From: Lysobacteraceae bacterium PS02340
GTDB lineage: Bacteria > Pseudomonadota > Gammaproteobacteria > Xanthomonadales > Xanthomonadaceae
NCBI GenBank assembly: GCA_029959605.1
Contig: JASCOC010000007.1
Location: forward strand, 1-64,000
DNA: 64,000 nucleotides
Direction of reading: 5' to 3'
Both the position numbers and the translations under genes were made by a program. Positions 1 through 64,000 of the stretch are shown here, in pieces. A model generated the notes under the pieces. The model had not been told where the DNA came from. It did not search any database and saw nothing but the letters and a program-made list of their open reading frames with translations. Positions within the stretch are counted from its first letter, which is position 1, and each line of letters starts with the position of its first letter.

Positions 1-1
1 C

Positions 2-196
2 GCCACCACCGAACTCGCCCCCCCCCCGCGCCAGGCCCCCCGGTGCCGCGGCGAGGCCGCGGCGCCGGCGCCGGCCGGCCCGGCGCCTTCCACCACCCAG
101 CCGCCGCTGCCCGTGCAGTCGGCGTCGCTGTCGCGCGGCACCAGCCGCCTGCAGCAGCGCGTCGAACCGAGCTTCGGCGGCAGGAGCCAAGCATGA
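2..196 (+). CDS. 3' end of an unidentified gene upstream of murC (murG expected by position)
   Basis: An open frame enters from the left edge and ends with TGA at 194-196, overlapping the murC ATG by the ATGA arrangement used throughout this operon. The visible 64 residues are Ala/Pro-rich and end in a Ser/Arg/Gln-containing tail. In related genomes murG precedes murC, so this may be an extended MurG C-terminus, but no MurG motif is visible. A long C-run near position 20 could hide a frame error. Confidence 0.35.
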   Translation, partial: ATTELAPPPRQAPRCRGEAAAPAPAGPAPSTTQPPLPVQSASLSRGTSRLQQRVEPSFGGRSQA

Positions 197-1647
197 TCCG
201 TCGTCTCCACCAGACCCGCGGCCTGTCGAAGGAAGACTTCGCCAAGGTGTTCTCGCGCGTGCATTTCGTCGGCATCGGCGGCATCGGCATGAGCGGCATC
301 GCCGAAGTGCTGTGCACGCTGGGCTACAAGGTGTCGGGCTCCGACACCGCCGACAGTGCGACGACGCGTCGCCTCACGCGCCTCGGCGCGACCGTGCATC
401 GCGGCCACGCCGCGGCGAATGTGCTGGGCACCGATTGCGTGGTCGTGTCGAGCGCGATCCGCCACGACAATCCCGAACTGATGGAAGCGCGCGCGCAGCG
501 CATTCCGGTGGTGCCGCGCGCCGAGATGCTCGCCGAGCTGATGCGCTTCCGTCGCAGCATTGCGGTAGCCGGCACGCACGGCAAGACGACGACGACCTCG
601 CTGACCGCAAGCGTGCTCGCCGAAGGCGGTCTCGATCCGACCTTCGTCGTCGGTGGCCAGCTGCTGGCTGCAGGCGCGAACGCGCGACTGGGCAGTGGCG
701 ACTGGCTGGTGGCCGAGGCCGACGAAAGCGACGGCAGCTTCCTGCGCCTGAATCCGCTGATCGCGATCGTCACCAACATCGACGCCGATCATCTGGAGAA
801 CTATGGCGGCGACTTCGCCCGTGTGCAGGCCGCATTCCACGAATTCCTGCATCGCCTGCCGTTCTACGGTCTCGCGGTGCTGTGCATCGACGATGCCGAA
901 GTCGCGCGTCTCGCGTCCGAAACGCCGCGTCACGTGATGACCTACGGCCTGTCGGAAGACGCCGACGTGCGCGCCGAAGACATCGGCCAGGACGGCGCGG
1001 CAATGACGTTCACGCTGTGCCTGCCCGAGAACACCCGCATCCGCGCGCGCCTCGCGTTGCCCGGTCGCCACAACGTGCTCAATGCGCTCGCCGCCGCTGC
1101 AGTGGGCTGGCAGCTCGGCGTCGCGCCGGAAGCCATCGTCGCCGCGCTCGGCCGCTTCGAAGGCATCGGCCGCCGCTTCAATCTGCTGGGCGAACTGGTC
1201 ACCCCGACCGGCGCACGCGTGCAACTGGTCGACGACTACGGCCATCACCCCAAGGAACTCGCCGCGGTGTTCGAAGCCGCCCGCGGTGGCTGGCGTGATC
1301 GCCGCCTCGTGGTCGCGTTCCAGCCGCACCGCTACAGCCGCACCCGCGATCTGTTCGACGATTTCGCCGGCGTGCTGTCGGATGTCGACGCGCTGGTGCT
1401 GACCGAGGTCTACCCGGCCGGCGAAGCGCCGATCGCCGGCGCGGATGCCAAAGCGCTGGCGCGTGCGATCCGTGCGCGCGGCCGCATCGATCCCGTCGTC
1501 GTCAGCGGCGCCGACGAGCTCGCCGGCGTGCTGCCCGACATCCTGCAGGACGGCGATCTGCTGCTGATGATGGGTGCCGGTGACATCGGCGCGGCCGTGC
1601 AGCAGCTGGCGCAATCCGGTTTTCAGACGACGGAGGCCGCGCGATGA
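193..1647 (+). CDS. murC: UDP-N-acetylmuramate--L-alanine ligase MurC
   Basis: Cytoplasmic Mur ligase that adds L-Ala to UDP-MurNAc in peptidoglycan precursor synthesis. The product is 484 residues, normal for the family. It shows the N-terminal nucleotide-binding turn [12 protein letters not shown], the ATP P-loop [10 protein letters not shown], the Mur ligase motif EADESDGSF, and the C-terminal [13 protein letters not shown] segment. The open frame extends further 5', but the ATG at 193 gives the canonical MIRRL start and overlaps the upstream stop, so it was chosen. The 3' end overlaps ddlB by 4 nt, so the genes are probably translationally coupled. No murB lies between murC and ddlB, unlike in many gammaproteobacteria. 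Confidence 0.97.
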
Positions 1648-2618
1648 GTCTCACGCTGTCGCCGCCGCGTTTCACCGATCCGGCCGTGTTCGGCCGCGTC
1701 GCCGTGCTGCTCGGCGGCCCGGGTTCGGAACGCGAAGTCTCGCTGCAGTCGGGGCAGGGCGTGCTCGATGCGCTGCGCGCGCGCGGCGTCGATGCGCATG
1801 CCGTCGACGGCGTGCCCGCGCTCGCGAAGGCGATCGTCGCCGGCGAGTTCGACCGCGTCTTCAACATCCTCCACGGCGGCGATGGCGAGAACGGCGTGGT
1901 GCAGGGCCTGTGCGATGCGTTCGCGATTCCGTACACCGGTTCGCGGGTCCTCGGCTCGGCGCTGACCATGGACAAGATCCGCACCAAGCAGGTGTGGATG
2001 AGCCTCGATCTGCCGACGCCGCGCTACCGCCGTCTGCAGCCGGGCGACGACGTGCACGCCGCGGCGCGCGAGATCGGCCTGCCGGTCATCATCAAGCCGT
2101 CGAAGGAAGGCTCGAGCGTCGGCATCAGCCGCGTGTTCGAGGACGCCGACCTGGACGCCGCGGTCGCACTCGCCGCGCGCTATCCCGGCGAACTGCTGAT
2201 GGAGCAGATGGTCGAGGGTGACGAACTCACCGTCGCGGTGATCGAAGACGTCGATGGCCCGCGCGCGCTGCCGTCGATCCGCATCGTGCCCAAGGGCGCC
2301 TGGTACGACTACGACGCGAAGTACGTGTCCGACGACACCCAGTACCTGTGCCCGGGCCTCGACGGCGACGACGAGACGCGCATCGGCGCGCTCGCGGTCG
2401 ATGCGTTCGTGTCGGCCGGCTGCAGCGGCTGGGGCCGTGTCGATGTGATGCGCGATCGCCGCACAGGCGCGCTGCTGCTGCTCGAAGTGAACACCGCGCC
2501 GGGCATGACCAGCCACTCGCTGGTGCCCAAGGCCGCGGCGAAGATCGGCATCGACTATCCGGCGCTGTGCTGGCGCGTGCTCGAAGCGACCATCCCGTCC
2601 GAGGTGGCGCCGCGATGA
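1644..2618 (+). CDS. ddlB: D-alanine--D-alanine ligase DdlB
   Basis: ATP-grasp ligase that makes D-Ala-D-Ala for the peptidoglycan stem peptide. The product is 324 residues. Visible features are the N-terminal [13 protein letters not shown], the loop [12 protein letters not shown], the [13 protein letters not shown] segment, the ATP-grasp [12 protein letters not shown], and the C-terminal metal site [15 protein letters not shown]. It overlaps murC upstream and ftsQ downstream by 4 nt each, placing it inside one dcw transcript. Confidence 0.97.
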
Positions 2619-3442
2619 ACCAGGCGTTCGGCACGATGGCGCGGGTCCTGGCCTGGGCACTGGCGATTGCGCTGGTGGCCCTGCCGGTGGTCGCCGTCGT
2701 CAACGGCTGGATCGGCGCCGAGCGCTGGCCGCTGCGCGTGCTGCGCGTCAACGACGGCCTGGAGCAGGTTGACACCGCGCGCGTGCGCGCTGCGGTGTTG
2801 CCGCATGCGCAGCGCGGGTTCTTCGCCGTCGATCTGGGCGATGCGCAGCGCGACGTCGCGCGCGTGCCCTGGGTCGCGGGCGTCGAAGTGCGCAAGAAGT
2901 GGCCGGACGTGCTGGAAGTGCGGATCGCCGAACACGTGCCGTTCGCGCACTGGGGCGACGCGCGCCTGCTGTCGACGCGCGGCCGGCTGTTCGCCGCCGA
3001 AGGTGTCGAGGCGCCGGCGGAGATGCCGCGCTTCGATGGCCCGGAAAACCGCATCGCCGACATCGTCGCGCTCTACAACGAATCCCGTGATCTGTTCGGC
3101 GGCGCCGGCGTGCAGGTCGAGCGCGTCGTGCTCGACGCGCGCGGCAGCTGGCAGCTGACGCTGTCGAGCGGCACCGAAGTCATCGTCGGCAGCCAGGAAG
3201 CGCGCCTGCGCCTGGCGCGGTTCGCACGGATGCTGCCGCGCCTGACCACCGGTCGCGCCGAGCCGCTCGCGCGCGCCGACCTCCGCTACACCAACGGCTT
3301 CGCTCTCGTCTGGGCGCAGCCCGAAGCGGCCGAAGCCGCTGCCGCTGCAGGCGCCGCGGCGCCGGCCGGCGCACCTGCCAACCGCGTCGCGGTGGCCCCG
3401 ATCTCCCACGCACTCCGCATCCAGAAGCACGGCCTCACATGA
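2615..3442 (+). CDS. ftsQ: Cell division protein FtsQ
   Basis: Bitopic inner-membrane divisome protein that links early and late division proteins. The 275-residue product has a short cytoplasmic N-terminus, one transmembrane segment near residues 8-28, then a POTRA domain (roughly [14 protein letters not shown] to [12 protein letters not shown]) and the FtsQ domain. The C-terminus ends in an Ala/Pro-rich stretch that is variable in this group. The ATG at 2615 overlaps the ddlB stop and the 3' end overlaps ftsA by 4 nt. Confidence 0.95.
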
Positions 3443-4674
3443 ACCGCAAAGGCGACAAGACGCTCATCGTCGGACTCGACATCGGCACCTCGAAAGTGGT
3501 GGCGCTGGTCGGCGAGTATTCGCCGGGCAACCCGATCGAAGTCATCGGCATCGGCAGCCACGAATCGCGCGGGCTCAAGCGCGGCGTGGTGGTCGACATC
3601 GAATCGACGGTCCAGTCGATCCAGCGCGCCGTCGAAGAGGCCGAGCTGATGGCCGGCTGCGAGATCCGCTCGGTCTACGCGTCGATCTCCGGCAACCACG
3701 TGCAGTGCCGTAACTCGCCGGGCATCGTGCCGATCCGCGACAACGAAGTGACCTGGGCCGACCTCGATCGCGTGCTCGACGCCGCCAAGGCCGTCGCGAT
3801 TCCGGCCGACCAGAAGATCCTGCATGCGATTCCGCGCGAGTACGTGCTCGACGATTCGCAGGAAGGCATCCGCAATCCGGTCGGCATGACCGGCGTGCGC
3901 CTCGAAGTGCATGCACATCTCGTGGTGTGCGCGCAGTCGGCCGCCGCCAACATCAGCAAGTGCGTGCAGCGCTGCGGCCTCTCGATCGACGATCTGATCC
4001 TGTCGTCGCTGGCCTCGAGCACCGCGGTGCTGACCTCCGACGAGCGCGAGCTCGGCGTGGTGCTGGTCGACATGGGCGCGGGCACGACGGATCTGGCGGT
4101 GTTCGTGCAGGGCGCGATCTGCCACACGGCTTCGCTGCCGATCGCCGGCGACAAGGTCACTGAAGACATCGCGCACATGCTGCGCACGCCGACGCCGGAA
4201 GCCGAGCAGATCAAGGTCCGCTACGCCTGCGCGCTGGCGCAGCTGGCGACCAGCGAGGAATCGATCCAGGTGCCGAGCGTCGGCGATCGTCCGCCGCGTC
4301 GTCTGCCGCGCCAGTCGCTGGCGCAGGCGGTGCAGGCGCGTTACGAGGAGATCTTCGAGATGGTGCAGGCCGAACTGCGCCGCTCGGGGTTCGAGCAGCA
4401 CGTCCGCGCGGGCATGGTGCTGACCGGTGGCGCTTCGAAGATGGAAGGCGTGGTCGAACTCGCCGAGGAAATGCTGCAGATGCCGGTGCGCGTGGGCATT
4501 CCGCAGCACGTCACGGGCCTGGGCGAAGTGGTCGGCAACCCGGTGCACGCCAGCGGCGTGGGCCTGCTGCTGATGGGCAGCCAGATCGAGCACCCGCGGC
4601 GTCCGGTGGTTTCCGGCGGTCGCGCCGGCGGGTGGGTGAAAAAGATGTGGGCGCGGTTCAACGGCGAATTCTGA
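3439..4674 (+). CDS. ftsA: Cell division protein FtsA
   Basis: Actin-like ATPase that tethers FtsZ to the membrane. The 411-residue product starts with the phosphate-1 motif GLDIGTSKVVALVG, has the phosphate-2 motif DMGAGTTDLAVF and the adenosine motif GMVLTGGASKMEGV. It ends in a short amphipathic membrane-targeting helix rich in Trp, Lys and Phe (WVKKMWARFNGEF). It overlaps ftsQ by 4 nt; a 136 nt gap follows before ftsZ. Confidence 0.98.
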   Translation: MNRKGDKTLIVGLDIGTSKVVALVGEYSPGNPIEVIGIGSHESRGLKRGVVVDIESTVQSIQRAVEEAELMAGCEIRSVYASISGNHVQCRNSPGIVPIRDNEVTWADLDRVLDAAKAVAIPADQKILHAIPREYVLDDSQEGIRNPVGMTGVRLEVHAHLVVCAQSAAANISKCVQRCGLSIDDLILSSLASSTAVLTSDERELGVVLVDMGAGTTDLAVFVQGAICHTASLPIAGDKVTEDIAHMLRTPTPEAEQIKVRYACALAQLATSEESIQVPSVGDRPPRRLPRQSLAQAVQARYEEIFEMVQAELRRSGFEQHVRAGMVLTGGASKMEGVVELAEEMLQMPVRVGIPQHVTGLGEVVGNPVHASGVGLLLMGSQIEHPRRPVVSGGRAGGWVKKMWARFNGEF

Positions 4675-4810
4675 TTCGCGCCAGTGCGGGATGCGGCGGG
4701 CAGGGCGACGGCGACAGACGCAAGTGCGGTAGGCGGTACCTAAACCAATAGATGCCGGGAAGGACGTGGACACCACGCCGAACCCGGCCCAAACCCAGAG
4801 GACGACGGAC

Positions 4811-6094
4811 ATGGCACATTTCGAACTGGTCGAGAAGATGGCTCCAAACGCGGTGATCAAGGTCATCGGCGTCGGCGGCGGCGGCGGCAACGCGGTCGCC
4901 CACATGGTCAACAACAGCGTCGACGGCGTGGAGTTCATCACCGCCAACACCGACTCGCAGGCGATCAAGAACTGCGGCGCGAAGCTGCAGCTGCAGCTCG
5001 GCAGCAGCGTCACCAAGGGTCTGGGCGCAGGCGCCAACCCGGAAGTCGGCCGTCAGGCCGCACTCGAAGACCGCGAGATCATCATGGATGCGCTGCAGGG
5101 CGCGGACATGGTGTTCATCACCGCCGGCATGGGCGGCGGCACCGGCACCGGCGCAGCTCCGGTCGTCGCGCAGCTGGCTAAGGAGATGGGCATCCTGACC
5201 GTCGCCGTGGTCACCAAGCCGTTCCCGTTCGAAGGCCGTCGCCGCATGCAGGTCGCGCTCAAGGGCATCGAGGAGATGTCGGCGCATTGCGACTCGCTGA
5301 TCACCATTCCCAACGAGAAGCTGATCACCGTCCTCGGCCGCAACGCCACGATGATCCAGGCCTTCCGCGCCGCCAACGACGTGCTGCTGGGTGCCGTGCA
5401 GGGCATCGCCGACCTGATCGTCCGTCCGGGCCTGATCAACGTCGACTTCGCCGACGTGCGCACCGTGATGTCGGAAATGGGCCTGGCGATGATGGGCACC
5501 GGCAACGCACGTGGCGACGACCGCGCGCAGGCCGCCGCCGAAGCCGCGATCCAGAACCCGCTGCTCGACGACGTCAACCTGGCCGGCGCCAACGGCATCC
5601 TGGTCAACATCACCGCCGGCGCGGACTTCACGATGGCCGAGTTCGACGAAGTCGGCCGCACCGTCGAGAACTTCGCCAGCGAAGACGCGACCATCGTCAT
5701 CGGCACCGTGCTCGATCCCGACATGCAGGACGAAGTCCGCGTGACCGTGGTCGCCACCGGCCTCAACCGTGCACCCGCGCGCGCCACCGGCTACAACGGC
5801 GACAGCGCCGGCCGCGGCAAGCCGCAGGTGCAGCTGATCAGCAACAACCAGCGTGGGTTGCGCGACGGCACGACCGGCATGCTGATCGACGACGAGTCCG
5901 ACGCCGTGGCCCCGTACAGCCCGGGCCACAGCATCGCGGCCTCGCTGCGCGGCAACGGTGGTGGCGCGTCGGCGGCCTCGCCGCTGCGTGGTGCGACTCG
6001 CGCCGAATCGTCGGACGCGCCGAAGGCGGCCGACTTCGGCAGCGACAGCAGCTACCTGGACATCCCGGCGTTCCTGCGCCGCCAAGCCGACTGA
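4811..6094 (+). CDS. ftsZ: Cell division protein FtsZ
   Basis: Tubulin-like GTPase that forms the Z ring. The 427-residue product carries the GTP-binding signature [13 protein letters not shown], the T7 synergy loop around [11 protein letters not shown], and the conserved C-terminal peptide [11 protein letters not shown] that binds FtsA and ZipA. The frame is open to 4766, but the ATG at 4811 gives the family start [14 protein letters not shown] and has AGAGGA a few bases upstream. The 4675-4810 spacer may hold an ftsZ promoter, though no clear -35/-10 pair is visible. Confidence 0.98.
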
Positions 6095-6123
6095 TCCGCG
6101 TCGATCGCGGCAGTCCGTTGTGC

Positions 6124-6144
6124 GCGCACCGTTGAGCGGTGCGC
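6124..6144 (+). other. Stem-loop after ftsZ
   Basis: Eight-base perfect arms GCGCACCG/CGGTGCGC around the loop TTGAG, 30 nt after the ftsZ stop. There is no T-run, so it may be an RNA-end stabiliser rather than an intrinsic terminator. Confidence 0.45.
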
Positions 6145-6227
6145 GGCGATGGCGTGCCGCTGCATGGCGGATCGTCCTCCCGCCATGACGCTTTGCCCGG
6201 CGTCGCGTTGTCCGCGCGGCGCCTTTG

Positions 6228-6258
6228 GGTCCACCGGGGTTCCCGGTGGACCGTTTTC
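6228..6258 (+). terminator. Rho-independent terminator of the dcw transcript
   Basis: Ten-base perfect arms GGTCCACCGG/CCGGTGGACC around the loop GGTTC, followed by GTTTTCC. It lies between ftsZ and lpxC and would separate the two transcripts. The rest of the 318 nt gap holds no gene. Confidence 0.7.
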
Positions 6259-6339
6259 CGGCGCTGCCGTGCGGATTTCCGCATGCATCCAGCGTTCTGA
6301 AGCACTGCCGCGCTTTCGTTCAGGTTCAGGCGGTGCCGT

Positions 6340-6345
6340 GATAAT
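6340..6345 (+). promoter_or_regulatory. Candidate -10 box for lpxC
   Basis: GATAAT lies 67 nt upstream of the lpxC start and just after the predicted terminator. The -35 region, near GTTCAG at 6318-6323, is poor. This call rests on the -10 hexamer and position only. Confidence 0.35.
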
Positions 6346-6412
6346 CTGCCCCCCGGTTCCGATGACAGTCCCATGACGGACACGCGGATCCTCCCTCCCT
6401 GCGGACTCCCCC

Positions 6413-7321
6413 ATGCCCCGCCAACGCACCATCAAGAACGTGATCCGCGCGACAGGCGTCGGCCTGCACAGTGGCGAGAAAGTGTTCCTGACGCTGCGCC
6501 CGGCGAGCCCCGACACCGGCATCGTGTTCCGCCGTGTCGACCTGGACCCCGTGGTCGAGATTCCGGCTGACGGCAACCTCGTCACCGAAACCACGTTGTG
6601 CACCGGCCTGAGTTGCGGCCCGGCCAATGTGCAGACCGTCGAACACCTGATGTCCGCGCTCGCGGGCCTGGGCGTCGACAACCTCTATATCGAACTGTCC
6701 GCGGCCGAAGTGCCGATCATGGACGGCTCGTCCGGTCCTTTCGTGTTCCTGCTGCAGTCGGCCGGTGTGGTCGAGCAGGACGCACCCAAGCGCTTCATCC
6801 GCGTGCTCAAGCCGGTGGAAGTGCGCGAAGGCGACAAGATCGCGCGCTTCGAGCCCTACGACGGCTTCAAGCTCGACTTCACCATCGCCTTCGATCACCC
6901 GGCGATCCCGGTCGCGCAGTCGCGCGCCGAGGTGGAGTTCTCAACCGAGGCCTACATCCGCGAAGTCAGCCGCGCACGCACCTTCGGCTTCATGCGCGAT
7001 CTGGAATACATGCGCGAGCGCAATCTCGGCCTCGGCGGCTCGATGGACAACGCGATCGTGCTCGACGAATTCCGCGTGCTCAACGACGACGGCCTGCGCT
7101 ACGCGAACGAGTTTGTGCGTCACAAGATCCTCGACGCGGTGGGCGATCTGTATCTCGCCGGTCACCCGATCCTCGGCCGTTTCGTCGGCTACAAGTCCGG
7201 CCACGCGCTCAACAACAAGCTGGTGCGCGCATTGCTGGCCGAAGCGGATGCGTGGGAGAAGGTCAGCTTCGACCAGACTGCGCCTGCGCCAGTCGCCTAC
7301 GGCACGCCCGCGATCGCCTGA
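6413..7321 (+). CDS. lpxC: UDP-3-O-acyl-N-acetylglucosamine deacetylase LpxC
   Basis: Zinc amidase for the committed step of lipid A synthesis. The 302-residue product has the usual length and start ([20 protein letters not shown]). The zinc ligands are visible in [16 protein letters not shown] and in [25 protein letters not shown] and the active-site region [16 protein letters not shown] are also present. It follows ftsZ as in most gammaproteobacteria but appears separately transcribed here. Confidence 0.98.
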
Positions 7322-7403
7322 TCCGCGGTATTCAGCTTCGGCAATCTGCGCTGAACTTCTTCGGCATCGAGCCGGAGCAGTTCAGGACTCGCCGCGCAGG
7401 TAA

Positions 7404-7440
7404 CAGAAATTTAACTTTGAATTTCTGAATCTTTAATTTT
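7404..7440 (+). terminator. Terminator between convergent lpxC and dciA
   Basis: Perfect 8 nt arms CAGAAATT (7404-7411) and AATTTCTG (7420-7427) are followed by the T-rich tract AATCTTTAATTTT. The AT-rich block stands out in this GC-rich region and sits just after lpxC, with dciA ending from the other side at 7535. Confidence 0.6.
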
Positions 7441-7534
7441 CAGTTAACTTCCTGCCGACGCACCGCCGGTAGGATGCCCGCTCCCCTTCACCCGACGTCG
7501 ACGTCGGTGACCAGGGGAAGACGGATCTCCCGAC

Positions 7535-8002
7535 TCATCGCGTCCCGTTGTCGTCGTCATCAGGCGGTTGCAACGAGGCCAGCGCGGCTGCCACGGCCCT
7601 GCGGGCCACGGCGGACGGCGGTGTCGGACGTGCGCGGCCTGCATCGACTTCCGGTCGAAGCGGTCGGGTCGAGGTCCTGATCACGATGTCGCTGACATCC
7701 AGCCCGATGGACCGGGCGGCGTCGAGCAGCACATCGGCCGACAGGCGCAGCCTGGCGTGCCAGATGGGCGAATCGACGAGGAAGACCAGCCTGCTGCCAT
7801 CGACATTGGCCAGCCGCGCATGCGGCGCCAGCGACGGCGGGAGCAGGGGAACGAGGCGGCGGTCCAGCGCGTCGAGCCACATGGCCCGGCGGATCGGATC
7901 GGCCGACGCACCACCCAGTGCCGCGTCCAGCGCGGCCGTCGGAGTCCCGCTACGGGATGCACCGATGCGGGGTGGCTTGGACCTGGACCTGAAATCAGAC
8001 AT
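7535..8002 (-). CDS. dciA: DciA-type (DUF721) replicative helicase loader
   Basis: The 155-residue product matches the DUF721/DciA family, whose members help load the replicative helicase DnaB in bacteria lacking DnaC. A Ser/Arg/Pro-rich start (MSDFRSRSKPPRIGAS) is followed by a KH-like core with LANVDGSRLVFLVDSPIWHARLR split over a central beta region, then an Asp/Pro-rich tail. The frame continues upstream of 8002, but the ATG there begins the recognisable protein. The same lpxC-dciA-M23-secA order is known in Xanthomonas. Its start lies only 8 nt from that of the divergent M23 gene. Confidence 0.8.
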   Translation of the reverse strand: MSDFRSRSKPPRIGASRSGTPTAALDAALGGASADPIRRAMWLDALDRRLVPLLPPSLAPHARLANVDGSRLVFLVDSPIWHARLRLSADVLLDAARSIGLDVSDIVIRTSTRPLRPEVDAGRARPTPPSAVARRAVAAALASLQPPDDDDNGTR

Positions 8003-8010
8003 TGGCACGC

Positions 8011-8922
8011 ATGACTCTAGATTCGTTGTTGAATGATATGCGCGGCCGCGCTGCGCAGGTGGCCGCCAAGGCCCGCGCACTCGCGGTCCGCAAGCCCCTC
8101 ACCGTCATGACCGCCGTCGCGGTCGCCAGCCTGTGCGGCGGCGCCGCGCTCAATGCCGCCGAAGTCGCGCGCATGCACGGCGTGGCCTCGGCGAACGAGC
8201 AGGGCATCGAAGACACCCGCCGCGACGCGCAGCGCGAGATCAACGCACTCGCCGCCCGCATGGGCGAACTGCAGGCGCAGGCCAACCGGCTCAATGCCCT
8301 GGGCGACCGCCTCGCGCGTGGCGCGGGCCTGGAAGACGGCGAGTTCGATTTCGACCGTCCGGTCGGCCAGGGTGGTGCGGAACCGGCGCGCGACATGCCG
8401 GCCCGCAAGCTGATCGGCGGCATGGACGCGCTCGACGGCGATCTCGCCAACTCCGGCCAGCAGCTCTCCGTGCTCGAAGCGCTGCTGTTCGATCGCCGGA
8501 TCGAGCAGAACGCATTGCCGTCGCGCTCGCCGGTGGCGAGCAGCTACGTGACCTCGTCCTACGGCTATCGCGCCGACCCGTTCGGTCGCGGTGGTCAGTT
8601 CCACAAGGGCATCGACTTCGACGCCCGCACCGGCGACCGCGTGATGACCGTCGCCGATGGCGTGGTCAGCTACTCGGGCGTGCGCAGCGGCTACGGCAAC
8701 GTGGTCGAAGTGGACCACGGCAACGGCTACGTGACCCGCTACGCGCACAACTCGCGCAACGTGGTGAAGGTGGGCGACCTGGTCCGCGTCGGCGACGAGA
8801 TCGCCAAGGCCGGCTCGACCGGCCGCTCGACTGGTGCACACGTGCACTTCGAAGTCTGGGAGAACGGTCGCGTGCAGAACCCGCGCAAGTTCCTCGGCGA
8901 CATGGGCGTCAGCCGGCAGTAA
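8011..8922 (+). CDS. M23 family metallopeptidase (murein hydrolase type)
   Basis: Predicted membrane-anchored or periplasmic zinc endopeptidase, or a regulator of cell-wall hydrolysis. The 303-residue product has one hydrophobic segment near residues 30-50 (TVMTAVAVASLCGGAAL), a coiled-coil-like region to about residue 90, then a complete C-terminal LytM domain: HKGIDFDARTGDRV supplies His and Asp ligands, and GAHVHFEVWENGR supplies the catalytic HxH. The start is uncertain: TTG 8002, ATG 8011 and ATG 8038 are in frame and none has a good ribosome-binding site. A run of seven Ts immediately follows the stop. Confidence 0.85.
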   Translation: MTLDSLLNDMRGRAAQVAAKARALAVRKPLTVMTAVAVASLCGGAALNAAEVARMHGVASANEQGIEDTRRDAQREINALAARMGELQAQANRLNALGDRLARGAGLEDGEFDFDRPVGQGGAEPARDMPARKLIGGMDALDGDLANSGQQLSVLEALLFDRRIEQNALPSRSPVASSYVTSSYGYRADPFGRGGQFHKGIDFDARTGDRVMTVADGVVSYSGVRSGYGNVVEVDHGNGYVTRYAHNSRNVVKVGDLVRVGDEIAKAGSTGRSTGAHVHFEVWENGRVQNPRKFLGDMGVSRQ

Positions 8923-9209
8923 GTTTTTTTGCCTGCCTCCGCGTGCGGAGCAGTGAACCCTTCATGGGTCAAAGGCCGGGACAGGGCGAGCCTCCCGCTC
9001 GCAAGCGTGCGGGTATCGCGTTCGAGATGGTGACCAGATCACGCGCTCCGGTCTGCGCTGATCGCCACCATCCGACCCGCCCCCACGCCGCCCGGGCGGG
9101 CTTCAGTCCGCTGACGCAGATGACGTCCCGCTCGCCACGTCGTGTGCGATCGACGGTCGGTCGCGCACGAGCGGCGAGTCGCTTGAAAACGCCGCTGCGC
9201 TCCCCAAGC

Positions 9210-9215
9210 TACAAT
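9210..9215 (+). promoter_or_regulatory. Candidate -10 box of secA
   Basis: TACAAT lies about 100 nt upstream of the secA start. TTGAAA occurs at 9183-9188, but the 21 nt spacer is too long for a standard pair, so the -35 is unresolved. The 8923-9315 gap holds no gene. Confidence 0.4.
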
Positions 9216-9230
9216 GCGTGTTGCCATCGA

Positions 9231-9251
9231 GGGGCGCCAGGCGCCCTTTTT
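9231..9251 (+). terminator. Terminator-like hairpin in the secA leader
   Basis: GGGCG (9232-9236) pairs with CGCCC (9242-9246) across the loop CCAGG. It can be extended by wobble pairs and is followed at once by TTTTT (9247-9251). It lies 15-35 nt after the candidate -10 and 65 nt before the secA ATG, so it would act inside the secA leader unless the promoter is further downstream. Confidence 0.55.
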
Positions 9252-9315
9252 CTTGTTTGCGGATTCGGGGGAAACCGCCCCGGGCCGCGTTCCGTCTCCA
9301 GAACCCGGACTTCCA

Positions 9316-12069
<2,754 letters not shown>

Positions 12070-12092
12070 GTTCCGGGGAGTGGTTCTCGGCA

Positions 12093-12143
12093 TCTCTCCC
12101 TCCGGGAGAGACTTGAGCCAGGGTCGACGCGGAAACCGCGTCG
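12093..12143. repeat. Two short hairpins after secA
   Basis: TCTCTCCC/GGGAGAGA with loop TCC (12093-12111) resembles the core of the element at 13544-13566. CGACGCGG/CCGCGTCG with loop AAA (12125-12143) follows. Neither has a T-run. They lie in the 236 nt gap between secA and the MutT-ThiE gene. Confidence 0.55.
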
Positions 12144-12305
12144 GCTGAGCACAAGGCGCCCATGAACCCGGCAAGCCGGTCTTGCCTGGAGCTCAGGGCG
12201 CCGGGGACCGACCATCACATCGGATCCGAGCCTGACCATCGCGATGGCTGGCAAACCGCCCGCACCCCGCCTAACCTGACCGCCCTCTCCGAACTTCCGA
12301 GCGGC

Positions 12306-13253
12306 ATGAGCGAACGCGTCATCGAGGTCGTCGCCGGCGTCATCACCGACAAGCGTGGCCGGATCCTCCTGTCGCGCCGCACGCCCAATCGCGACATGCC
12401 GGGTCTGTGGGAGTTTCCAGGCGGCAAGCGCGAAGCCGGCGAAACGCCCGAGGCCGCCCTGATCCGCGAACTCGACGAAGAGCTGGGCATCCGCGTCACC
12501 GTCGGCCCGCCGCTGATGGCGGTGCCGCAGCGGTATCCGACCAAGCGCCTGCGGCTCGACGTCCGTCACGTCACCCACTGGGACGGCGTGCCCAAGGGGC
12601 GCGAAGGGCAGGCGCTGGCCTGGGTCGCGCCCGAGAAGCTCGGCCGCTACTCGATGCCGCCGGCAGATCTGCCCGTCGTCGCCGCGCTGCAGGCCCCTGA
12701 CCGCTATCTCGTGACGCCGCCCCCGGGCGACGCGGACGCGCCCTGGCTGCTGGCGCTCGATGACGCCCTCCGGCGCGGTATCCGGCGCATCCAGTTGCGC
12801 CTGCCGGGCATCGCGGACGCGCGCCAGCACGCGCTCCTGCAGCAGGCAGCCGTCCGCTGCCGGAGACGTGACGCGCAACTCCTGTTCAACGGCCCCGTCG
12901 AAGCTGCGCTGGCGGCGGGTGTTGGCGTCCATCTGAAGGCGTCCGGTCTCCAGACACTCGCCGAGCGCCCGGTCCCGGAAGGCACGCCGCTGGCAGCGTC
13001 CTGCCACACCGCTGACGACCTCTCGCACGCCGCCCGCCTGGGCTGCGATTTCGTCGTCCTCGGCCCTGTCGCCGAGACCGCCAGTCATCCCGGCGCACCC
13101 GGCATCGGCTGGACCGCCTTCGCCCACCTGCGCGAAACCACGGCGTTGCCGATCTACGCCATCGGCGGCATGAGTCCCGACGACATCCCCGAAGCCCGCC
13201 GCCACGGCGCACAAGGCATCGCCGCGATCCGGAGCCTGTGGGCGTCGGGCTGA
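12306..13253 (+). CDS. MutT Nudix hydrolase fused to a ThiE-like domain
   Basis: The N-terminal ~130 residues form a Nudix (8-oxo-dGTP pyrophosphatase, MutT-type) domain with box G-x5-E-x7-REUxEE visible as GGKREAGETPEAAL then IRELDEELGI. Residues ~140-315 resemble thiamine-phosphate synthase (ThiE/TenI): IQLRLPGIADARQHALLQQA, GVHLKASGLQTL, DFVVLGPVAETASHPG, and YAIGGMSPDDIPEARRHGAQG. Such fusions are known in gammaproteobacteria, where the second domain is usually not needed for thiamine synthesis. The ATG at 12306 (MSERVIEVVAGVI) was preferred over upstream in-frame starts because it gives the standard Nudix N-terminus. Confidence 0.9.
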   Translation: MSERVIEVVAGVITDKRGRILLSRRTPNRDMPGLWEFPGGKREAGETPEAALIRELDEELGIRVTVGPPLMAVPQRYPTKRLRLDVRHVTHWDGVPKGREGQALAWVAPEKLGRYSMPPADLPVVAALQAPDRYLVTPPPGDADAPWLLALDDALRRGIRRIQLRLPGIADARQHALLQQAAVRCRRRDAQLLFNGPVEAALAAGVGVHLKASGLQTLAERPVPEGTPLAASCHTADDLSHAARLGCDFVVLGPVAETASHPGAPGIGWTAFAHLRETTALPIYAIGGMSPDDIPEARRHGAQGIAAIRSLWASG

Positions 13254-13279
13254 GCGCTTGGCGCGTTGCGCCGGCATCC

Positions 13280-13310
13280 GTAGGATTGGTAAAGCGAAGC
13301 GAAACCCATC
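13280..13310. repeat. Intergenic repeat with AAGCGAAGCGAAACCCATC core
   Basis: A 31 nt unit beginning GTAGGATTGG and ending GCGAAGCGAAACCCATC. Its two ends (GGATTGG and CCCATC) can pair around a GCGAAGCGAA centre. Near-identical units recur between genes in many Xanthomonadaceae and Pseudomonas genomes, from memory; only one copy is evident here. Confidence 0.5.
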
Positions 13311-13543
13311 GCGCCCGTCCGATATAGACGCCGCGAGCGTCCGACCTATTAGCGAAGGAGACTTCGGGTCCAGCCCGAGCCAGCTCGGCCGCAACTCCCC
13401 CTGGCCTCAAGAGACATGCGCGCGTCGGCTGCCTTCACGCCCCAAGAAAGTGCGGGCGGAAGTTGCATAGCGATGGCAGTCCTTGACGCGCGCTACGCGA
13501 TGCGCAGGAGACACACATCACTAGCCGAAGCAGCGCTCCAGAG

Positions 13544-13578
13544 CCCCTCTCCCTCCGGGAGAGGGGTTGGGGTGAGGG
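13544..13578. repeat. Palindromic CCCCTCTCCC/GGGAGAGGGG repeat
   Basis: Perfect 10 nt arms around TCC (13544-13566) are followed by TTGGGGTGAGGG. This is a dispersed intergenic element type in this group; the shorter hairpin at 12093-12111 shares its core. Confidence 0.6.
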
Positions 13579-13874
13579 CAGACGCTAGCGATAACGCCTG
13601 GCCCGATCGAAGCGGCACGCGCTTCATGAGCGCGGGCAAATCGCATCGGAAAGCCGTCGCCGTAATCGAACAACGCGGATAGAGACGTCTGCTGCCGAAG
13701 TATCGCGTTGAAGCGGTCTACTCTTCTGTGCCGCGCGATCGATATGGACGGGCAAAGCCGCACGTCGCTCGACGTAGGGCTTCCAGCGAACGAGGGGTGC
13801 CGCCTCGCTCTTCCCATTGTACGGACGTCGACAGGTCTCCAACGGCGCTCAGGCAGAGGAACGCCGCCCCCGGC

Positions 13875-14489
13875 TTACAAACCCGACGCCGCCATCCCGC
13901 GATACTTCCTGTCCAGCACACCCACCGCAGCATCCAGCGCCTCGAGCGTGCCGTCGTTGACGATCACATCGTCCGCAACCGCCAGGCGCGCATCGCGCGA
14001 GGCCTGCGCAGCGACCATCCGCTCGGCGAGAATCTCGTCGATCCCGTCGCGTGCGAGCAGGCGGGCCAGCTGCAGATCGCGCGGCACGTCGATCACCAGC
14101 ACACGATGCAACCACGGGTACGCCGCGCGGCCGCCCTCGGTCAGCAACGGAATTGCCGCCACTGCATAGGGCCCCGGCGCCGCCTCGCAAGCGGCCCGCA
14201 ACGCAGCGCGCACACGCGGATGGATGATGGCTTCGAGTCGCACACGGGCCTGCGGATTCTCGAAGATCCGGCGCCGCATCGCGGCGCGATCCAGACCACC
14301 GTCCTCTGCGAGCGCCTCCGCCCCGAACGCATCGACGACCGCCGCCAGTCCCGGACTACCCGGCGCGACGGCCTCGCGTGCCGCGAGGTCTGCATCCGCG
14401 ACCACGATGCCGCGTCGCTCGAACGCCTGGGTCGCTGCGGTCTTGCCCGAGGCGATTCCGCCGGTCAGGCCGATGATCAACGCGCTCAT
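13875..14489 (-). CDS. coaE: Dephospho-CoA kinase
   Basis: Phosphorylates dephospho-CoA in the last step of coenzyme A synthesis. The 204-residue product has the P-loop GLTGGIASGKTAATQAFE, the DADLAAREAV segment, the substrate-site IIHPRVRAALRA, and PLLTEGGRAAYPW, all typical of CoaE. It lies 13 nt after pilD and is the last gene of the pilBCD-coaE unit, an arrangement shared with Pseudomonas and Xanthomonas. Confidence 0.95.
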   Translation of the reverse strand: MSALIIGLTGGIASGKTAATQAFERRGIVVADADLAAREAVAPGSPGLAAVVDAFGAEALAEDGGLDRAAMRRRIFENPQARVRLEAIIHPRVRAALRAACEAAPGPYAVAAIPLLTEGGRAAYPWLHRVLVIDVPRDLQLARLLARDGIDEILAERMVAAQASRDARLAVADDVIVNDGTLEALDAAVGVLDRKYRGMAASGL

Positions 14490-14502
14490 CGCGACGCTGC
14501 GG

Positions 14503-15366
14503 TCAGCCGAGGCCGGCGAATTGCTTGTAGCTGTCGACCAGATCGTGACCCCACATGAAGGTCACCCAGCCCGCGATGGCCAGATACGGCCCGAACGGGA
14601 TCGGCGTCGAGCGGTCGCGGCCCTGCACGGCGAGCATGATCGACCCGATGATCGCGCCGGCCACCGCCGACAGCAGGATGATGGGCAGCAGCCCGCTCAA
14701 CCCGCACCACGCACCGAGCGCGGCGAGCAACTTGAAGTCGCCGTGCCCCATGCCTTCCTTGCCGGTCGCCTGTTTGAACAGCCACCAGACCGTCCACAGG
14801 CTCGCGTAGCCCACCACCGCGCCTAAAAGGGCCGGTTTCGCGGGCATGTAGAGGTTGTCGAGACTCGCGATCAGTCCCAGCCACATCAGCGGCAAGGTGA
14901 GCGAGTCGGGCAGCAGCTGCGTCCGCACGTCGATACCGGACGCCGCGACCAGGAATCCGGTCAACACCAATGCACCGAAGCCCTGCCAGCCGAATCCGAA
15001 GCGCCACACGCAGGCCACAAACAGCAGCATCGTCAACAGTTCGACCGCCGGATACTGCGCCGAAATCGGCGCCTTGCAGCTGCGGCACTTTCCGCGCAGC
15101 GCCAGCCAGCTCACGACCGGAATGTTCTCGTACCACGACAGCTGATGACCGCAATGCGGGCAATGCGATCGCTCGACGACGATCCCCGGCGGCGGCGGAT
15201 CGTACAGCTCCGGCTCCCCCAGCATTTCCCGCGAATCACGCTTCCACTGCCACTCCATGCGCCGCGGCAGGCGCAGGATCACGACATTGAGGAAGCTGCC
15301 GACCAGCAAGCCGAAGCCGGCGGCGAGCGGAAAGCCCAGTGCGGGGTTCTGGTCGAGGAACGCCAT
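14503..15366 (-). CDS. pilD: Type IV prepilin peptidase / N-methylase PilD
   Basis: Polytopic inner-membrane aspartyl protease that cleaves and N-methylates type IV prepilins and type II pseudopilins. The 287-residue product has the N-terminal GLLVGSFLNVVILRLP, a zinc-type cysteine cluster (CPHCGHQ and CRSCKAPIS), and both catalytic Asp regions: ASGIDVRTQLLPD and GMGHGDFKLLAALGAW. About seven to eight membrane segments are evident. Its substrates here would include PilA at 33314-33742. Confidence 0.95.
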   Translation of the reverse strand: MAFLDQNPALGFPLAAGFGLLVGSFLNVVILRLPRRMEWQWKRDSREMLGEPELYDPPPPGIVVERSHCPHCGHQLSWYENIPVVSWLALRGKCRSCKAPISAQYPAVELLTMLLFVACVWRFGFGWQGFGALVLTGFLVAASGIDVRTQLLPDSLTLPLMWLGLIASLDNLYMPAKPALLGAVVGYASLWTVWWLFKQATGKEGMGHGDFKLLAALGAWCGLSGLLPIILLSAVAGAIIGSIMLAVQGRDRSTPIPFGPYLAIAGWVTFMWGHDLVDSYKQFAGLG

Positions 15367-15394
15367 CTATGCAATCACCAGCTCACTGCGCACA

Positions 15395-16666
15395 TCAGAC
15401 CACTGCTGCAAGCTTGAAGATCGGGAGGTACATGCCGATGACCATGCCGCCGACGAGCCCGCCGATGAAGACCATAATCATCGGTTCCAGGAGGCTGCTG
15501 AGTGCATCGACCGCGTTGTTCACTTCTTCCTCGTAGAACTCGGCGACCTTGAACAACATGGTGTCGAGCGCGCCGGCTTCCTCACCGATTGCCGTCATCT
15601 GCACCACCATGTGCGGAAACAGGTTGACCTGTTTCATGGCCATATTGACCTGGTAACCAACGGATACGTCGTCGCGCATGCGAAGCACGGCCTTTTCGTA
15701 GACCGTATTGCCCGTAGCGCCCGCGACGATCTCGAGCGCCTCGACCAGGGGCACACCCGCCTTGAACGTCGTGGCGAGCGTGCGCGCGAAGCGAGCAATC
15801 GCCGCATTGTGCAGCAGCTGCCCGATCACCGGAATCTTGAGCAGAAGACGATCGATCCCGTGCTGCAGCGGAACGGAACGCTTGTAGAGGAACATGAAGC
15901 CGGCGATGGTGCCGGCGAGAGCAAGCAGGACGATCCACCACCAGGCCACCATGAAGCGACTCGCGGACACGATCATCTGAGTGAACGCGGGCAGTTCGGC
16001 GCCGAAGTCCTTGAATACCGATTCGAACTGCGGGACCACGAAGATCAGAAGAATCGCACTGACGATGATCGCAACCGCGATCACCGCAATCGGATAGAAC
16101 AGCGCCTTCTTGATCTTTCCCTTCAGCTTCTCGGTGTTTTCTTTATAAGTCGCGATCGTATCGAGCACTGTTTCGAGTACACCCGCCGACTCGCCAGCAC
16201 GCACCAGATTCTGATAGAGCTCGTCGAACTGCACCGGATGTTTCGCCAGCGCCTCATTGATCGATGAGCCGCCCTCGATGTCGATGCGCATCGTGTTCAG
16301 AAGCTTCGCCATGCGCGGATTCTTGTTGCCGTTGCCGACAATTTCCAGAGCCTGCACCACTGGCACGCCGGACTTGATCATCGTCGCGAACTGTCGACTG
16401 AAGACCGAGATGTCCTTGGCCGAGATCTTCTTGCCGGCCGCACCAAACAGAGGCTTGGACTTCGCCTTGATGACGCCGGGCTGGATGCCCTGACGTCGTA
16501 GCTCGGCCCGCAGCATGTTGACGTTCTTGGACTGCTGCTCGCCTTTCATCTTGACACCGCGCTTGTCGGTGCCCTCCCAGATGAAGGTGTCCAGTTCCAC
16601 GCCCAGCCGGACGGGTTGCGCCGGTTTGGCGACGGTCTTGCGGGCTGCAGTTCGACTGATGGACAT
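15395..16666 (-). CDS. pilC: Type IV pilus inner-membrane platform protein PilC
   Basis: GspF/PilC-family protein, the membrane platform on which PilB drives pilus assembly. The 423-residue product contains two repeated GspF domains (FSRQFATMIKSGVPVVQALE and FARTLATTFKAGVPLVEALE begin them), three membrane segments, and a C-terminal LLEPMIMVFIGGLVGGMVIG. An unusual basic N-terminus of about 25 residues precedes the conserved part. In related genomes pilA commonly sits between pilB and pilC; here that 179 nt gap is empty. Confidence 0.95.
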   Translation of the reverse strand: MSISRTAARKTVAKPAQPVRLGVELDTFIWEGTDKRGVKMKGEQQSKNVNMLRAELRRQGIQPGVIKAKSKPLFGAAGKKISAKDISVFSRQFATMIKSGVPVVQALEIVGNGNKNPRMAKLLNTMRIDIEGGSSINEALAKHPVQFDELYQNLVRAGESAGVLETVLDTIATYKENTEKLKGKIKKALFYPIAVIAVAIIVSAILLIFVVPQFESVFKDFGAELPAFTQMIVSASRFMVAWWWIVLLALAGTIAGFMFLYKRSVPLQHGIDRLLLKIPVIGQLLHNAAIARFARTLATTFKAGVPLVEALEIVAGATGNTVYEKAVLRMRDDVSVGYQVNMAMKQVNLFPHMVVQMTAIGEEAGALDTMLFKVAEFYEEEVNNAVDALSSLLEPMIMVFIGGLVGGMVIGMYLPIFKLAAVV

Positions 16667-16845
16667 CCGGGTGTTCCCCCAAGGGCCGGCCTTCCCCAGC
16701 CGGACTACGGTCGCATGTTAGCCGGTTGCCAGAAAAAGTGTCGGTCGGGACTTAGAAGTGAGGCGCGGGTCAGGATTGAGAGCGACCAGGCTGGGGGTGC
16801 GGTTCTGGGGGGGCATGCATCATGCGTGCCAAGACCGCAGGTGAT
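16667..16845 (-). other. pilB-pilC spacer without a pilin gene
   Basis: The spacer holds no open frame for a pilin. It contains an imperfect hairpin, GGCATGCA/TGCGTGCC, at about 16813-16831 close to the pilB stop. Confidence 0.5.
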
Positions 16846-18570
16846 TCAGTCCTTCGTCACCCGGTTGATCTCCGCCAGACTCGTCAGGCCCTGTCGCGCC
16901 TTCTCGAGCGCCGATTTCCGGAGGTCGTTGACACCAGCGCGTTCCGCGACCTCGGCGATCTGCAGCGCATTGCCGCCCTGAAGGATGATCTCCTGAATCT
17001 GCTCGCTCATCGGCATGACCTGATACACACCGACTCGTCCCTTGTATCCATTGGTGCATTCCTCGCAGCCCACCGCCTCGTAGAGTTCGATGCCGGCACG
17101 GACATGGTCTTCCGAATAGCCCTCGGCCAGCAGGGCGTGGTCCGGCAGGTCGACCCGCCGCTTGCATTTGGAGCACAGCCGCCGCGCCAGACGCTGAGCG
17201 ATGACCAGCGTCACCGACGAAGTGATGTTGTAAGGCGCGATGCCCATGTTCATCAGACGCGCGATGGTCTGGGGCGCATCGTTGGTGTGCAGGGTGGACA
17301 GCACCATATGACCGGTCTGCGCGGCCTTGATCGCGATCTCGGCCGTTTCCAGGTCGCGGATTTCGCCGACCATGATGATGTCCGGGTCCTGTCGCAGAAA
17401 CGAGCGCAGCGCCGCCGCGAAGGTCATGCCGCGCTTGTTGTTCTGCTGGACCTGATTCACGCCCGGCAGGCGGATTTCCACCGGATCCTCGGCCGTCGAG
17501 ATGTTGCGGGTCTCGTCGTTGAGGATACCCAGCGCGGTGTACAGGGATACGGTCTTGCCCGAGCCGGTCGGGCCGGTCACCAGCACCATGCCGTAGGGCT
17601 TGTGGATGGCGTCGAGAAACAGCTTCTGCTGGTCCGGCTCGTAGCCAAGCTTGTCGATACCCAGCTTGGCGGCGCTGGCATCGAGGATACGCAACACCAC
17701 CTTTTCGCCGAACAGTGTCGGCAGGGTGCTGACGCGAAAGTCGATCTGTTTGGTCTTGGACAGATTCAGCTTGATGCGGCCGTCCTGTGGAATCCGCTTC
17801 TCGGCGATGTCCAGCTGCGCCATGACCTTCAAGCGCGCGGTGATTCGGCCGTTGAGCTTGACCGGCATCTTGGCGACCTGCTTCAGGATCCCGTCGATGC
17901 GCAAACGCACCCGGTAATCGGTCTCGTACGGCTCGAAGTGGATGTCGGAGGCGCCGCGCTTGATCGCGTCCACCAGCACCTTGTTGACGAATTTGACGAT
18001 CGGCGTGTCGTCCTTGCCGTCGACGACATTGTCCATCTTGCTGGGGTCGTCATCGCCCCCGGTGTCCAAGGCATCAAGACCGTCGGCGCCGTCCAGCTCC
18101 TCGCCGAAGCTGTCGGAGGACTGCAGCCAGATCTCCAGGGTTCTCCGGATACTCTCTTCGTCGACCAGAATCGGTTCGACCGTCAGGTTGGTGTGGAACT
18201 TGATCTCGTCGAGCGCCGGCGTATTCGTAGGGTCGGAGATGCCGACGAACAAGCGGGCACCGCGCTTGAACAGCGGCAGCACCATGTGCTTCTGCAGCAG
18301 TTCCTCGTTGACCAGCTTGACCGCTGTGGACTGCGAGTCCACGGCCGAGACGTCGAGGATCGGCATGCCGAACTCCACCGACTGTGCGGCCGCCATCTGG
18401 GCTGCGCTGACCAGCTTGTGCTCGCGCAGATACGTGGCGATCTGCTTGCGAGTCGCGGTGGCCTTCTCAAGCGCTTCTCGGGCAGAGGTCTCATCCAGGG
18501 CGCCATCGAGAACAAGCCGCCTCGCGATGCCGGTGATGCCGACCAGATTGGGCGTGGTGACTGCGTTCAT
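16846..18570 (-). CDS. pilB: Type IV pilus extension ATPase PilB
   Basis: Hexameric cytoplasmic ATPase powering pilus extension. The 574-residue product has an N-terminal MshEN-type domain (about residues 10-150), which binds c-di-GMP in relatives. It also has the Walker A GPTGSGKTVSLYTAL, the Asp box and Walker B DPDIIMVGEIRDLETAE, the His box HTNDAPQTIARL, and the tetracysteine zinc motif CSKCKRR...CEEC. The order on the minus strand is pilB-pilC-pilD-coaE. Upstream, the accessory glycan cluster begins on the opposite strand within 140 nt. Confidence 0.97.
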   Translation of the reverse strand: MNAVTTPNLVGITGIARRLVLDGALDETSAREALEKATATRKQIATYLREHKLVSAAQMAAAQSVEFGMPILDVSAVDSQSTAVKLVNEELLQKHMVLPLFKRGARLFVGISDPTNTPALDEIKFHTNLTVEPILVDEESIRRTLEIWLQSSDSFGEELDGADGLDALDTGGDDDPSKMDNVVDGKDDTPIVKFVNKVLVDAIKRGASDIHFEPYETDYRVRLRIDGILKQVAKMPVKLNGRITARLKVMAQLDIAEKRIPQDGRIKLNLSKTKQIDFRVSTLPTLFGEKVVLRILDASAAKLGIDKLGYEPDQQKLFLDAIHKPYGMVLVTGPTGSGKTVSLYTALGILNDETRNISTAEDPVEIRLPGVNQVQQNNKRGMTFAAALRSFLRQDPDIIMVGEIRDLETAEIAIKAAQTGHMVLSTLHTNDAPQTIARLMNMGIAPYNITSSVTLVIAQRLARRLCSKCKRRVDLPDHALLAEGYSEDHVRAGIELYEAVGCEECTNGYKGRVGVYQVMPMSEQIQEIILQGGNALQIAEVAERAGVNDLRKSALEKARQGLTSLAEINRVTKD

Positions 18571-18710
18571 TGTCCTGTTTCCCGAGTGCCTGCGCGCAAC
18601 TTTACTGCAAGGCAGGCTGGATGGAGGGCGTTTCCATCATCCCGCGGCGAGGTCCGCTTTCCGGCCCGGCGAACGCGCGGTACCCTCGCGCTGGGACTTG
18701 GGGAGCGTGC

Positions 18711-19580
18711 ATGCGGATATCGGTCGTACTGCCAGCAAAGAACGAAGCCGATGGTCTTCGGCGGACGCTGCCGGCGTTGATCACGCTGTTTCCGGAGGCG
18801 GAGGTGATCGTGTCGGACGACGGTTCCACCGATGCCACTGCTGCGGTCGCGCGGGAAGCAGGGGTGCGCGTGGTGAGCGCCCCATATTCGATGGGCAACG
18901 GCGCTGCCATCAAGCGGGGCGCGCGGGCAGCCACGGGCGAGGTGATCGTTTTTATGGACGCTGACGGGCAGCACGATCCGGCGCACATCGCCGCGCTGCT
19001 CGCACCGCTGGGTGCCGGTTTCGACATGGTAGTGGGCGCGCGCGACGCCTCTGGCCAGGCAAATCGGGGCCGTGGCCTGGCGAACGACTTCTACAACCGG
19101 CTCGCCAGTTGGATGACCGGGCATCGCATCGCCGATCTCACTTCTGGCTTTCGCGCGGTACGCGCCTCGAAGTTCCGCGAGTTCCTGCACTTGTTGCCCA
19201 ACGGGTTTTCATATCCCACGACTTCGACGATGGCGTTCTTCCGCAGTGCCTATCCGGTCGCCTACGTACCGATCTCTGTACACACGCGTATCGGTCGAAG
19301 CCACATCCGGCCTATTCGCGACGGTATCCGGTTCCTGTTGATCATCTTCAAGATCGCGACCCTGTACTCGCCGGTGAAATTGTTCGCACCCGCATCGTTG
19401 GGCTTTGCCACGCTCGGCGTCGCGCACTACGGGTATACGTTTGCGACGTCGGGTCGCTTCACAAACATGAGCGTACTGCTCCTGAGCGCAGCTGTGATCG
19501 TATTTCTGATCGGTTTGATTTCCGAACAGATCACCAATCTGACCTATCTCTCCACCAAGCAAACAGATGGCCCGGGTTGA
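18711..19580 (+). CDS. GT2 family glycosyltransferase (DPM/polyprenyl-phosphate type)
   Basis: The 289-residue product has an N-terminal GT-A fold: ISVVLPAKNEADGLRRTLP, SDDGSTDATAAV, and the metal-binding MDADGQHDPAHI. Two hydrophobic segments follow near residues 215-265. This layout fits enzymes that transfer a sugar to polyprenyl phosphate or extend a membrane-bound glycan. ATG 18711 has GGGGAG upstream and starts the family's MRISVVLPAKNE. It is the first gene of the plus-strand unit facing away from pilB; the acceptor is unknown. Confidence 0.85.
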   Translation: MRISVVLPAKNEADGLRRTLPALITLFPEAEVIVSDDGSTDATAAVAREAGVRVVSAPYSMGNGAAIKRGARAATGEVIVFMDADGQHDPAHIAALLAPLGAGFDMVVGARDASGQANRGRGLANDFYNRLASWMTGHRIADLTSGFRAVRASKFREFLHLLPNGFSYPTTSTMAFFRSAYPVAYVPISVHTRIGRSHIRPIRDGIRFLLIIFKIATLYSPVKLFAPASLGFATLGVAHYGYTFATSGRFTNMSVLLLSAAVIVFLIGLISEQITNLTYLSTKQTDGPG

Positions 19581-19593
19581 GAGTGGTGCAGCG

Positions 19594-20733
19594 ATGACCG
19601 CTGACGTGGACGCGCTGGTACTTGTCGGAACAAAAGCCCAATACATCAAGACGGCGCCGCTCCTGCTGGAGTTCCGCCGAGTGGGCCTCCGCTATCGCCT
19701 CATCTACACCGGACAACATTCCGAGACGTTCGCGGAGCTCGAGCAGGCGTTCGGCCTTCCAACCGCCGACGACAACATGGTGCCGGACAATGAAGCCGAC
19801 AGCGCCGGCGGCATCGTGCAGTGGGCGATCGCGTTCTGCATCGCGGCCTTCCAGCGGATCCGAAAAAGCGAGTGGCGCGGCGCGCGCTGGGGCGTGGTGC
19901 ACGGGGATACCGCCTCGACGCTGCTCACGGCGGTCGCGCTGCGGATCGCCGGCGTCCCTGTCGTGCACGTCGAAGCGGGCCTGCGATCGCCGCAGTTGCT
20001 GAATCCGTTCCCCGAAGAGATCATCCGCCGGCTCGTCTCGCGGATCGCGGTAATGCACTGCGCGCCGGACGTGCGCGCGATAGCGAATCTTTCGGGCGTA
20101 GGTGGTTCACTCCTCGACACTCGCGGCAACACAATGCTCGACGCGTTGCGCTTCGCGCTCGAGAAGCAGGCCGAAGGCCGCGATACCGGTGGAGATGGTG
20201 GCTATGCCATTGCTACCATGCATCGCAGCGAGAACCTGGCAAGTCGCGCGACTATGGACAGCCTGCTCGATGCGATCGTGGCAGCGTCGAAAGCGCTTCC
20301 GGTCTGGTTTGTCCTGCATCCGGTGACACGTCGAAAGCTCGCGAAGACGGGCTGGCTCGAGAGGCTCGAAAGAGAGCCCGGCATCCGGCTGACACCGCGC
20401 AGCGACTACGTGACGTTCGTGGGCACGATGCTCCGCAGCCGTTTCCTGCTGACCGATGGCGGTAGCAACCAGGAGGAGGCGGCACTGCTCGGTCTGCCGA
20501 CCCTGCTGCTGCGGTCTGCCACCGAGCGGCGGGACGGCTTGGACGGTGGTTGCGTCGAGATGTCGGGTCTCGATCCCGACGTCATCGCGCGATTCGTCGA
20601 ACGGCACCGCGACGGTGCATGGCGGATCCGCGCGCTGCCGCCGGAGAGGCCGAGTGCAGTGATCGCCGCGGCACTGCTCGGGTCTCAGGCCAGTGCGGCG
20701 CGCACCAGTGCGTCCAGCGTCGATCCCGCCTGA
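19594..20733 (+). CDS. UDP-N-acetylglucosamine 2-epimerase family protein
   Basis: The 379-residue product belongs to the WecB/NeuC-like GT-B superfamily. The acidic and nucleotide-site motifs VHGDTAST, HVEAGLRSPQL, PEEIIRRL, TMHRSENLA and TDGGSNQEEAALLG are present. The usual N-terminal GTRPE is replaced by GTKAQYIKTAPL, so nucleotide contacts may differ and the substrate is uncertain. ATG 19594 was chosen; ATG 19567, inside the preceding gene, is also in frame. The last 49 nt overlap the convergent glycosyltransferase gene. Confidence 0.8.
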   Translation: MTADVDALVLVGTKAQYIKTAPLLLEFRRVGLRYRLIYTGQHSETFAELEQAFGLPTADDNMVPDNEADSAGGIVQWAIAFCIAAFQRIRKSEWRGARWGVVHGDTASTLLTAVALRIAGVPVVHVEAGLRSPQLLNPFPEEIIRRLVSRIAVMHCAPDVRAIANLSGVGGSLLDTRGNTMLDALRFALEKQAEGRDTGGDGGYAIATMHRSENLASRATMDSLLDAIVAASKALPVWFVLHPVTRRKLAKTGWLERLEREPGIRLTPRSDYVTFVGTMLRSRFLLTDGGSNQEEAALLGLPTLLLRSATERRDGLDGGCVEMSGLDPDVIARFVERHRDGAWRIRALPPERPSAVIAAALLGSQASAARTSASSVDPA

Positions 20734-21773
20734 TCCCACGTCGCGCGCGGCGGATAGATGGGCGTTTCGCCGGTGCGCCGGAGCCACGTGACGATGCGCC
20801 CGGCGATTTCGTCGGCATCGCCGACTGCCGCCAGATGGGACGGGTCACCACCGAGGATCCACTCGACGGGCTCCGTTCTCGTGGCCACAATCGGAACGTC
20901 GCAGGCCATCGCTTCGTAGAGCTTCGACGGATAGCTGCCGCGCCCGAACGCAGTGTCGGCCGTGACGACGCAGGCGACGTCGATCGCTCTAAGGAGATCC
21001 GGCATCGCGTCGTCCGGGAGGTAGCCCGTCGCGATGACGTTCGCGCGACCCGCCACATCCGCAGGCGGCTTGCCGCTGACCACGAAGCGCGCGTCCGGGA
21101 CCACCGTGCCGACGCGCGAGAACACATCCGTCAGAAGCTCCGTGCCGCGCTGGACGGACCAGCCGCCCGTGTACCCGACGAGCGGACGCTCCTGCGGAAG
21201 GCCGAGCCGCGCACGTGCCGCCACCCGCTCGCCGGGCTGGAAAGCCGGATCGGCCGACATCGGAACGATGGCCGTCCGCGTCGCACCAGCCCGTCGGTGA
21301 CGATCGAGATGTGCCGCGAGTTGCGGCCCGGCCGCGGTGACCAGAAGTGCATCGCGGATCGACCGGCGCCACGCGAGATGCAGTGGGACATTCCACGGCA
21401 TGTACGACTCGTAATCGTCGTAGGCGTCCACGGCGTGCGGCACACCGCACGCTCGACCGAGCCGGGCGGCGAGCCAGCCGTACCAGGCGTCGGACATGCC
21501 GAAGACGAGGTCCGGACCGAACGCGAGGGCCTCTTCGACCAGGGATCGGTACCAGCCGAGCGGGCCGGCGCGCCGGATATCATGCGTCGAGCGCACCACG
21601 CCCGCGTCCTGCTCGCGCACGTCCTCGCTTCCGGAGTGACTGCAGAGCAGCACCCGGACGTGGTGGCCGAGATCCGCGAGCGCTGCCGGGAGATGGTGGA
21701 AGCGCCCGTAGGGCCGGGACACGAGGTCGCGTTGTTGGGGAGAACGCTTGCCGACGAAGAGAATGCGCGCCAA
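20685..21773 (-). CDS. GT4 family glycosyltransferase
   Basis: The 362-residue GT-B protein has an N-terminal MARILFVGKRSPQQRD, a mid-protein nucleotide-sugar region with LVGYTGGWSVQRGTEL, and a C-terminal donor-site segment YEAMACDVPIVATRTEP. Such enzymes are usually retaining and use nucleotide sugars; donor and acceptor are unknown. It is transcribed alone on the minus strand, diverging from the GT2 gene at 21869 across a 95 nt gap, and overlaps the epimerase-like gene tail to tail. Confidence 0.85.
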   Translation of the reverse strand: MARILFVGKRSPQQRDLVSRPYGRFHHLPAALADLGHHVRVLLCSHSGSEDVREQDAGVVRSTHDIRRAGPLGWYRSLVEEALAFGPDLVFGMSDAWYGWLAARLGRACGVPHAVDAYDDYESYMPWNVPLHLAWRRSIRDALLVTAAGPQLAAHLDRHRRAGATRTAIVPMSADPAFQPGERVAARARLGLPQERPLVGYTGGWSVQRGTELLTDVFSRVGTVVPDARFVVSGKPPADVAGRANVIATGYLPDDAMPDLLRAIDVACVVTADTAFGRGSYPSKLYEAMACDVPIVATRTEPVEWILGGDPSHLAAVGDADEIAGRIVTWLRRTGETPIYPPRATWDQAGSTLDALVRAALA

Positions 21774-21868
21774 GGGATCGCTACCATTGAGCGGAAGATG
21801 CCGCGGATCAGGGCGACATCATCCTCGTTTCGAGACCACTGCGGGCGCATCGGCGCCGGTTGGATGAC

Positions 21869-22909
21869 ATGACACCCAAACTATCGATCTGCATCGCCAC
21901 CCGTAATCGCGCACCGTACATCGGTGCGGCACTCGAGGCGTTGTTGCCGCAATGCGGTCCCGGGGTCGAGATCGTGGTGGTCGACGGTGCATCGACCGAC
22001 GGTACCGGCGACGTGGTGCGTGCGTTGCAGGCGCGATATCCCTGTATCCGCTACGTCTTCAAAGAGAAGAATGGCGGGATCGATCGCGACTTCGACCAGT
22101 CGGTCGTCGAGGCGGCGGGCAAATACTGCTGGCTGATGTCGGACGACGATGTGCTCGCACCGCACGCTGTCAGGACCGTTCTTCGTTACCTGGAGACGGC
22201 GCCGGCCCTCCTGATCGTGAACTCCGAGCTGCGCGACTCGGAGCTGCGCGTGCTCATCGACCCGGACCGGATGCGCTCGAAGCAGGACCGCGTCTACGCG
22301 GTGTCGGACTTCCAGCGACTGTTCGAAGAGATGTCTGGGTATCTCTCCTATATCGGCGCAGTGGTCATCCGTCGCGACATCTGGACAGCCGCGCCGCGTG
22401 ATCCATACTACGGATCGTTCTTCGTGCACGTTGGCGTGATCTTCCGGGACACGCTGCCAGCTCCCGTGATCGCGATTGCGGAGCCGCTGGTCACCGTGCG
22501 CTTCGGCAATACCCAGTGGCGGCCGAGGGAGTTCGAGATCCGGATGGTCCGCTGGACGGAGCTGGTCGCGAACCTGCCCGCCGTCGACGAAGCCGTCCGA
22601 GGGAAGACCTATCGGGCTACGCCTTGGACCAGCACCAAGAGCCTCTTCTTCTATCGTGCGAAAGGCACGTATGGCTGGGCTCAGTACGCGCACTGGGTTC
22701 GTCCAAGGGTGAGCAGAATTCACGACCGCCTGCGTGGTGCAGCCATCGCCTTGTTTCCGGGCGTCCTCGCGAATCTCGTCGGACTCGTGTTCTGCAGCTT
22801 CCGGTACCAGGATTCGAACGTGCATTTTCTCGACATGAAGGTCAGCAGGTTCTACCTTCCGAATCTTCTCGAATCCATGCGCAAGCCGGCCGGTCGCCGG
22901 GAAGGGTGA
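21869..22909 (+). CDS. GT2 family glycosyltransferase (abequosyltransferase-like)
   Basis: The 346-residue product shows a GT-A core (KLSICIATRNRAPYIG, VVVDGASTDGTGDVV, YCWLMSDDDVLAPHA) and a long C-terminal part. It resembles O-antigen deoxysugar transferases by overall pattern. The ATG at 21869 gives the family start MTPKLSICIATRN; a TTG nine bases upstream is in frame. It opens the unit with the methyltransferase and SDR genes, consistent with transfer of a modified deoxysugar, which is inference. Confidence 0.8.
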   Translation: MTPKLSICIATRNRAPYIGAALEALLPQCGPGVEIVVVDGASTDGTGDVVRALQARYPCIRYVFKEKNGGIDRDFDQSVVEAAGKYCWLMSDDDVLAPHAVRTVLRYLETAPALLIVNSELRDSELRVLIDPDRMRSKQDRVYAVSDFQRLFEEMSGYLSYIGAVVIRRDIWTAAPRDPYYGSFFVHVGVIFRDTLPAPVIAIAEPLVTVRFGNTQWRPREFEIRMVRWTELVANLPAVDEAVRGKTYRATPWTSTKSLFFYRAKGTYGWAQYAHWVRPRVSRIHDRLRGAAIALFPGVLANLVGLVFCSFRYQDSNVHFLDMKVSRFYLPNLLESMRKPAGRREG

Positions 22910-22915
22910 TGACCA

Positions 22916-24178
22916 GTGTCTGAGATGATCGCGGCAGGCAGTTACGTCGAGATCGACCGTTGCCGGATCAGCGGCAGCCGTCATCTGGTCTCCGTGCTGG
23001 ATCTCGGCGAGCAGTGCCTCACCGGCATCTTTCCCAAGACCCCGGCGTCGCCGGTGACGAAGGGGCCGCTCGAGGTGGTCTGGTGCCCCGACAGTGGCCT
23101 CATGCAGCTGAAGCATTCGTACAGCCTCCCGGAGATGTACGGCGAAAACTACGGGTATCGCTCCGGGCTCAACGCGTCGATGGTCGCCCACCTCGAGGGC
23201 AAGGTGCGTGGGCTCGAACGCCGGAAGGCTCCGGTCGCCGGAGACGTCGTGCTGGATATCGGCAGCAACGACGGCACGCTGCTGAAGTCGTACGCGACGC
23301 CGGGACTCGTGCGCGTGGGCATGGATCCGACGTCGAAGAAGTTCCGGGAGTACTACCCGGCCGACGCGATCGTCGTCGAGGACTTCTACAGCGCGGATGC
23401 ATTCCTCGCGGCGACGGGCTCTCGCAAAGCACGCGTGATCACGTCGATCGCGATGTTCTACGACCTCGAGGATCCGAATGCGTTCGTGTCGGACATTGCG
23501 CGTTCGCTGGCGCCGGACGGCGTGTGGCACTTCGAGCAGAGCTACATGCCCGCGATGTTGCGGACGAACGCCTACGATGCGGTCTGCCACGAACACCTGG
23601 AGTTCTACTCGCTCGGCGTCATCGATCGACTCCTCGCAGCCCACGGATTGCGCGTCCTCGACGTACAGATGAACAGCATCAACGGCGGAAGCCTTGCCGT
23701 GACGGCGTGCCATCGTGATTCGAGCGCGGTCGGCGAGGGTGGTATCGTGCGTTGGCTCCTCGAACAGGAAATCAACTGGGGCTTGGACACGCCGAAGCCG
23801 TACCGGCAGTTCGAGGAGCGGGTCTTCAAGCATCGCGCTGACCTGCGGCGCCTGATCGAAACGCTCGTGAGCGATGGCAAGTCCGTCCTCGGCTACGGCG
23901 CTTCGACCAAGGGCAACGTCCTGCTCCAGTTCTGTGGATTCGACGCGACGCACATTCCCGCGATCGCCGAGGTGAACCCCGACAAGTTCGGTGCATACAC
24001 GCCCGGGACACTGATCCCGATCATCAGCGAGGCGGAAGCGAAGGCGCTCAAGCCGGATTACTTCCTTGTGCTTCCTTGGCACTTCAAGTCCTCGATCGTG
24101 CAGCGTGAGCGGGATTTCCTCGCGCAGGGCGGGAAGCTGATCTTCCCGATGCCCGAGATCGAGATCGTGGGCGACTGA
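22916..24178 (+). CDS. SAM-dependent sugar C-methyltransferase-like protein
   Basis: The 420-residue product has the three-part architecture of NDP-4-keto-sugar C-methyltransferases: an N-terminal zinc-type domain, a central Rossmann domain (VVLDIGSNDGTLLKSY), and a C-terminal domain with VLGYGASTKGNVLLQF. The N-terminal domain normally holds two CxxC knuckles; here they read CRIS and CPDS, so the second Cys of each pair is Ser. GTG 22916 or ATG 22925 could be the start. The stop overlaps the next ATG (TGATG). Confidence 0.8.
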   Translation: MSEMIAAGSYVEIDRCRISGSRHLVSVLDLGEQCLTGIFPKTPASPVTKGPLEVVWCPDSGLMQLKHSYSLPEMYGENYGYRSGLNASMVAHLEGKVRGLERRKAPVAGDVVLDIGSNDGTLLKSYATPGLVRVGMDPTSKKFREYYPADAIVVEDFYSADAFLAATGSRKARVITSIAMFYDLEDPNAFVSDIARSLAPDGVWHFEQSYMPAMLRTNAYDAVCHEHLEFYSLGVIDRLLAAHGLRVLDVQMNSINGGSLAVTACHRDSSAVGEGGIVRWLLEQEINWGLDTPKPYRQFEERVFKHRADLRRLIETLVSDGKSVLGYGASTKGNVLLQFCGFDATHIPAIAEVNPDKFGAYTPGTLIPIISEAEAKALKPDYFLVLPWHFKSSIVQRERDFLAQGGKLIFPMPEIEIVGD

Positions 24179-25113
24179 TGCGTGCGGTGATCGTCGGCGC
24201 CTCCGGACAGGATGGCTTGCTGCTCGGAGAGCACCTGCGCGCATCCGGTGTCGAGGTGCTGCCGGTCGGCCGGTCCGATGGATCCGCCTCCGGCGTGGAC
24301 ATTGAGGATCCGAGCCAGGTCGAGCGCGCAATGTCGACGTTCCAGCCCGACGAGGTGTACTACCTCGCGGCGCATCATCACAGCGCGCAGCAGACGATCG
24401 ACGACGCCGCCGAACTCCGCGCGCGCAGCTGGGCGATCAACACACGCGCATTCGAGGAACTCCTCGCGGTCACGGTGCACCTGCCGAAGCGGCCCGCGGT
24501 GTTCTATGCATCGTCGTCCCGCATCTTCGCGGGCACTGCCGACGGTCTGAAGGACGAACGAAGCGCAAGGGCGCCGACCTGTGCCTACGGACTGTCCAAG
24601 GCTGCGGCGATGGAGGTCGCGGCGTTCTTCAGAAGGACACATGGACTGCGCGTCGCCTGCGGGATCCTGTTCAACCACGAATCACGGCTGCGCAAGCCGC
24701 ACTTCGTCTCCAGGCGTGTCGTGGATGGTCTGATGGCCGTGCAGCGTGGAGAAGCAGAAACGCTAGAACTCGGGAACCTCTCGGCAAAAGTGGACTGGGG
24801 CTTCGCGCCTGACTACGTCCGCGCAATGCGGCTCATGCTCGCGCAGCAGGAGCCGCAGGATTGCGTCATCGCTTCGGGTGAGGCGCACAGCGTCCGTGAA
24901 ATGGTGGAAGTCGCAGCCGATCTGCTCGGCGTGCGCTGGCAGGACTGCGTGGTCGAGAACGGCGGACTGCTGCAGCGGCCGCCACTCGCGCACGTGGGCG
25001 ATGCATCGCGTCTGCGCGAGACGACAGATTGGAACCCGACGCTGGACTTCCACGGACTCGTCAGGCGACTCGTCGAGGATGCGCTCGCTGAGCGAGGCGC
25101 CAGGCTTCAGTAG
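24178..25113 (+). CDS. GDP-mannose 4,6-dehydratase-like SDR protein
   Basis: The 311-residue extended SDR begins with the NAD(P)-binding AVIVGASGQDGLLLGEHL and carries the catalytic pattern FYASSSRIFAG ... YGLSKAAAMEVA. It resembles GMD/RMD enzymes ([18 protein letters not shown] is GMD-like) but is shorter than the gmd product at 28302-29411 and lies in the other transcription unit. It may be a 4-keto reductase or a second dehydratase acting on the GDP-sugar. It overlaps the upstream gene by 1 nt. Confidence 0.8.
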   Translation: MRAVIVGASGQDGLLLGEHLRASGVEVLPVGRSDGSASGVDIEDPSQVERAMSTFQPDEVYYLAAHHHSAQQTIDDAAELRARSWAINTRAFEELLAVTVHLPKRPAVFYASSSRIFAGTADGLKDERSARAPTCAYGLSKAAAMEVAAFFRRTHGLRVACGILFNHESRLRKPHFVSRRVVDGLMAVQRGEAETLELGNLSAKVDWGFAPDYVRAMRLMLAQQEPQDCVIASGEAHSVREMVEVAADLLGVRWQDCVVENGGLLQRPPLAHVGDASRLRETTDWNPTLDFHGLVRRLVEDALAERGARLQ

Positions 25114-26435
25114 CGCCCGTTCCGGATGGCGGTCTTCAGAGTGCGCCAGAACAGCACGAGTGGCAGGCCCGTGGCCAAGAGATACGTGGCGGTAGTCACC
25201 CATGGAATCCAATCTGTTCCCAGATTCGAGACAGCCCAGATCTTGGCCACGAAGCACGCGATCGCGAAGGCGACGGACGTGACGACCTGGTAGCGCAGCA
25301 CGCTGGCGGCGTTCAACAAGGCCGCGACGGAGTTGCCGGCGGCTTCAAGTACACACCAGACGACGAAGCCGCCGAGCAGAAGCGTGCTCGCGACGGGCAT
25401 GATCGACAGCCAGAGCGTGCCGATCGGACGGAATGCAATCGCGATGATGCCGGCTCCAGCGAACGCGAAGCCGACCGCGGCGAGCGTCGTCCAGCGGAAG
25501 GTTCGACTCGTCCAGGCGAGATCCCGCTTCGCGAGCGACTGTCGGTAGACGGGCCACAACGGTGCCCAGAGCAGCGTCAACGCCAACGGCACGACCGAGA
25601 ACACACGCTGCACGATGGCGTATTCGCCTGCGCGTTCCGCGCCGAGGATCGCCGTGATGAGAGGGAGGTCGGACATGAAGGCGAGGGCCATCGCCAGCTG
25701 GAGCAGGAAGAACGCGAATCCTTCCTCGCGAATCCTTCGAGACGTGGATCGCAGCGCAGCCGGCTCCGGTGACGTCGCGTTCCTGATGTCTCCACTCCGC
25801 CAGAGATGGAGCGTGTTCGCGGCGGCGGCGAACACCGGCGGCAGGACGGCCGCCGCCGTCAGCGTGGCGAGCGATGGCACAGTGGAGGCCACGATGGCCA
25901 CGGAAGCCAGCGCGCCCAGGTGACCGGCCGCCTGCCAGCCGAACGCAACGCTGCCCTCTCCGAGACCCAGCCGGATCCTCGCGGCGAGATTGAGGGGCAC
26001 GGAAGCCACGATCGATGCGACGACGACGAACACGGCCGGGCCGACATCGACGATGCCGACCGAGTCGACGCCGAGCCAGTCCCGCCAGGGTGCAATGAGT
26101 GCGATCGCCGTAAAGACGACGGCGGACAGCATCGCGATGAGAGTGAGCGTCGCACTGCCCGCCCTGAGGACGGTCGCGACCTCACCGTGTGCCTGCCGCG
26201 CGTGCGCGGAGGCAGCCAGGTTCATCGCGCCATTGCCGAGTCCGAAGTCCAGGAAACCGGTGAGCGTCACGAATGACACGAGGGTCGCCCAAAGACCGAA
26301 CTCCACCGCGCCGAGCGCGTGCAGCGCGAAGGGCAGCGACACGAAGAGGTTCGCTGCCGCGCAGATCTTCGCGACAAGTGACCAGGAACCCGACAGGGCC
26401 AGCACGCGTCCCCGTGGTCCGATCAGCGACCTCAT
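25107..26435 (-). CDS. Wzx-type polysaccharide flippase
   Basis: The 442-residue, very hydrophobic protein has about 12 predicted membrane segments with the MATE-like pattern of Wzx/RfbX O-unit transporters, which move polyprenyl-linked glycans to the periplasm. No Wzy polymerase or WecA-type initiating transferase is seen nearby. Its ATG overlaps the stop of the upstream gene by 4 nt, and its 3' end overlaps the convergent SDR gene by 7 nt. Confidence 0.85.
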   Translation of the reverse strand: MRSLIGPRGRVLALSGSWSLVAKICAAANLFVSLPFALHALGAVEFGLWATLVSFVTLTGFLDFGLGNGAMNLAASAHARQAHGEVATVLRAGSATLTLIAMLSAVVFTAIALIAPWRDWLGVDSVGIVDVGPAVFVVVASIVASVPLNLAARIRLGLGEGSVAFGWQAAGHLGALASVAIVASTVPSLATLTAAAVLPPVFAAAANTLHLWRSGDIRNATSPEPAALRSTSRRIREEGFAFFLLQLAMALAFMSDLPLITAILGAERAGEYAIVQRVFSVVPLALTLLWAPLWPVYRQSLAKRDLAWTSRTFRWTTLAAVGFAFAGAGIIAIAFRPIGTLWLSIMPVASTLLLGGFVVWCVLEAAGNSVAALLNAASVLRYQVVTSVAFAIACFVAKIWAVSNLGTDWIPWVTTATYLLATGLPLVLFWRTLKTAIRNGRY

Positions 26436-27352
26436 GGAGCGGGTTCGACCCGGCCGGACACCACGTCGTGGAGAGGGAGTCCGCGGATGGCACGCTTGCG
26501 TGCCTCGTGGTCACCATGATCGAGTCGCCCTTCCGCGTCGCGTCCATCCCGGAATTTCGGCGCGGTGAAACCTGCCGTAGCCGTCAAGGTGGCGAAGTCG
26601 GGCCGATCGGCGAACGCTTCGAGCAGGAAGTAGGCATTGTTGCCGGCGCTGTTGGTGCCGAGGAACGCGTAGCCGCGTGCTGCGGCCAGGTGTCGCAAGG
26701 CCAGCAGCGACGTGCCGAAATACTGGCCCGAGGCATGGGCGGACAGACGGTCGAAATCGTCGGCATAGGGAATCGAGACGGGACGCTCGTTGCCGAGCGA
26801 AGCGTTGTACTCCACGACGACGATCGCGGGACGCGCGCACGTGACCGCTTCCCACAGCCAGTAGTCGTTGCCGTCCACGTCGATGTGCAGCAGCCCCAGC
26901 TCGCGTTCGCCGAGCCACTGTCCGATCTCGGTGTCGACGTTGTGGCGGGTCAGGAAGCGGGGCAGTGCGGTGAGGTCGTAGCGCCAGTACCACGGGCGAC
27001 TTCGGAGCCGGGCCATGTTGCGCTCCGACCCGTCCATGACCAGTCCGCTCCAGTTATCGTTGACCAGCAGGAAGCGGGTCGTGGCTTCCATGTAGTCCTC
27101 GACGCCAAACTCGACGAACGTCTTCGGGATCTCCGGGAGCCGGGAGACGAGCCACTGGAGGATGCCGTCGTCGCCGAACTGCGAGAACACCCGGAACTCG
27201 AGTTCGTGGAGCGACGCAGGCGACTGGATCGCGCGCACCTGCGCGCTGCGGATCGAGCCGAGCAGCGCGCGCGTCTCCTCGGCCTCCTGGCGACCCTGTA
27301 TCCAGTCGCGCACCGCGCGGTATGGTCCGACGAGCCGTGCTGTGAAGCTCAT
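26432..27352 (-). CDS. FkbM-like putative methyltransferase
   Basis: The 306-residue soluble protein has [36 protein letters not shown] and [17 protein letters not shown], which together look like a Rossmann methyltransferase of the FkbM type. FkbM proteins O-methylate sugars or similar hydroxyls, but the match is by pattern only and the function is unproven. It lies between fcl and the flippase, with 4 nt overlaps at both ends. Confidence 0.6.
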
Positions 27353-28293
27353 GTCGCCTCCGGGCCCTGTCGCGACTCCACGAACCAGCGATACGTCTCG
27401 GCGAGACCTTCCTCGAGCGACCGGCGGGGCTTCCAGCCCGATGCGCGGAGACGCGACGAGTCGAGCAGCTTGCGTGGAGTGCCGTCCGGCTTCGTGGCGT
27501 CGAAGACGAGCTCGCCGTCGAACCCGACAACGCGTGCGACCGTCCGCGCGAGCTCCGCAATCGAAACCTCCTCGCCGGAACCCACGTTGGTCAGCTCGCC
27601 GCACTCCGGCTGCCGCATCAGGAACACCAGGGCGTCGGCCAGGTCGTCCGCGTGCAGGAACTCGCGGAGCGGCATGCCGGTGCCCCAGATCGTCACGCTG
27701 CGCGCGCCGGCCAGCTTCGCCTCGTGGAAACGCCTGATGAGCCCCGGCACGACATGCGAGGTCTCGGGATGGAAGTTGTCGCCGGGACCGTAGAGGTTGG
27801 TCGGCATCGCGATCACGGATTCGTGTCCGTACTGCAGGCGATGGGCCTGGCAGAGCTTCAGGCCTGCGATCTTCGCGATGGCGTACCACTCGTTCGTGGG
27901 TTCGAGCGGCCCCGTCAGCAGCGCATCCTCGCGGATCGGCTGTTCGGCCAGCTTGGGGTAGATGCAGGACGAGCCGAGGAACGCCAGCCGTCGTGTCCCG
28001 TTCCGGAACGCGGAGTCGATGACGTTGGTCTGGATGGCGAGGTTGTCGCGCAGGAACTCGGCAGGCCAAGTGGAGTTCGCATGGATCCCACCGACGCGCG
28101 CCGCCGCGAGGAAGACATGGTCGGGTCGGACCTCCGAAAAGAAGACTTCGACCGCGGCCTGGTCCGTGAGGTCCAGTTCGGCACGGGTGCGCGTGATGAC
28201 GTGCGCGAAGCCCTCCGCCGCCAGGTGGCGGACGATCGCCGCGCCGACGAGGCCCCGATGGCCCGCCACGAAGATACGTGAGTCGAGGTCCAC
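27349..28293 (-). CDS. fcl: GDP-L-fucose synthase
   Basis: Converts GDP-4-keto-6-deoxy-mannose to GDP-L-fucose by epimerisation and NADPH reduction. The 314-residue SDR shows [18 protein letters not shown], the catalytic [31 protein letters not shown], and [20 protein letters not shown] at 28293 gives the family start ([13 protein letters not shown]) and leaves an 8 nt gap after gmd. Together with gmd it should supply GDP-L-fucose, or a related GDP-6-deoxysugar if the other enzymes intercept the keto intermediate. Confidence 0.93.
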
Positions 28294-28301
28294 GACGCGG
28301 C

Positions 28302-29411
28302 CTATTCGTGCGGCTGCGGCAGTCTGTAGCCGGACCTGGCGACGAGATCCTCGCGGCTCGCGTCGACGAGATCGGCTTCGACCATTTCGCGAACCAGCTC
28401 GGCGAACGTGGTCTTCGGCACCCAGCCGAGTCGCTCTCGCGCCTTGGTGGCGTCGCCCAGCAGCGTCTCCACCTCGGCGGGCCGGTGGTAGCGCGGATCC
28501 ACCACAACGATGGTCGCGCCCGGCTTCACTTGTGAATCCGCCGGCGCGGTCGCCACCACGCCGCGCTCGGATGCACCCGCGCCTTCCCACGTCAGCGTCA
28601 TGCCCAAGACCTCTGCCGCATGGGTCACGAAGTCGCGCACCGAGTACTGCACACCTGTAGCAATGACGAAGTCTTCGGCGCGCTCCTGCTGCAGCATGAG
28701 CCACTGCATCTCGACGTAGTCGCGGGCATGGCCCCAGTCGCGAAGTGCGTCCAGGTTGCCGAGATACAGTCGGTCCTGGAGGCCCAAGTGGATGCGCGCG
28801 AGCGCTCGGGTGATCTTCCGGGTCACGAACGTCTCGCCGCGTCGCGGCGATTCGTGGTTGAAGAGGATGCCGTTGCAGGCGTACAGCCCGTATGCCTCGC
28901 GGTAGTTCACCGTGATCCAGTAGGCGAACAGCTTGGCGACGCCGTACGGCGATCGCGGATGGAACGGCGTGCGCTCGGTCTGCGGCGATTCGGCCACCTG
29001 GCCGTAGAGCTCCGAGGTGCTGGCCTGGTAGAAGCGCGTCTTCTGCTCCAACCCGAGGATACGGATCGCCTCCAGCAGGCGCAGGGTGCCCAGGCCATCC
29101 GCGTTCGCGGTGTACTCCGGCGTCTCGAACGATACCTGCACGTGGCTCTGCGCGCCCAGGTTGTAGATTTCGTCCGGCTGCACCTGCTGCAGGATCCGGA
29201 TGAGGTTGGTCGCGTCGGTCAAGTCGCCGTAGTGCAGCGTGAAGCGGCGATCCTGCTCGTGCGGACCCTGGTAGAGGTGGTCGACGCGTTCCGTGTTGAA
29301 CGACGACGCGCGGCGCTTGATGCCGTGCACGTCGTAGCCCTTCGCGAGCAGCAGTTCGGCGAGGTAGGCCCCGTCCTGGCCGGTCACGCCTGTGATCAGT
29401 GCGGTCTTCAT
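28302..29411 (-). CDS. gmd: GDP-mannose 4,6-dehydratase
   Basis: First step from GDP-D-mannose to 6-deoxyhexoses. The 369-residue product starts [20 protein letters not shown] and contains the catalytic STSELYGQV, the [19 protein letters not shown]yr/Lys pair, and [19 protein letters not shown]. It is the first gene of the minus-strand unit gmd-fcl-FkbM-like-flippase. A weak TAGACT lies close to the start codon (29416-29421), but no -35 is convincing. Confidence 0.95.
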
Positions 29412-29849
29412 CGGGCGAGTCTAGCTGGCATTGGCAGAAACCGGACCTGTCCAAGCCAAACTTGAGAGATCAGTTATCGAGAACGGTTGTGTCTCCTGAT
29501 CGGGAAAGGTCGGCAACGCAGGTTTCCTCAGATTCCCACTCTCTGCAGAACTATCGGCACGAGCCGGGCAGTTGCCGATCAGCCAATCTGGAGCAGTCCC
29601 CGTAATGCGCTTTGCCCGGTCTGCCGCGCGCAGTTCGCGCGCGCTATCGCAACCAGCGCATTCGCATCTTCTTGAAACGAGATCCGGGTGCTGCTGCCTC
29701 TGATTCCAACTGTGATCGATTGATCATATTCAGGAATTGAAGAGGGTGAAGCCATTCACAGGAACACCCGCATCAGATATGCCAGAGGCATACGAACATT
29801 GGGTGCGTGCCAATGGAGGGAGGTTAACGAAGGTCAATCAAGATTTTTT
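29412..29849. other. AT-richer gap with no supported gene
   Basis: The region upstream of gmd is visibly less GC-rich than its surroundings. Open frames here lack recognisable features. It probably contains the gmd promoter and, at its right end, merges into the decayed glycosyltransferase copy. Confidence 0.5.
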
Positions 29850-30793
29850 AAGGGGCGAGGGAAGCCGAAAGAATGTTCGCGAAGCACGCGTCACTGGGCG
29901 CAAGTTTTGCTGCGTTCTGACTAAATTCGACTACAAGCGCTTGTTCGGTCATCACGTTTCATGCGAATTTCGCATTCTAAGAGTCAAGTATTGCGACATC
30001 GGGATCCGCCTCCAAGGCGGCCAAGAAAGCGCGAAGAATTCGAGCGTCGTCGAACCAGCACGAATAGCGGATACGGGTCTTTCAATACACCGTGAAGCGC
30101 GCCGATCTGTTCCGGACCCGCGCGGCCGTCCGACAATCTCTCGCGGAACCTGTCCCGCACCGTCGTCGGCAGTTGGCGGCCTGACGTCGACAGCATCTGC
30201 TCGGTCGCCTGTGCGGGCAACGGGGAGCGCGAAGGAAGTCGACTCGCATGCTCGAATTGTCACCGCCGTGGCGTGAAGCGGCAAAACCTTATTGCAGGCG
30301 CACTGCGCCATCAGCATTTCGAGGCAGTAGCTTGCCTTTAATAATCTCGGATTGCGGAGGTGGCGCGCAAGGCGGAACCGATCCGTCCATATAGGCGCCT
30401 GCAGTTCAAAGAGGGTTGCGAGCACGATGGCAGGCGTCGTAGCGAGTGTGCGTCGCGACTCCAAGTCGAGTGTCCGTGTCAGCGCTCTGGGCACTAGGCC
30501 GACCACGAGCGCAATGCCGAGCAATGCCAGGTAGGTCCAATGTTCGAAGACGAGTTGCGGTGGCACCACATTACTGGTGAGCGCATGTGTCGGAGAGAAC
30601 CATCCGATACCGAAACCGATCAACGCGAAGCGACGGCGCGACCATCAGCAAACAGGGGTCGCTGACAACCAGAAAACCGACAAGCGTCGAAGACGGCGAC
30701 CGCAGGTCCTGTGTAGATCGGAAAGCTGTAGTAGTAGAACGTCAGTCGATCGGGAAGAGGGCAAGACCTGGATGAGGTGAAGCGAGCATTGCG
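29850..30793 (-). pseudogene. Decayed second copy of the GT-C/TPR glycosyltransferase gene
   Basis: Translated fragments in changing frames match the intact gene next to it (30837-32795). PDRLTFYYYSFPI matches PDRLVFYYDNFPI; LTSNVVPPQLVFEHWTYL matches LTSNVVPLELAFEHRNYL; AFLAALEADPD matches TFIVALDRNPD; NAAKLAPSDACF matches EAVALAPNDAQF. Frame changes lie near 30750 and 30200, and a stop codon lies near 29978. The N-terminal half is missing. The remnant begins within about 50 nt of the intact gene's stop, so it looks like a tandem duplicate. Confidence 0.75.
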
Positions 30794-30836
30794 TTCGCGT
30801 TGCGCGCGGGAAGCACCGCAAGCGATGACAGGAGTT

Positions 30837-32795
30837 TCAATTTTTACGAGAAGTCTGCATCCGGGCAGATTGCGAACTGCAAGCTTTGCGTCCCAGTTCA
30901 ATCTCACGGAGATCGTCCGCATAGGTGCCGTCGCGATTGGCGGCGCGCACGGTCGCGACCAAGCTTTCCCACTCGGGTTCGTGCTGAGGTAGGCAAACAA
31001 TCATGCGTGCAAGATTAGCCCTGAACTGCGCGTCGTTCGGCGCGAGCGCGACTGCTTCTCGCATCATCGCTGTGCCCAAGTCTGAATCTTGCAGAACCGT
31101 GTAGGCGAACGTCGCATAGATCGAATGCAGTCGAGCAGAATCAGGATTGCGGTCGAGCGCGACGATGAAGGTTTCGAACAATGCTTGTGCGTCGAGCGGG
31201 CATTGTTCTAGTTGCCGGCAGTTCGCCAGCTGCCACAACGCGCCCTCCGCTTCGGGGGTAAGCAAATACGCGGCGTACTTGCGCTGCAGGCGCGGCCAGA
31301 TGTCCTCCGGAAGCGGCGTGCCGTCGCGGGCGTGCATGATGATCAGGGCCTGTTCGGGCAGCGGTGAGCGCGCGCCCAAGCGGGCGGCATGCAGGAACTC
31401 CTCCCGGGCGAGGCTCCAGCTGGGACTTTGTGTGTCATCACGGCTTTGTTCGAACAGCTGGCGTCCCAGCGCGTACGACGCGCGGGCTGATTCGATGTTG
31501 CGGCCTGCCAGCGAAGTTGCCAACCGCATGGGGTCGGCCCAGGTCATCACCTGCAAGGTAGTCAGCGTGACTGTAGCGACTAGAACCACCGCTACCAGAG
31601 TGACGCATGCGTCGAGATGCAGGCGGCGCAGGACGCGCGTGCTGACTTCGGCCAAAACCAGCAGCACGCCAAGCAGTGCCAAGTAGTTTCGGTGTTCGAA
31701 TGCGAGTTCAAGCGGCACTACGTTGCTGGTCAGCAGATGCCCTACGAAGAACCACGCGATGCCCAATGCGGCCAACGGGTAGCGTCTTCTGCAGAGCACG
31801 ACCGATGCGGCGAGTCCTGCAAGGATGGTCCAGGCGATCAGTGTCCAGGCAGGTGTCAGCAATCCGCGTGAGATCGGGAAGTTGTCGTAATAGAACACCA
31901 GCCGGTCGGGCACTGGCAGGAGAATCTGGCTGAGGTAGTGCACCAGCACCGGGCCTTGCGTCAGCAGGCGCTGCTGGAGATCGAACTCGCGAAACGCAAA
32001 GCGTCCGGGAGCGGAAAAATACGGCAACACCACAAACGCGAACACCAGACCGGCCGAAATTGCCACGCCTGTGAAGAGGAGTTTGAGCCAGCGGGACACC
32101 CGATCGGGACCGGCGAACTGCAACACGCAGATTTCGATGCAGGCAATGAAGACAGGCGCCAGAACCGCTGATTCTTTGAAGCCCAAGCCGGCTAGAGTGG
32201 CTAGCGACGCAGCGACGAACCAGGTCCAGCTCCGTTGTCCGTCCATCTGGCGTCGACGACCCTGCATGTACGCGAGACAAGCCAGCAGAATTCCGGTTGC
32301 GGCACCGATTTCCATCCGCTGCACGATGTACAGCACCGTGGAGACCTGTAGCGGATGGATCGACCAGAAGGCTGCAACACAGGCGGCGAACAGTGAGTCA
32401 CGCTTGGCAGTCGCGCCATGGCGGGCAGGGATGAATCCCACAAGCATGCGCACGAGCAGGAAGACCAGCACCGTGTTGAGGGCGTGCATGGCCACATTCG
32501 TCAGCTTGAGTGCTGACGGGTCGGGGCCAGCGCGCAGGTGATCCAGCGCGAACGACAGGAGAGCAAGGGGGCGGCCGCCTAAGCCCGAGAACCCGTTTCC
32601 AATCGCTTCGCGCAATCCGTCTAGCGTCAAGGTCGTCAGACGCCAGTGGGGATCGCTGACGAGGTTCGGATAGTCGTCGAAGAGGAACCCACCGCCCAGA
32701 CCGCCGCTGAAGACGACGAATGACAGCAGAATCAGCAGGGCAGCTGCGCTTAACGAAAATGCGCGACCCGGGATGGCGGATATGTAACGGGACAT
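30837..32795 (-). CDS. GT-C membrane protein with C-terminal TPR region
   Basis: The ~652-residue protein has about ten membrane segments followed by a soluble alpha-helical TPR-like C-terminus. The first loop after the first membrane segment holds FLFDDYPNLVSDPHW, the acidic pair typical of GT-C/TMTC-like glycosyltransferases that use polyprenyl-linked sugars in the periplasm. ATG 32795 starts MSRYISAIPGRAF; ATG 32885 is also in frame. It lies downstream of pilA, with a decayed pilin between. A role in pilin glycosylation is inference. Confidence 0.7.
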   Translation of the reverse strand: MSRYISAIPGRAFSLSAAALLILLSFVVFSGGLGGGFLFDDYPNLVSDPHWRLTTLTLDGLREAIGNGFSGLGGRPLALLSFALDHLRAGPDPSALKLTNVAMHALNTVLVFLLVRMLVGFIPARHGATAKRDSLFAACVAAFWSIHPLQVSTVLYIVQRMEIGAATGILLACLAYMQGRRRQMDGQRSWTWFVAASLATLAGLGFKESAVLAPVFIACIEICVLQFAGPDRVSRWLKLLFTGVAISAGLVFAFVVLPYFSAPGRFAFREFDLQQRLLTQGPVLVHYLSQILLPVPDRLVFYYDNFPISRGLLTPAWTLIAWTILAGLAASVVLCRRRYPLAALGIAWFFVGHLLTSNVVPLELAFEHRNYLALLGVLLVLAEVSTRVLRRLHLDACVTLVAVVLVATVTLTTLQVMTWADPMRLATSLAGRNIESARASYALGRQLFEQSRDDTQSPSWSLAREEFLHAARLGARSPLPEQALIIMHARDGTPLPEDIWPRLQRKYAAYLLTPEAEGALWQLANCRQLEQCPLDAQALFETFIVALDRNPDSARLHSIYATFAYTVLQDSDLGTAMMREAVALAPNDAQFRANLARMIVCLPQHEPEWESLVATVRAANRDGTYADDLREIELGRKACSSQSARMQTSRKN

Positions 32796-33063
32796 CGAAC
32801 GGTGCGCTAGCTGCAGGAGCGACGACGATAGCGCGGGTTGGGTTCTTATTCTTGATTCAAGGCTACACTTGTTGCGCATATCCAAAGCGATGAGATCACC
32901 CTAGCGCCATGGCTCTCCATCGCCATTGCGAAGCAGTTGTTGAAACGAGCTTCGTTTCCAACGAGGTTGGTGAAACAGGACGATCACGAACTGGCTGTGG
33001 AGAAGCAAGTCTCATTGCCGCGTGGTAGCTCAATCTTGCGCCGTGACTCCGTGGGCACCCGCC
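32796..33063. other. Gap between the GT-C/TPR gene and the pilin remnant
   Basis: No intact gene is seen. A hairpin GAAACGA (32942-32948) / TCGTTTC (32952-32958) with loop GCT lies here. Confidence 0.5.
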
Positions 33064-33219
33064 CTCGGCGAGCTCGGCGCCGCCGCCGATGACCAGGCTT
33101 TCGGCCACTTGGCCGTATGCAATGCGGTGCTGGGGCGCGGTCGGCGCGAGAGAGGTCAGTACGGGAATAAGCGAAATGAGGGTGCTCCGTTCGATCAGCG
33201 CAAATCCTTTCGGGCGCAT
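33064..33219 (-). pseudogene. Degenerate type IV pilin remnant
   Basis: Starting at ATG 33219 the frame reads MRPKGFALIER, matching the prepilin cleavage and Glu5 pattern KGFTLIELM of pilA. QVAESLVIGGGAELAE follows and parallels [18 protein letters not shown]. The hydrophobic N-terminal helix is interrupted by charged and Pro residues, and the C-terminal half is not recognisable. It lies 95 nt downstream of pilA and is best explained as a decayed tandem pilin. Confidence 0.6.
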
Positions 33220-33271
33220 TAGTTCCTTGCATGACAGACCCCAACGCGCCATGGGTTGCCCAGAAAGAACG

Positions 33272-33292
33272 AAGGCCGCACATGGCGGCCCT
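33272..33292 (-). terminator. Terminator downstream of pilA
   Basis: Read on the minus strand, AGGGCCGC and GCGGCCTT pair (one G-T) around CATGT, followed by CGTTCTTTCTG. It begins about 20 nt after the pilA stop and would let pilA be transcribed at a higher level than the genes below it. Confidence 0.6.
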
Positions 33293-33313
33293 CGTCCAGA
33301 ACTTCGCTGCTAA

Positions 33314-33742
33314 TTAACGGCAGGAGCTCGGGCGGTACTTCGCAGCGATCGAACCGGCGCAATTCCAGGAAATGCTGCCGCCCTGATCGGTGGGCGTCAG
33401 GGTCAGATCGTTGGCCTTGATCTTCGCGCTCGTTGCCGTCTTGTTGTACGCGACGGTGATCACGCCGTTGGTGCCGATGGTCGTGCTCGACACGTACTTG
33501 CCGGTGATCGACCCGGCGGCAGCGACGCCAGCTGCGGCGTTCGTGCCCGGCCACGCTGCATAGTTGGCGTAGTACTCCGCAATGGCGGTCTTCGCGCCAG
33601 CCGAAAGGCTCATGCCTTCCGTCACCTGCGAGCGGGCAACGTAGTCCTGGTAGGCCGGCAGCGCGATGGCGGCCAGGATGGCGATGATCGCAACGACGAT
33701 CATCAGTTCGATCAGGGTAAAGCCCTTCTGCAGCGTCTTCAT
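33314..33742 (-). CDS. pilA: Type IV major pilin PilA
   Basis: Structural subunit of type IV pili, used for twitching, adhesion and DNA uptake. The 142-residue prepilin has a 7-residue leader (MKTLQKG) cleaved by PilD before Phe, the conserved [19 protein letters not shown] helix with Glu5, and a C-terminal disulfide loop formed by Cys128 and Cys141 ([16 protein letters not shown]). The frame is open upstream, but ATG 33742 gives the canonical leader and has AGGGG nearby. A sigma-54 promoter and two operator-like repeats lie upstream. It is placed with glycosyltransferase genes instead of between pilB and pilC. Confidence 0.95.
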
Positions 33743-33838
33743 GGTGTATCCCCTAGGAGTGGAAGATTTCACGTGCCTCGGGCCCGGCGGGTGCCGATCC
33801 TTGGACGGCCGTGCAGGAGCACGTGCGGGTTCGTTCAC

Positions 33839-33853
33839 GCAGGATGCGTGCCA
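33839..33853 (-). promoter_or_regulatory. Sigma-54 promoter of pilA
   Basis: On the minus strand the sequence reads TGGCACG-CATC-CTGC, matching the RpoN consensus TGGCACG-N4-TTGC at all but one position with GG-N10-GC spacing. It lies about 100 nt upstream of the pilA ATG. PilA genes in Pseudomonas and Xanthomonas are RpoN/PilR-dependent, which fits. Confidence 0.85.
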
Positions 33854-33893
33854 ACTGTCGTGCCCAAGGAGACGAGGTCGCAAACTCTAGGAA

Positions 33894-33941
33894 GTGACGC
33901 GCAAAGTCACTTGGGGCAGCTGAGGTGACCCACTGCGTCAC
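33894..33941. promoter_or_regulatory. Two GTGAC-N7-GTCAC operators upstream of pilA (putative PilR enhancer)
   Basis: Perfect 5 nt inverted arms occur at 33894-33910 (spacer GCGCAAA) and 33925-33941 (spacer CCACTGC). The sites are 31 bp apart, about three helical turns, and start about 40 bp upstream of the -24 element, the usual place for an enhancer of a sigma-54 promoter. The first overlaps the stop codon of the upstream GT-C gene. The same half-sites recur upstream of pilR. Confidence 0.7.
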
Positions 33942-35754
33942 TCTTCCGAAGGCCTGCTCCGCCCAAGCGCTCGATAGCCAGTTGGCGTTGAGGCGGCGAG
34001 GCCTCGTTCAATGCGCACATCCAGGCAACTTCCGCTTCCTGGGGGCGCTTGAGCGCCAGCAGCAGATCACCGGCGTGGATGAGGTAACCGGGCTCGGCCG
34101 GGCGCAGTCGAAGAGCCTGTGCCGCGGCGGCCAAGGCGTCTTCAGTCCGCCCACCGCCTTCGAGCGCCAAACTGAAGTTGTGCCAGACCTCGTGTCGATC
34201 CTGACGAAATTCCACTGCGCGTTCGAAGGCCGCAATCGCGAGATCCCACCGTTGCTCTCGAACGGCTAGGTATCCCAGCAGTTCATCCACGCCGGGTGTG
34301 CCCGGCGGTTGCGCTTGCAGAATCGCGCGGGCTTTGTCTTCTTGTCCGGACTTCAGGTAACCCCAAGCCAGTCGCGTCCAGTCGCTCGGGAATTCAGGAA
34401 TCAAGAGGCGGGCCTGCGACAGCGTCCAGGCGCCAAGCAGGCTCGTGATGAGGATGCCAGCCGCGATTGAGCGCCATTGACGTGTCGCAAGGGCTCTCCA
34501 GAGCGCATCGATCCAGATCCCCGTGCCGACAACAAAGGGTGCGATCACATTGAAGCGGAAGCGGTCTTCGGCGAAGAACACGGCGAGCGTCAGCGCACCC
34601 ATCGCAAGTGGTGCGAGCAGAATGATTCCGCGGCTGTCACGCCATGTCAGAAGCGCAAGACCGGGAATTCCGAGCGCGAAAAGCCAGCCGAATGGCAGGG
34701 GAAGCGCGTGCAGCAAGGGAGAGACGATGCGCTCGTCCACATAGTTGCGGGTGTTGGGCACCTCGGGATAGGCGCTCGCCTCCCGGAGCTTGCGAACCGC
34801 GTTGCCGACGCTCTGGAGGCGGTGCGACTCGATGTAGGTGGAGGCCTGTTCTCGCCAATACGCATCGACCGCCTGAGGCGTCAGGCGGGTGCCTGCTCTG
34901 CGCTCAGCCTCGGCACGATAACCGTCCCAGATCTCCCCTGGTGCGGAGTAGCGGCCCACGAAGCTTGGCACGCCGGCACGGCCTTCCGGATTCTCCACAT
35001 TGTAGATCTGGTGCAGCACGATGCCGCCGTTGTTGGGCATCGGCGAGTACTTTTCGGAAATGGCGGCATTGCGGGCGACCAGTAGAAACAGCGGCATCGC
35101 CAAGCCTGCAAGCAGGCAGGCTGCGCCCAGAGAGATGGCCTTGGGCGTATCTCCTTCACGCCATCGGAGCCAGCCGGCGCAAAGCAGTGCGAGCGGCGCC
35201 ATCAGCAGCAGGTTCGCTCGAAGCGCAACGCCAATTCCACACAGCACACCGAATCCGAGCCAGTTCGCCAGGCGACCGTTCCTACAGAAACTCAGTGCGC
35301 CATACATCCACCAGACGACGAATGCCGCCACCCAGGTGGCCTTGAGCAGCGCCATCGTGTAGGCAATGGCTGTTCCGGTAATGGCGTAGACGAAGATCGC
35401 GATCAGCCCGGCGCGAGGTCGTCCGAGCAGCGCTGCGATCCTGTACATGCCGTACGCACTCAGGCAGTCGACTGCGATCTGGAGAACGTAGATCGGGAAC
35501 GCGCCCGCGCCGAGTTTCAGGATCGCGCCGAGCAGGTAGGCGTAGAGAGGATCCATGAAGGCCCATCCGTCCTGCAGGCCGCCCGAGCCGAAGGCTACGT
35601 CGTGGGCAAAGCGCCAGTAGAAGTCTTCATCGGCGCCCATCTGCCAGGTCAAGGGGCCGGCAAGCGCGTACTGCATATGCAGCAGGCGCAGCAAAAGCAC
35701 GCACGCCAGCGCAAGCATCAAGTTCCGACGCCCAACGGGCTGGTCGCTAAACAT
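33907..35754 (-). CDS. GT-C (GT39/ArnT-like) glycosyltransferase with C-terminal TPR
   Basis: The 615-residue protein has about ten to twelve membrane segments. The first periplasmic loop contains GADEDFYWRFAHDVAFG, the acidic motif seen in ArnT/PMT-type transferases. The C-terminal ~150 residues are TPR-like (LLGYLAVREQRWDLAIAAFE, ALRLRPAEPGYLIHAGDLLL). It lies directly upstream of pilA on the same strand, between pilR and pilA, so it is a good candidate for modifying the pilin, by analogy with TfpO/TfpW-type enzymes. The acceptor is not proven. Confidence 0.75.
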   Translation of the reverse strand: MFSDQPVGRRNLMLALACVLLLRLLHMQYALAGPLTWQMGADEDFYWRFAHDVAFGSGGLQDGWAFMDPLYAYLLGAILKLGAGAFPIYVLQIAVDCLSAYGMYRIAALLGRPRAGLIAIFVYAITGTAIAYTMALLKATWVAAFVVWWMYGALSFCRNGRLANWLGFGVLCGIGVALRANLLLMAPLALLCAGWLRWREGDTPKAISLGAACLLAGLAMPLFLLVARNAAISEKYSPMPNNGGIVLHQIYNVENPEGRAGVPSFVGRYSAPGEIWDGYRAEAERRAGTRLTPQAVDAYWREQASTYIESHRLQSVGNAVRKLREASAYPEVPNTRNYVDERIVSPLLHALPLPFGWLFALGIPGLALLTWRDSRGIILLAPLAMGALTLAVFFAEDRFRFNVIAPFVVGTGIWIDALWRALATRQWRSIAAGILITSLLGAWTLSQARLLIPEFPSDWTRLAWGYLKSGQEDKARAILQAQPPGTPGVDELLGYLAVREQRWDLAIAAFERAVEFRQDRHEVWHNFSLALEGGGRTEDALAAAAQALRLRPAEPGYLIHAGDLLLALKRPQEAEVAWMCALNEASPPQRQLAIERLGGAGLRKSDAVGHLSCPK

Positions 35755-35918
35755 CGAGTAGTCCCGTCGCCCGGTGGCGGACGGGGAGCGTCGCGGTCTG
35801 CGTCGGCCTTGTCAAACCATTACGCAGCACTTTGTAAGTGCGTGAAGGATCGAGGGCCGGCATCTTTCGGTCCCATCCAGCAGCCGGCCGATCGGTCCAC
35901 AAGCCCTAGGCGACGCTA

Positions 35919-35956
35919 GAACATTGCATTCGGTTTGCGCCGTTACCGCAATGTTC
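35919..35956. repeat. Spaced inverted repeat in the pilR-GT-C gap
   Basis: GAACATTGC (35919-35927) and GCAATGTTC (35948-35956) are perfect 9 nt arms separated by 20 nt, in the 254 nt gap between pilR and the GT-C gene. No T-run follows, so it is more like an operator or RNA hairpin than a terminator. A lone TTGACA on the minus strand (35810-35815) has no matching -10. Confidence 0.5.
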
Positions 35957-36008
35957 GCTACCCCCAGCAACTGCGATCCATCAAGTCGCACAAGCGCAAC
36001 TGGCGCAC

Positions 36009-37439
36009 TCAATCGATCCCGAGCTTCTTCAACTTGTACCGCAGCGCCCGGAACGTGATGCCCAGCGCCGCCGCCGTCTTGGTCTTGTTGTAGCGGTTTT
36101 CCTGCAGGGCCTGCTGGATCGCGGCGCGCTCGATGTCTTCGATGAAGGAAGGCAAGGCGGTGCCGGCAGTCTCGTAGGGGCTGACGGTGCGCGGGTCGCG
36201 AGGCTGGCCGTGATTCTGCGGAAGTGCCTGGTGGACGCCGGTGGCGTAGGGCGAGGCGGGCTGGGGCTGCGCGGCCTGCTGGGTGTTCCGGGCGGCCGGG
36301 AGGTGCAGGTCAGTGGCGGTGATCTGGTCGTCGTCGGCCATCGCCAGGGCGCGTTCGAGGATGTTTTCCAGTTCGCGGACGTTGCCGGCGAAGCCGTAGG
36401 TTTCGAGTGCGGCGACGGCGTCCGGCGCCAGCGTCGGCGCGGTGCGGTGCATAGCTTGGGCGAGTCGGCGCAGGATGGCGTCCGACAGCAGCGGCAGGTC
36501 GCCGGTGCGCTCGCGGAGCGCGGGGACGTTCAGGCCGATGACGTTGATGCGGTAGTAGAGGTCATGGCGGAAGCGGCCGTCGTTGACCAGTTGCGACAGG
36601 TCCTTGTGCGTGGCCGAGAGGATGCGCACGTCGACCTGGATCTCGGCGGCGGCGCCGACCGGGCGGATCGACTTTTCCTGGATCGCACGCAGCAGCTTGA
36701 CCTGCATCGGCAGCGGCAGCTCGGCGATCTCGTCGAGGAACAGGGTGCCGCCGTCGGCAGCCTGGAACAGGCCGGGCTTGTCGCTGTGCGCGCCGGTGAA
36801 GCTGCCCTTCTTGTGGCCGAAGAACTCGCTTTCCATCAGTTCGGTCGGGATGGCGCCGCAGTTGACCGGCACGAACGGCCCGTTGGCGCGCGCGCCCTGG
36901 GCGTGGATGGTACGAGCGACCAGCTCCTTGCCCGTGCCCGATTCGCCCTGGATGAAGACCGGCGCCTGGCTACGCGCGACCTTGGCAATCGTATTGCGCA
37001 GCGTAACCATCACGTCGGATGTGCCGAGCAGGCGGCTGCTCTGTTCTTCGGTGGTGCGCTTGGCGCGTTCACCCAGTTCCAGCGCCTGGCGGACGAGGCC
37101 ACGCAGCACGTGGATGTCGACCGGCTTGCTGACGAAATCGAACGCGCCGACCTTCAATGCTTCGACCGCGGCCTCGACGTTGCCGTAGGCTGTGATCATG
37201 GCGACCGGCATGCCGGGGTAGCGGGTACTGATCTCGCTGACGAGCTCGAGGCCCGAGCCGTCCGGCAGGCGCATGTCGGTCAGGCAGAGATCGTAGGCCG
37301 CCGAGGCCAGCAGTTCGCGGGCGGCGGCGAGGGTGGGCGCGGTTTCGGTGCGCAGCCCCATCCGGCTCAGCGTGAGCACCAGCAGTTCACGAATATCGTG
37401 TTCGTCGTCGACGATCAGGACGCTGCGAGTTTCGCTCAT
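36009..37439 (-). CDS. pilR: Sigma-54-dependent response regulator PilR
   Basis: Activator of pilA transcription with RpoN. The 476-residue product has a REC domain ([11 protein letters not shown]; phospho-Asp in [13 protein letters not shown]), an AAA+ domain with Walker [12 protein letters not shown], sigma-54 contact loop KKGSFTGAH, Walker [14 protein letters not shown], and a Fis-type C-terminal helix-turn-helix ([20 protein letters not shown]). ATG 37439 ([15 protein letters not shown]) was chosen over the ATG five codons upstream. A repeat array of its likely own binding half-site lies just upstream. Confidence 0.95.
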
Positions 37440-37467
37440 CGATTCGCCACACAAACGGAACTGAGGT

Positions 37468-37528
37468 GTGACGCATAGTGACAGATTCTGTCAAAAGTGA
37501 CGAGGGTCACACTGGTGACGCGCGTCAC
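37468..37528. promoter_or_regulatory. Periodic GTGAC/GTCAC array upstream of pilR
   Basis: Half-sites start at 37468, 37478, 37490 (GTCA only), 37497, 37506, 37515 and 37524, mostly 9-10 bp apart. One pair, GTGAC-AGATTCT-GTCA (37478-37493), almost matches the GTGAC-N7-GTCAC sites upstream of pilA. The array is 29-89 bp upstream of the pilR start, consistent with autoregulation. Confidence 0.6.
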
Positions 37529-37661
37529 GATGGTGGAGGGATGGGGTGCAGGTATTCGGGTCGGGATTCGGGTGTTCGGAGAGCCCCCAGCGGAGCAGGC
37601 TGAGGTCTCATAACTGTGGGGCGTGCTCGCTAGATGCAACGGATCGGGCCGAGAGGCCGTC

Positions 37662-37681
37662 ACCCCAGTGCAGGCTGGGGT
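37662..37681. repeat. ACCCCAG/CTGGGGT palindromic repeat
   Basis: Seven-base perfect arms around TGCAGG, in the pilS-pilR gap. It resembles short dispersed palindromes common between genes in this group. Confidence 0.5.
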
Positions 37682-37820
37682 CCACCCTGATTTCGCGCGT
37701 GGCGTTGGACGCCCCGGGTCACGATTACAGAAGCGTTTCTCGATTAAAAAGAATGAGGTGAAAGGCGAGGCTGCCGCCCGGGCAAGGCGCCGCGTTTCTC
37801 TTTGGTCGCGGCGAAAATGG

Positions 37821-37840
37821 ATCCCAGCGTGCGCTGGGAT
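37821..37840. repeat. ATCCCAGC/GCTGGGAT palindromic repeat
   Basis: Eight-base perfect arms around GTGC, embedded in GAAAATGG and GACGAAAG, in the pilS-pilR gap. It is a dispersed intergenic palindrome type seen in related genomes, from memory. Confidence 0.55.
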
Positions 37841-37916
37841 GACGAAAGGGAGAGGTGCCCTCTACAGCGGCAGTAAATCCAAACGGTCACCGTGGCGGCG
37901 ATGATTCCGTTGCCGC

Positions 37917-37928
37917 GGGGGGGGGGGG
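37917..37928. repeat. Twelve-G homopolymer downstream of pilS
   Basis: A run of 12 Gs, followed by C and three more Gs, lies 15 nt beyond the pilS stop codon and upstream of pilR in transcription order. Such tracts are prone to slipped-strand change and also to sequencing error. Confidence 0.7.
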
Positions 37929-37942
37929 CGGGATGCCGTGGA

Positions 37943-39559
37943 CTAGTTCCGCAACAATGTCTGCCGCGCCGCCAGCGTGACGCGGAAACAGGCACCGCCA
38001 CCGGGGACCGCGACGTACTCGAGGTGCGCTTCGTTTGCCCGGCACAGCTCGTGGGCGATGTAGAGGCCCAGGCCCGTGCCGCTTTCCGACGTGGTGAAGA
38101 ACGGGCGGAAGAGCTGGGCGGACACGGCGTCCGGGATGCCGGGGCCGCGGTCGAGGACGCTCAGCGTCGGGCACTCGCCGGCCTGCTCGAGGCGCAGGGT
38201 GATCCGCGCCGGTTCGCCGGGCATGCGGCCATAGCGGACGGCGTTGTTGACCAGTGCGGTCAGGACCTGCTGCAGGTGGCGCGGGTCGAAGATCGCGCGC
38301 AGCGTGGGCTGGTCGCAGCTGACCTTCAGTTCGGCGTTCTCCTCGCTGACGATCATCCGGTAGTCCTGTACGAACGCATGCGCGGCGGCGACCAGGTCGA
38401 CGTGTTCGGGTCGTGCCCGCTCGCGACGGGCGAGGCCGAGCACGCTTTCGACGATGCCGTTCGTGCGCACGCACTGCTGGTGGATGATCTGCAGCAGGCG
38501 GCGGTCGGCCTCGCCGATCTGGTTCGACTCTTCCATCAGCTGGGTGGCATAGCTGATCGCGGCGAGCGGATTGCGGATTTCGTGCGCGAGGCTCGCGGAG
38601 AAGCGGCCCATCGTGGCAAGGGTCAGCGATTCGGCGCGGCGCGAGACCAGCGAGGTGTCGTCGAGAAAGACAAGCGTGCTGTCGCTCTCGGCCAGCAGGC
38701 GCACGAAGCGGGGCATCACGTCGGTGTGTTCGCGCAGGGTCAACGGGGCGCTGTCGACGCTGCCGCTGCGCAGCCACTCGGCCAGGCGCATCGCCAGGGG
38801 CGGGGCGAGCTGTCCGAGGGTGCGGCCGTGCAGGCCGTCCTCGCCAGGCGTTTCGGTGTCGCCGATCAGCAGGGTCGCCGCTTCGTTGGTCAAACGGATG
38901 TGGCCGGTGCCGTCGACCAGCAGCACGCCGGTCTGCATGCGGCGGATGATCAGCTCGTTGATCTCGGCCAGGTTCGCGGCCTCGGCGCCGCGCCGGTCGG
39001 CCAGGGCCTGCGAATCGCGGACCTGCTTGCCCAGCTGACGGGTCATCGAGGCGGCGGCGAAGAAGCCCAGCCCGAACATCAGCATCTCCGCGAACGGGCG
39101 ATCGAACGTGCCAGTGCCGAACAGGCCGACCAGACGCTCGATCAGCAGCGCCAGCGAGGCGCCGGCGGCGATCAGCAGGCTGGTGCGCAGGGTCACGAAC
39201 AGCGAGGCCGCGCCGATGTTGAATAGCAGCAGCATCGCGATGCCCGGTGCGACTTCGGGGATCGCATGGGTGATCAGCGTGGCGACGACGATGTCGACGA
39301 CCACGCCCACGACCGCATGGCTGGGGAAGTCGGCCTTCGCGCGCCGGGCGTGCAGCAGCAGGCCGACCGAGGCCACCAGATAGCCGATGCCGACCGAAAT
39401 CGCGACCGGCGTATCGATCACGTCGCCGAGCGTCGCGCCCCAGGGGCTGAACACCAGCAGCGCCAGCAGGGCGGCTTCCAGCACCCGGTACAGCGCGAAC
39501 AGCGAGAGCTCGCGCTGCAGCAGCGACGGGGACAGCGTGGAGGCTGCAAGCAGGGGCAC
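37943..39559 (-). CDS. pilS: Sensor histidine kinase PilS
   Basis: Membrane kinase partner of PilR, which in relatives senses PilA in the inner membrane. The ~538-residue product has six N-terminal membrane segments (to about residue 190), a PAS domain (RMQTGVLLVDGTGHIRLTNE), HisKA with SASLAHEIRNPLAAIS, and HATPase boxes LTALVNNAVRYG, DRGPGIPD and GTGLGLYIAHEL. No suitable ATG is present; GTG 39559, just before PLLAASTLSPSLLQREL, gives a family-typical length. About 500 nt of repeat-bearing DNA separates it from pilR. Confidence 0.93.
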   Translation of the reverse strand: MPLLAASTLSPSLLQRELSLFALYRVLEAALLALLVFSPWGATLGDVIDTPVAISVGIGYLVASVGLLLHARRAKADFPSHAVVGVVVDIVVATLITHAIPEVAPGIAMLLLFNIGAASLFVTLRTSLLIAAGASLALLIERLVGLFGTGTFDRPFAEMLMFGLGFFAAASMTRQLGKQVRDSQALADRRGAEAANLAEINELIIRRMQTGVLLVDGTGHIRLTNEAATLLIGDTETPGEDGLHGRTLGQLAPPLAMRLAEWLRSGSVDSAPLTLREHTDVMPRFVRLLAESDSTLVFLDDTSLVSRRAESLTLATMGRFSASLAHEIRNPLAAISYATQLMEESNQIGEADRRLLQIIHQQCVRTNGIVESVLGLARRERARPEHVDLVAAAHAFVQDYRMIVSEENAELKVSCDQPTLRAIFDPRHLQQVLTALVNNAVRYGRMPGEPARITLRLEQAGECPTLSVLDRGPGIPDAVSAQLFRPFFTTSESGTGLGLYIAHELCRANEAHLEYVAVPGGGACFRVTLAARQTLLRN

Positions 39560-39733
39560 GGGCGCGTTCCATCGGAGCCGGACGGCCGAGTATAGGCGGG
39601 CGCCCGGGGCGGCCGGGTGGGGTGGTTTTGCCCGCCGCCGCCGCATGGGCGAGAATAGCGGACCCCGTCGGCCCGCCGCGCGCCCAGCGCCGCCCGTCGA
39701 CCGGTGTCATTTCCTCCTCCGTACGGACCCCAC

Positions 39734-40894
39734 ATGAACTTCCACGAATACCAGGCGAAGCAGTTGTTTGCCGATTACGGCATCCCCGTGCCGGCAGGGC
39801 GCGTCGCGTCCACCGCCGACGAAGCAGTCGAAGCAGCGAACTCCCTGGGCAATGGCCCCTGGATGGTCAAGGCTCAGATCCATGCGGGCGGTCGCGGCAA
39901 GGCCGGCGGCGTGAAGTTCTGCAAGACCACCGACGACGTGAAGGCCGCTGCGGCCAAGATGCTCGGCACCAAGATGGCGACCTATCAGACCGCCGGCGTC
40001 GAACTGCCTGTCAATCTGGTGCTGGTCACCGAAGCCGGTGAGATCGCCAAGGAACTGTATCTGTCGGTGCTGGTCGACCGCGGCACGCAGTCCATCACCT
40101 ACATCGTCTCGAGCGAGGGTGGCGTGGACATCGAGCAGGTGGCTGCCGAGACGCCGGAGAAGATCGAGAGCCTCAACGTCAACTTCGTGGAAGGCTTCCA
40201 GGCCTACCAGGGCCGTGACATCGGCTTCAAGATCGGTCTGACCGCCAAGCAGGCCAACCAGCTCGCCAAGATCATGGGCGGCCTGTACACCCTGTTCAAC
40301 GAGAAGGACCTGGCGCTGGTCGAACTCAACCCGCTGGCCATCCTCGACAACGGCGACCTGTACGCGCTCGACGGCAAGGTCGATTCCGACGACAACGCCG
40401 CGTTCCGTCACAAGGATCTGGCGGCGATGCGTGACGCCACGCAGGAAGACGAGGCCGAGGCGCGTGCCAGCCAGTACGACCTGAACTACGTGACCATGGA
40501 CGGCAACATCGGCTGCATGGTCAACGGCGCGGGCCTGGCCATGGCGACGATGGACGTGATCGCCCTCAACGGCGGTTCGCCGGCGAACTTCCTCGACGTC
40601 GGCGGCGGCGCGACCAAGGAGCGCGTGACCGAAGCGTTCAAGCTGATCCTGTCGAGCGACAAGGTCAAGGCGATCTTCGTCAACATCTTCGGCGGCATCG
40701 TCCGCTGCGACATGATCGCCGAAGGCATCATCGCCGCGGTCAAGGAAGTGGACGTCAAGGTGCCGGTGATCGTGCGCCTCGAAGGCACGAACGTCGAAGC
40801 GGGCAAGCAGCTGCTGGCCGATTCGGGCCTGGCGATCACCGCAGCCGACGACATCAACGACGGCGCCAAGAAGGCCGTCGCCGCCGCCGCCTGA
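39734..40894 (+). CDS. sucC: Succinyl-CoA ligase beta subunit
   Basis: ADP-forming succinyl-CoA synthetase beta chain of the TCA cycle. The 386-residue product has the ATP-grasp start [18 protein letters not shown], the [16 protein letters not shown] loop, and the C-terminal [19 protein letters not shown] 39734 is the conserved start; a preceding in-frame ATG at 39704 gives a non-conserved extension. The gene diverges from pilS and runs into sucD across a hairpin-rich spacer. Confidence 0.98.
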
Positions 40895-40933
40895 TTTTTC
40901 GACGGCTGCGGGCAAGGCCCTCCGGAGTCCACA

Positions 40934-41028
40934 GCCCCCTTGAGTCAAGGGGGCGGCATCGCCAGAGGCGATGCGGGGGTTCTGGAGAGGTGGCGCAAGC
41001 GGCGTTCCGCATCACGGAACGCTGCGCC
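40934..41028. repeat. Three consecutive hairpins between sucC and sucD
   Basis: GCCCCCTTGA/TCAAGGGGGC (40934-40954), GCATCGCC/GGCGATGC (40956-40974), and a compound hairpin with GCGTTCCG/CGGAACGC inside GGCGCA/TGCGCC (40992-41028). Together they fill the spacer of a normally co-transcribed pair and look like a REP/BIME-type composite. None has a T-run. Confidence 0.75.
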
Positions 41029-41072
41029 GGCCCGAAGCCGTACAACCCATAGATAGCGAAGGACTCAAACGA

Positions 41073-41945
41073 ATGTCCGTTTTGATCAACAAGAACACCA
41101 AGGTGATCGTGCAGGGCTTCACCGGCCAGCAGGGCACCTTCCACGCCACCCAGATGGTGGAATACGGCACCCAGGTCGTCGGCGGCGTCACGCCGGGCAA
41201 GGGTGGCACCACGCACATCAACCTGCCGGTGTTCAACACCGTGCGCGAAGCCGTCGACGCCACCGGCGCCGATGCCTCGGTGATCTACGTGCCGCCGCCG
41301 TTCGCGGCCGACGCGATCCTCGAAGCGGCCGCGGCAGGCATCAAGGTCATCGTCTGCATCACCGAAGGCATCCCGGTGCTCGACATGCTGCGCGTCAAGA
41401 ACGTGCTGAAGTCGCATCCGGACGTGACCCTGGTCGGTCCGAATTGCCCGGGCGTGATCACGCCGGGCGAGTGCAAGATCGGCATCATGCCGGGCCACAT
41501 CCACATGCCTGGCAAGATCGGCATCGTGTCGCGTTCGGGCACGCTGACCTATGAAGCCGTCAAGCAGACCACCGCGGCGGGCCTCGGCCAGTCGACCGTC
41601 ATCGGCATCGGCGGCGATCCGATCAACGGCCTGAACTTCGTCGACTGCCTCAAGCTGTTCAATGAAGATCCGCAGACGCTGGGCATCATCATGGTCGGCG
41701 AAATCGGCGGTGACGCCGAGGAAGCCGGCGCCGAGTACATCAAGGCGCACGTCAAGAAGCCGGTCGTCGGCTTCATCGCCGGTGCGTCGGCCCCTCCCGG
41801 CAAGCGCATGGGCCACGCCGGTGCGATCGCATCGGGCGGCTCGGGCACGGCCGAAGGCAAGTTCAAGGCGATGGAAGCGGCGGGCGTCAAGACCGTCCGT
41901 TCGCCGGGCGACCTGGGCGAAGCGATCGCTGCGCTCGTGAAGTAA
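41073..41945 (+). CDS. sucD: Succinyl-CoA ligase alpha subunit
   Basis: CoA-binding alpha chain. The 290-residue product has the CoA-site [36 protein letters not shown], and the phospho-His region [18 protein letters not shown]. The start is preceded by GCGAAGGAC. A strong terminator follows, ending the sucCD transcript. Confidence 0.98.
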
Positions 41946-41971
41946 TCACGCCTTCCGCGTGATTCGAAAAG

Positions 41972-41995
41972 GCCGCCCTCGGGCGGCCTTTTTTG
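41972..41995 (+). terminator. Rho-independent terminator of sucCD
   Basis: GGCCGCCC/GGGCGGCC arms (41972-41979, 41982-41989) are followed immediately by six Ts (41990-41995). Confidence 0.92.
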
Positions 41996-42085
41996 TGGCG
42001 CGATGGCGTTGCTGCGACATGCATCTGCGCGGGTCCTGCGATCACGGCCGCTATGATGGACGCCCCCGACCGCGTGCCTGCCGCC

Positions 42086-43723
42086 ATGACCGATCCCCTG
42101 CGTATCGCACTCGCCCAGTTCGACTTTCCGGTCGGCGACGTCGGCCGCAATGCCGAGCGCATCGCGGAGATGATCGCGGCGGCCCGCGACGAGTTCGGCG
42201 CGCACGTCGTGGTGTTTCCGGAGCTCGCGATCAGCGGCTATCCGCCCGAAGACCTTCTGATGCGGCCCGCGTTCCTGATCGACTGCGAAGCGGCGCTGAT
42301 GCAGATCGCCAAGGACGTGCGCGGCATCGTCGCGGTGGTCGGCTGGCCGGAATCGGCGGGCAGCGTGCTCTACAACTCGGCGAGCGTGCTGCGCGACGGC
42401 AAGCTCGAGCGCACCTATCGCAAGCGCGAGCTGCCGAACTACAACGTGTTCGACGAGCGCCGCTACTTCCATGTCGATCCCGATGGAGAGCCTTGCGTCG
42501 TCGATGTCGGCGGCGTGCCGGTCGGCGTGCTCGTCTGCGAGGACCTCTGGTTTCCCGAGCCGCTGGCCGATACCGCGGCCGCCGGCGCGGCCGTCGTCGT
42601 GGTCCCGAACGCCTCGCCCTACGAGCGCGGCAAGCATCGCCAGCGCGATGCGCTGCTGGCCGAGCGCACCCGCGAGAGCGGCGTGGCACTGGCCTACGTC
42701 AACGTCGTCGGCGGGCAGGACGCGCTGGTGTTCGACGGCGCGTCCGTCGTCGCCGATGCCGACGGCACCGTGCATCCGGCGGCGATCGCGTTCGACGACC
42801 AGTGGCTGGTGGTGGATTTCGATCCCGCGACGCGCGCGTTCTCGCCGGTCGTGTGGGTCGACGACGGCGACGAGAGCATCGACGCGCTGGCCTGGCGCGC
42901 GGTCGTGCGTGGCACGCGCGATTATTGCGGCAAGAACGGGTTCTCCAAAGCTTGGGTCGGGTTGTCGGGCGGCATCGATTCTTCGGTGGTGCTGGCGATG
43001 GCGGTCGATGCGCTGGGCGCGGAGAACATCACCGCGGTGCGTATGCCGTCCCGGTTTACGGCGGGGCTGAGCAACGATCTGGCGGCCGAGCAATGCGAGG
43101 CGCTGGGCGTGCGCATGCTGACCATTCCGATCGAGCCGCCGTTCCAGGGGTTTCTCGACACGCTGTCGGACGCGTTCGAAGGCAAGGACGTCGACATCGC
43201 CGAGGAGAACCTGCAGTCGCGCACCCGCGGCGCGATCATGATGGCGCTGTCGAACAAGCACGGCGGCCTGCTGCTCACGACCGGCAACAAGAGCGAGTAC
43301 GCGGTCGGCTACGCGACGATCTACGGCGACATGTGCGGCGGCTACGCGCCGATCAAGGATCTCTACAAGACCGAAGTCTTCGGCCTGTCGAAGTGGCGCA
43401 ACACCGTCGGCGGCGCGCCGGTGATTCCGCCCGCGGTGATCGCGCGGCCGCCGTCGGCCGAGCTCCGCGACAACCAGCTCGACCAGGATTCGCTGCCGCC
43501 CTACGACGTGCTCGACGCGATCCTGCGCCGCTTCGTCGACCAGGAGGAGTCGCGCGACGAGATCGTCGCTGCCGGCTTCGATGCGGCCACCGTCGACCGC
43601 GTGCTGCGGCTGGTGCGCATCAGCGAATGGAAGCGCCACCAGGCCGCGCCGGGGCCGAAGATCTCGCGTCGTGCGTTCGGGCGTGAGCGGCGGTACCCGA
43701 TCAGCAACCGGTATGAAGGGTGA
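42086..43723 (+). CDS. nadE: Glutamine-dependent NAD+ synthetase
   Basis: Amidates nicotinic acid adenine dinucleotide using glutamine. The 545-residue product has an N-terminal nitrilase-type glutaminase with the Glu-Lys-Cys triad visible in VFPELAISGYPPEDLL, TYRKRELPNYNVF and GVLVCEDLWFPEP. The C-terminal synthetase has the ATP loop WVGLSGGIDSSVVLAMA and TTGNKSEYAVGYATIYGDM. ATG 42086 gives the family start MTDPLRIALAQFDFPVG; TATGAT at 42052-42057 may be its -10. Confidence 0.97.
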   Translation: MTDPLRIALAQFDFPVGDVGRNAERIAEMIAAARDEFGAHVVVFPELAISGYPPEDLLMRPAFLIDCEAALMQIAKDVRGIVAVVGWPESAGSVLYNSASVLRDGKLERTYRKRELPNYNVFDERRYFHVDPDGEPCVVDVGGVPVGVLVCEDLWFPEPLADTAAAGAAVVVVPNASPYERGKHRQRDALLAERTRESGVALAYVNVVGGQDALVFDGASVVADADGTVHPAAIAFDDQWLVVDFDPATRAFSPVVWVDDGDESIDALAWRAVVRGTRDYCGKNGFSKAWVGLSGGIDSSVVLAMAVDALGAENITAVRMPSRFTAGLSNDLAAEQCEALGVRMLTIPIEPPFQGFLDTLSDAFEGKDVDIAEENLQSRTRGAIMMALSNKHGGLLLTTGNKSEYAVGYATIYGDMCGGYAPIKDLYKTEVFGLSKWRNTVGGAPVIPPAVIARPPSAELRDNQLDQDSLPPYDVLDAILRRFVDQEESRDEIVAAGFDAATVDRVLRLVRISEWKRHQAAPGPKISRRAFGRERRYPISNRYEG

Positions 43724-43768
43724 GTGCGTTCATAGACGAGTTGCGGTTTCTGACCGCTTTTCCCGCAT

Positions 43769-43893
43769 GCGGGGGAAGGTTGGGATGGGGGCATCGGATC
43801 CGGTCTCAGATGAATATCAGCAATTGATGCTTTCGCGCTTGTTTCAGGTTCCCGCCCGGTCTGACGGGCTGCCCCCACCCAACCCTCCCCCGC
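43769..43893. repeat. Imperfect inverted repeat pair upstream of dtd
   Basis: A 24 nt unit starting GCGGGGGAAGGTTGGG (43769-43792) recurs inverted as a 23 nt unit GCCCCCACCCAACCC... (43871-43893), differing at about two positions, with 78 nt between. This is typical of paired intergenic palindromic repeats and accounts for most of the 213 nt nadE-dtd gap. Confidence 0.65.
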
Positions 43894-43936
43894 ACGCAGG
43901 GGAGGGCTTGAAGCGGGCTCGCCGAGTGGGTCTGCC

Positions 43937-44374
43937 GTGCTCGCCCTGATCCAGCGCGTCAGCGAAGCCGCCGTCCGCGTCGACGGCGTGGTCATCGGCC
44001 GGACCGGGCCTGGTCTGCTGGCGCTGGCCGGCATCGAGCCCGGCGACGGCGAGGCCCAGATCGCACGCATGGCCGATCGCCTGCTCGCCTACCGGGTGTT
44101 TTCCGACGATGCCGGCCGCATGAATCTGTCGCTGGCCCAGACCGGCGGCGGCCTGCTGCTGGTCAGCCAGTTCACCCTCGCGGCGGACACCCGCTCTGGC
44201 AACCGGCCCGGCTTCAGCACCGCGGCGGCGCCCGAGGCGGCTGAACGGATCTTCGACCGGCTGGTCGCCGTTTGCAGGTCCCGTCACCGGGGGGTGGAAA
44301 CCGGCCGCTTCGGTGCCCATATGGAAGTCAGCCTGGTCAACGACGGCCCGGTCACCTTCCTGCTCAGGGCATGA
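43937..44374 (+). CDS. dtd: D-aminoacyl-tRNA deacylase
   Basis: Removes D-amino acids mischarged onto tRNA. The 145-residue product shows the two conserved family motifs, SQFTLAADTRSGNRPGF and the C-terminal NDGPVTFLLRA. A GTG at 43937 gives the standard start (LALIQRVSEAAVRVDG). The rpoD gene follows after a 54 nt gap containing a separate candidate promoter. Confidence 0.95.
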   Translation: MLALIQRVSEAAVRVDGVVIGRTGPGLLALAGIEPGDGEAQIARMADRLLAYRVFSDDAGRMNLSLAQTGGGLLLVSQFTLAADTRSGNRPGFSTAAAPEAAERIFDRLVAVCRSRHRGVETGRFGAHMEVSLVNDGPVTFLLRA

Positions 44375-44392
44375 TCCCGGCCTCGCAGGTGG

Positions 44393-44398
44393 TACAAT
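44393..44398 (+). promoter_or_regulatory. Candidate -10 box for rpoD
   Basis: TACAAT, 31 nt upstream of the rpoD start. The -35 region is not recognisable. Confidence 0.35.
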
Positions 44399-44428
44399 TA
44401 CGGGTTCACTTTTCAGACGGTGCGCCAC

Positions 44429-46309
<1,881 letters not shown>

Positions 46310-46331
46310 GTCGAGGCTGCCTGCAGTTAAG

Positions 46332-46359
46332 AAAAAGCCCGCCGGAAGGCGGGCTTTTT
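46332..46359 (+). terminator. Rho-independent terminator of rpoD
   Basis: AAAAAGCCCGCC and GGCGGGCTTTTT are perfect 12 nt arms around GGAA. Being symmetrical, it could terminate in either direction. Confidence 0.95.
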
Positions 46360-46413
46360 CGTGGGCATCCGCAGGTGGGTTAGCCTGTCGCGAACGCGCT
46401 ACACGGACGAAGC

Positions 46414-46887
46414 ATGAGCTCCGAGTACAACCCCTACGCGGCGCCTGTATCCGATCCAGCACCGGCTCGCGAGATGGCGCCGATGTTCGGCTACGTCGGC
46501 ATCCTGCTGGCAGGCATCTTCGGGATCCTCGTCGGGGGCGCCATCGTCATGGCGCTCAACTTCCGCGCCATGGGCCGGCCTGGCGCGGCGATCGCGACGC
46601 CGGTGATCGCCATCGGCGTGCTGGTGCTGTTCGGCTGGGCGATCACGAGGCTCGAGGTGTCACCCGCACTCGTGCGCTGGCCGCTCATGGTGTCGTGGCT
46701 GGTAACGATCCTCGCCCTGACACGGTGGTGGCAAGGCGGTGCGATCGCGGCACGACGTAGCGCGGGAATACGACAGCGACCCTGGTGGCTGGCGCTGGGC
46801 ATCGGACTGCTGTTGAACGTCGCGCTGTTCGCGCTCTTCGCGTTGGTGTCCTTGGTGCCGATCAACGTCACCCTGCAAGCGCCATAG
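46414..46887 (+). CDS. Small membrane protein of unknown function
   Basis: The 157-residue protein starts with a polar, Pro-rich MSSEYNPYAAPVSDPAPA, which recurs at the N-terminus of many small Xanthomonadaceae membrane proteins. Four predicted membrane segments follow (about residues 25-47, 58-78, 85-103 and 123-148). No family with known function is recognised. It lies between rpoD and the convergent rpiA, 3 nt from the rpiA end. Confidence 0.7.
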   Translation: MSSEYNPYAAPVSDPAPAREMAPMFGYVGILLAGIFGILVGGAIVMALNFRAMGRPGAAIATPVIAIGVLVLFGWAITRLEVSPALVRWPLMVSWLVTILALTRWWQGGAIAARRSAGIRQRPWWLALGIGLLLNVALFALFALVSLVPINVTLQAP

Positions 46888-46890
46888 GCG

Positions 46891-47534
46891 TCAGAGCACC
46901 GTCGGCGTCGCCGTGCCCACGATCACCACGTCCGCCTTGCGGCGTGCGAACAGGCCGACGCTGACCACGCCGGGGATCTGGTTGAGCTTCGCTTCCAGCG
47001 CGACCGGGTCGGTGATCGACAGGCCGTGGATGTCGAGCACCCAGTTGCCGTTGTCGGTCTTCACGCCTTCGCGCCACACCGGCTGGCCGCCGGTGGTTTC
47101 CAGAATCGTACGGGCGACGAGGCTGCGCGCCATCGGGATCACTTCGACCGGCAGCGGGAATGTGCCGAGCACCGGCACCTGTTTCGCGGGATCGATGATG
47201 CAGATGAACTGTCGGCTCGCCTCGGCGATGATCTTCTCGCGCGTCAACGCCGCGCCACCGCCCTTGATCAGGTGTTTGCCCGGATCGCATTCGTCGGCGC
47301 CGTCGACGTACAGCGCCAGCGGACCGGTCGCATTGAGGTCGAGCACGTCGATGCCGCGGCTGCGCAGGCGCTCGGTGCTCTGGTCCGAGCTCGAGACCGC
47401 GCCGTCGATGCGGTGCTTGATGCGCGCCAGCGCGTCGATGAAATAGGCGACCGTAGAGCCGGTGCCGACGCCGACGATCATGCCGTCTTCCACGTACTCG
47501 ATCGCCTTCTCGGCGGCCAGGCGCTTGCCTTCGC

Positions 47535-47538
<4 letters not shown>
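46891..47538 (-). CDS. rpiA: Ribose-5-phosphate isomerase A
   Basis: Interconverts ribose-5-P and ribulose-5-P. The 215-residue product shows [52 protein letters not shown] and [10 protein letters not shown], all substrate-site motifs. ATG 47538 ([15 protein letters not shown]) overlaps the stop of the EVE-domain gene by 4 nt, so the two are likely coupled. Confidence 0.96.
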
Positions 47539-48014
<476 letters not shown>

Positions 48015-48024
48015 CGCGTCTCGG

Positions 48025-48606
48025 TCAGGCAGCTGTGGGCGGGTGGAGCGTGTTCGATTCGGTGCAGATCGCGTCGAGCGGCACATCCCAATCCGCGGCG
48101 TCGAGCCCCTCGACCTGCTGCAGCGCAAAGGCGGCGCCCACGAGCAGCGGCGGCGCGGCCTGCGCGCGACGGAACCCGAAGCTCCGGTCGTACCAGCCGC
48201 CGCCCATGCCGAGGCGGTGTCCGCGCGCGTCGAAGCCGACGAGCGGCGTGACGACCAGTGCCATCGCGCTCGCGTCGAGTGCGGACGCCGGCTCGACGTC
48301 GGGTTCGGGAATGCCGTAGCGGTTGGTGACCAGCGGATCGCCAGCGCGCCAAGGCGCGAAGCGGAGCACTTCGTCATGCAGCACCGGGAGGCAATAGATC
48401 AGCCCGGCGGGCAGACGCATCTGGAAGACGTGGAGGCCGATCTCGCCATCGCTGGCCCAGTAGCCGGCGACGTAGCCGGATTCGGGCAATGCGGGCAGTG
48501 CGAACAGCTGCGTCGCGAGGCCCTCGGCGGCGGCGATGCGCGCGGGCGCAGGCAGGGCGCGGCGCTGGTCGCGCAGGCGTCGGCGGAGGGCGGGGCGGTC
48601 GGTCAT
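48025..48606 (-). CDS. 5-formyltetrahydrofolate cyclo-ligase
   Basis: Recycles 5-formyl-THF to 5,10-methenyl-THF (Fau/YgfA family). The 193-residue product has an N-terminal basic helix (RPALRRRLRDQRRALPA), GYWASDGEIG, and the substrate/ATP motif HRLGMGGGWYDRSFGF. ATG 48606 (MTDRPALRRRLRDQ) was chosen because upstream frame continues through the 6S RNA gene. The zapA-ssrS-fau order matches E. coli and relatives. Confidence 0.93.
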   Translation of the reverse strand: MTDRPALRRRLRDQRRALPAPARIAAAEGLATQLFALPALPESGYVAGYWASDGEIGLHVFQMRLPAGLIYCLPVLHDEVLRFAPWRAGDPLVTNRYGIPEPDVEPASALDASAMALVVTPLVGFDARGHRLGMGGGWYDRSFGFRRAQAAPPLLVGAAFALQQVEGLDAADWDVPLDAICTESNTLHPPTAA

Positions 48607-48662
48607 GCGGCCGGGCTCGTCGTCGGAAGTGCCGGCGACGCGGCGGGCAGGCTCGAAAAATA

Positions 48663-48846
48663 CGTTCTCCGCCGATGCCGATGCAGGCGAAACGACCTTG
48701 AACCCGGGGTTCAAGTGGGAACGCTGGGATTCCTTTGGGCTTTCCGCTCGGGGGCGGACTGGCACTCCCGGTTTCCTGACGTCCCCGGTGTCGTTATTAA
48801 GGGACAAGGCGAATGTTTTGCACGCTGTCGAACACGGCAGAGAACG
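48663..48846 (-). ncRNA. ssrS: 6S RNA
   Basis: Lies between zapA and fau, the canonical ssrS position. Read on the minus strand, the ~184 nt RNA has pairing ends (CGTTCTCTGCCG at the 5' end, CGGCGGAGAACG at the 3' end, one G-U), a long interrupted hairpin, and an apical part with TTGAACCCCGGGTTCAAGG, like the TTGAACC...GGTTCAAG of E. coli 6S RNA. A TATACT box (48854-48859) sits at the right place upstream, and TTTTT follows the 3' end at 48656-48660. End points are estimated. Confidence 0.85.
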
Positions 48847-48956
48847 CAGGCGCAGTATAGCCAATCGATCCGCGACACGTGTTCCGTTCGTCGGTCGCGA
48901 CGTGTCGCGCGGCGGCGGGGATTCAGTTGCGTGGAGGCGTCGCGAAGACGTGCGAC

Positions 48957-49256
48957 TCAGCGCTGCTCGGCATCGAGCACGTCGAGCTTGCGGTGCAGCG
49001 CCGCCACCGAATCGGAGATCGCGCGCGAGCCGTGCGACTGGCCGTCGCCGAGCAGCTGCAGTTCGTGCGCGAGATTCAGTGCCGCGAGGATCGCAATGCG
49101 ATCGACGGCGGCCATGCGGTTGGCGCCGCGGATTTCGCGCATCCGCGTATCGAGTAGCTTGGCCGCCGCCATCAGGCTGTCGCGTTCGTCGGGCGTGACG
49201 CCGACGGTGTATTCGCGATCCAGGACGCGCACGCTGACGGCTTCGGTGGCACTCAT
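48957..49256 (-). CDS. zapA: Cell division protein ZapA
   Basis: FtsZ-ring-stabilising protein. The 99-residue product has the N-terminal VRVLDREYTVGVTPDERDSL beta region and a long coiled-coil C-terminus (AAVDRIAILAALNLAHELQL). Its start overlaps the stop of the zapB-like gene by 4 nt. The 6S RNA gene lies downstream. Confidence 0.93.
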   Translation of the reverse strand: MSATEAVSVRVLDREYTVGVTPDERDSLMAAAKLLDTRMREIRGANRMAAVDRIAILAALNLAHELQLLGDGQSHGSRAISDSVAALHRKLDVLDAEQR

Positions 49257-49474
49257 GTGTGCTGCTCCAGCGACTTGAGCCGCGCGATCATCGCCTCGAC
49301 CCGCGAGCGGGCCTGCTCGTTCTTCGACAGCAGCTGGGCGCGTTCGCCGACGATGGATTCCTGCTGCTGGCGCAGGCTGCGGTTCTCGTCGCTGAGGATG
49401 CGGACACGTTCGATCAACGCGTCGAGGCGCGACGTCAGTCTCTGCAGCTGGGCGATGACGTCGGGTTCGGTCAT
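49253..49474 (-). CDS. ZapB-like coiled-coil protein (TIGR02449 family)
   Basis: The 73-residue protein is almost entirely coiled coil with heptad-like Leu/Ile and Gln/Glu/Arg content (TEPDVIAQLQRLTSRLDALI; LLSKNEQARSRVEAMIARLK). It lies directly upstream of zapA, the usual place for this family, and may act with ZapA at the division ring, though direct evidence is limited. Confidence 0.85.
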   Translation of the reverse strand: MTEPDVIAQLQRLTSRLDALIERVRILSDENRSLRQQQESIVGERAQLLSKNEQARSRVEAMIARLKSLEQHT

Positions 49475-49505
49475 GGCCGCACCATAGGCAGCGCGCCGGT
49501 GGCGG

Positions 49506-51761
49506 TCAAGGCAGCACGGCCAGCGGTGCGTCGCGCGCCAGCAGCAGGCCGTCGGGGCGCCAGTTGCGCATGAAGGCCAGGCACTGCAGCGCGTCGAGCG
49601 GTGGCGACAGCCAGAAGCCCTGGATCTCGTCGCAGCCGCGCTCGGCGAGGAAGCGCATCTGCGCTTGGGTCTCCACGCCTTCGGCGACCACGCGCAGGCC
49701 CAGCGAGTGCGCCATCGCGACGATGGTCGGGGTGATCGCCGCGTCCTCGGCGTCGTGCGGCAGGCCGTCGACGAAGGCCTTGTCGATCTTGATCGTGGTG
49801 ATCGGCAGACGCTTGAGATACGCCAGCGACGAGTAGCCGGTGCCGAAATCGTCGATCGCCAGCGACACGCCGAGCGCGCGGAAGGCCTGCAGGCGTTCTG
49901 CGGTCTGCTCGGCGTTGGCCATCAGCACGCTTTCGGTGAGCTCGAGTTCGAGCAGATGCGGCGGGATGCCCACATCGTCGAGCACACGGCCGACCACGCC
50001 GACGAAATCGCCGCGCAGCAGCTGCAGCACCGACACGTTGACCGACACATTGAGCGCGTCCATGCCGTGCTGGCGCCAGCGCTGCAGCACCAGGCAGGCC
50101 TCGCGCAGCACCCATTCGCCGATCTCCAGGATCAGCCCGCTTTCCTCGGCGATCGGAATGAACTCGGCCGGCGGGATGTCGCCGTGTTCCGGACTCGACC
50201 AGCGCAGAAGCGCTTCGACACCGGTGATGCGCGGCGGCGACAGTGACAGGCGCGGCTGGAACACCAGGCGCAGTTCGCCGCGGTCGAGCACCTTGCGCAG
50301 CGCGCCGGAGATCGTCGCGCGCTGGCGCACCGCCAGATCCATGTTGTCGTTGTAGCGCATGAAGGTGCGGCGCCCGGCGGCCTTGGCCTGGTACATCGCG
50401 GTGTCGGCCTGCTTGAGCAATTCGGTCGGCACCTGGGCGTGATCGGGGTACAGGCTGATGCCGATCGACGGCGAGATCGACACTTCGCGGCGGTCGTCGA
50501 GCAGCAGCGGCGCCTCGAACGCATTGATGATCTCGCGCGCGATGCGTTCTGCATCGTCGGGCGTCTCCAAGTCTTCCAGCACGACGGTGAACTCGTCGCC
50601 GCCGAGCCGCGCCACGGTGTGCTGCTCGCCGACCGTTTGCTGCAGGCGCACTGCGGCCGCGCGCAGGATGCGGTCGCCGGCCGCGTGGCCCAGCGAATCA
50701 TTGATGTCCTTGAATCGGTCCAGATCGAGGAACAGCACCGCCAGCCGCGTGTCTTCGCGATGCGCCCGAACGATCGCCCGCGACAGACGCTCCGACAGCA
50801 GCGAGCGGTTCGGCAGGCTGGTCAGCGTGTCGAAGTTGGCGAGATAGCGCAGTTCCTGTTCGGTGCGCTTCTGCTGGGTGATGTCGTTGAACACGCACAC
50901 GTGCAGCACGCTGTCGTCGTCGGCATCGCGCACCGTGCGCAGCTCGAGTGCGGTCAGCAGTTCGTCGCCGTCCTTGCGGCGCTGCCACAGCTCGCCGCTC
51001 CAGTGGTCCTGGCGCCCGGCCTGCGTGCGGATGCGGCGGTAGAAGGCGCTGTCGTTCTGTTCGCTGTCGAGCAGCGACGCGCTGCGTCCGAGGACTTCGG
51101 TCTCCGTGTAGCCGGTCATGCGCAGGAAGGCGGGATTGACGGAGACGTAGCGGAAATCCGCGTCCATCACCGCGACCGCTTCGCCCATGCTGCGCAACAC
51201 CGTGGCGGCGATCTGGCGCTCGCGTTCGGCCTCGCGCGTGGCGGAGACGTTGAGCGCGGTGCCGGCGATGCGCAGCACGTTGCCGTCGTCGTCGCGCTCC
51301 ACCGCGCGGCCGCGCACGCGCACCCAGGCCCAGCCGCCGGTGCCGTCGGCCACGCGGACCTGCGCCTGGTAGCGGCCGGACTCGCCGTCGAGGTAGCGAC
51401 GCAGCGTCTCGCGCGCGAGCGCCATATCGTCGGGATGCACGAGTTCGTCGACCGGCAGGCTGTCTTCGAGCAGACGGCCATCACCATTGGGCTCGTCTTC
51501 GAGCAGGCGTCGCAGCTGGCCGCTGCCGACGTCGTAATCCCAGTAGCGTTCGCCGGTCGCCCACAGCGCGAGCTTCAGCCGGTCGCGGCGTTCGTTGATC
51601 TCGGCGAGGTAGGCATGCTCGCTGTTGTGACGGCGCACCACCATGACCACCAGCAGCACCAGCAACGCGATCAGCACCGCGGCGCCTGGCACGTGGAGCT
51701 GGCTGGGTTCGATCAAGCGGCGGCGCTCCGTGCCGGGGTCGGCGACCGCGAGTGTAGGCAT
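49506..51761 (-). CDS. PAS-GGDEF-EAL cyclic-di-GMP enzyme
   Basis: The ~751-residue protein has one N-terminal membrane segment (VPGAAVLIALLVLLVVMVV), two PAS-type domains (about residues 60-190 and 190-310), a GGDEF domain with intact LGGDEFTVVLEDL, and an EAL domain with EALLRW, ELTESVLM, DDFGTGYSS and IKIDKAFVDG. Both active sites look complete, so it may make or degrade c-di-GMP. The start is uncertain (ATG 51761 chosen; ATG 51842 is also in frame). Related proteins often carry a large N-terminal periplasmic propeller; here there is none. Confidence 0.9.
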   Translation of the reverse strand: MPTLAVADPGTERRRLIEPSQLHVPGAAVLIALLVLLVVMVVRRHNSEHAYLAEINERRDRLKLALWATGERYWDYDVGSGQLRRLLEDEPNGDGRLLEDSLPVDELVHPDDMALARETLRRYLDGESGRYQAQVRVADGTGGWAWVRVRGRAVERDDDGNVLRIAGTALNVSATREAERERQIAATVLRSMGEAVAVMDADFRYVSVNPAFLRMTGYTETEVLGRSASLLDSEQNDSAFYRRIRTQAGRQDHWSGELWQRRKDGDELLTALELRTVRDADDDSVLHVCVFNDITQQKRTEQELRYLANFDTLTSLPNRSLLSERLSRAIVRAHREDTRLAVLFLDLDRFKDINDSLGHAAGDRILRAAAVRLQQTVGEQHTVARLGGDEFTVVLEDLETPDDAERIAREIINAFEAPLLLDDRREVSISPSIGISLYPDHAQVPTELLKQADTAMYQAKAAGRRTFMRYNDNMDLAVRQRATISGALRKVLDRGELRLVFQPRLSLSPPRITGVEALLRWSSPEHGDIPPAEFIPIAEESGLILEIGEWVLREACLVLQRWRQHGMDALNVSVNVSVLQLLRGDFVGVVGRVLDDVGIPPHLLELELTESVLMANAEQTAERLQAFRALGVSLAIDDFGTGYSSLAYLKRLPITTIKIDKAFVDGLPHDAEDAAITPTIVAMAHSLGLRVVAEGVETQAQMRFLAERGCDEIQGFWLSPPLDALQCLAFMRNWRPDGLLLARDAPLAVLP

Positions 51762-51844
51762 GCGGGCGGTCCAGCAACAAGCGTGCGCCCGGTCACAGGA
51801 TGGCCGTTGGTAGAATGGCGCACCCCTGCCCGAGAACGCCAACC

Positions 51845-52396
51845 GTGTCCGAAACCCTGCCCAGCCTTGCCGAAGTCGACGCCGAGATCCGCCACCTGCA
51901 ACTGGCGATGCACGGCAGCGAACTGCACGGCGGTCTCAGTGGCTGGCTGGCCGGCGGTGGCGACGATGCGGTCGCCTGGCTGGCGCCGGTGCTGGCCGAC
52001 ACGACGCTGCCCGCGCCCGCGAGTGGCAGTGCGCTCGACCGGCTGCGTGTGGCGACGGCCAACCAGCTCGAAGACCGCGACTTCACCTTCGCACTGCTGC
52101 TGCCCGAGGACGGCGAACCGCTGTCGGTGCGCAGCGCCGCCCTGTTCGACTGGTGCCGTGGATTTCTCGGCGGCTTCGGTCTCGCCGCGGGCGAACGCGC
52201 GTCGCTGTCGGAAGAGGGCAACGAGGCGCTGGCGGACCTCGCCCGTCTGGCGGCCGCGCAGCCCGATCCCGACGACGAGGACGATGCGGTGGAGGAGGAC
52301 GCGCTGACCGAGATCGAGGAATTCGTGCGCGTGGCCGCGCTGCTGCTGCACGGCGACGCCGCACTGGGGCCGCGTCACCGCAACCGGCTGAACTGA
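51845..52396 (+). CDS. YgfB/UPF0149 family protein
   Basis: The 183-residue protein matches UPF0149 (AMHGSELHGGLSGWLAGGG; DWCRGFLGGFGL; DALTEIEEFVRVAALLLHG) and has a conserved ygfB-pepP context. Function is unclear; in some Pseudomonas YgfB influences regulation of cell-wall/ampD genes. GTG 51845 was chosen because TAGAAT (51811-51816) is a likely -10, placing the transcript start downstream of the alternative ATG 51815. Confidence 0.88.
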   Translation: MSETLPSLAEVDAEIRHLQLAMHGSELHGGLSGWLAGGGDDAVAWLAPVLADTTLPAPASGSALDRLRVATANQLEDRDFTFALLLPEDGEPLSVRSAALFDWCRGFLGGFGLAAGERASLSEEGNEALADLARLAAAQPDPDDEDDAVEEDALTEIEEFVRVAALLLHGDAALGPRHRNRLN

Positions 52397-52397
52397 C

Positions 52398-53723
52398 ATG
52401 GCGAGCGCGACCGGCATCACCGCGGCCACCTACCAGAAGCGTCGGCGCCAGCTGATGCGGCTGGTCGGCGACAACGCGATCCTCGTGCTGGCCAGCGCGC
52501 CCGAGCGGGTGCGCAGCCGCGATACGCATCACGCCTACCGGCAGGATTCCGACCTCTGGTATCTGACCGGCTTCGCCGAACCCGATGCGGTGCTGGTGCT
52601 GGTGCCGGGCCGCAAGCACGGTGAAGCGCTGCTGTTCTGCCGCGAACGCGACCTGGAGCGCGAAGGCTGGGACGGTCCGCGCGTCGGTCCGGAGGGCGCC
52701 GTCGAGGCGCTGGGCATGGACGATGCGTATCCGATCGACGATCTCGACGAGATCCTGCCCGGCCTGCTCGAAGGCCGCACGCGCGTCTATTACCACTTTG
52801 GTCGCGACACCGAATTCGATCTGCAGCTGATCGGCTGGCTCAACCGCGTGCGTGCGCAGGTGCGGGTCGGTGCGCAGCCGCCGCATGAATTCCTGGAACT
52901 GGGCCATCTGCTCGACGAGATGCGTCTGTTCAAGGACGCCGGCGAACTCAAGCTGATGCGGCGCGCAGCCAAGATCAGCGTCGACGCGCACGCCGCGGCG
53001 ATGCGCGCGGCGCGGCCCGGCATCCACGAATACGCCTTGCAGGCCGAACTGGAATACGTGTTCCGACGCCACGACGCGAGCCCCGCCTACGAGAGCATCG
53101 TCGGCGCGGGCGCCAATGCCTGCGTGCTGCATTACCGCGCCAACAACGCACAGGCGCGCGATGGCGATCTGGTGCTGATCGATGCCGGTGCCGAATATCG
53201 CGGCTATGCGGCCGACATCACCCGGACCTTCCCGGTCAACGGCCGTTTCACGGCTGCGCAGCGCGCCCTGCACGACGTCGTCGAATCCGCGCAGCAGGCC
53301 GCGCTCGCGCAAGCGCGCCCGGGCGTGGCTTACGAGGCTGGCCACAACGCCGCGGTCGAAGTGCTGACCGACGGCCTGCTGCGGCTCGGCCTGCTGAAGG
53401 GCAAGCTGGAGACGCGCATCGCCGACGGCAGCTACAAGCGGTTCTATCGCCACAAGACCGGGCACTGGATCGGCCTCGACGTGCACGACGTCGGCGACTA
53501 CCGCATCGAGGGTGAATCGCGCCTGCTCGAGCCCGGCATGGTGTTCACGATCGAACCCGGCCTGTACGTGTCGGCCGACGACACTAGCGTCGATGCGAAA
53601 TGGCGCGGCATCGGCATCCGCACCGAGGACGACGTGCTGGTGACCAAGACGGGGCATGAAGTGCTGACGACCGGTCTGGCGCGTACGGCCGACGAGATCG
53701 AGGCGTTCATGGCGCGCAGATAA
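52398..53723 (+). CDS. pepP: Xaa-Pro aminopeptidase
   Basis: Metallopeptidase that removes N-terminal residues preceding proline. The 441-residue product has the AMP-N domain at the N-terminus and the pita-bread catalytic domain with the metal ligands in LIDAGAEYRGYAADITRTF, HWIGLDVHDVGDY and PGMVFTIEPGLYV, and IGIRTEDDVLVT. It starts 1 nt after the ygfB stop and is convergent with pepQ. Confidence 0.95.
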   Translation: MASATGITAATYQKRRRQLMRLVGDNAILVLASAPERVRSRDTHHAYRQDSDLWYLTGFAEPDAVLVLVPGRKHGEALLFCRERDLEREGWDGPRVGPEGAVEALGMDDAYPIDDLDEILPGLLEGRTRVYYHFGRDTEFDLQLIGWLNRVRAQVRVGAQPPHEFLELGHLLDEMRLFKDAGELKLMRRAAKISVDAHAAAMRAARPGIHEYALQAELEYVFRRHDASPAYESIVGAGANACVLHYRANNAQARDGDLVLIDAGAEYRGYAADITRTFPVNGRFTAAQRALHDVVESAQQAALAQARPGVAYEAGHNAAVEVLTDGLLRLGLLKGKLETRIADGSYKRFYRHKTGHWIGLDVHDVGDYRIEGESRLLEPGMVFTIEPGLYVSADDTSVDAKWRGIGIRTEDDVLVTKTGHEVLTTGLARTADEIEAFMARR

Positions 53724-53739
53724 GCGCGCGTGTTCGGTC

Positions 53740-53764
53740 CGCAGCGCGCATGGCGCGCGCTGCG
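53740..53764. terminator. Hairpin between convergent pepP and pepQ
   Basis: Perfect 10 nt arms CGCAGCGCGC/GCGCGCTGCG around ATGGC. Only TCTTC follows, so termination efficiency is uncertain; the symmetric position suits a bidirectional terminator. Confidence 0.55.
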
Positions 53765-53803
53765 TCTTCAGGTGTCAGAGGACGCGCGACGCGCCCGTCA
53801 TGA

Positions 53804-55156
53804 TTAGGCGGCCGCGTTCTCGTCCGCCCACGCATCACGCGTGAGGTTCTCGGGCGCGCCGTCGGTGCAGACCACGTCGTCCTCGATGCGGATGCCGCCA
53901 TAGGGTCGGAAGGCTTCGATGCGATCCCAGTCGATGCTGTCGCCGTGGCCGGCGGCCTTCAAGTCCTCGAGCAGCATGTCGACGATGTAGACACCGGGTT
54001 CGATGGTCACGACCATCCCCGGTTCCAGCACGCGGGTCAGGCGCAGGAACGGGTGACCCTCGGGCTTGGCGATGACGCCGCCCGTCTCCGAGGCGGCGAA
54101 GCCGGCCACGTCGTGCACCTGCAGGCCGATGCCGTGCCCAAGGCCATGCGGGAAGAACGCGGCGCTGATGCCGGTCGCCAGCGCGGTCTCCGGCGAGACC
54201 TTGATCAGACCGAAGTCGCGCAGCACGCCGGCGAGCGCGAGATGCGCGTCGAGATGCATCTGCTTGTAGTCCGTACCGCTGCGCACTTGCGCGACCATCG
54301 CCTGCTGCGCGGTGTCGACCGCGTCGATCATCGCCTGGAACTCGCTGCCGGTATCGGTGGCGTAGGTCCGGGTGATGTCGGCGGCGTAGCCGGCATGACT
54401 CGCGCCGGCATCGATCAGGAAGCTGCGCACCGGATCGGGCGGCAGGCGTCCGAGCTCGGTGTAGTGCAGCACCGCCGCGTGCTCGTTCAACGCGACGACG
54501 TTGCCGTAGGGCAGTTCGTTCGCGTCCTGACCCGCGGCCTGGCAGTACGCCAGATGGATGCCGAACTCGCTGGCGCCGGCGCGGAATGCCCGCTCGGCGG
54601 CCGCATGTGCACGCACGCCGCGTCGTGACGCCTCGCGCAGCATCGACAGTTCATACGGCGTCTTGAACGCGCGGTGGTAGTCGAGGTGGTCGATGACCGC
54701 CTGCGGGTTGTTCGGCTTGTAGGCACCGTAGTGGCCCAGCGCGCTCTGCGGCTCACCGAGAATCGCGCACCGCGCGGCATTCTTCGGCAGATGCTGCTGC
54801 GCGTCCTCGGGCTTTCGGATCACGACGATGTCGAAGTGCTCGACCCAGTAGCCCGACGGCGCTTCCGGCACGACGTGCCAGTAATCGCGCGGCTGCAGAT
54901 ACACCAGCTTCGGTCGCGCGCCTGGCGTGATCACCAGCCAGCTGCCGGGATTGCGCGTCAGCGGCAGCCAGGCCTTGAACTGCGGATTGACCGCGTACGG
55001 GTAATCGCGATCGTCGAACATCTGGTAGTGCAGCGTGCCGCTGGGAATGACGAGATGTTCCAGACCCGCGCGCTCGAGCGCGGTGGCGGTGCGCGCCTGC
55101 AGCGTCGCGAGGTGGTCGGCGTAGAGGCTGGCGGCGGACGAAGCAGGCGTGGACAT
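53804..55156 (-). CDS. pepQ: Xaa-Pro dipeptidase PepQ
   Basis: Splits X-Pro dipeptides; some relatives also hydrolyse organophosphates. The 450-residue product has metal ligands in LIDAGASHAGYAADITRTY, FPHGLGHGIGLQVHDVAGF, PGMVVTIEPGVYIVD and GGIRIEDDVV. The N-terminal domain (HYQMFDDRDYPYAVNPQFKA) is PepQ-like. It is monocistronic and convergent with pepP. Confidence 0.94.
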   Translation of the reverse strand: MSTPASSAASLYADHLATLQARTATALERAGLEHLVIPSGTLHYQMFDDRDYPYAVNPQFKAWLPLTRNPGSWLVITPGARPKLVYLQPRDYWHVVPEAPSGYWVEHFDIVVIRKPEDAQQHLPKNAARCAILGEPQSALGHYGAYKPNNPQAVIDHLDYHRAFKTPYELSMLREASRRGVRAHAAAERAFRAGASEFGIHLAYCQAAGQDANELPYGNVVALNEHAAVLHYTELGRLPPDPVRSFLIDAGASHAGYAADITRTYATDTGSEFQAMIDAVDTAQQAMVAQVRSGTDYKQMHLDAHLALAGVLRDFGLIKVSPETALATGISAAFFPHGLGHGIGLQVHDVAGFAASETGGVIAKPEGHPFLRLTRVLEPGMVVTIEPGVYIVDMLLEDLKAAGHGDSIDWDRIEAFRPYGGIRIEDDVVCTDGAPENLTRDAWADENAAA

Positions 55157-55389
55157 CGTGATCCCGGGGCGGCGAGTGGATCGGCCTATTCTGCCGTATT
55201 GACGCAGGTGCGTTGTTTTGCGGCCTCGGGCCTTTGCTTGCAGGCGTGCTGCGCTGTTGGCTTTCGCTCGCCTTTCCTGGATCGGCGTGCGATAGCGAGC
55301 TCACAAACCCGATGGGTCTGCTCACATGGACTGCCGGGTTGGAAGATCAAAAGCAGACGCGTCGCGTCCTGTGGCCGCGGCACCGAACG
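55157..55389. other. Gap between pepQ and the PilZ gene
   Basis: No gene is seen. It should contain the pepQ promoter, for which no good hexamers are visible, and the 3' end of the PilZ/DUF1631 transcript. Confidence 0.4.
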
Positions 55390-55734
55390 TCAGGCGTAAT
55401 GACTCCCCGGCGCATTGACCCACCCCTGCAACCGGTGCGCCAGCGACGGCGTCGTCGCGATGAAGCGGAAGCCCGCCCAGCTCGCCCCGGCAAGCGTCGC
55501 ATCGTCGAGCCACAACAGATGCGCGCCGATTTCGACCGGCGCGTCGGGCGCATCGGGCAGGGTGAAGGACAACTGATACAGCGCGTCCTCGACGAACGGC
55601 TCGCTGGCGATCAGCAGCATGCCGGTTTCCGACAGGTTGCCGACGCGGCCGATGACGCGGGCGGTCATCGCGTCGGTGACCAGGATCACGTCCGGCGCCT
55701 TGCGACGCTTGGCGCGGCGGAACTCCTGCATCAT
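55390..55734 (-). CDS. PilZ domain protein
   Basis: The ~114-residue protein begins MMQEFRRAKRRKAP, providing the RxxxR motif, and has VGNLSETGMLLI for NxSxxG, both required for c-di-GMP binding in canonical PilZ domains. It is a single-domain receptor. Its ATG overlaps the stop of the DUF1631 gene upstream, so the two are coupled. It probably acts as a c-di-GMP effector, but the target is unknown. Confidence 0.85.
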   Translation of the reverse strand: MMQEFRRAKRRKAPDVILVTDAMTARVIGRVGNLSETGMLLIASEPFVEDALYQLSFTLPDAPDAPVEIGAHLLWLDDATLAGASWAGFRFIATTPSLAHRLQGWVNAPGSHYA

Positions 55735-58022
55735 GCCGTCGCCTCCGACGTGCGGCTTTCGCCGCGGCCGGCGAAGCTGCGCAGGGCGCCCATCGCGGCC
55801 TGCCAGGCGCGGTCGACGAGGTGCCCGCGGTCGGCGGTCACGACGCGGGCATTGCCGGTCGCCATCAGCCGCGCGACGGCGTCCATCGACTGCTCGCCGG
55901 TGCGCTGGCCGCGCTGGTTGACGAACAGCACGTGGTCGGTGATCGGGCTGTACCAAGACATGCGACGGCGCATTATGTCGCCCTGCTGGTTGGTGGTGAA
56001 TTCGATCCAGGTGCCGAACGGCAGCGTGCGCAGGTGGTCGTACTGCGCTTGCTCCTCGGCCGTGCGCACCGGCGGCTTTTCGCGGCGTGCGGCGCCGGCT
56101 TCCTCGCCCAGACGCGCGCGCGCCTTGAGCTTCATCGCCAGTTCGGTGCGCGACGCGGCATCGTCCTCGTCGCTGCGATGGCTGGTCAGGCGCTGGGCGA
56201 TCACGGTCGCCTCCTCGCCGTGGTAGCCGACTTGGCCGAGCGCGGATTCGACATCGGACTGCAGTGCTTCGTCCTCGCGCGGCACCGCGTCGAGCGATGC
56301 TTCGACGATGCGGCGGGTCATCCCCAGCTGGTGTTCGGCCTCGCTGGACGATTCGCCGTGACGCAGCAGGGTCAGCGTGAGCACGTCGGCCCAGGCCTGG
56401 TCGAGCAGCGCGCGCGAGAAGCGCGGCAGGCGACGGTCGCCGACGATGCCCTGCATCAGCTCGTCGGCGCGCGCGCGCGCGGCGGCCAGCTTCTCGCGAC
56501 CACGGGCCGCTTCGATGTGGCGACGCTCCTGCAGCTCGGCTGTGCGGGCCTGCGTCTGCAGTTGTGCCTGTACGCGCGCATTGCCCTCGGCGAACACGGC
56601 CACGTCGCCTTCGTAGTTGCCGACCACGAAGGCGACGGCGGCGCGCAGGGCGGCCTGCACGCGCGGATCGAAGGCGGTGTCGTCGTGCCAGTTGGCGGCG
56701 CTCTCGGCGACGGTGTTGAGGAGTTGGCGCGCGGGATGGCGCTGGCGGGTGAAGAAGGAATGGTCCTGCAGCGCCGCACGCAGCACCGGGATCTGCAGTT
56801 CGCGCACCAGCGGCGCGGCCGGCGCCTCGCTGCGAATTTCCTGTTCGATGTGCCCGTAGAGCATGCCGAGCAGTTCGAACGCGTCTTCGTCCTGCGGCGC
56901 CAGCATCGCGCCTTCGCCGCTGCGCTGACGTGCCTGCGCGAGCAGCGACCGCTTGATCTCCACCAGAGTGCGGCCACCGCCCTGCGGTTGCTGCTGGAGT
57001 TGCCGCAGCGCATCGGACACTTCACTGGTCGCCAGTTGGCGGCGCGGCAGCGGCGAGTCGGTGCGCGGCTGGAACTTGCGCAGCAGTTCGCGGCGTCCGG
57101 ACATCAGCGCCTGCAGGCGCGCGTAGGCAGCCTCGTGCGACTGCGCATCGTCCGCCTCGTCGTCGTCGACGGTCTCGGGTTCGCCCCAGCCGGTGTACGG
57201 ACGCTGGGCGTCGTCCACCTGCGGGCGTGGCATTTCAACGGTTTCGGCATTCCTTGCCACGCGGGAAGCTTCCTTGGGTTCGACGGCCTCGGCCCGCGCG
57301 CGCATCGGCACGAACGTCAGCGAGGGCAGGATGCCGTCGTCGGCGAGCTGCGCATCCAGGCGCTCGAGGACACGGGCATAACCGGGCATCACCACCCGGT
57401 CGAAGATGCGGTACAGCAGCAGCCGCGCGTCGTGCTCGATCTCGAGCATGCGCGCGGCCGAGGCGATCGCCCGGCACAGGCACTGCGGCCCCAGCGGCAG
57501 ACGCTCGGCATCGAAGGCGGGCGAGGCGGCGAGCACGCCGAAGCGCTGGCCCAGCAGGTGCAGCGACAGATTCGCGCGGCCCTCCTGACGGCTCGCGATC
57601 TCGCGCAGCACCGTGCCCTCGTCCATCACCGTGTCTTCGACCAGACTCAGCGGCCCGAACGAGGCGGTGTCCAGTGGCGTCGGCGGCGGTGGCGGCGAAG
57701 GTGTGCGGATGGCCGCGATCGAGCCTTCCAGCGCGAGCAGGAACCGCGGCACGAGGTCGGCGCGGTTGGCACGGAACGCACGCAGCGTGGCCATGTAGCC
57801 CGATTCGAGGCCCGGATTGCGCGCATGGTCGGCGAGCCGGAACAGTTCCTGTTCGAACTCGGACACGAGGCTTGAGAGGCCGCCATCGAGTTCGTTGGAC
57901 ACAAACGACAGCGCACGCTCGAGCGTGCGGCGCACGCGCGGGGGCAGGCCTGCCGCGGCAAGCGAACGGGGCGGTGGTGGGTAGTGTGCGGTCGCAGGCA
58001 TTCCGGTTGCCGGGCTGGGCAT
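55731..58022 (-). CDS. DUF1631 family protein
   Basis: The 763-residue, largely alpha-helical protein matches DUF1631, sometimes annotated as thymidine phosphorylase without support. It shows the family features near its start (RRTLERALSFVSNELDGGLS), a central low-complexity acidic/Pro region, and a C-terminal stretch (LPFGTWIEFTTNQQGD; HVLFVNQRGQRTGEQSMDA) that looks like a degenerate PilZ-type beta fold. Overlap with the PilZ gene suggests a shared pathway. The ATG at 58022 is used. Confidence 0.8.
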   Translation of the reverse strand: MPSPATGMPATAHYPPPPRSLAAAGLPPRVRRTLERALSFVSNELDGGLSSLVSEFEQELFRLADHARNPGLESGYMATLRAFRANRADLVPRFLLALEGSIAAIRTPSPPPPPTPLDTASFGPLSLVEDTVMDEGTVLREIASRQEGRANLSLHLLGQRFGVLAASPAFDAERLPLGPQCLCRAIASAARMLEIEHDARLLLYRIFDRVVMPGYARVLERLDAQLADDGILPSLTFVPMRARAEAVEPKEASRVARNAETVEMPRPQVDDAQRPYTGWGEPETVDDDEADDAQSHEAAYARLQALMSGRRELLRKFQPRTDSPLPRRQLATSEVSDALRQLQQQPQGGGRTLVEIKRSLLAQARQRSGEGAMLAPQDEDAFELLGMLYGHIEQEIRSEAPAAPLVRELQIPVLRAALQDHSFFTRQRHPARQLLNTVAESAANWHDDTAFDPRVQAALRAAVAFVVGNYEGDVAVFAEGNARVQAQLQTQARTAELQERRHIEAARGREKLAAARARADELMQGIVGDRRLPRFSRALLDQAWADVLTLTLLRHGESSSEAEHQLGMTRRIVEASLDAVPREDEALQSDVESALGQVGYHGEEATVIAQRLTSHRSDEDDAASRTELAMKLKARARLGEEAGAARREKPPVRTAEEQAQYDHLRTLPFGTWIEFTTNQQGDIMRRRMSWYSPITDHVLFVNQRGQRTGEQSMDAVARLMATGNARVVTADRGHLVDRAWQAAMGALRSFAGRGESRTSEATA

Positions 58023-58400
58023 CGATCACATTCTTTAGCATGCGCGCGCGGCCGTCACCACTGGCGTGCGCACACAGGCGGACGCCAGCGCGCGGGCGGG
58101 GCGTCCGGTTCTGGATAACGCGATGACCGGGCGTCTCCGGCCACCTGTCTGCTGCGCTGCGGCAGGCGGCTGCGCCGGCCCCAGAACCTGTTCAAGGTCC
58201 GTCGCGAGCGCCGCCAGATTGGCGCGTGGTGGAGCGCAGGAAGCGCAGCGTACGGGCGGTACGTGAGCATTGTGGCCGCCATCCATGGCGCCCACCCTTC
58301 GGGCCAGCGGCAAGCGCTGTCAGGAATCGCCATGCTGCGATTCCTTCCGAGCACCGCACGCGCGCCAGCGGGCAAGCGCAGCAGGACATCGAACGGGTTC
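58023..58400. other. 378 nt gap upstream of DUF1631 gene
   Basis: No gene is recognised. A hairpin GGAATCGC/GCGATTCC with loop CATGCT lies at 58323-58344, near the end of hemW. TAAAGAAT just upstream of the DUF1631 start may be a -10-like sequence. Confidence 0.5.
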
Positions 58401-59558
58401 TCAGTCTTCGAGGAACAGGGCGACGACGTCGTTGGTGAAGCGCCGGCCCAGCTCGGTGGGCACGACCCGGTCGCCGTCGCGCTCCAGCCAGCCCCTGTCG
58501 ACGGCAACGGCCAGCGCGGCTTCGATGGTCGAAGGCGGCAGGCCCGTCGTGGCCTCGAAGCCGGTGAGGGTGAAGCCGTCGACCAGGCGCAGGGCGTTGA
58601 GCATGAACTCGAACGGGCGACGGGCCGGCTCGATGCGCTCATCCCCGCCGATGCCGGCCTGCGTGCCGGCGCCTGCCAGCCACGCGACGGGGTGCTTGGA
58701 TTTCCAGCGGCGCAGGATCGTCTGCTCGCTGCCCAGCGTGAGCTTGCCGTGCGCGCCGGCGCCGATGCCGAGGTAGTCGCCGAAGCGCCAGTAATTGAGG
58801 TTGTGCGCGCACTGTCGTCCGGCGCGCGCGTAGGCGGACACTTCGTACTGCGCATAGCCGGCCTCGGCCAGCAGCGCCTGGCAGCGCTCCTGCATGTCCC
58901 AGGCGAGATCGTCGTCGGGGATGCCGGTCGGCGGGCGCGCAGCGAACACGGTGTTGGGTTCCAGCGTGAGCTGGTAATGCGAGATGTGCGTCGGCGCGAG
59001 ATCGATCGCGCGCAGTACATCGGCCTCGGCCATCGCCAGCGTCTGGTCGGGCAGGGCGTACATCAGGTCGAGATTGAAGTTGTCGAAGCCGGCGTTGCGC
59101 GCCAGATCGACGGCTGCGGCCGCCTGCGCGCTGTCGTGGATGCGGCCGAGTTTCTTCAGCGTGGCGTCGTCGAAGGTCTGGATGCCGAAACTGATCCGGT
59201 TCACGCCGGCGCGCCGGTAATCCTCGAAGCGGCCGTGCTCGGCGGTGCCGGGATTGGTCTCCAGCGTGATCTCGGCCTCGGGCGCGAAACGCAGCCGCGA
59301 GGACGCGCCCTGCAGGATGTGTTCGATCGCATCGGCCGGAAACAGGCTCGGCGTGCCACCGCCGAAGAACACGCTGTGCACGGTGCGGCCCCAGACCAGC
59401 GGCAGGTCCTGGTCAAGATCGGCGAGCAGCGCATCGACGTAGGCGTCGAACGGCGGCGTGCCGCCCTTGAACTCGTGCGAATTGAAATCGCAGTACGGGC
59501 ATTTGCGCACGCACCAGGGTAGGTGCACGTACAGCGAGAGCGGCGGCGGGATCAGCAT
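58401..59558 (-). CDS. hemW: HemW family radical SAM heme chaperone
   Basis: The 385-residue protein has the radical-SAM cluster motif CVRKCPYCDFNSH with HemW's extra cysteine-containing start, FFGGGTPSLF, ETNPGTAEHGRFEDYRRAG, and RISFGIQTFDDATLKKLGR. The C-terminal HemN_C domain is present. HemW is a heme-binding chaperone rather than a true coproporphyrinogen oxidase. It lies 45 nt after rdgB in the rph-glyoxalase-rdgB-hemW run, as in many gammaproteobacteria. Confidence 0.95.
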   Translation of the reverse strand: MLIPPPLSLYVHLPWCVRKCPYCDFNSHEFKGGTPPFDAYVDALLADLDQDLPLVWGRTVHSVFFGGGTPSLFPADAIEHILQGASSRLRFAPEAEITLETNPGTAEHGRFEDYRRAGVNRISFGIQTFDDATLKKLGRIHDSAQAAAAVDLARNAGFDNFNLDLMYALPDQTLAMAEADVLRAIDLAPTHISHYQLTLEPNTVFAARPPTGIPDDDLAWDMQERCQALLAEAGYAQYEVSAYARAGRQCAHNLNYWRFGDYLGIGAGAHGKLTLGSEQTILRRWKSKHPVAWLAGAGTQAGIGGDERIEPARRPFEFMLNALRLVDGFTLTGFEATTGLPPSTIEAALAVAVDRGWLERDGDRVVPTELGRRFTNDVVALFLED

Positions 59559-59603
59559 CGAGGGACACTCAGGGCGGCATGCGCACGTGCGCGCGGCGCC
59601 CGA

Positions 59604-60209
59604 TCAGGCGAGCAGGCCGGACGACGCCAGCCGGTCACGCAGCGCCTGCAGCGCCAGCGCGCGGTGGCTGATGCGGTTCTTTTGCTCGGGCGGCATCTCG
59701 GCCGCGGTCAGACCCCGCGCGGGATCGAGGAACACCGGGTTGTAGCCGAACCCGTTGGCACCGCGTGGCGCGTCGAGGATGCGGCCTTCCCAGCTGCCTT
59801 CGGCGATCAGCGGCTGCGGATCGTCGGCGTGGCGCAGCAGCACGATCACAGCGTAGAAGCGGGCGGTGCGCCGTGCCTCGGGCAGGCCCTCGAGTGCCTG
59901 CAGCAGCTTGGTGTTGTTGGCGGCATCGTCGGTCGGGCTGCCGGCGTAGCGCGCGCTGTGGAGACCGGGCGCGCCGCCCAGGGCATCGACAATCAGACCC
60001 GAGTCGTCGGCCAGCGCCGGCAGACCGGTGACCTGTGATGCATGCCGCGCCTTGATCAGAGCGTTCTCGACGAAGGTGGTGCCGGTCTCCGGGACATCGT
60101 CCACGCCAAGCTCGCGCTGCGGCAGAACCGTCAGCGGCAGATCGGCCAGCATCGCGCGCAGTTCGAGGAGCTTGCCGGCGTTGCCGCTGGCCAGGACGAG
60201 GGTCTTCAT
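59604..60209 (-). CDS. rdgB: dITP/XTP pyrophosphatase RdgB
   Basis: Removes non-canonical purine nucleotides. The 201-residue product has VLASGNAGKLLELRAML, TFVENALIKARHA, ALADDSGLIVDALGG and PGLHSARYAG, and the C-terminal SHRALALQALRDRL. ATG 60209 overlaps the glyoxalase stop by 4 nt. Confidence 0.96.
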   Translation of the reverse strand: MKTLVLASGNAGKLLELRAMLADLPLTVLPQRELGVDDVPETGTTFVENALIKARHASQVTGLPALADDSGLIVDALGGAPGLHSARYAGSPTDDAANNTKLLQALEGLPEARRTARFYAVIVLLRHADDPQPLIAEGSWEGRILDAPRGANGFGYNPVFLDPARGLTAAEMPPEQKNRISHRALALQALRDRLASSGLLA

Positions 60210-60598
60210 GCGGCAGGCTCCAGCAGATCCCATTTGGTGCCGTAGAGATCGACGAATACCGCGACGGTGCCGTAAGGCTCGACGCGCGGCGCTTCGAGGA
60301 AGGTCACGCCGGCCGCGGTCATCGATGCATGGTCGCGTTCGAAATCATCGGTGTAGAGAAAATGGTCGACCCGGCCGCCGGTCTGGTTGCCGATGCGCGC
60401 GCGCTGCGCGTCATCGGCAGGCTGCGCCAGCAGCAGCGAGGCATCGTCCGCAGTGCCGGGGCCGATCTGCACCCAGCGCTTGCCGTCGCCGAGCGGCCGA
60501 TCCTCGAACAGCCGGAAGCCCAGTGCGCGCGTGTACCAGTCGATCGCCGCGTCGTAATCGGCGACGAGCAACGTGGTCAGCGCAATGCGCCGCTTCAT
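60206..60598 (-). CDS. Glyoxalase/bleomycin-resistance (VOC) family protein
   Basis: The 130-residue VOC-fold protein starts [20 protein letters not shown], contains [20 protein letters not shown] and [15 protein letters not shown]. Family members bind metal-dependent small molecules; a specific substrate cannot be named. It overlaps rph upstream and rdgB downstream by 4 nt each, so all are probably one transcript. Confidence 0.85.
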
Positions 60599-61323
60599 CC
60601 CGCAAGCGCCTCGCGCTGCAGGGCGACGAGCTGGGCGACGCCGGTTTCGGCCAGCTGCATCATCGCGTCCATCTCGGTGCGGCGGAATGCATGGCCTTCG
60701 GCGGTGCCCTGGACCTCGATGAAGCCGCCGCCGTCGTTCATCACGACATTCATGTCGGTGTCGCAGTCGCTGTCCTCGGCGTAGTCGAGATCGAGCACCG
60801 GCACGCCGCGATAGATGCCGACCGAGACGGCCGCGATCGCGCCGTGCACCGGATCGCGGGTGATCTCGCGACGGCCACGCAGCACACCGATCGCATCGAC
60901 CAGCGCGATGTAGGCGCCGGTGATCGCAGCGGTGCGGGTGCCGCCGTCGGCCTGCAGCACGTCGCAGTCCAGCGTGATCGTGCGTTCGCCGAGCGCCTTG
61001 CGGTCCACGCAGGCGCGCAGGCTGCGGCCGATCAGGCGCTGGATTTCCAGCGTGCGGCCGCCCTGCTTGCCGCGCGCGGCTTCGCGATCGTTGCGGGTGT
61101 TGGTGGCGCGCGGCAGCATGCCGTACTCGGCCGTCACCCAGCCCTCGCCCTTGCCGCGCAGGAAGCCCGGCACGCGGTTCTCCACGCTGGCCGTGCACAG
61201 CACGCGGGTGTCGCCGAAGCTCACCAGCACCGAGCCCTCGGCATGGCGCGTGAAGCCGCGCTCGAAGCGCACGGCGCGCAGCTGATCGGCAGCGCGGCCG
61301 CTGGGACGGGTGAAGTCGGACAT
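60595..61323 (-). CDS. rph: Ribonuclease PH
   Basis: Phosphorolytic 3'-5' exoribonuclease that trims tRNA 3' ends. The 242-residue product has [70 protein letters not shown] and [17 protein letters not shown]. It is divergent from yicC and starts the rph-glyoxalase-rdgB-hemW unit. Confidence 0.97.
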
Positions 61324-61429
61324 GGGGAGCCTGCAGGGGGAAAGCGGGCATGGATTCTAGCAGTGGCGCCGGAATCGCCCCGGCGGGCGGTGGCATACTC
61401 GTCCGCCGTTTTCCGCAGTGAACTTGCCG

Positions 61430-62290
61430 ATGATCCGCAGCATGACCGCCTTCGCTTCAGGCGAGCGCAGCACCGAGTGGGGCACGCTGGCCTGCGAACT
61501 GCGCGCGGTGAACCACCGCTTCCTCGAACTCGGCACGCGGATGCCCGAAGAGATGCGGGCGGCCGAACCGGCACTGCGCGAGCGCATCGCGTCGAAGGTC
61601 TCGCGTGGCAAGGTCGATCTGGGCCTGCGTCTGCGCAGCGCCGAGGGCGGCGGCGAGCTGCAGCTCAACCAGGCGCTGCTGGGCCAGTTGCAGCATCTGG
61701 CCCAGGATCTGCGCGGCGGATTCCCGGAACTGCGCGCCAGCCTCACCGAACTGCTGCAGTTCCCTGGCGTGCTGCAGTCGCGCGGCGTCGATCCAGCGGC
61801 GCTGCAGGTCGAAGTGCTGGCGCTGCTCGACACCGTGCTCGAAGACTTCGTCGCCGCGCGCGAGCGCGAGGGCGGCAAGCTGGTCGCCGCGATCCTGGAG
61901 CGCGTGGACGGCATCGCCGCGATCGCCGCCGAGATTCGCGTGCTGATGCCGCAGATCGGCGCGGCCCAGCGCGCCAAGCTGCAGGCGCGGCTCGACGATC
62001 TGCCGCACCCCGTCGAGCCGGGTCGCATGGAGCAGGAGCTGGTGCTGTGGCTGCAGAAGCTCGACGTGGACGAGGAGCTCGATCGCCTCGACAGCCACGT
62101 CGTCGAGATCCGCCGCGTGCTGGGCCAGCGCGAACCCCAGGGCCGGCGCCTGGATTTCCTGCTGCAGGAATTCAATCGCGAGGCCAATACGCTGGGTTCG
62201 AAGTCAGTCGACCGCCGCAGCTCGCAGGCGGCGATCGAACTGAAAGTGCTGATCGACCAGATCCGCGAGCAGGTCCAGAACATCGAGTGA
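61430..62290 (+). CDS. YicC family endoribonuclease
   Basis: The 286-residue protein carries the YicC N-terminal start MIRSMTAFASGE, ELRAVNHRFLEL, and the C-terminal DUF1732 region GRRLDFLLQEFNREANTLGS. Members act as RNases in E. coli and B. subtilis. ATG 61430 was chosen; a GTG four codons upstream is in frame. CATACT near 61393 could be a -10. It precedes gmk and rpoZ. Confidence 0.92.
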   Translation: MIRSMTAFASGERSTEWGTLACELRAVNHRFLELGTRMPEEMRAAEPALRERIASKVSRGKVDLGLRLRSAEGGGELQLNQALLGQLQHLAQDLRGGFPELRASLTELLQFPGVLQSRGVDPAALQVEVLALLDTVLEDFVAAREREGGKLVAAILERVDGIAAIAAEIRVLMPQIGAAQRAKLQARLDDLPHPVEPGRMEQELVLWLQKLDVDEELDRLDSHVVEIRRVLGQREPQGRRLDFLLQEFNREANTLGSKSVDRRSSQAAIELKVLIDQIREQVQNIE

Positions 62291-62371
62291 TCCCGCCCGG
62301 GCCTGCCGGTCTCCGGCGCGGGCCCGCGTAAAGCGGTACGATGCGCGGCCTTTCGAGCGCTGGAGACGGGC

Positions 62372-63055
62372 GTGACCCCCGAATCCCATCATTCCGCGGA
62401 CACGCCGCCGATGCGCGGCACGCTGTTCATCGTCGCCGCGCCGTCGGGCGCCGGAAAATCCAGCATCGTCAACGCCTGTCTGGCGCGCGATCCGGACATC
62501 GCCCTGTCGATCTCGTTCACCTCGCGCCTTGCGCGTCCGGGTGAGCGCCATGCCGAGCACTACCACTTCGTCGGCAAGGACGTGTTCCAGCAGATGATCG
62601 ATGCCGGTGATTTCTTCGAGTACGCGCAGGTGCACGGCGACTGGAAGGGCACCGCGCGCCAGTCGGTTGAGCCGCAGCTCGCTGCCGGCAAGGACGTGCT
62701 GCTGGAGATCGACTGGCAGGGCGCGCGCCAGGTGCGCGACAAGGTGCCCGAAGCCGTAAGCGTCTTCATCCTGCCGCCGTCGCGCGAAGCGCTGGACCAG
62801 CGCATGCGCAAGCGCGGCCAGGACAGCGAGGCGGTGATGGCCCAGCGGCTCGCGGCCGCGCAGGAAGAGATGTCGCACTACGACGAGTTCGACTACGTCG
62901 TGGTCAACGAGGATTTCGACACCGCCGTGGCCGAGATGTGCGCGATCTTCCGCGCCAGCCGGCTGCGCCGCGAACGCCAGGCCGAGCGCCACGCCGCGCT
63001 GATCGCGCGTCTGCTGCGCGAAGAAGCGGCTGTCCCGGCGTCGAACGCAGGCTAA
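62372..63055 (+). CDS. gmk: Guanylate kinase
   Basis: Phosphorylates GMP to GDP. The product is up to 227 residues and has the P-loop IVAAPSGAGKSSIVN, SRLARPGERHAEHYHFVG, and DVLLEIDWQGARQVRDKV. GTG 62372 has GGAGA at good spacing and is preferred; ATG 62411 (MRGTLFIVAAPSGAGKSS) is the usual family start and would shorten the protein by 13 residues. Confidence 0.95.
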   Translation: MTPESHHSADTPPMRGTLFIVAAPSGAGKSSIVNACLARDPDIALSISFTSRLARPGERHAEHYHFVGKDVFQQMIDAGDFFEYAQVHGDWKGTARQSVEPQLAAGKDVLLEIDWQGARQVRDKVPEAVSVFILPPSREALDQRMRKRGQDSEAVMAQRLAAAQEEMSHYDEFDYVVVNEDFDTAVAEMCAIFRASRLRRERQAERHAALIARLLREEAAVPASNAG

Positions 63056-63161
63056 CTGATTGATTCATATAGCCGGCGCTTGCGTCGGCATGGGCCCGGC
63101 GCTACGATGCGCGACCCTTTTTCGTCAATTCGCGCGGCCGATCCGGTCGCCGGGAGCCCGT

Positions 63162-63464
63162 ATGGCCCGCATCACCGTAGAAGATTGCCTGGAAGTCGTC
63201 GACAACCGCTTCGAGCTGGTCATGCTGGCCGCACGTCGCGCCCGCCAGCTCGCCAATGGCGTGGAATCGCAGCTCGACAACAGCGAGAACGACGACAAGC
63301 CGACCGTGCTGGCACTGCGCGAGATCGCCGCGCGCCGCATCGATCAGCCATTCATCGACGCCGTCGACAAGTCCGAGCGCGAGCGTAAGGAACGCGAGGC
63401 GCTGGAATGGGCCGCTGCCGAAGTCGTGGCCGACGAGGACATGGGCAAGGGCGACGATCTCTGA
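63162..63464 (+). CDS. rpoZ: RNA polymerase omega subunit
   Basis: Assembly-promoting subunit of RNA polymerase; also part of the ppGpp site in proteobacteria. The 100-residue product begins [20 protein letters not shown], and has [13 protein letters not shown] and [16 protein letters not shown]. The upstream in-frame extension lacks conservation. It is followed by spoT, the ppGpp synthetase/hydrolase gene. Confidence 0.96.
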
Positions 63465-63505
63465 TCCGCCTGCCGCGCGCCTGAGGCGCGCCGCCCGGTA
63501 TTCCG

Positions 63506-63529
63506 ACGACCCCGCTCCGGCGGGGTCGT
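63506..63529 (+). terminator. Stem-loop between rpoZ and spoT
   Basis: ACGACCCCGC/GCGGGGTCGT (perfect 10 nt arms) around TCCG, followed by TGCGTTTG. The T-run is weak. Confidence 0.5.
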
Positions 63530-63614
63530 TGCGTTTGTGCGGTACGCGCGCGCAGCCGCGTTGCCGTATGCGGATGTGGTTCCCAAAGTACGACTGTGCC
63601 CGTAGGCTTCGTGG

Positions 63615-64000
63615 ATGACGCCCGCCGCACCCGCCACTGCCCCTGTATTGCCCGATATCCCCGCGGATGACGCGGTGCCCGAGTACATGCGCGTGCTCGA
63701 GTGGGCGGCGCAGTATCTGCCCGACGAACAACGCGCGCAGCTGCGTCGTGCCTGGTCGGTCGGTGCGGCCGCGCATGCGGGCCAGATGCGCAAGTCCGGC
63801 GAGCCCTACATCACTCATCCGGTCGCGGTGGCCGTGGTGCTGGCCGAGCAGAAGGTCGACATCGAGACGCTCGTCGCGGCGATCCTGCACGACACCATCG
63901 AAGACACGCCGCTGACCCGCGAAGCGCTGGCCTCGGCATTCGGCGAGACCGTCGCCGAGCTGGTGGAAGGCGTCACCAAACTCGACAAGCTCAACTTCGG
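63615..64000 (+). CDS. spoT: SpoT-type (p)ppGpp synthetase/hydrolase, 5' part
   Basis: Only the N-terminal 128 residues are in the window. The ATG at 63615 starts [14 protein letters not shown], and the HD hydrolase domain begins around [20 protein letters not shown] with the metal-binding [14 protein letters not shown]. The HD motif is intact, so the protein should be hydrolase-capable. Gene context (rpoZ upstream) supports SpoT over RelA. Confidence 0.9.

Follow-up and report, generated by a model that had tools for sequence, protein, structure and literature searches.

A glycan-biosynthesis island between pilB and pilR in a Luteimonas-group bacterium as a probable version of a modular pilin-glycosylation locus

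Why should a set of sugar genes lie amid the pilus genes of a Luteimonas-group bacterium? The window (the whole 64,000-nucleotide stretch of DNA that was analysed) holds such an island between pilB and pilR, with pilA inside it (Table 1). Type IV pili serve as phage receptors. According to excerpts of a study of P. aeruginosa, glycosylation of pilin helps that species escape pilus phages (PMC11841053). Our best explanation is that the island probably represents one form of a modular pilin-glycosylation locus, in which a lipid-linked glycan would be passed by a GT-C enzyme to pilin.

Table 1. Features of the pilB–pilR interval and its two bounds, with positions in the window.
Feature	Position	Strand	Evidence or remark
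pilB	16846–18570	-	one bound of the interval
GT2a, polyprenyl-phosphate sugar transferase-like GT2; candidate initiating enzyme	18711–19580	+	Pfam GT2
UDP-GlcNAc 2-epimerase-like (WecB-like) gene	19567–20733	+	PF02350 E 7.9e-51; TIGR00236 168.7 bits, below cut-off 210
GT4-type glycosyltransferase	20685–21773	-	PF13692, PF13579
GT2b glycosyltransferase	21860–22909	+	PF00535; NCBIfam matches all below cut-off
Sugar C-methyltransferase-like (CMT)	22916–24178	+	PF08421, PF08484 (Methyltransf_13/14)
Gmd-like SDR, extra sugar-nucleotide enzyme	24178–25113	+	PF16363; gmd model 172 bits, below cut-off 415
Probable Wzx-like flippase	25107–26435	-	NF041503 E 1.9e-6, 27 bits, cut-off 300
306-aa protein	26432–27352	-	no Pfam or NCBIfam match
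fcl, GDP-L-fucose synthase-like, exact start uncertain	27349–28293	-	NF047922 494.9 bits, cut-off 500; PF01370
gmd, GDP-mannose 4,6-dehydratase	28302–29411	-	TIGR01472 583 bits, above cut-off 415
Degraded remnant, second GT-C of 682-aa family	29881–30784	-	tblastn pieces, E 1.5e-28 with L. deserti protein
GTC682, TPR-tailed GT-C membrane enzyme, likely pilin glycosyltransferase	30837–32795	-	
Degraded remnant, second pilin gene	32932–33222	-	42% identity over 88 aa to L. deserti PilA2, E 8e-14
pilA, major pilin	33314–33742	-	Pilin PF00114, N_methyl PF07963
Sigma54-promoter-like site upstream of pilA	33837–33853	-	exact match to pattern
GTC615, PMT_2-type GT-C with TPR tail, between pilR and pilA	33907–35754	-	
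pilR	36009–37454	-	other bound of the interval

The pilB–pilR interval is a hypervariable locus in the genus, ranging from 1.0 to 40 kb across the 25 genomes in which we ran the comparison with relatives proposed in the preliminary description of this DNA. The location given there, between pilB and pilR, holds, and its term "inserted" is imprecise: a one-time insertion is rejected because the interval varies across the genus. In the nearest sampled relative by PilB (G009, 95%), the relative of GTC682 reaches only 33–34% and GT2a is absent, which counts against our best explanation.

Most of the gene inventory in the preliminary description was recovered, the exceptions being an FkbM-like protein and the absence of an initiating transferase. 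The gmd gene, an extra SDR (GDP_Man_Dehyd/Epimerase by Pfam), a C-methyltransferase and three glycosyltransferases, two of GT2 and one of GT4 type, are all present, whereas the 306-residue protein described as FkbM-like finds no support in Pfam or NCBIfam profiles. fcl is present by its Pfam domain, with an NCBIfam score just short of the cut-off. The proposed flippase is a weak assignment: the protein has about ten predicted transmembrane (TM) segments and a Wzx-like NCBIfam match below the cut-off, Pfam returned no match, and an iterated profile that started from Wzx of L. deserti matched it at E 2.5e-8. The UDP-GlcNAc-2-epimerase-like gene had been missed. In agreement with the reported lack of a polymerase, no Wzy_C match was found among the island proteins scanned. 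From gmd, fcl and the C-methyltransferase, a modified 6-deoxysugar is a plausible product.

Turning to the initiating step, GT2a is a conserved bookend adjoining pilB and carries two predicted C-terminal TM helices; like the corresponding component of Gtr-type systems, it is a GtrB/ArnC/Dpm-like GT2 with a TM anchor. A search of PDB sequences matched it to ArnC (9hwj, E 4.6e-14) and to dolichol-P-mannose synthase (5mlz, E 2e-11), and its top NCBIfam match is AglJ (TIGR04182), at 117.8 bits against a curated cut-off of 325, short of assignment as an AglJ equivalog. Conserved motifs are found in 52 GT2a homologues. Judged by these resemblances, GT2a is likely an ArnC/Dpm/AglJ-like lipid-phosphate sugar transferase and the initiating enzyme; the earlier statement that the island has no initiating transferase is probably wrong, since GT2a resembles ArnC and dolichol-P-mannose synthase. 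A search of the bacterium's own genome for a PF02397 initiating transferase found none. The genome does encode a WecA-like enzyme (L160) on another contig, and another initiator is therefore possible.

The two membrane proteins flanking pilA, previously described as GT-C proteins, have GT-C folds of OST/PMT type and TPR tails in their AlphaFold2 models, so that a GT-C-fold transferase, as in Gtr-type systems, is predicted here as well. With VIA-align 2 re-aligning chains ranked by Foldseek, the nearest folds were Pmt4, OST/Stt3, AglB and PglB for the GTC682 model, and AglB (the best), OST, ArnT, PglB and Pmt4 for the GTC615 model. The frame of GTC682 is open from 32885, and the ATG at 32795 is the likely start, giving 682 residues. 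GTC615 matches Pfam PMT_2 (PF13231) at 33.1 bits, above the cut-off of 26.1; neither GTC682 nor 31 relatives matched this model. GTC682 may resemble eukaryotic TMTC proteins; no TMTC model appeared among the Pfam matches of GTC682-family members. Homology of the two GT-C membrane domains was considered and rejected, the profile comparison having aligned the TPR part only; likewise, PDB sequence searches returned TPR proteins for the GTC682 alignment and, among the best 60 of 223 matches, for the GTC615 alignment. The gaps of the island hold the pilin and GT-C remnants, overlooked in the preliminary description, and the locus is therefore partly decayed here, which counts against our best explanation. 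Upstream of pilA, the pattern that we take to represent sigma54 promoters gave two matches at up to one mismatch against 2.5 expected by chance, so the sigma54-like site is weak.

Across 299 sampled genomes of the order Lysobacterales, GT2a and GTC682 occur in 143 and 153, respectively, about half in each case: both are present in 140 genomes, GT2a only in 3, GTC682 only in 13 and neither in 143, as raw genome counts without correction for relatedness. The 13 GTC682 genomes in which GT2a is absent at the cut-off used count against our best explanation. In 30 hand-picked genomes the two genes share a contig in 27, lying within 16 kb of each other in 26 of these and 720 kb apart in one. A protein search for GTC682 found at least 1575 members, a lower bound, as only 8000 candidates were scored. 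Eighty named loci, Stenotrophomonas and Xanthomonas among them, were kept from 388 confirmed; the three sets, namely these loci and the samples of the genus and of the order, overlap (L079, L081, L092 and L113, for instance, with G042, G013, G019 and G044). A pilin gene lies within 1 kb of GTC682 in 61 of the 80 and within 3 kb in 72, and, as in pilin-accessory cassettes, the transferase gene is directly linked to the major pilin gene. With GT2a counted at more than 45% identity, it is present in 33 of the 34 loci that have a pilB match in the stored DNA, the exception, L128, counting against our best explanation; of the 28 loci without GT2a, 27 have stretches without a pilB match, the stored stretches reaching no farther than 10 kb from the match or the end of the contig. 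Gene calls in these loci and TM counts came from simple custom rules. By eye, the C-termini of the pilins beside GTC682 sort into several dissimilar classes that share no obvious site, which counts against our best explanation, and a C-terminal serine as common acceptor is rejected on that basis.

Cargo differs between islands while the GT-C gene stays beside pilins across genera. In 53 islands, namely the window and the 52 loci having both bookends, 45 encode a putative flippase of one of two kinds: PF03706-like in 27 and Wzx-like in 18 (the window included), with both in none and 8 unassigned. The chance of such a lack of overlap is 2.4e-8, or 4.9e-8 without the window. PF03706 domains occur also in MprF and archaeal AglD. 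Eleven of the Wzx-like calls came from the iterated profile and seven from Pfam. Several putative flippases match Pfam below curated cut-offs (Wzx-like in L086, L153 and L157; PF03706 in L084, L140 and L098), which counts against our best explanation. On the GT2a tree the flippase type changes 11 times, at least seven of them by well-supported branches, and 11 times also without the window; the label is somewhat clustered, a point against our best explanation, as shuffling it gave 14 changes on average and no more than 11 in 22–28 of 500 shuffles. Two small islands hold, besides GT2a, GTC682 and pilins, a single putative flippase, PF03706-like in both, and a single further gene, which codes for a methyltransferase in Luteimonas sp. 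9C and for a GT4 in Xanthomonas sp. LMG 31884.

The gene content, predicted folds, co-occurrence, pilin linkage and differing cargo are computed observations, from which we infer the enzyme activities, the donor lipid, the acceptor with its residue or site, and the glycan structure. We propose that GT2a would load the first sugar onto undecaprenyl phosphate (Und-P), and that cargo enzymes would supply the sugar nucleotides, which in this island are probably a GDP-6-deoxyhexose that may be C-methylated and, as the second, a 2-epimerised UDP-sugar. Cytoplasmic glycosyltransferases may then lengthen the chain and the flippase move the lipid-linked glycan outward, after which GTC682 could hand it to PilA, either ahead of pilus assembly or while this proceeds; GTC615 may either add a further sugar or act as a second pilin transferase. 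Transfer of a lipid-linked glycan to PilA by a GT-C enzyme had been suggested in the preliminary description; the idea gains from the 72 of 80 loci with a nearby pilin and from the likeness of both GT-C models to protein glycosyltransferases, glycosylation itself being a prediction.

Some of the same genes could be read otherwise. GT2a and GTC682 might be parts of a three-component system by which pilin receives a single Und-P-linked sugar, with the other cargo building a separate glycan or decorating this sugar; the ArnC/Dpm-like character of GT2a and the small Luteimonas sp. 9C island, with no other glycosyltransferase, fit this, as does the composition of known three-component systems, which in the excerpts of PMC11127046 comprise an Und-P-sugar, a flippase and a GT-C enzyme. 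We consider it rather unlikely, given two further glycosyltransferases in the window and at least one in five of six partly scanned islands (L055, L078, L098, L116 and L140, with none in L084). The 18 islands with Wzx-like proteins also speak against it. Flippases of Wzx type are known for oligosaccharides.

Production of O-antigen or exopolysaccharide by a cluster that merely happens to lie in the pil locus is improbable, even though O-antigen loci typically contain gmd, fcl, a wecB-like gene and a Wzx-like flippase. No Wzy_C match appeared among the island proteins scanned, a Wzy_C protein and the WecA-like enzyme sit on other contigs, and the GT-C gene keeps with pilins across genera as the cargo differs; the O-antigen-only reading is rejected because of this pilin linkage and the Wzy_C protein elsewhere. 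That the GT-C proteins are instead pilin assembly accessories with a TfpY-like role, and not glycosyltransferases, is highly improbable: their TPR tails do suggest protein binding, and P. aeruginosa pilin cassettes include a non-glycosylating accessory protein in the excerpts of PMC11841053, but the predicted structures of both place their GT-C folds near PMT/OST enzymes, and GTC682 co-occurs with the lipid-sugar transferase GT2a.

Returning to the modular pilin-glycosylation locus, we tentatively extend it to an undescribed system of Lysobacterales and some other Gammaproteobacteria, which might combine a TPR-tailed OST/PMT-like GT-C enzyme, glycans started on undecaprenyl monophosphate and not pyrophosphate, fixed bookends (pilin with GT-C at one side, GT2a at the other) around swappable cargo, and a single flippase position taken by either a Wzx-like or a PF03706-like protein, the latter possibly a new class of lipid-sugar flippase. 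The open-licence literature searched on pilin glycosylation yielded no description of a GT2a/GTC682 pilin module. These results suggest that the island is one form of a widespread and apparently unstudied kit for placing exchangeable sugars on pilin. If so, protein glycosylation would gain a new GT-C class, the islands would form a natural library of interchangeable pilin glycans, and the assignment of PF03706-like proteins as lipid-sugar flippases could be put to the test.

Among known systems, AglJ–AglB is the archaeal N-glycosylation pathway. AglJ is the best NCBIfam match of GT2a and AglB the best fold match of GTC615, although the former falls below its cut-off and the latter is a likeness of fold alone; these matches do not imply N-glycosylation. 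Wzy_C (PF04932) marks the PglL, TfpO, TfpM and PglS families. As with these O-oligosaccharyltransferases, which the excerpts of PMC12645811 describe as transferring lipid-linked glycans to pilins or other proteins, a lipid-linked glycan is proposed here, but a Wzy_C match is absent from GTC615 and from all 32 GTC682-family members scanned. Gtr-type three-component systems (GtrA/GtrB/Gtr GT-C) consist of an Und-P-sugar synthase, a flippase and a GT-C enzyme, for which the island has GT2a, a putative flippase and the predicted GT-C enzymes as candidates; their acceptor is O-polysaccharide, according to excerpts of PMC11127046, whereas linkage points to pilin here, and the further glycosyltransferases of the window and other islands are a second difference. 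In the P. aeruginosa TfpO/TfpW cassettes, too, a dedicated glycosyltransferase gene comes after the pilin gene, its product attaching O-antigen units in the case of TfpO and D-Araf homopolymers in that of TfpW, according to excerpts of PMC11841053; the island described here holds a sugar-assembly set as well.

The pilB-pilR interval is a hypervariable locus, within which a set of glycan genes is framed by conserved ends. In the 3.70-Mb genome of PS02340, the order from left to right is coaE, pilD, pilC and pilB (all on the minus strand; coaE, pilD and pilC are labelled by gene position), followed by the island and then pilR and pilS. Searches of Pfam and NCBIfam with the 306-aa island protein gave no match. 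Third-position G+C is 0.71-0.74 in GT2a (an ArnC/Dpm/AglJ-like GT2 glycosyltransferase) and in the two TPR-tailed GT-C membrane proteins, GTC682 and GTC615, compared with 0.85-0.88 in pilA, pilB, pilD and pilR and 0.80 in pilC; gmd, fcl and the C-methyltransferase gene (0.85-0.88) are not lowered. A foreign origin is possible.

Genes of the island, in order from left to right, and PF03706-like proteins of related loci
Feature	Location	Strand	Remark
GT2a		+	island gene 1
UDP-GlcNAc 2-epimerase-like gene		+	island gene 2
GT4		-	island gene 3
GT2b		+	island gene 4
C-methyltransferase		+	island gene 5
Gmd-like SDR		+	island gene 6
probable flippase		-	island gene 7
306-aa protein	26432-27352	-	island gene 8
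fcl		-	island gene 9
gmd		-	island gene 10
GTC682		-	island gene 11
pilA		-	island gene 12
GTC615		-	island gene 13, last before pilR
PF03706-like protein	L084:12305-13402		lysylphosphatidylglycerol synthase TM region
PF03706-like protein	L140:12578-13495		lysylphosphatidylglycerol synthase TM region
PF03706-like protein	L098:13015-13980		lysylphosphatidylglycerol synthase TM region

Among 31 sampled genus genomes, PS02340 included, PilB was detected in all (in G006 as a 37% paralogue only, in G007 and G017 as partial matches) and PilR in 29. In 25 genomes, again counting PS02340, a single contig carries both genes in their usual order, at distances from 965 bases (G041) and 1024 bases (G004), with one pilin in each, up to 40.5 kb (G011). 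Open frames of 1404, 1686 and 2277 aa, all very large, lie in the G011 interval, and none of them matched the island proteins of the window. The pil locus is rearranged in two genomes: pilR of G001 is now turned towards coaE-pilD-pilC-pilB, and G045 has about 1.1 Mb between pilR and pilB. The remaining four have pilB and pilR on separate contigs or lack one of them. In G009, which has the most similar PilB of the relatives sampled (95%), the interval holds mostly different genes.

The conserved ends, or bookends, consist of the pilin with GTC682 at one side and GT2a at the other. GTC682 relatives are present in 8 of the 31 genus genomes, seven of which carry GT2a (at least 74% identity) at the pilB end, G009 being the exception. 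Beyond the genus, a protein search gave at least 1575 matches to the GTC682 family among 8000 scored candidates, and a genome scan confirmed 388 loci, 80 of which were kept for locus analysis. A pilin lies within 1 kb of GTC682 in 61 of these 80 loci and within 3 kb in 72; six of the other eight show none, and two have one at 4.0 and 4.4 kb. GT2a was found in 52 of the 80, and in 33 of the 34 whose stored DNA includes a pilB match (exception, L128). Across 299 genomes of the order, a sample overlapping with the genus sample and the 80-locus set, GT2a occurs in 143 and GTC682 in 153 (both, 140; GT2a only, 3; GTC682 only, 13; neither, 143; Fisher p 6e-65, ignoring relatedness), and about half of these genomes carry the module; the GT2a proteins of the other 142 genomes share 57-81% identity with that of the window.

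The pilin-GTC682-GT2a order also adjoins pilB in Pseudomonas toyotomiensis and P. chengduensis (L116, L117), where GT2a comes immediately downstream of the GT-C gene, on the same strand. Six loci (L146, L148, L153, L157, L050 and L054) combine the same GT-C family with a different, short pilin class that starts RSAN or RSAE after the N-terminal helix.

GTC615 is a second GT-C of the pil locus, and few genomes carry it (6 of 247 in the family, including PS02340; 2 of the 80 GTC682 loci). It directly adjoins pilR in all four relatives with enough DNA (L172-L175), the fifth (G352) being a 3.3-kb contig; L. deserti and NML91-0213 also have it beside pilR. Gene remnants occur in two gaps: between pilA and GTC682, positions 32932-33222 are 42% identical over 88 residues (E 8e-14) to a second pilin found in Luteimonas deserti, and between GTC682 and gmd, 29881-30784 align in several pieces to GTC682 relatives (E about 1e-28). 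Because of these remnants, and because the second pilin frame is open at the corresponding place in L. deserti (L078), some components of an earlier arrangement have probably disappeared from the window's locus.

The cargo between the bookends differs: an aminotransferase, an ATP-grasp protein, methyltransferases, Wzx, an SDR and GTs in L. deserti; GT4, a GNAT acetyltransferase and an FAD oxidoreductase, among the frames scanned, in NML91-0213. Among the smallest islands are those of Luteimonas sp. 9C, where the second pilin and GT2a are separated by just two genes, for a PF03706-like membrane protein and for a methyltransferase, and Xanthomonas sp. LMG 31884, with a PF03706-like protein and GT4. 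Of 53 islands with both bookends (the window plus 52 loci), a PF03706-like protein is present in 27 and a Wzx-like one in 18, none has both, and eight have neither assigned; the chance probability of zero overlap is 2.4e-8 (4.9e-8 without the window). On a tree of the 53 GT2a proteins, flippase type changes 11 times, and at least seven of these changes have good branch support; shuffled labels give 14 changes on average. The label is therefore somewhat clustered, but in more than one clade. This distribution suggests that the PF03706-like proteins are putative lipid-sugar flippases; most simply, the two types would serve one and the same step, export of the lipid-linked sugar.

In the pathway we propose, GT2a would prime undecaprenyl phosphate, GT4 and GT2b would extend the chain with sugars supplied by gmd, fcl, the SDR, the C-methyltransferase and the epimerase-like enzyme, and the flippase would export the lipid-linked glycan, which GTC682 would move from lipid onto PilA; GTC615 may attach one more residue, or it may work at a different site. 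Pmt4 uses monophosphate donors, and OST and PglB use pyrophosphate donors; since the fold matches of the GT-C proteins include users of both, the donor type is suggested by GT2a alone. A simpler alternative to chain assembly would be the transfer of a single sugar, by analogy with three-component systems (PMC11127046).

Cassettes that pair a pilin with its own transferase are already known (TfpO, TfpW; PMC11841053), as are GtrB/GT-C systems. In the open-licence literature searched on pilin glycosylation, we found no published account that combines bookends, cargo and flippase slot. The apparent novelty lies in how the parts are combined, across about half of the order as sampled: the GT-C class has neither Wzy_C nor a named membrane-domain family, the bookends are conserved, the sugar cargo differs between islands, and the flippase slot takes two types of protein.
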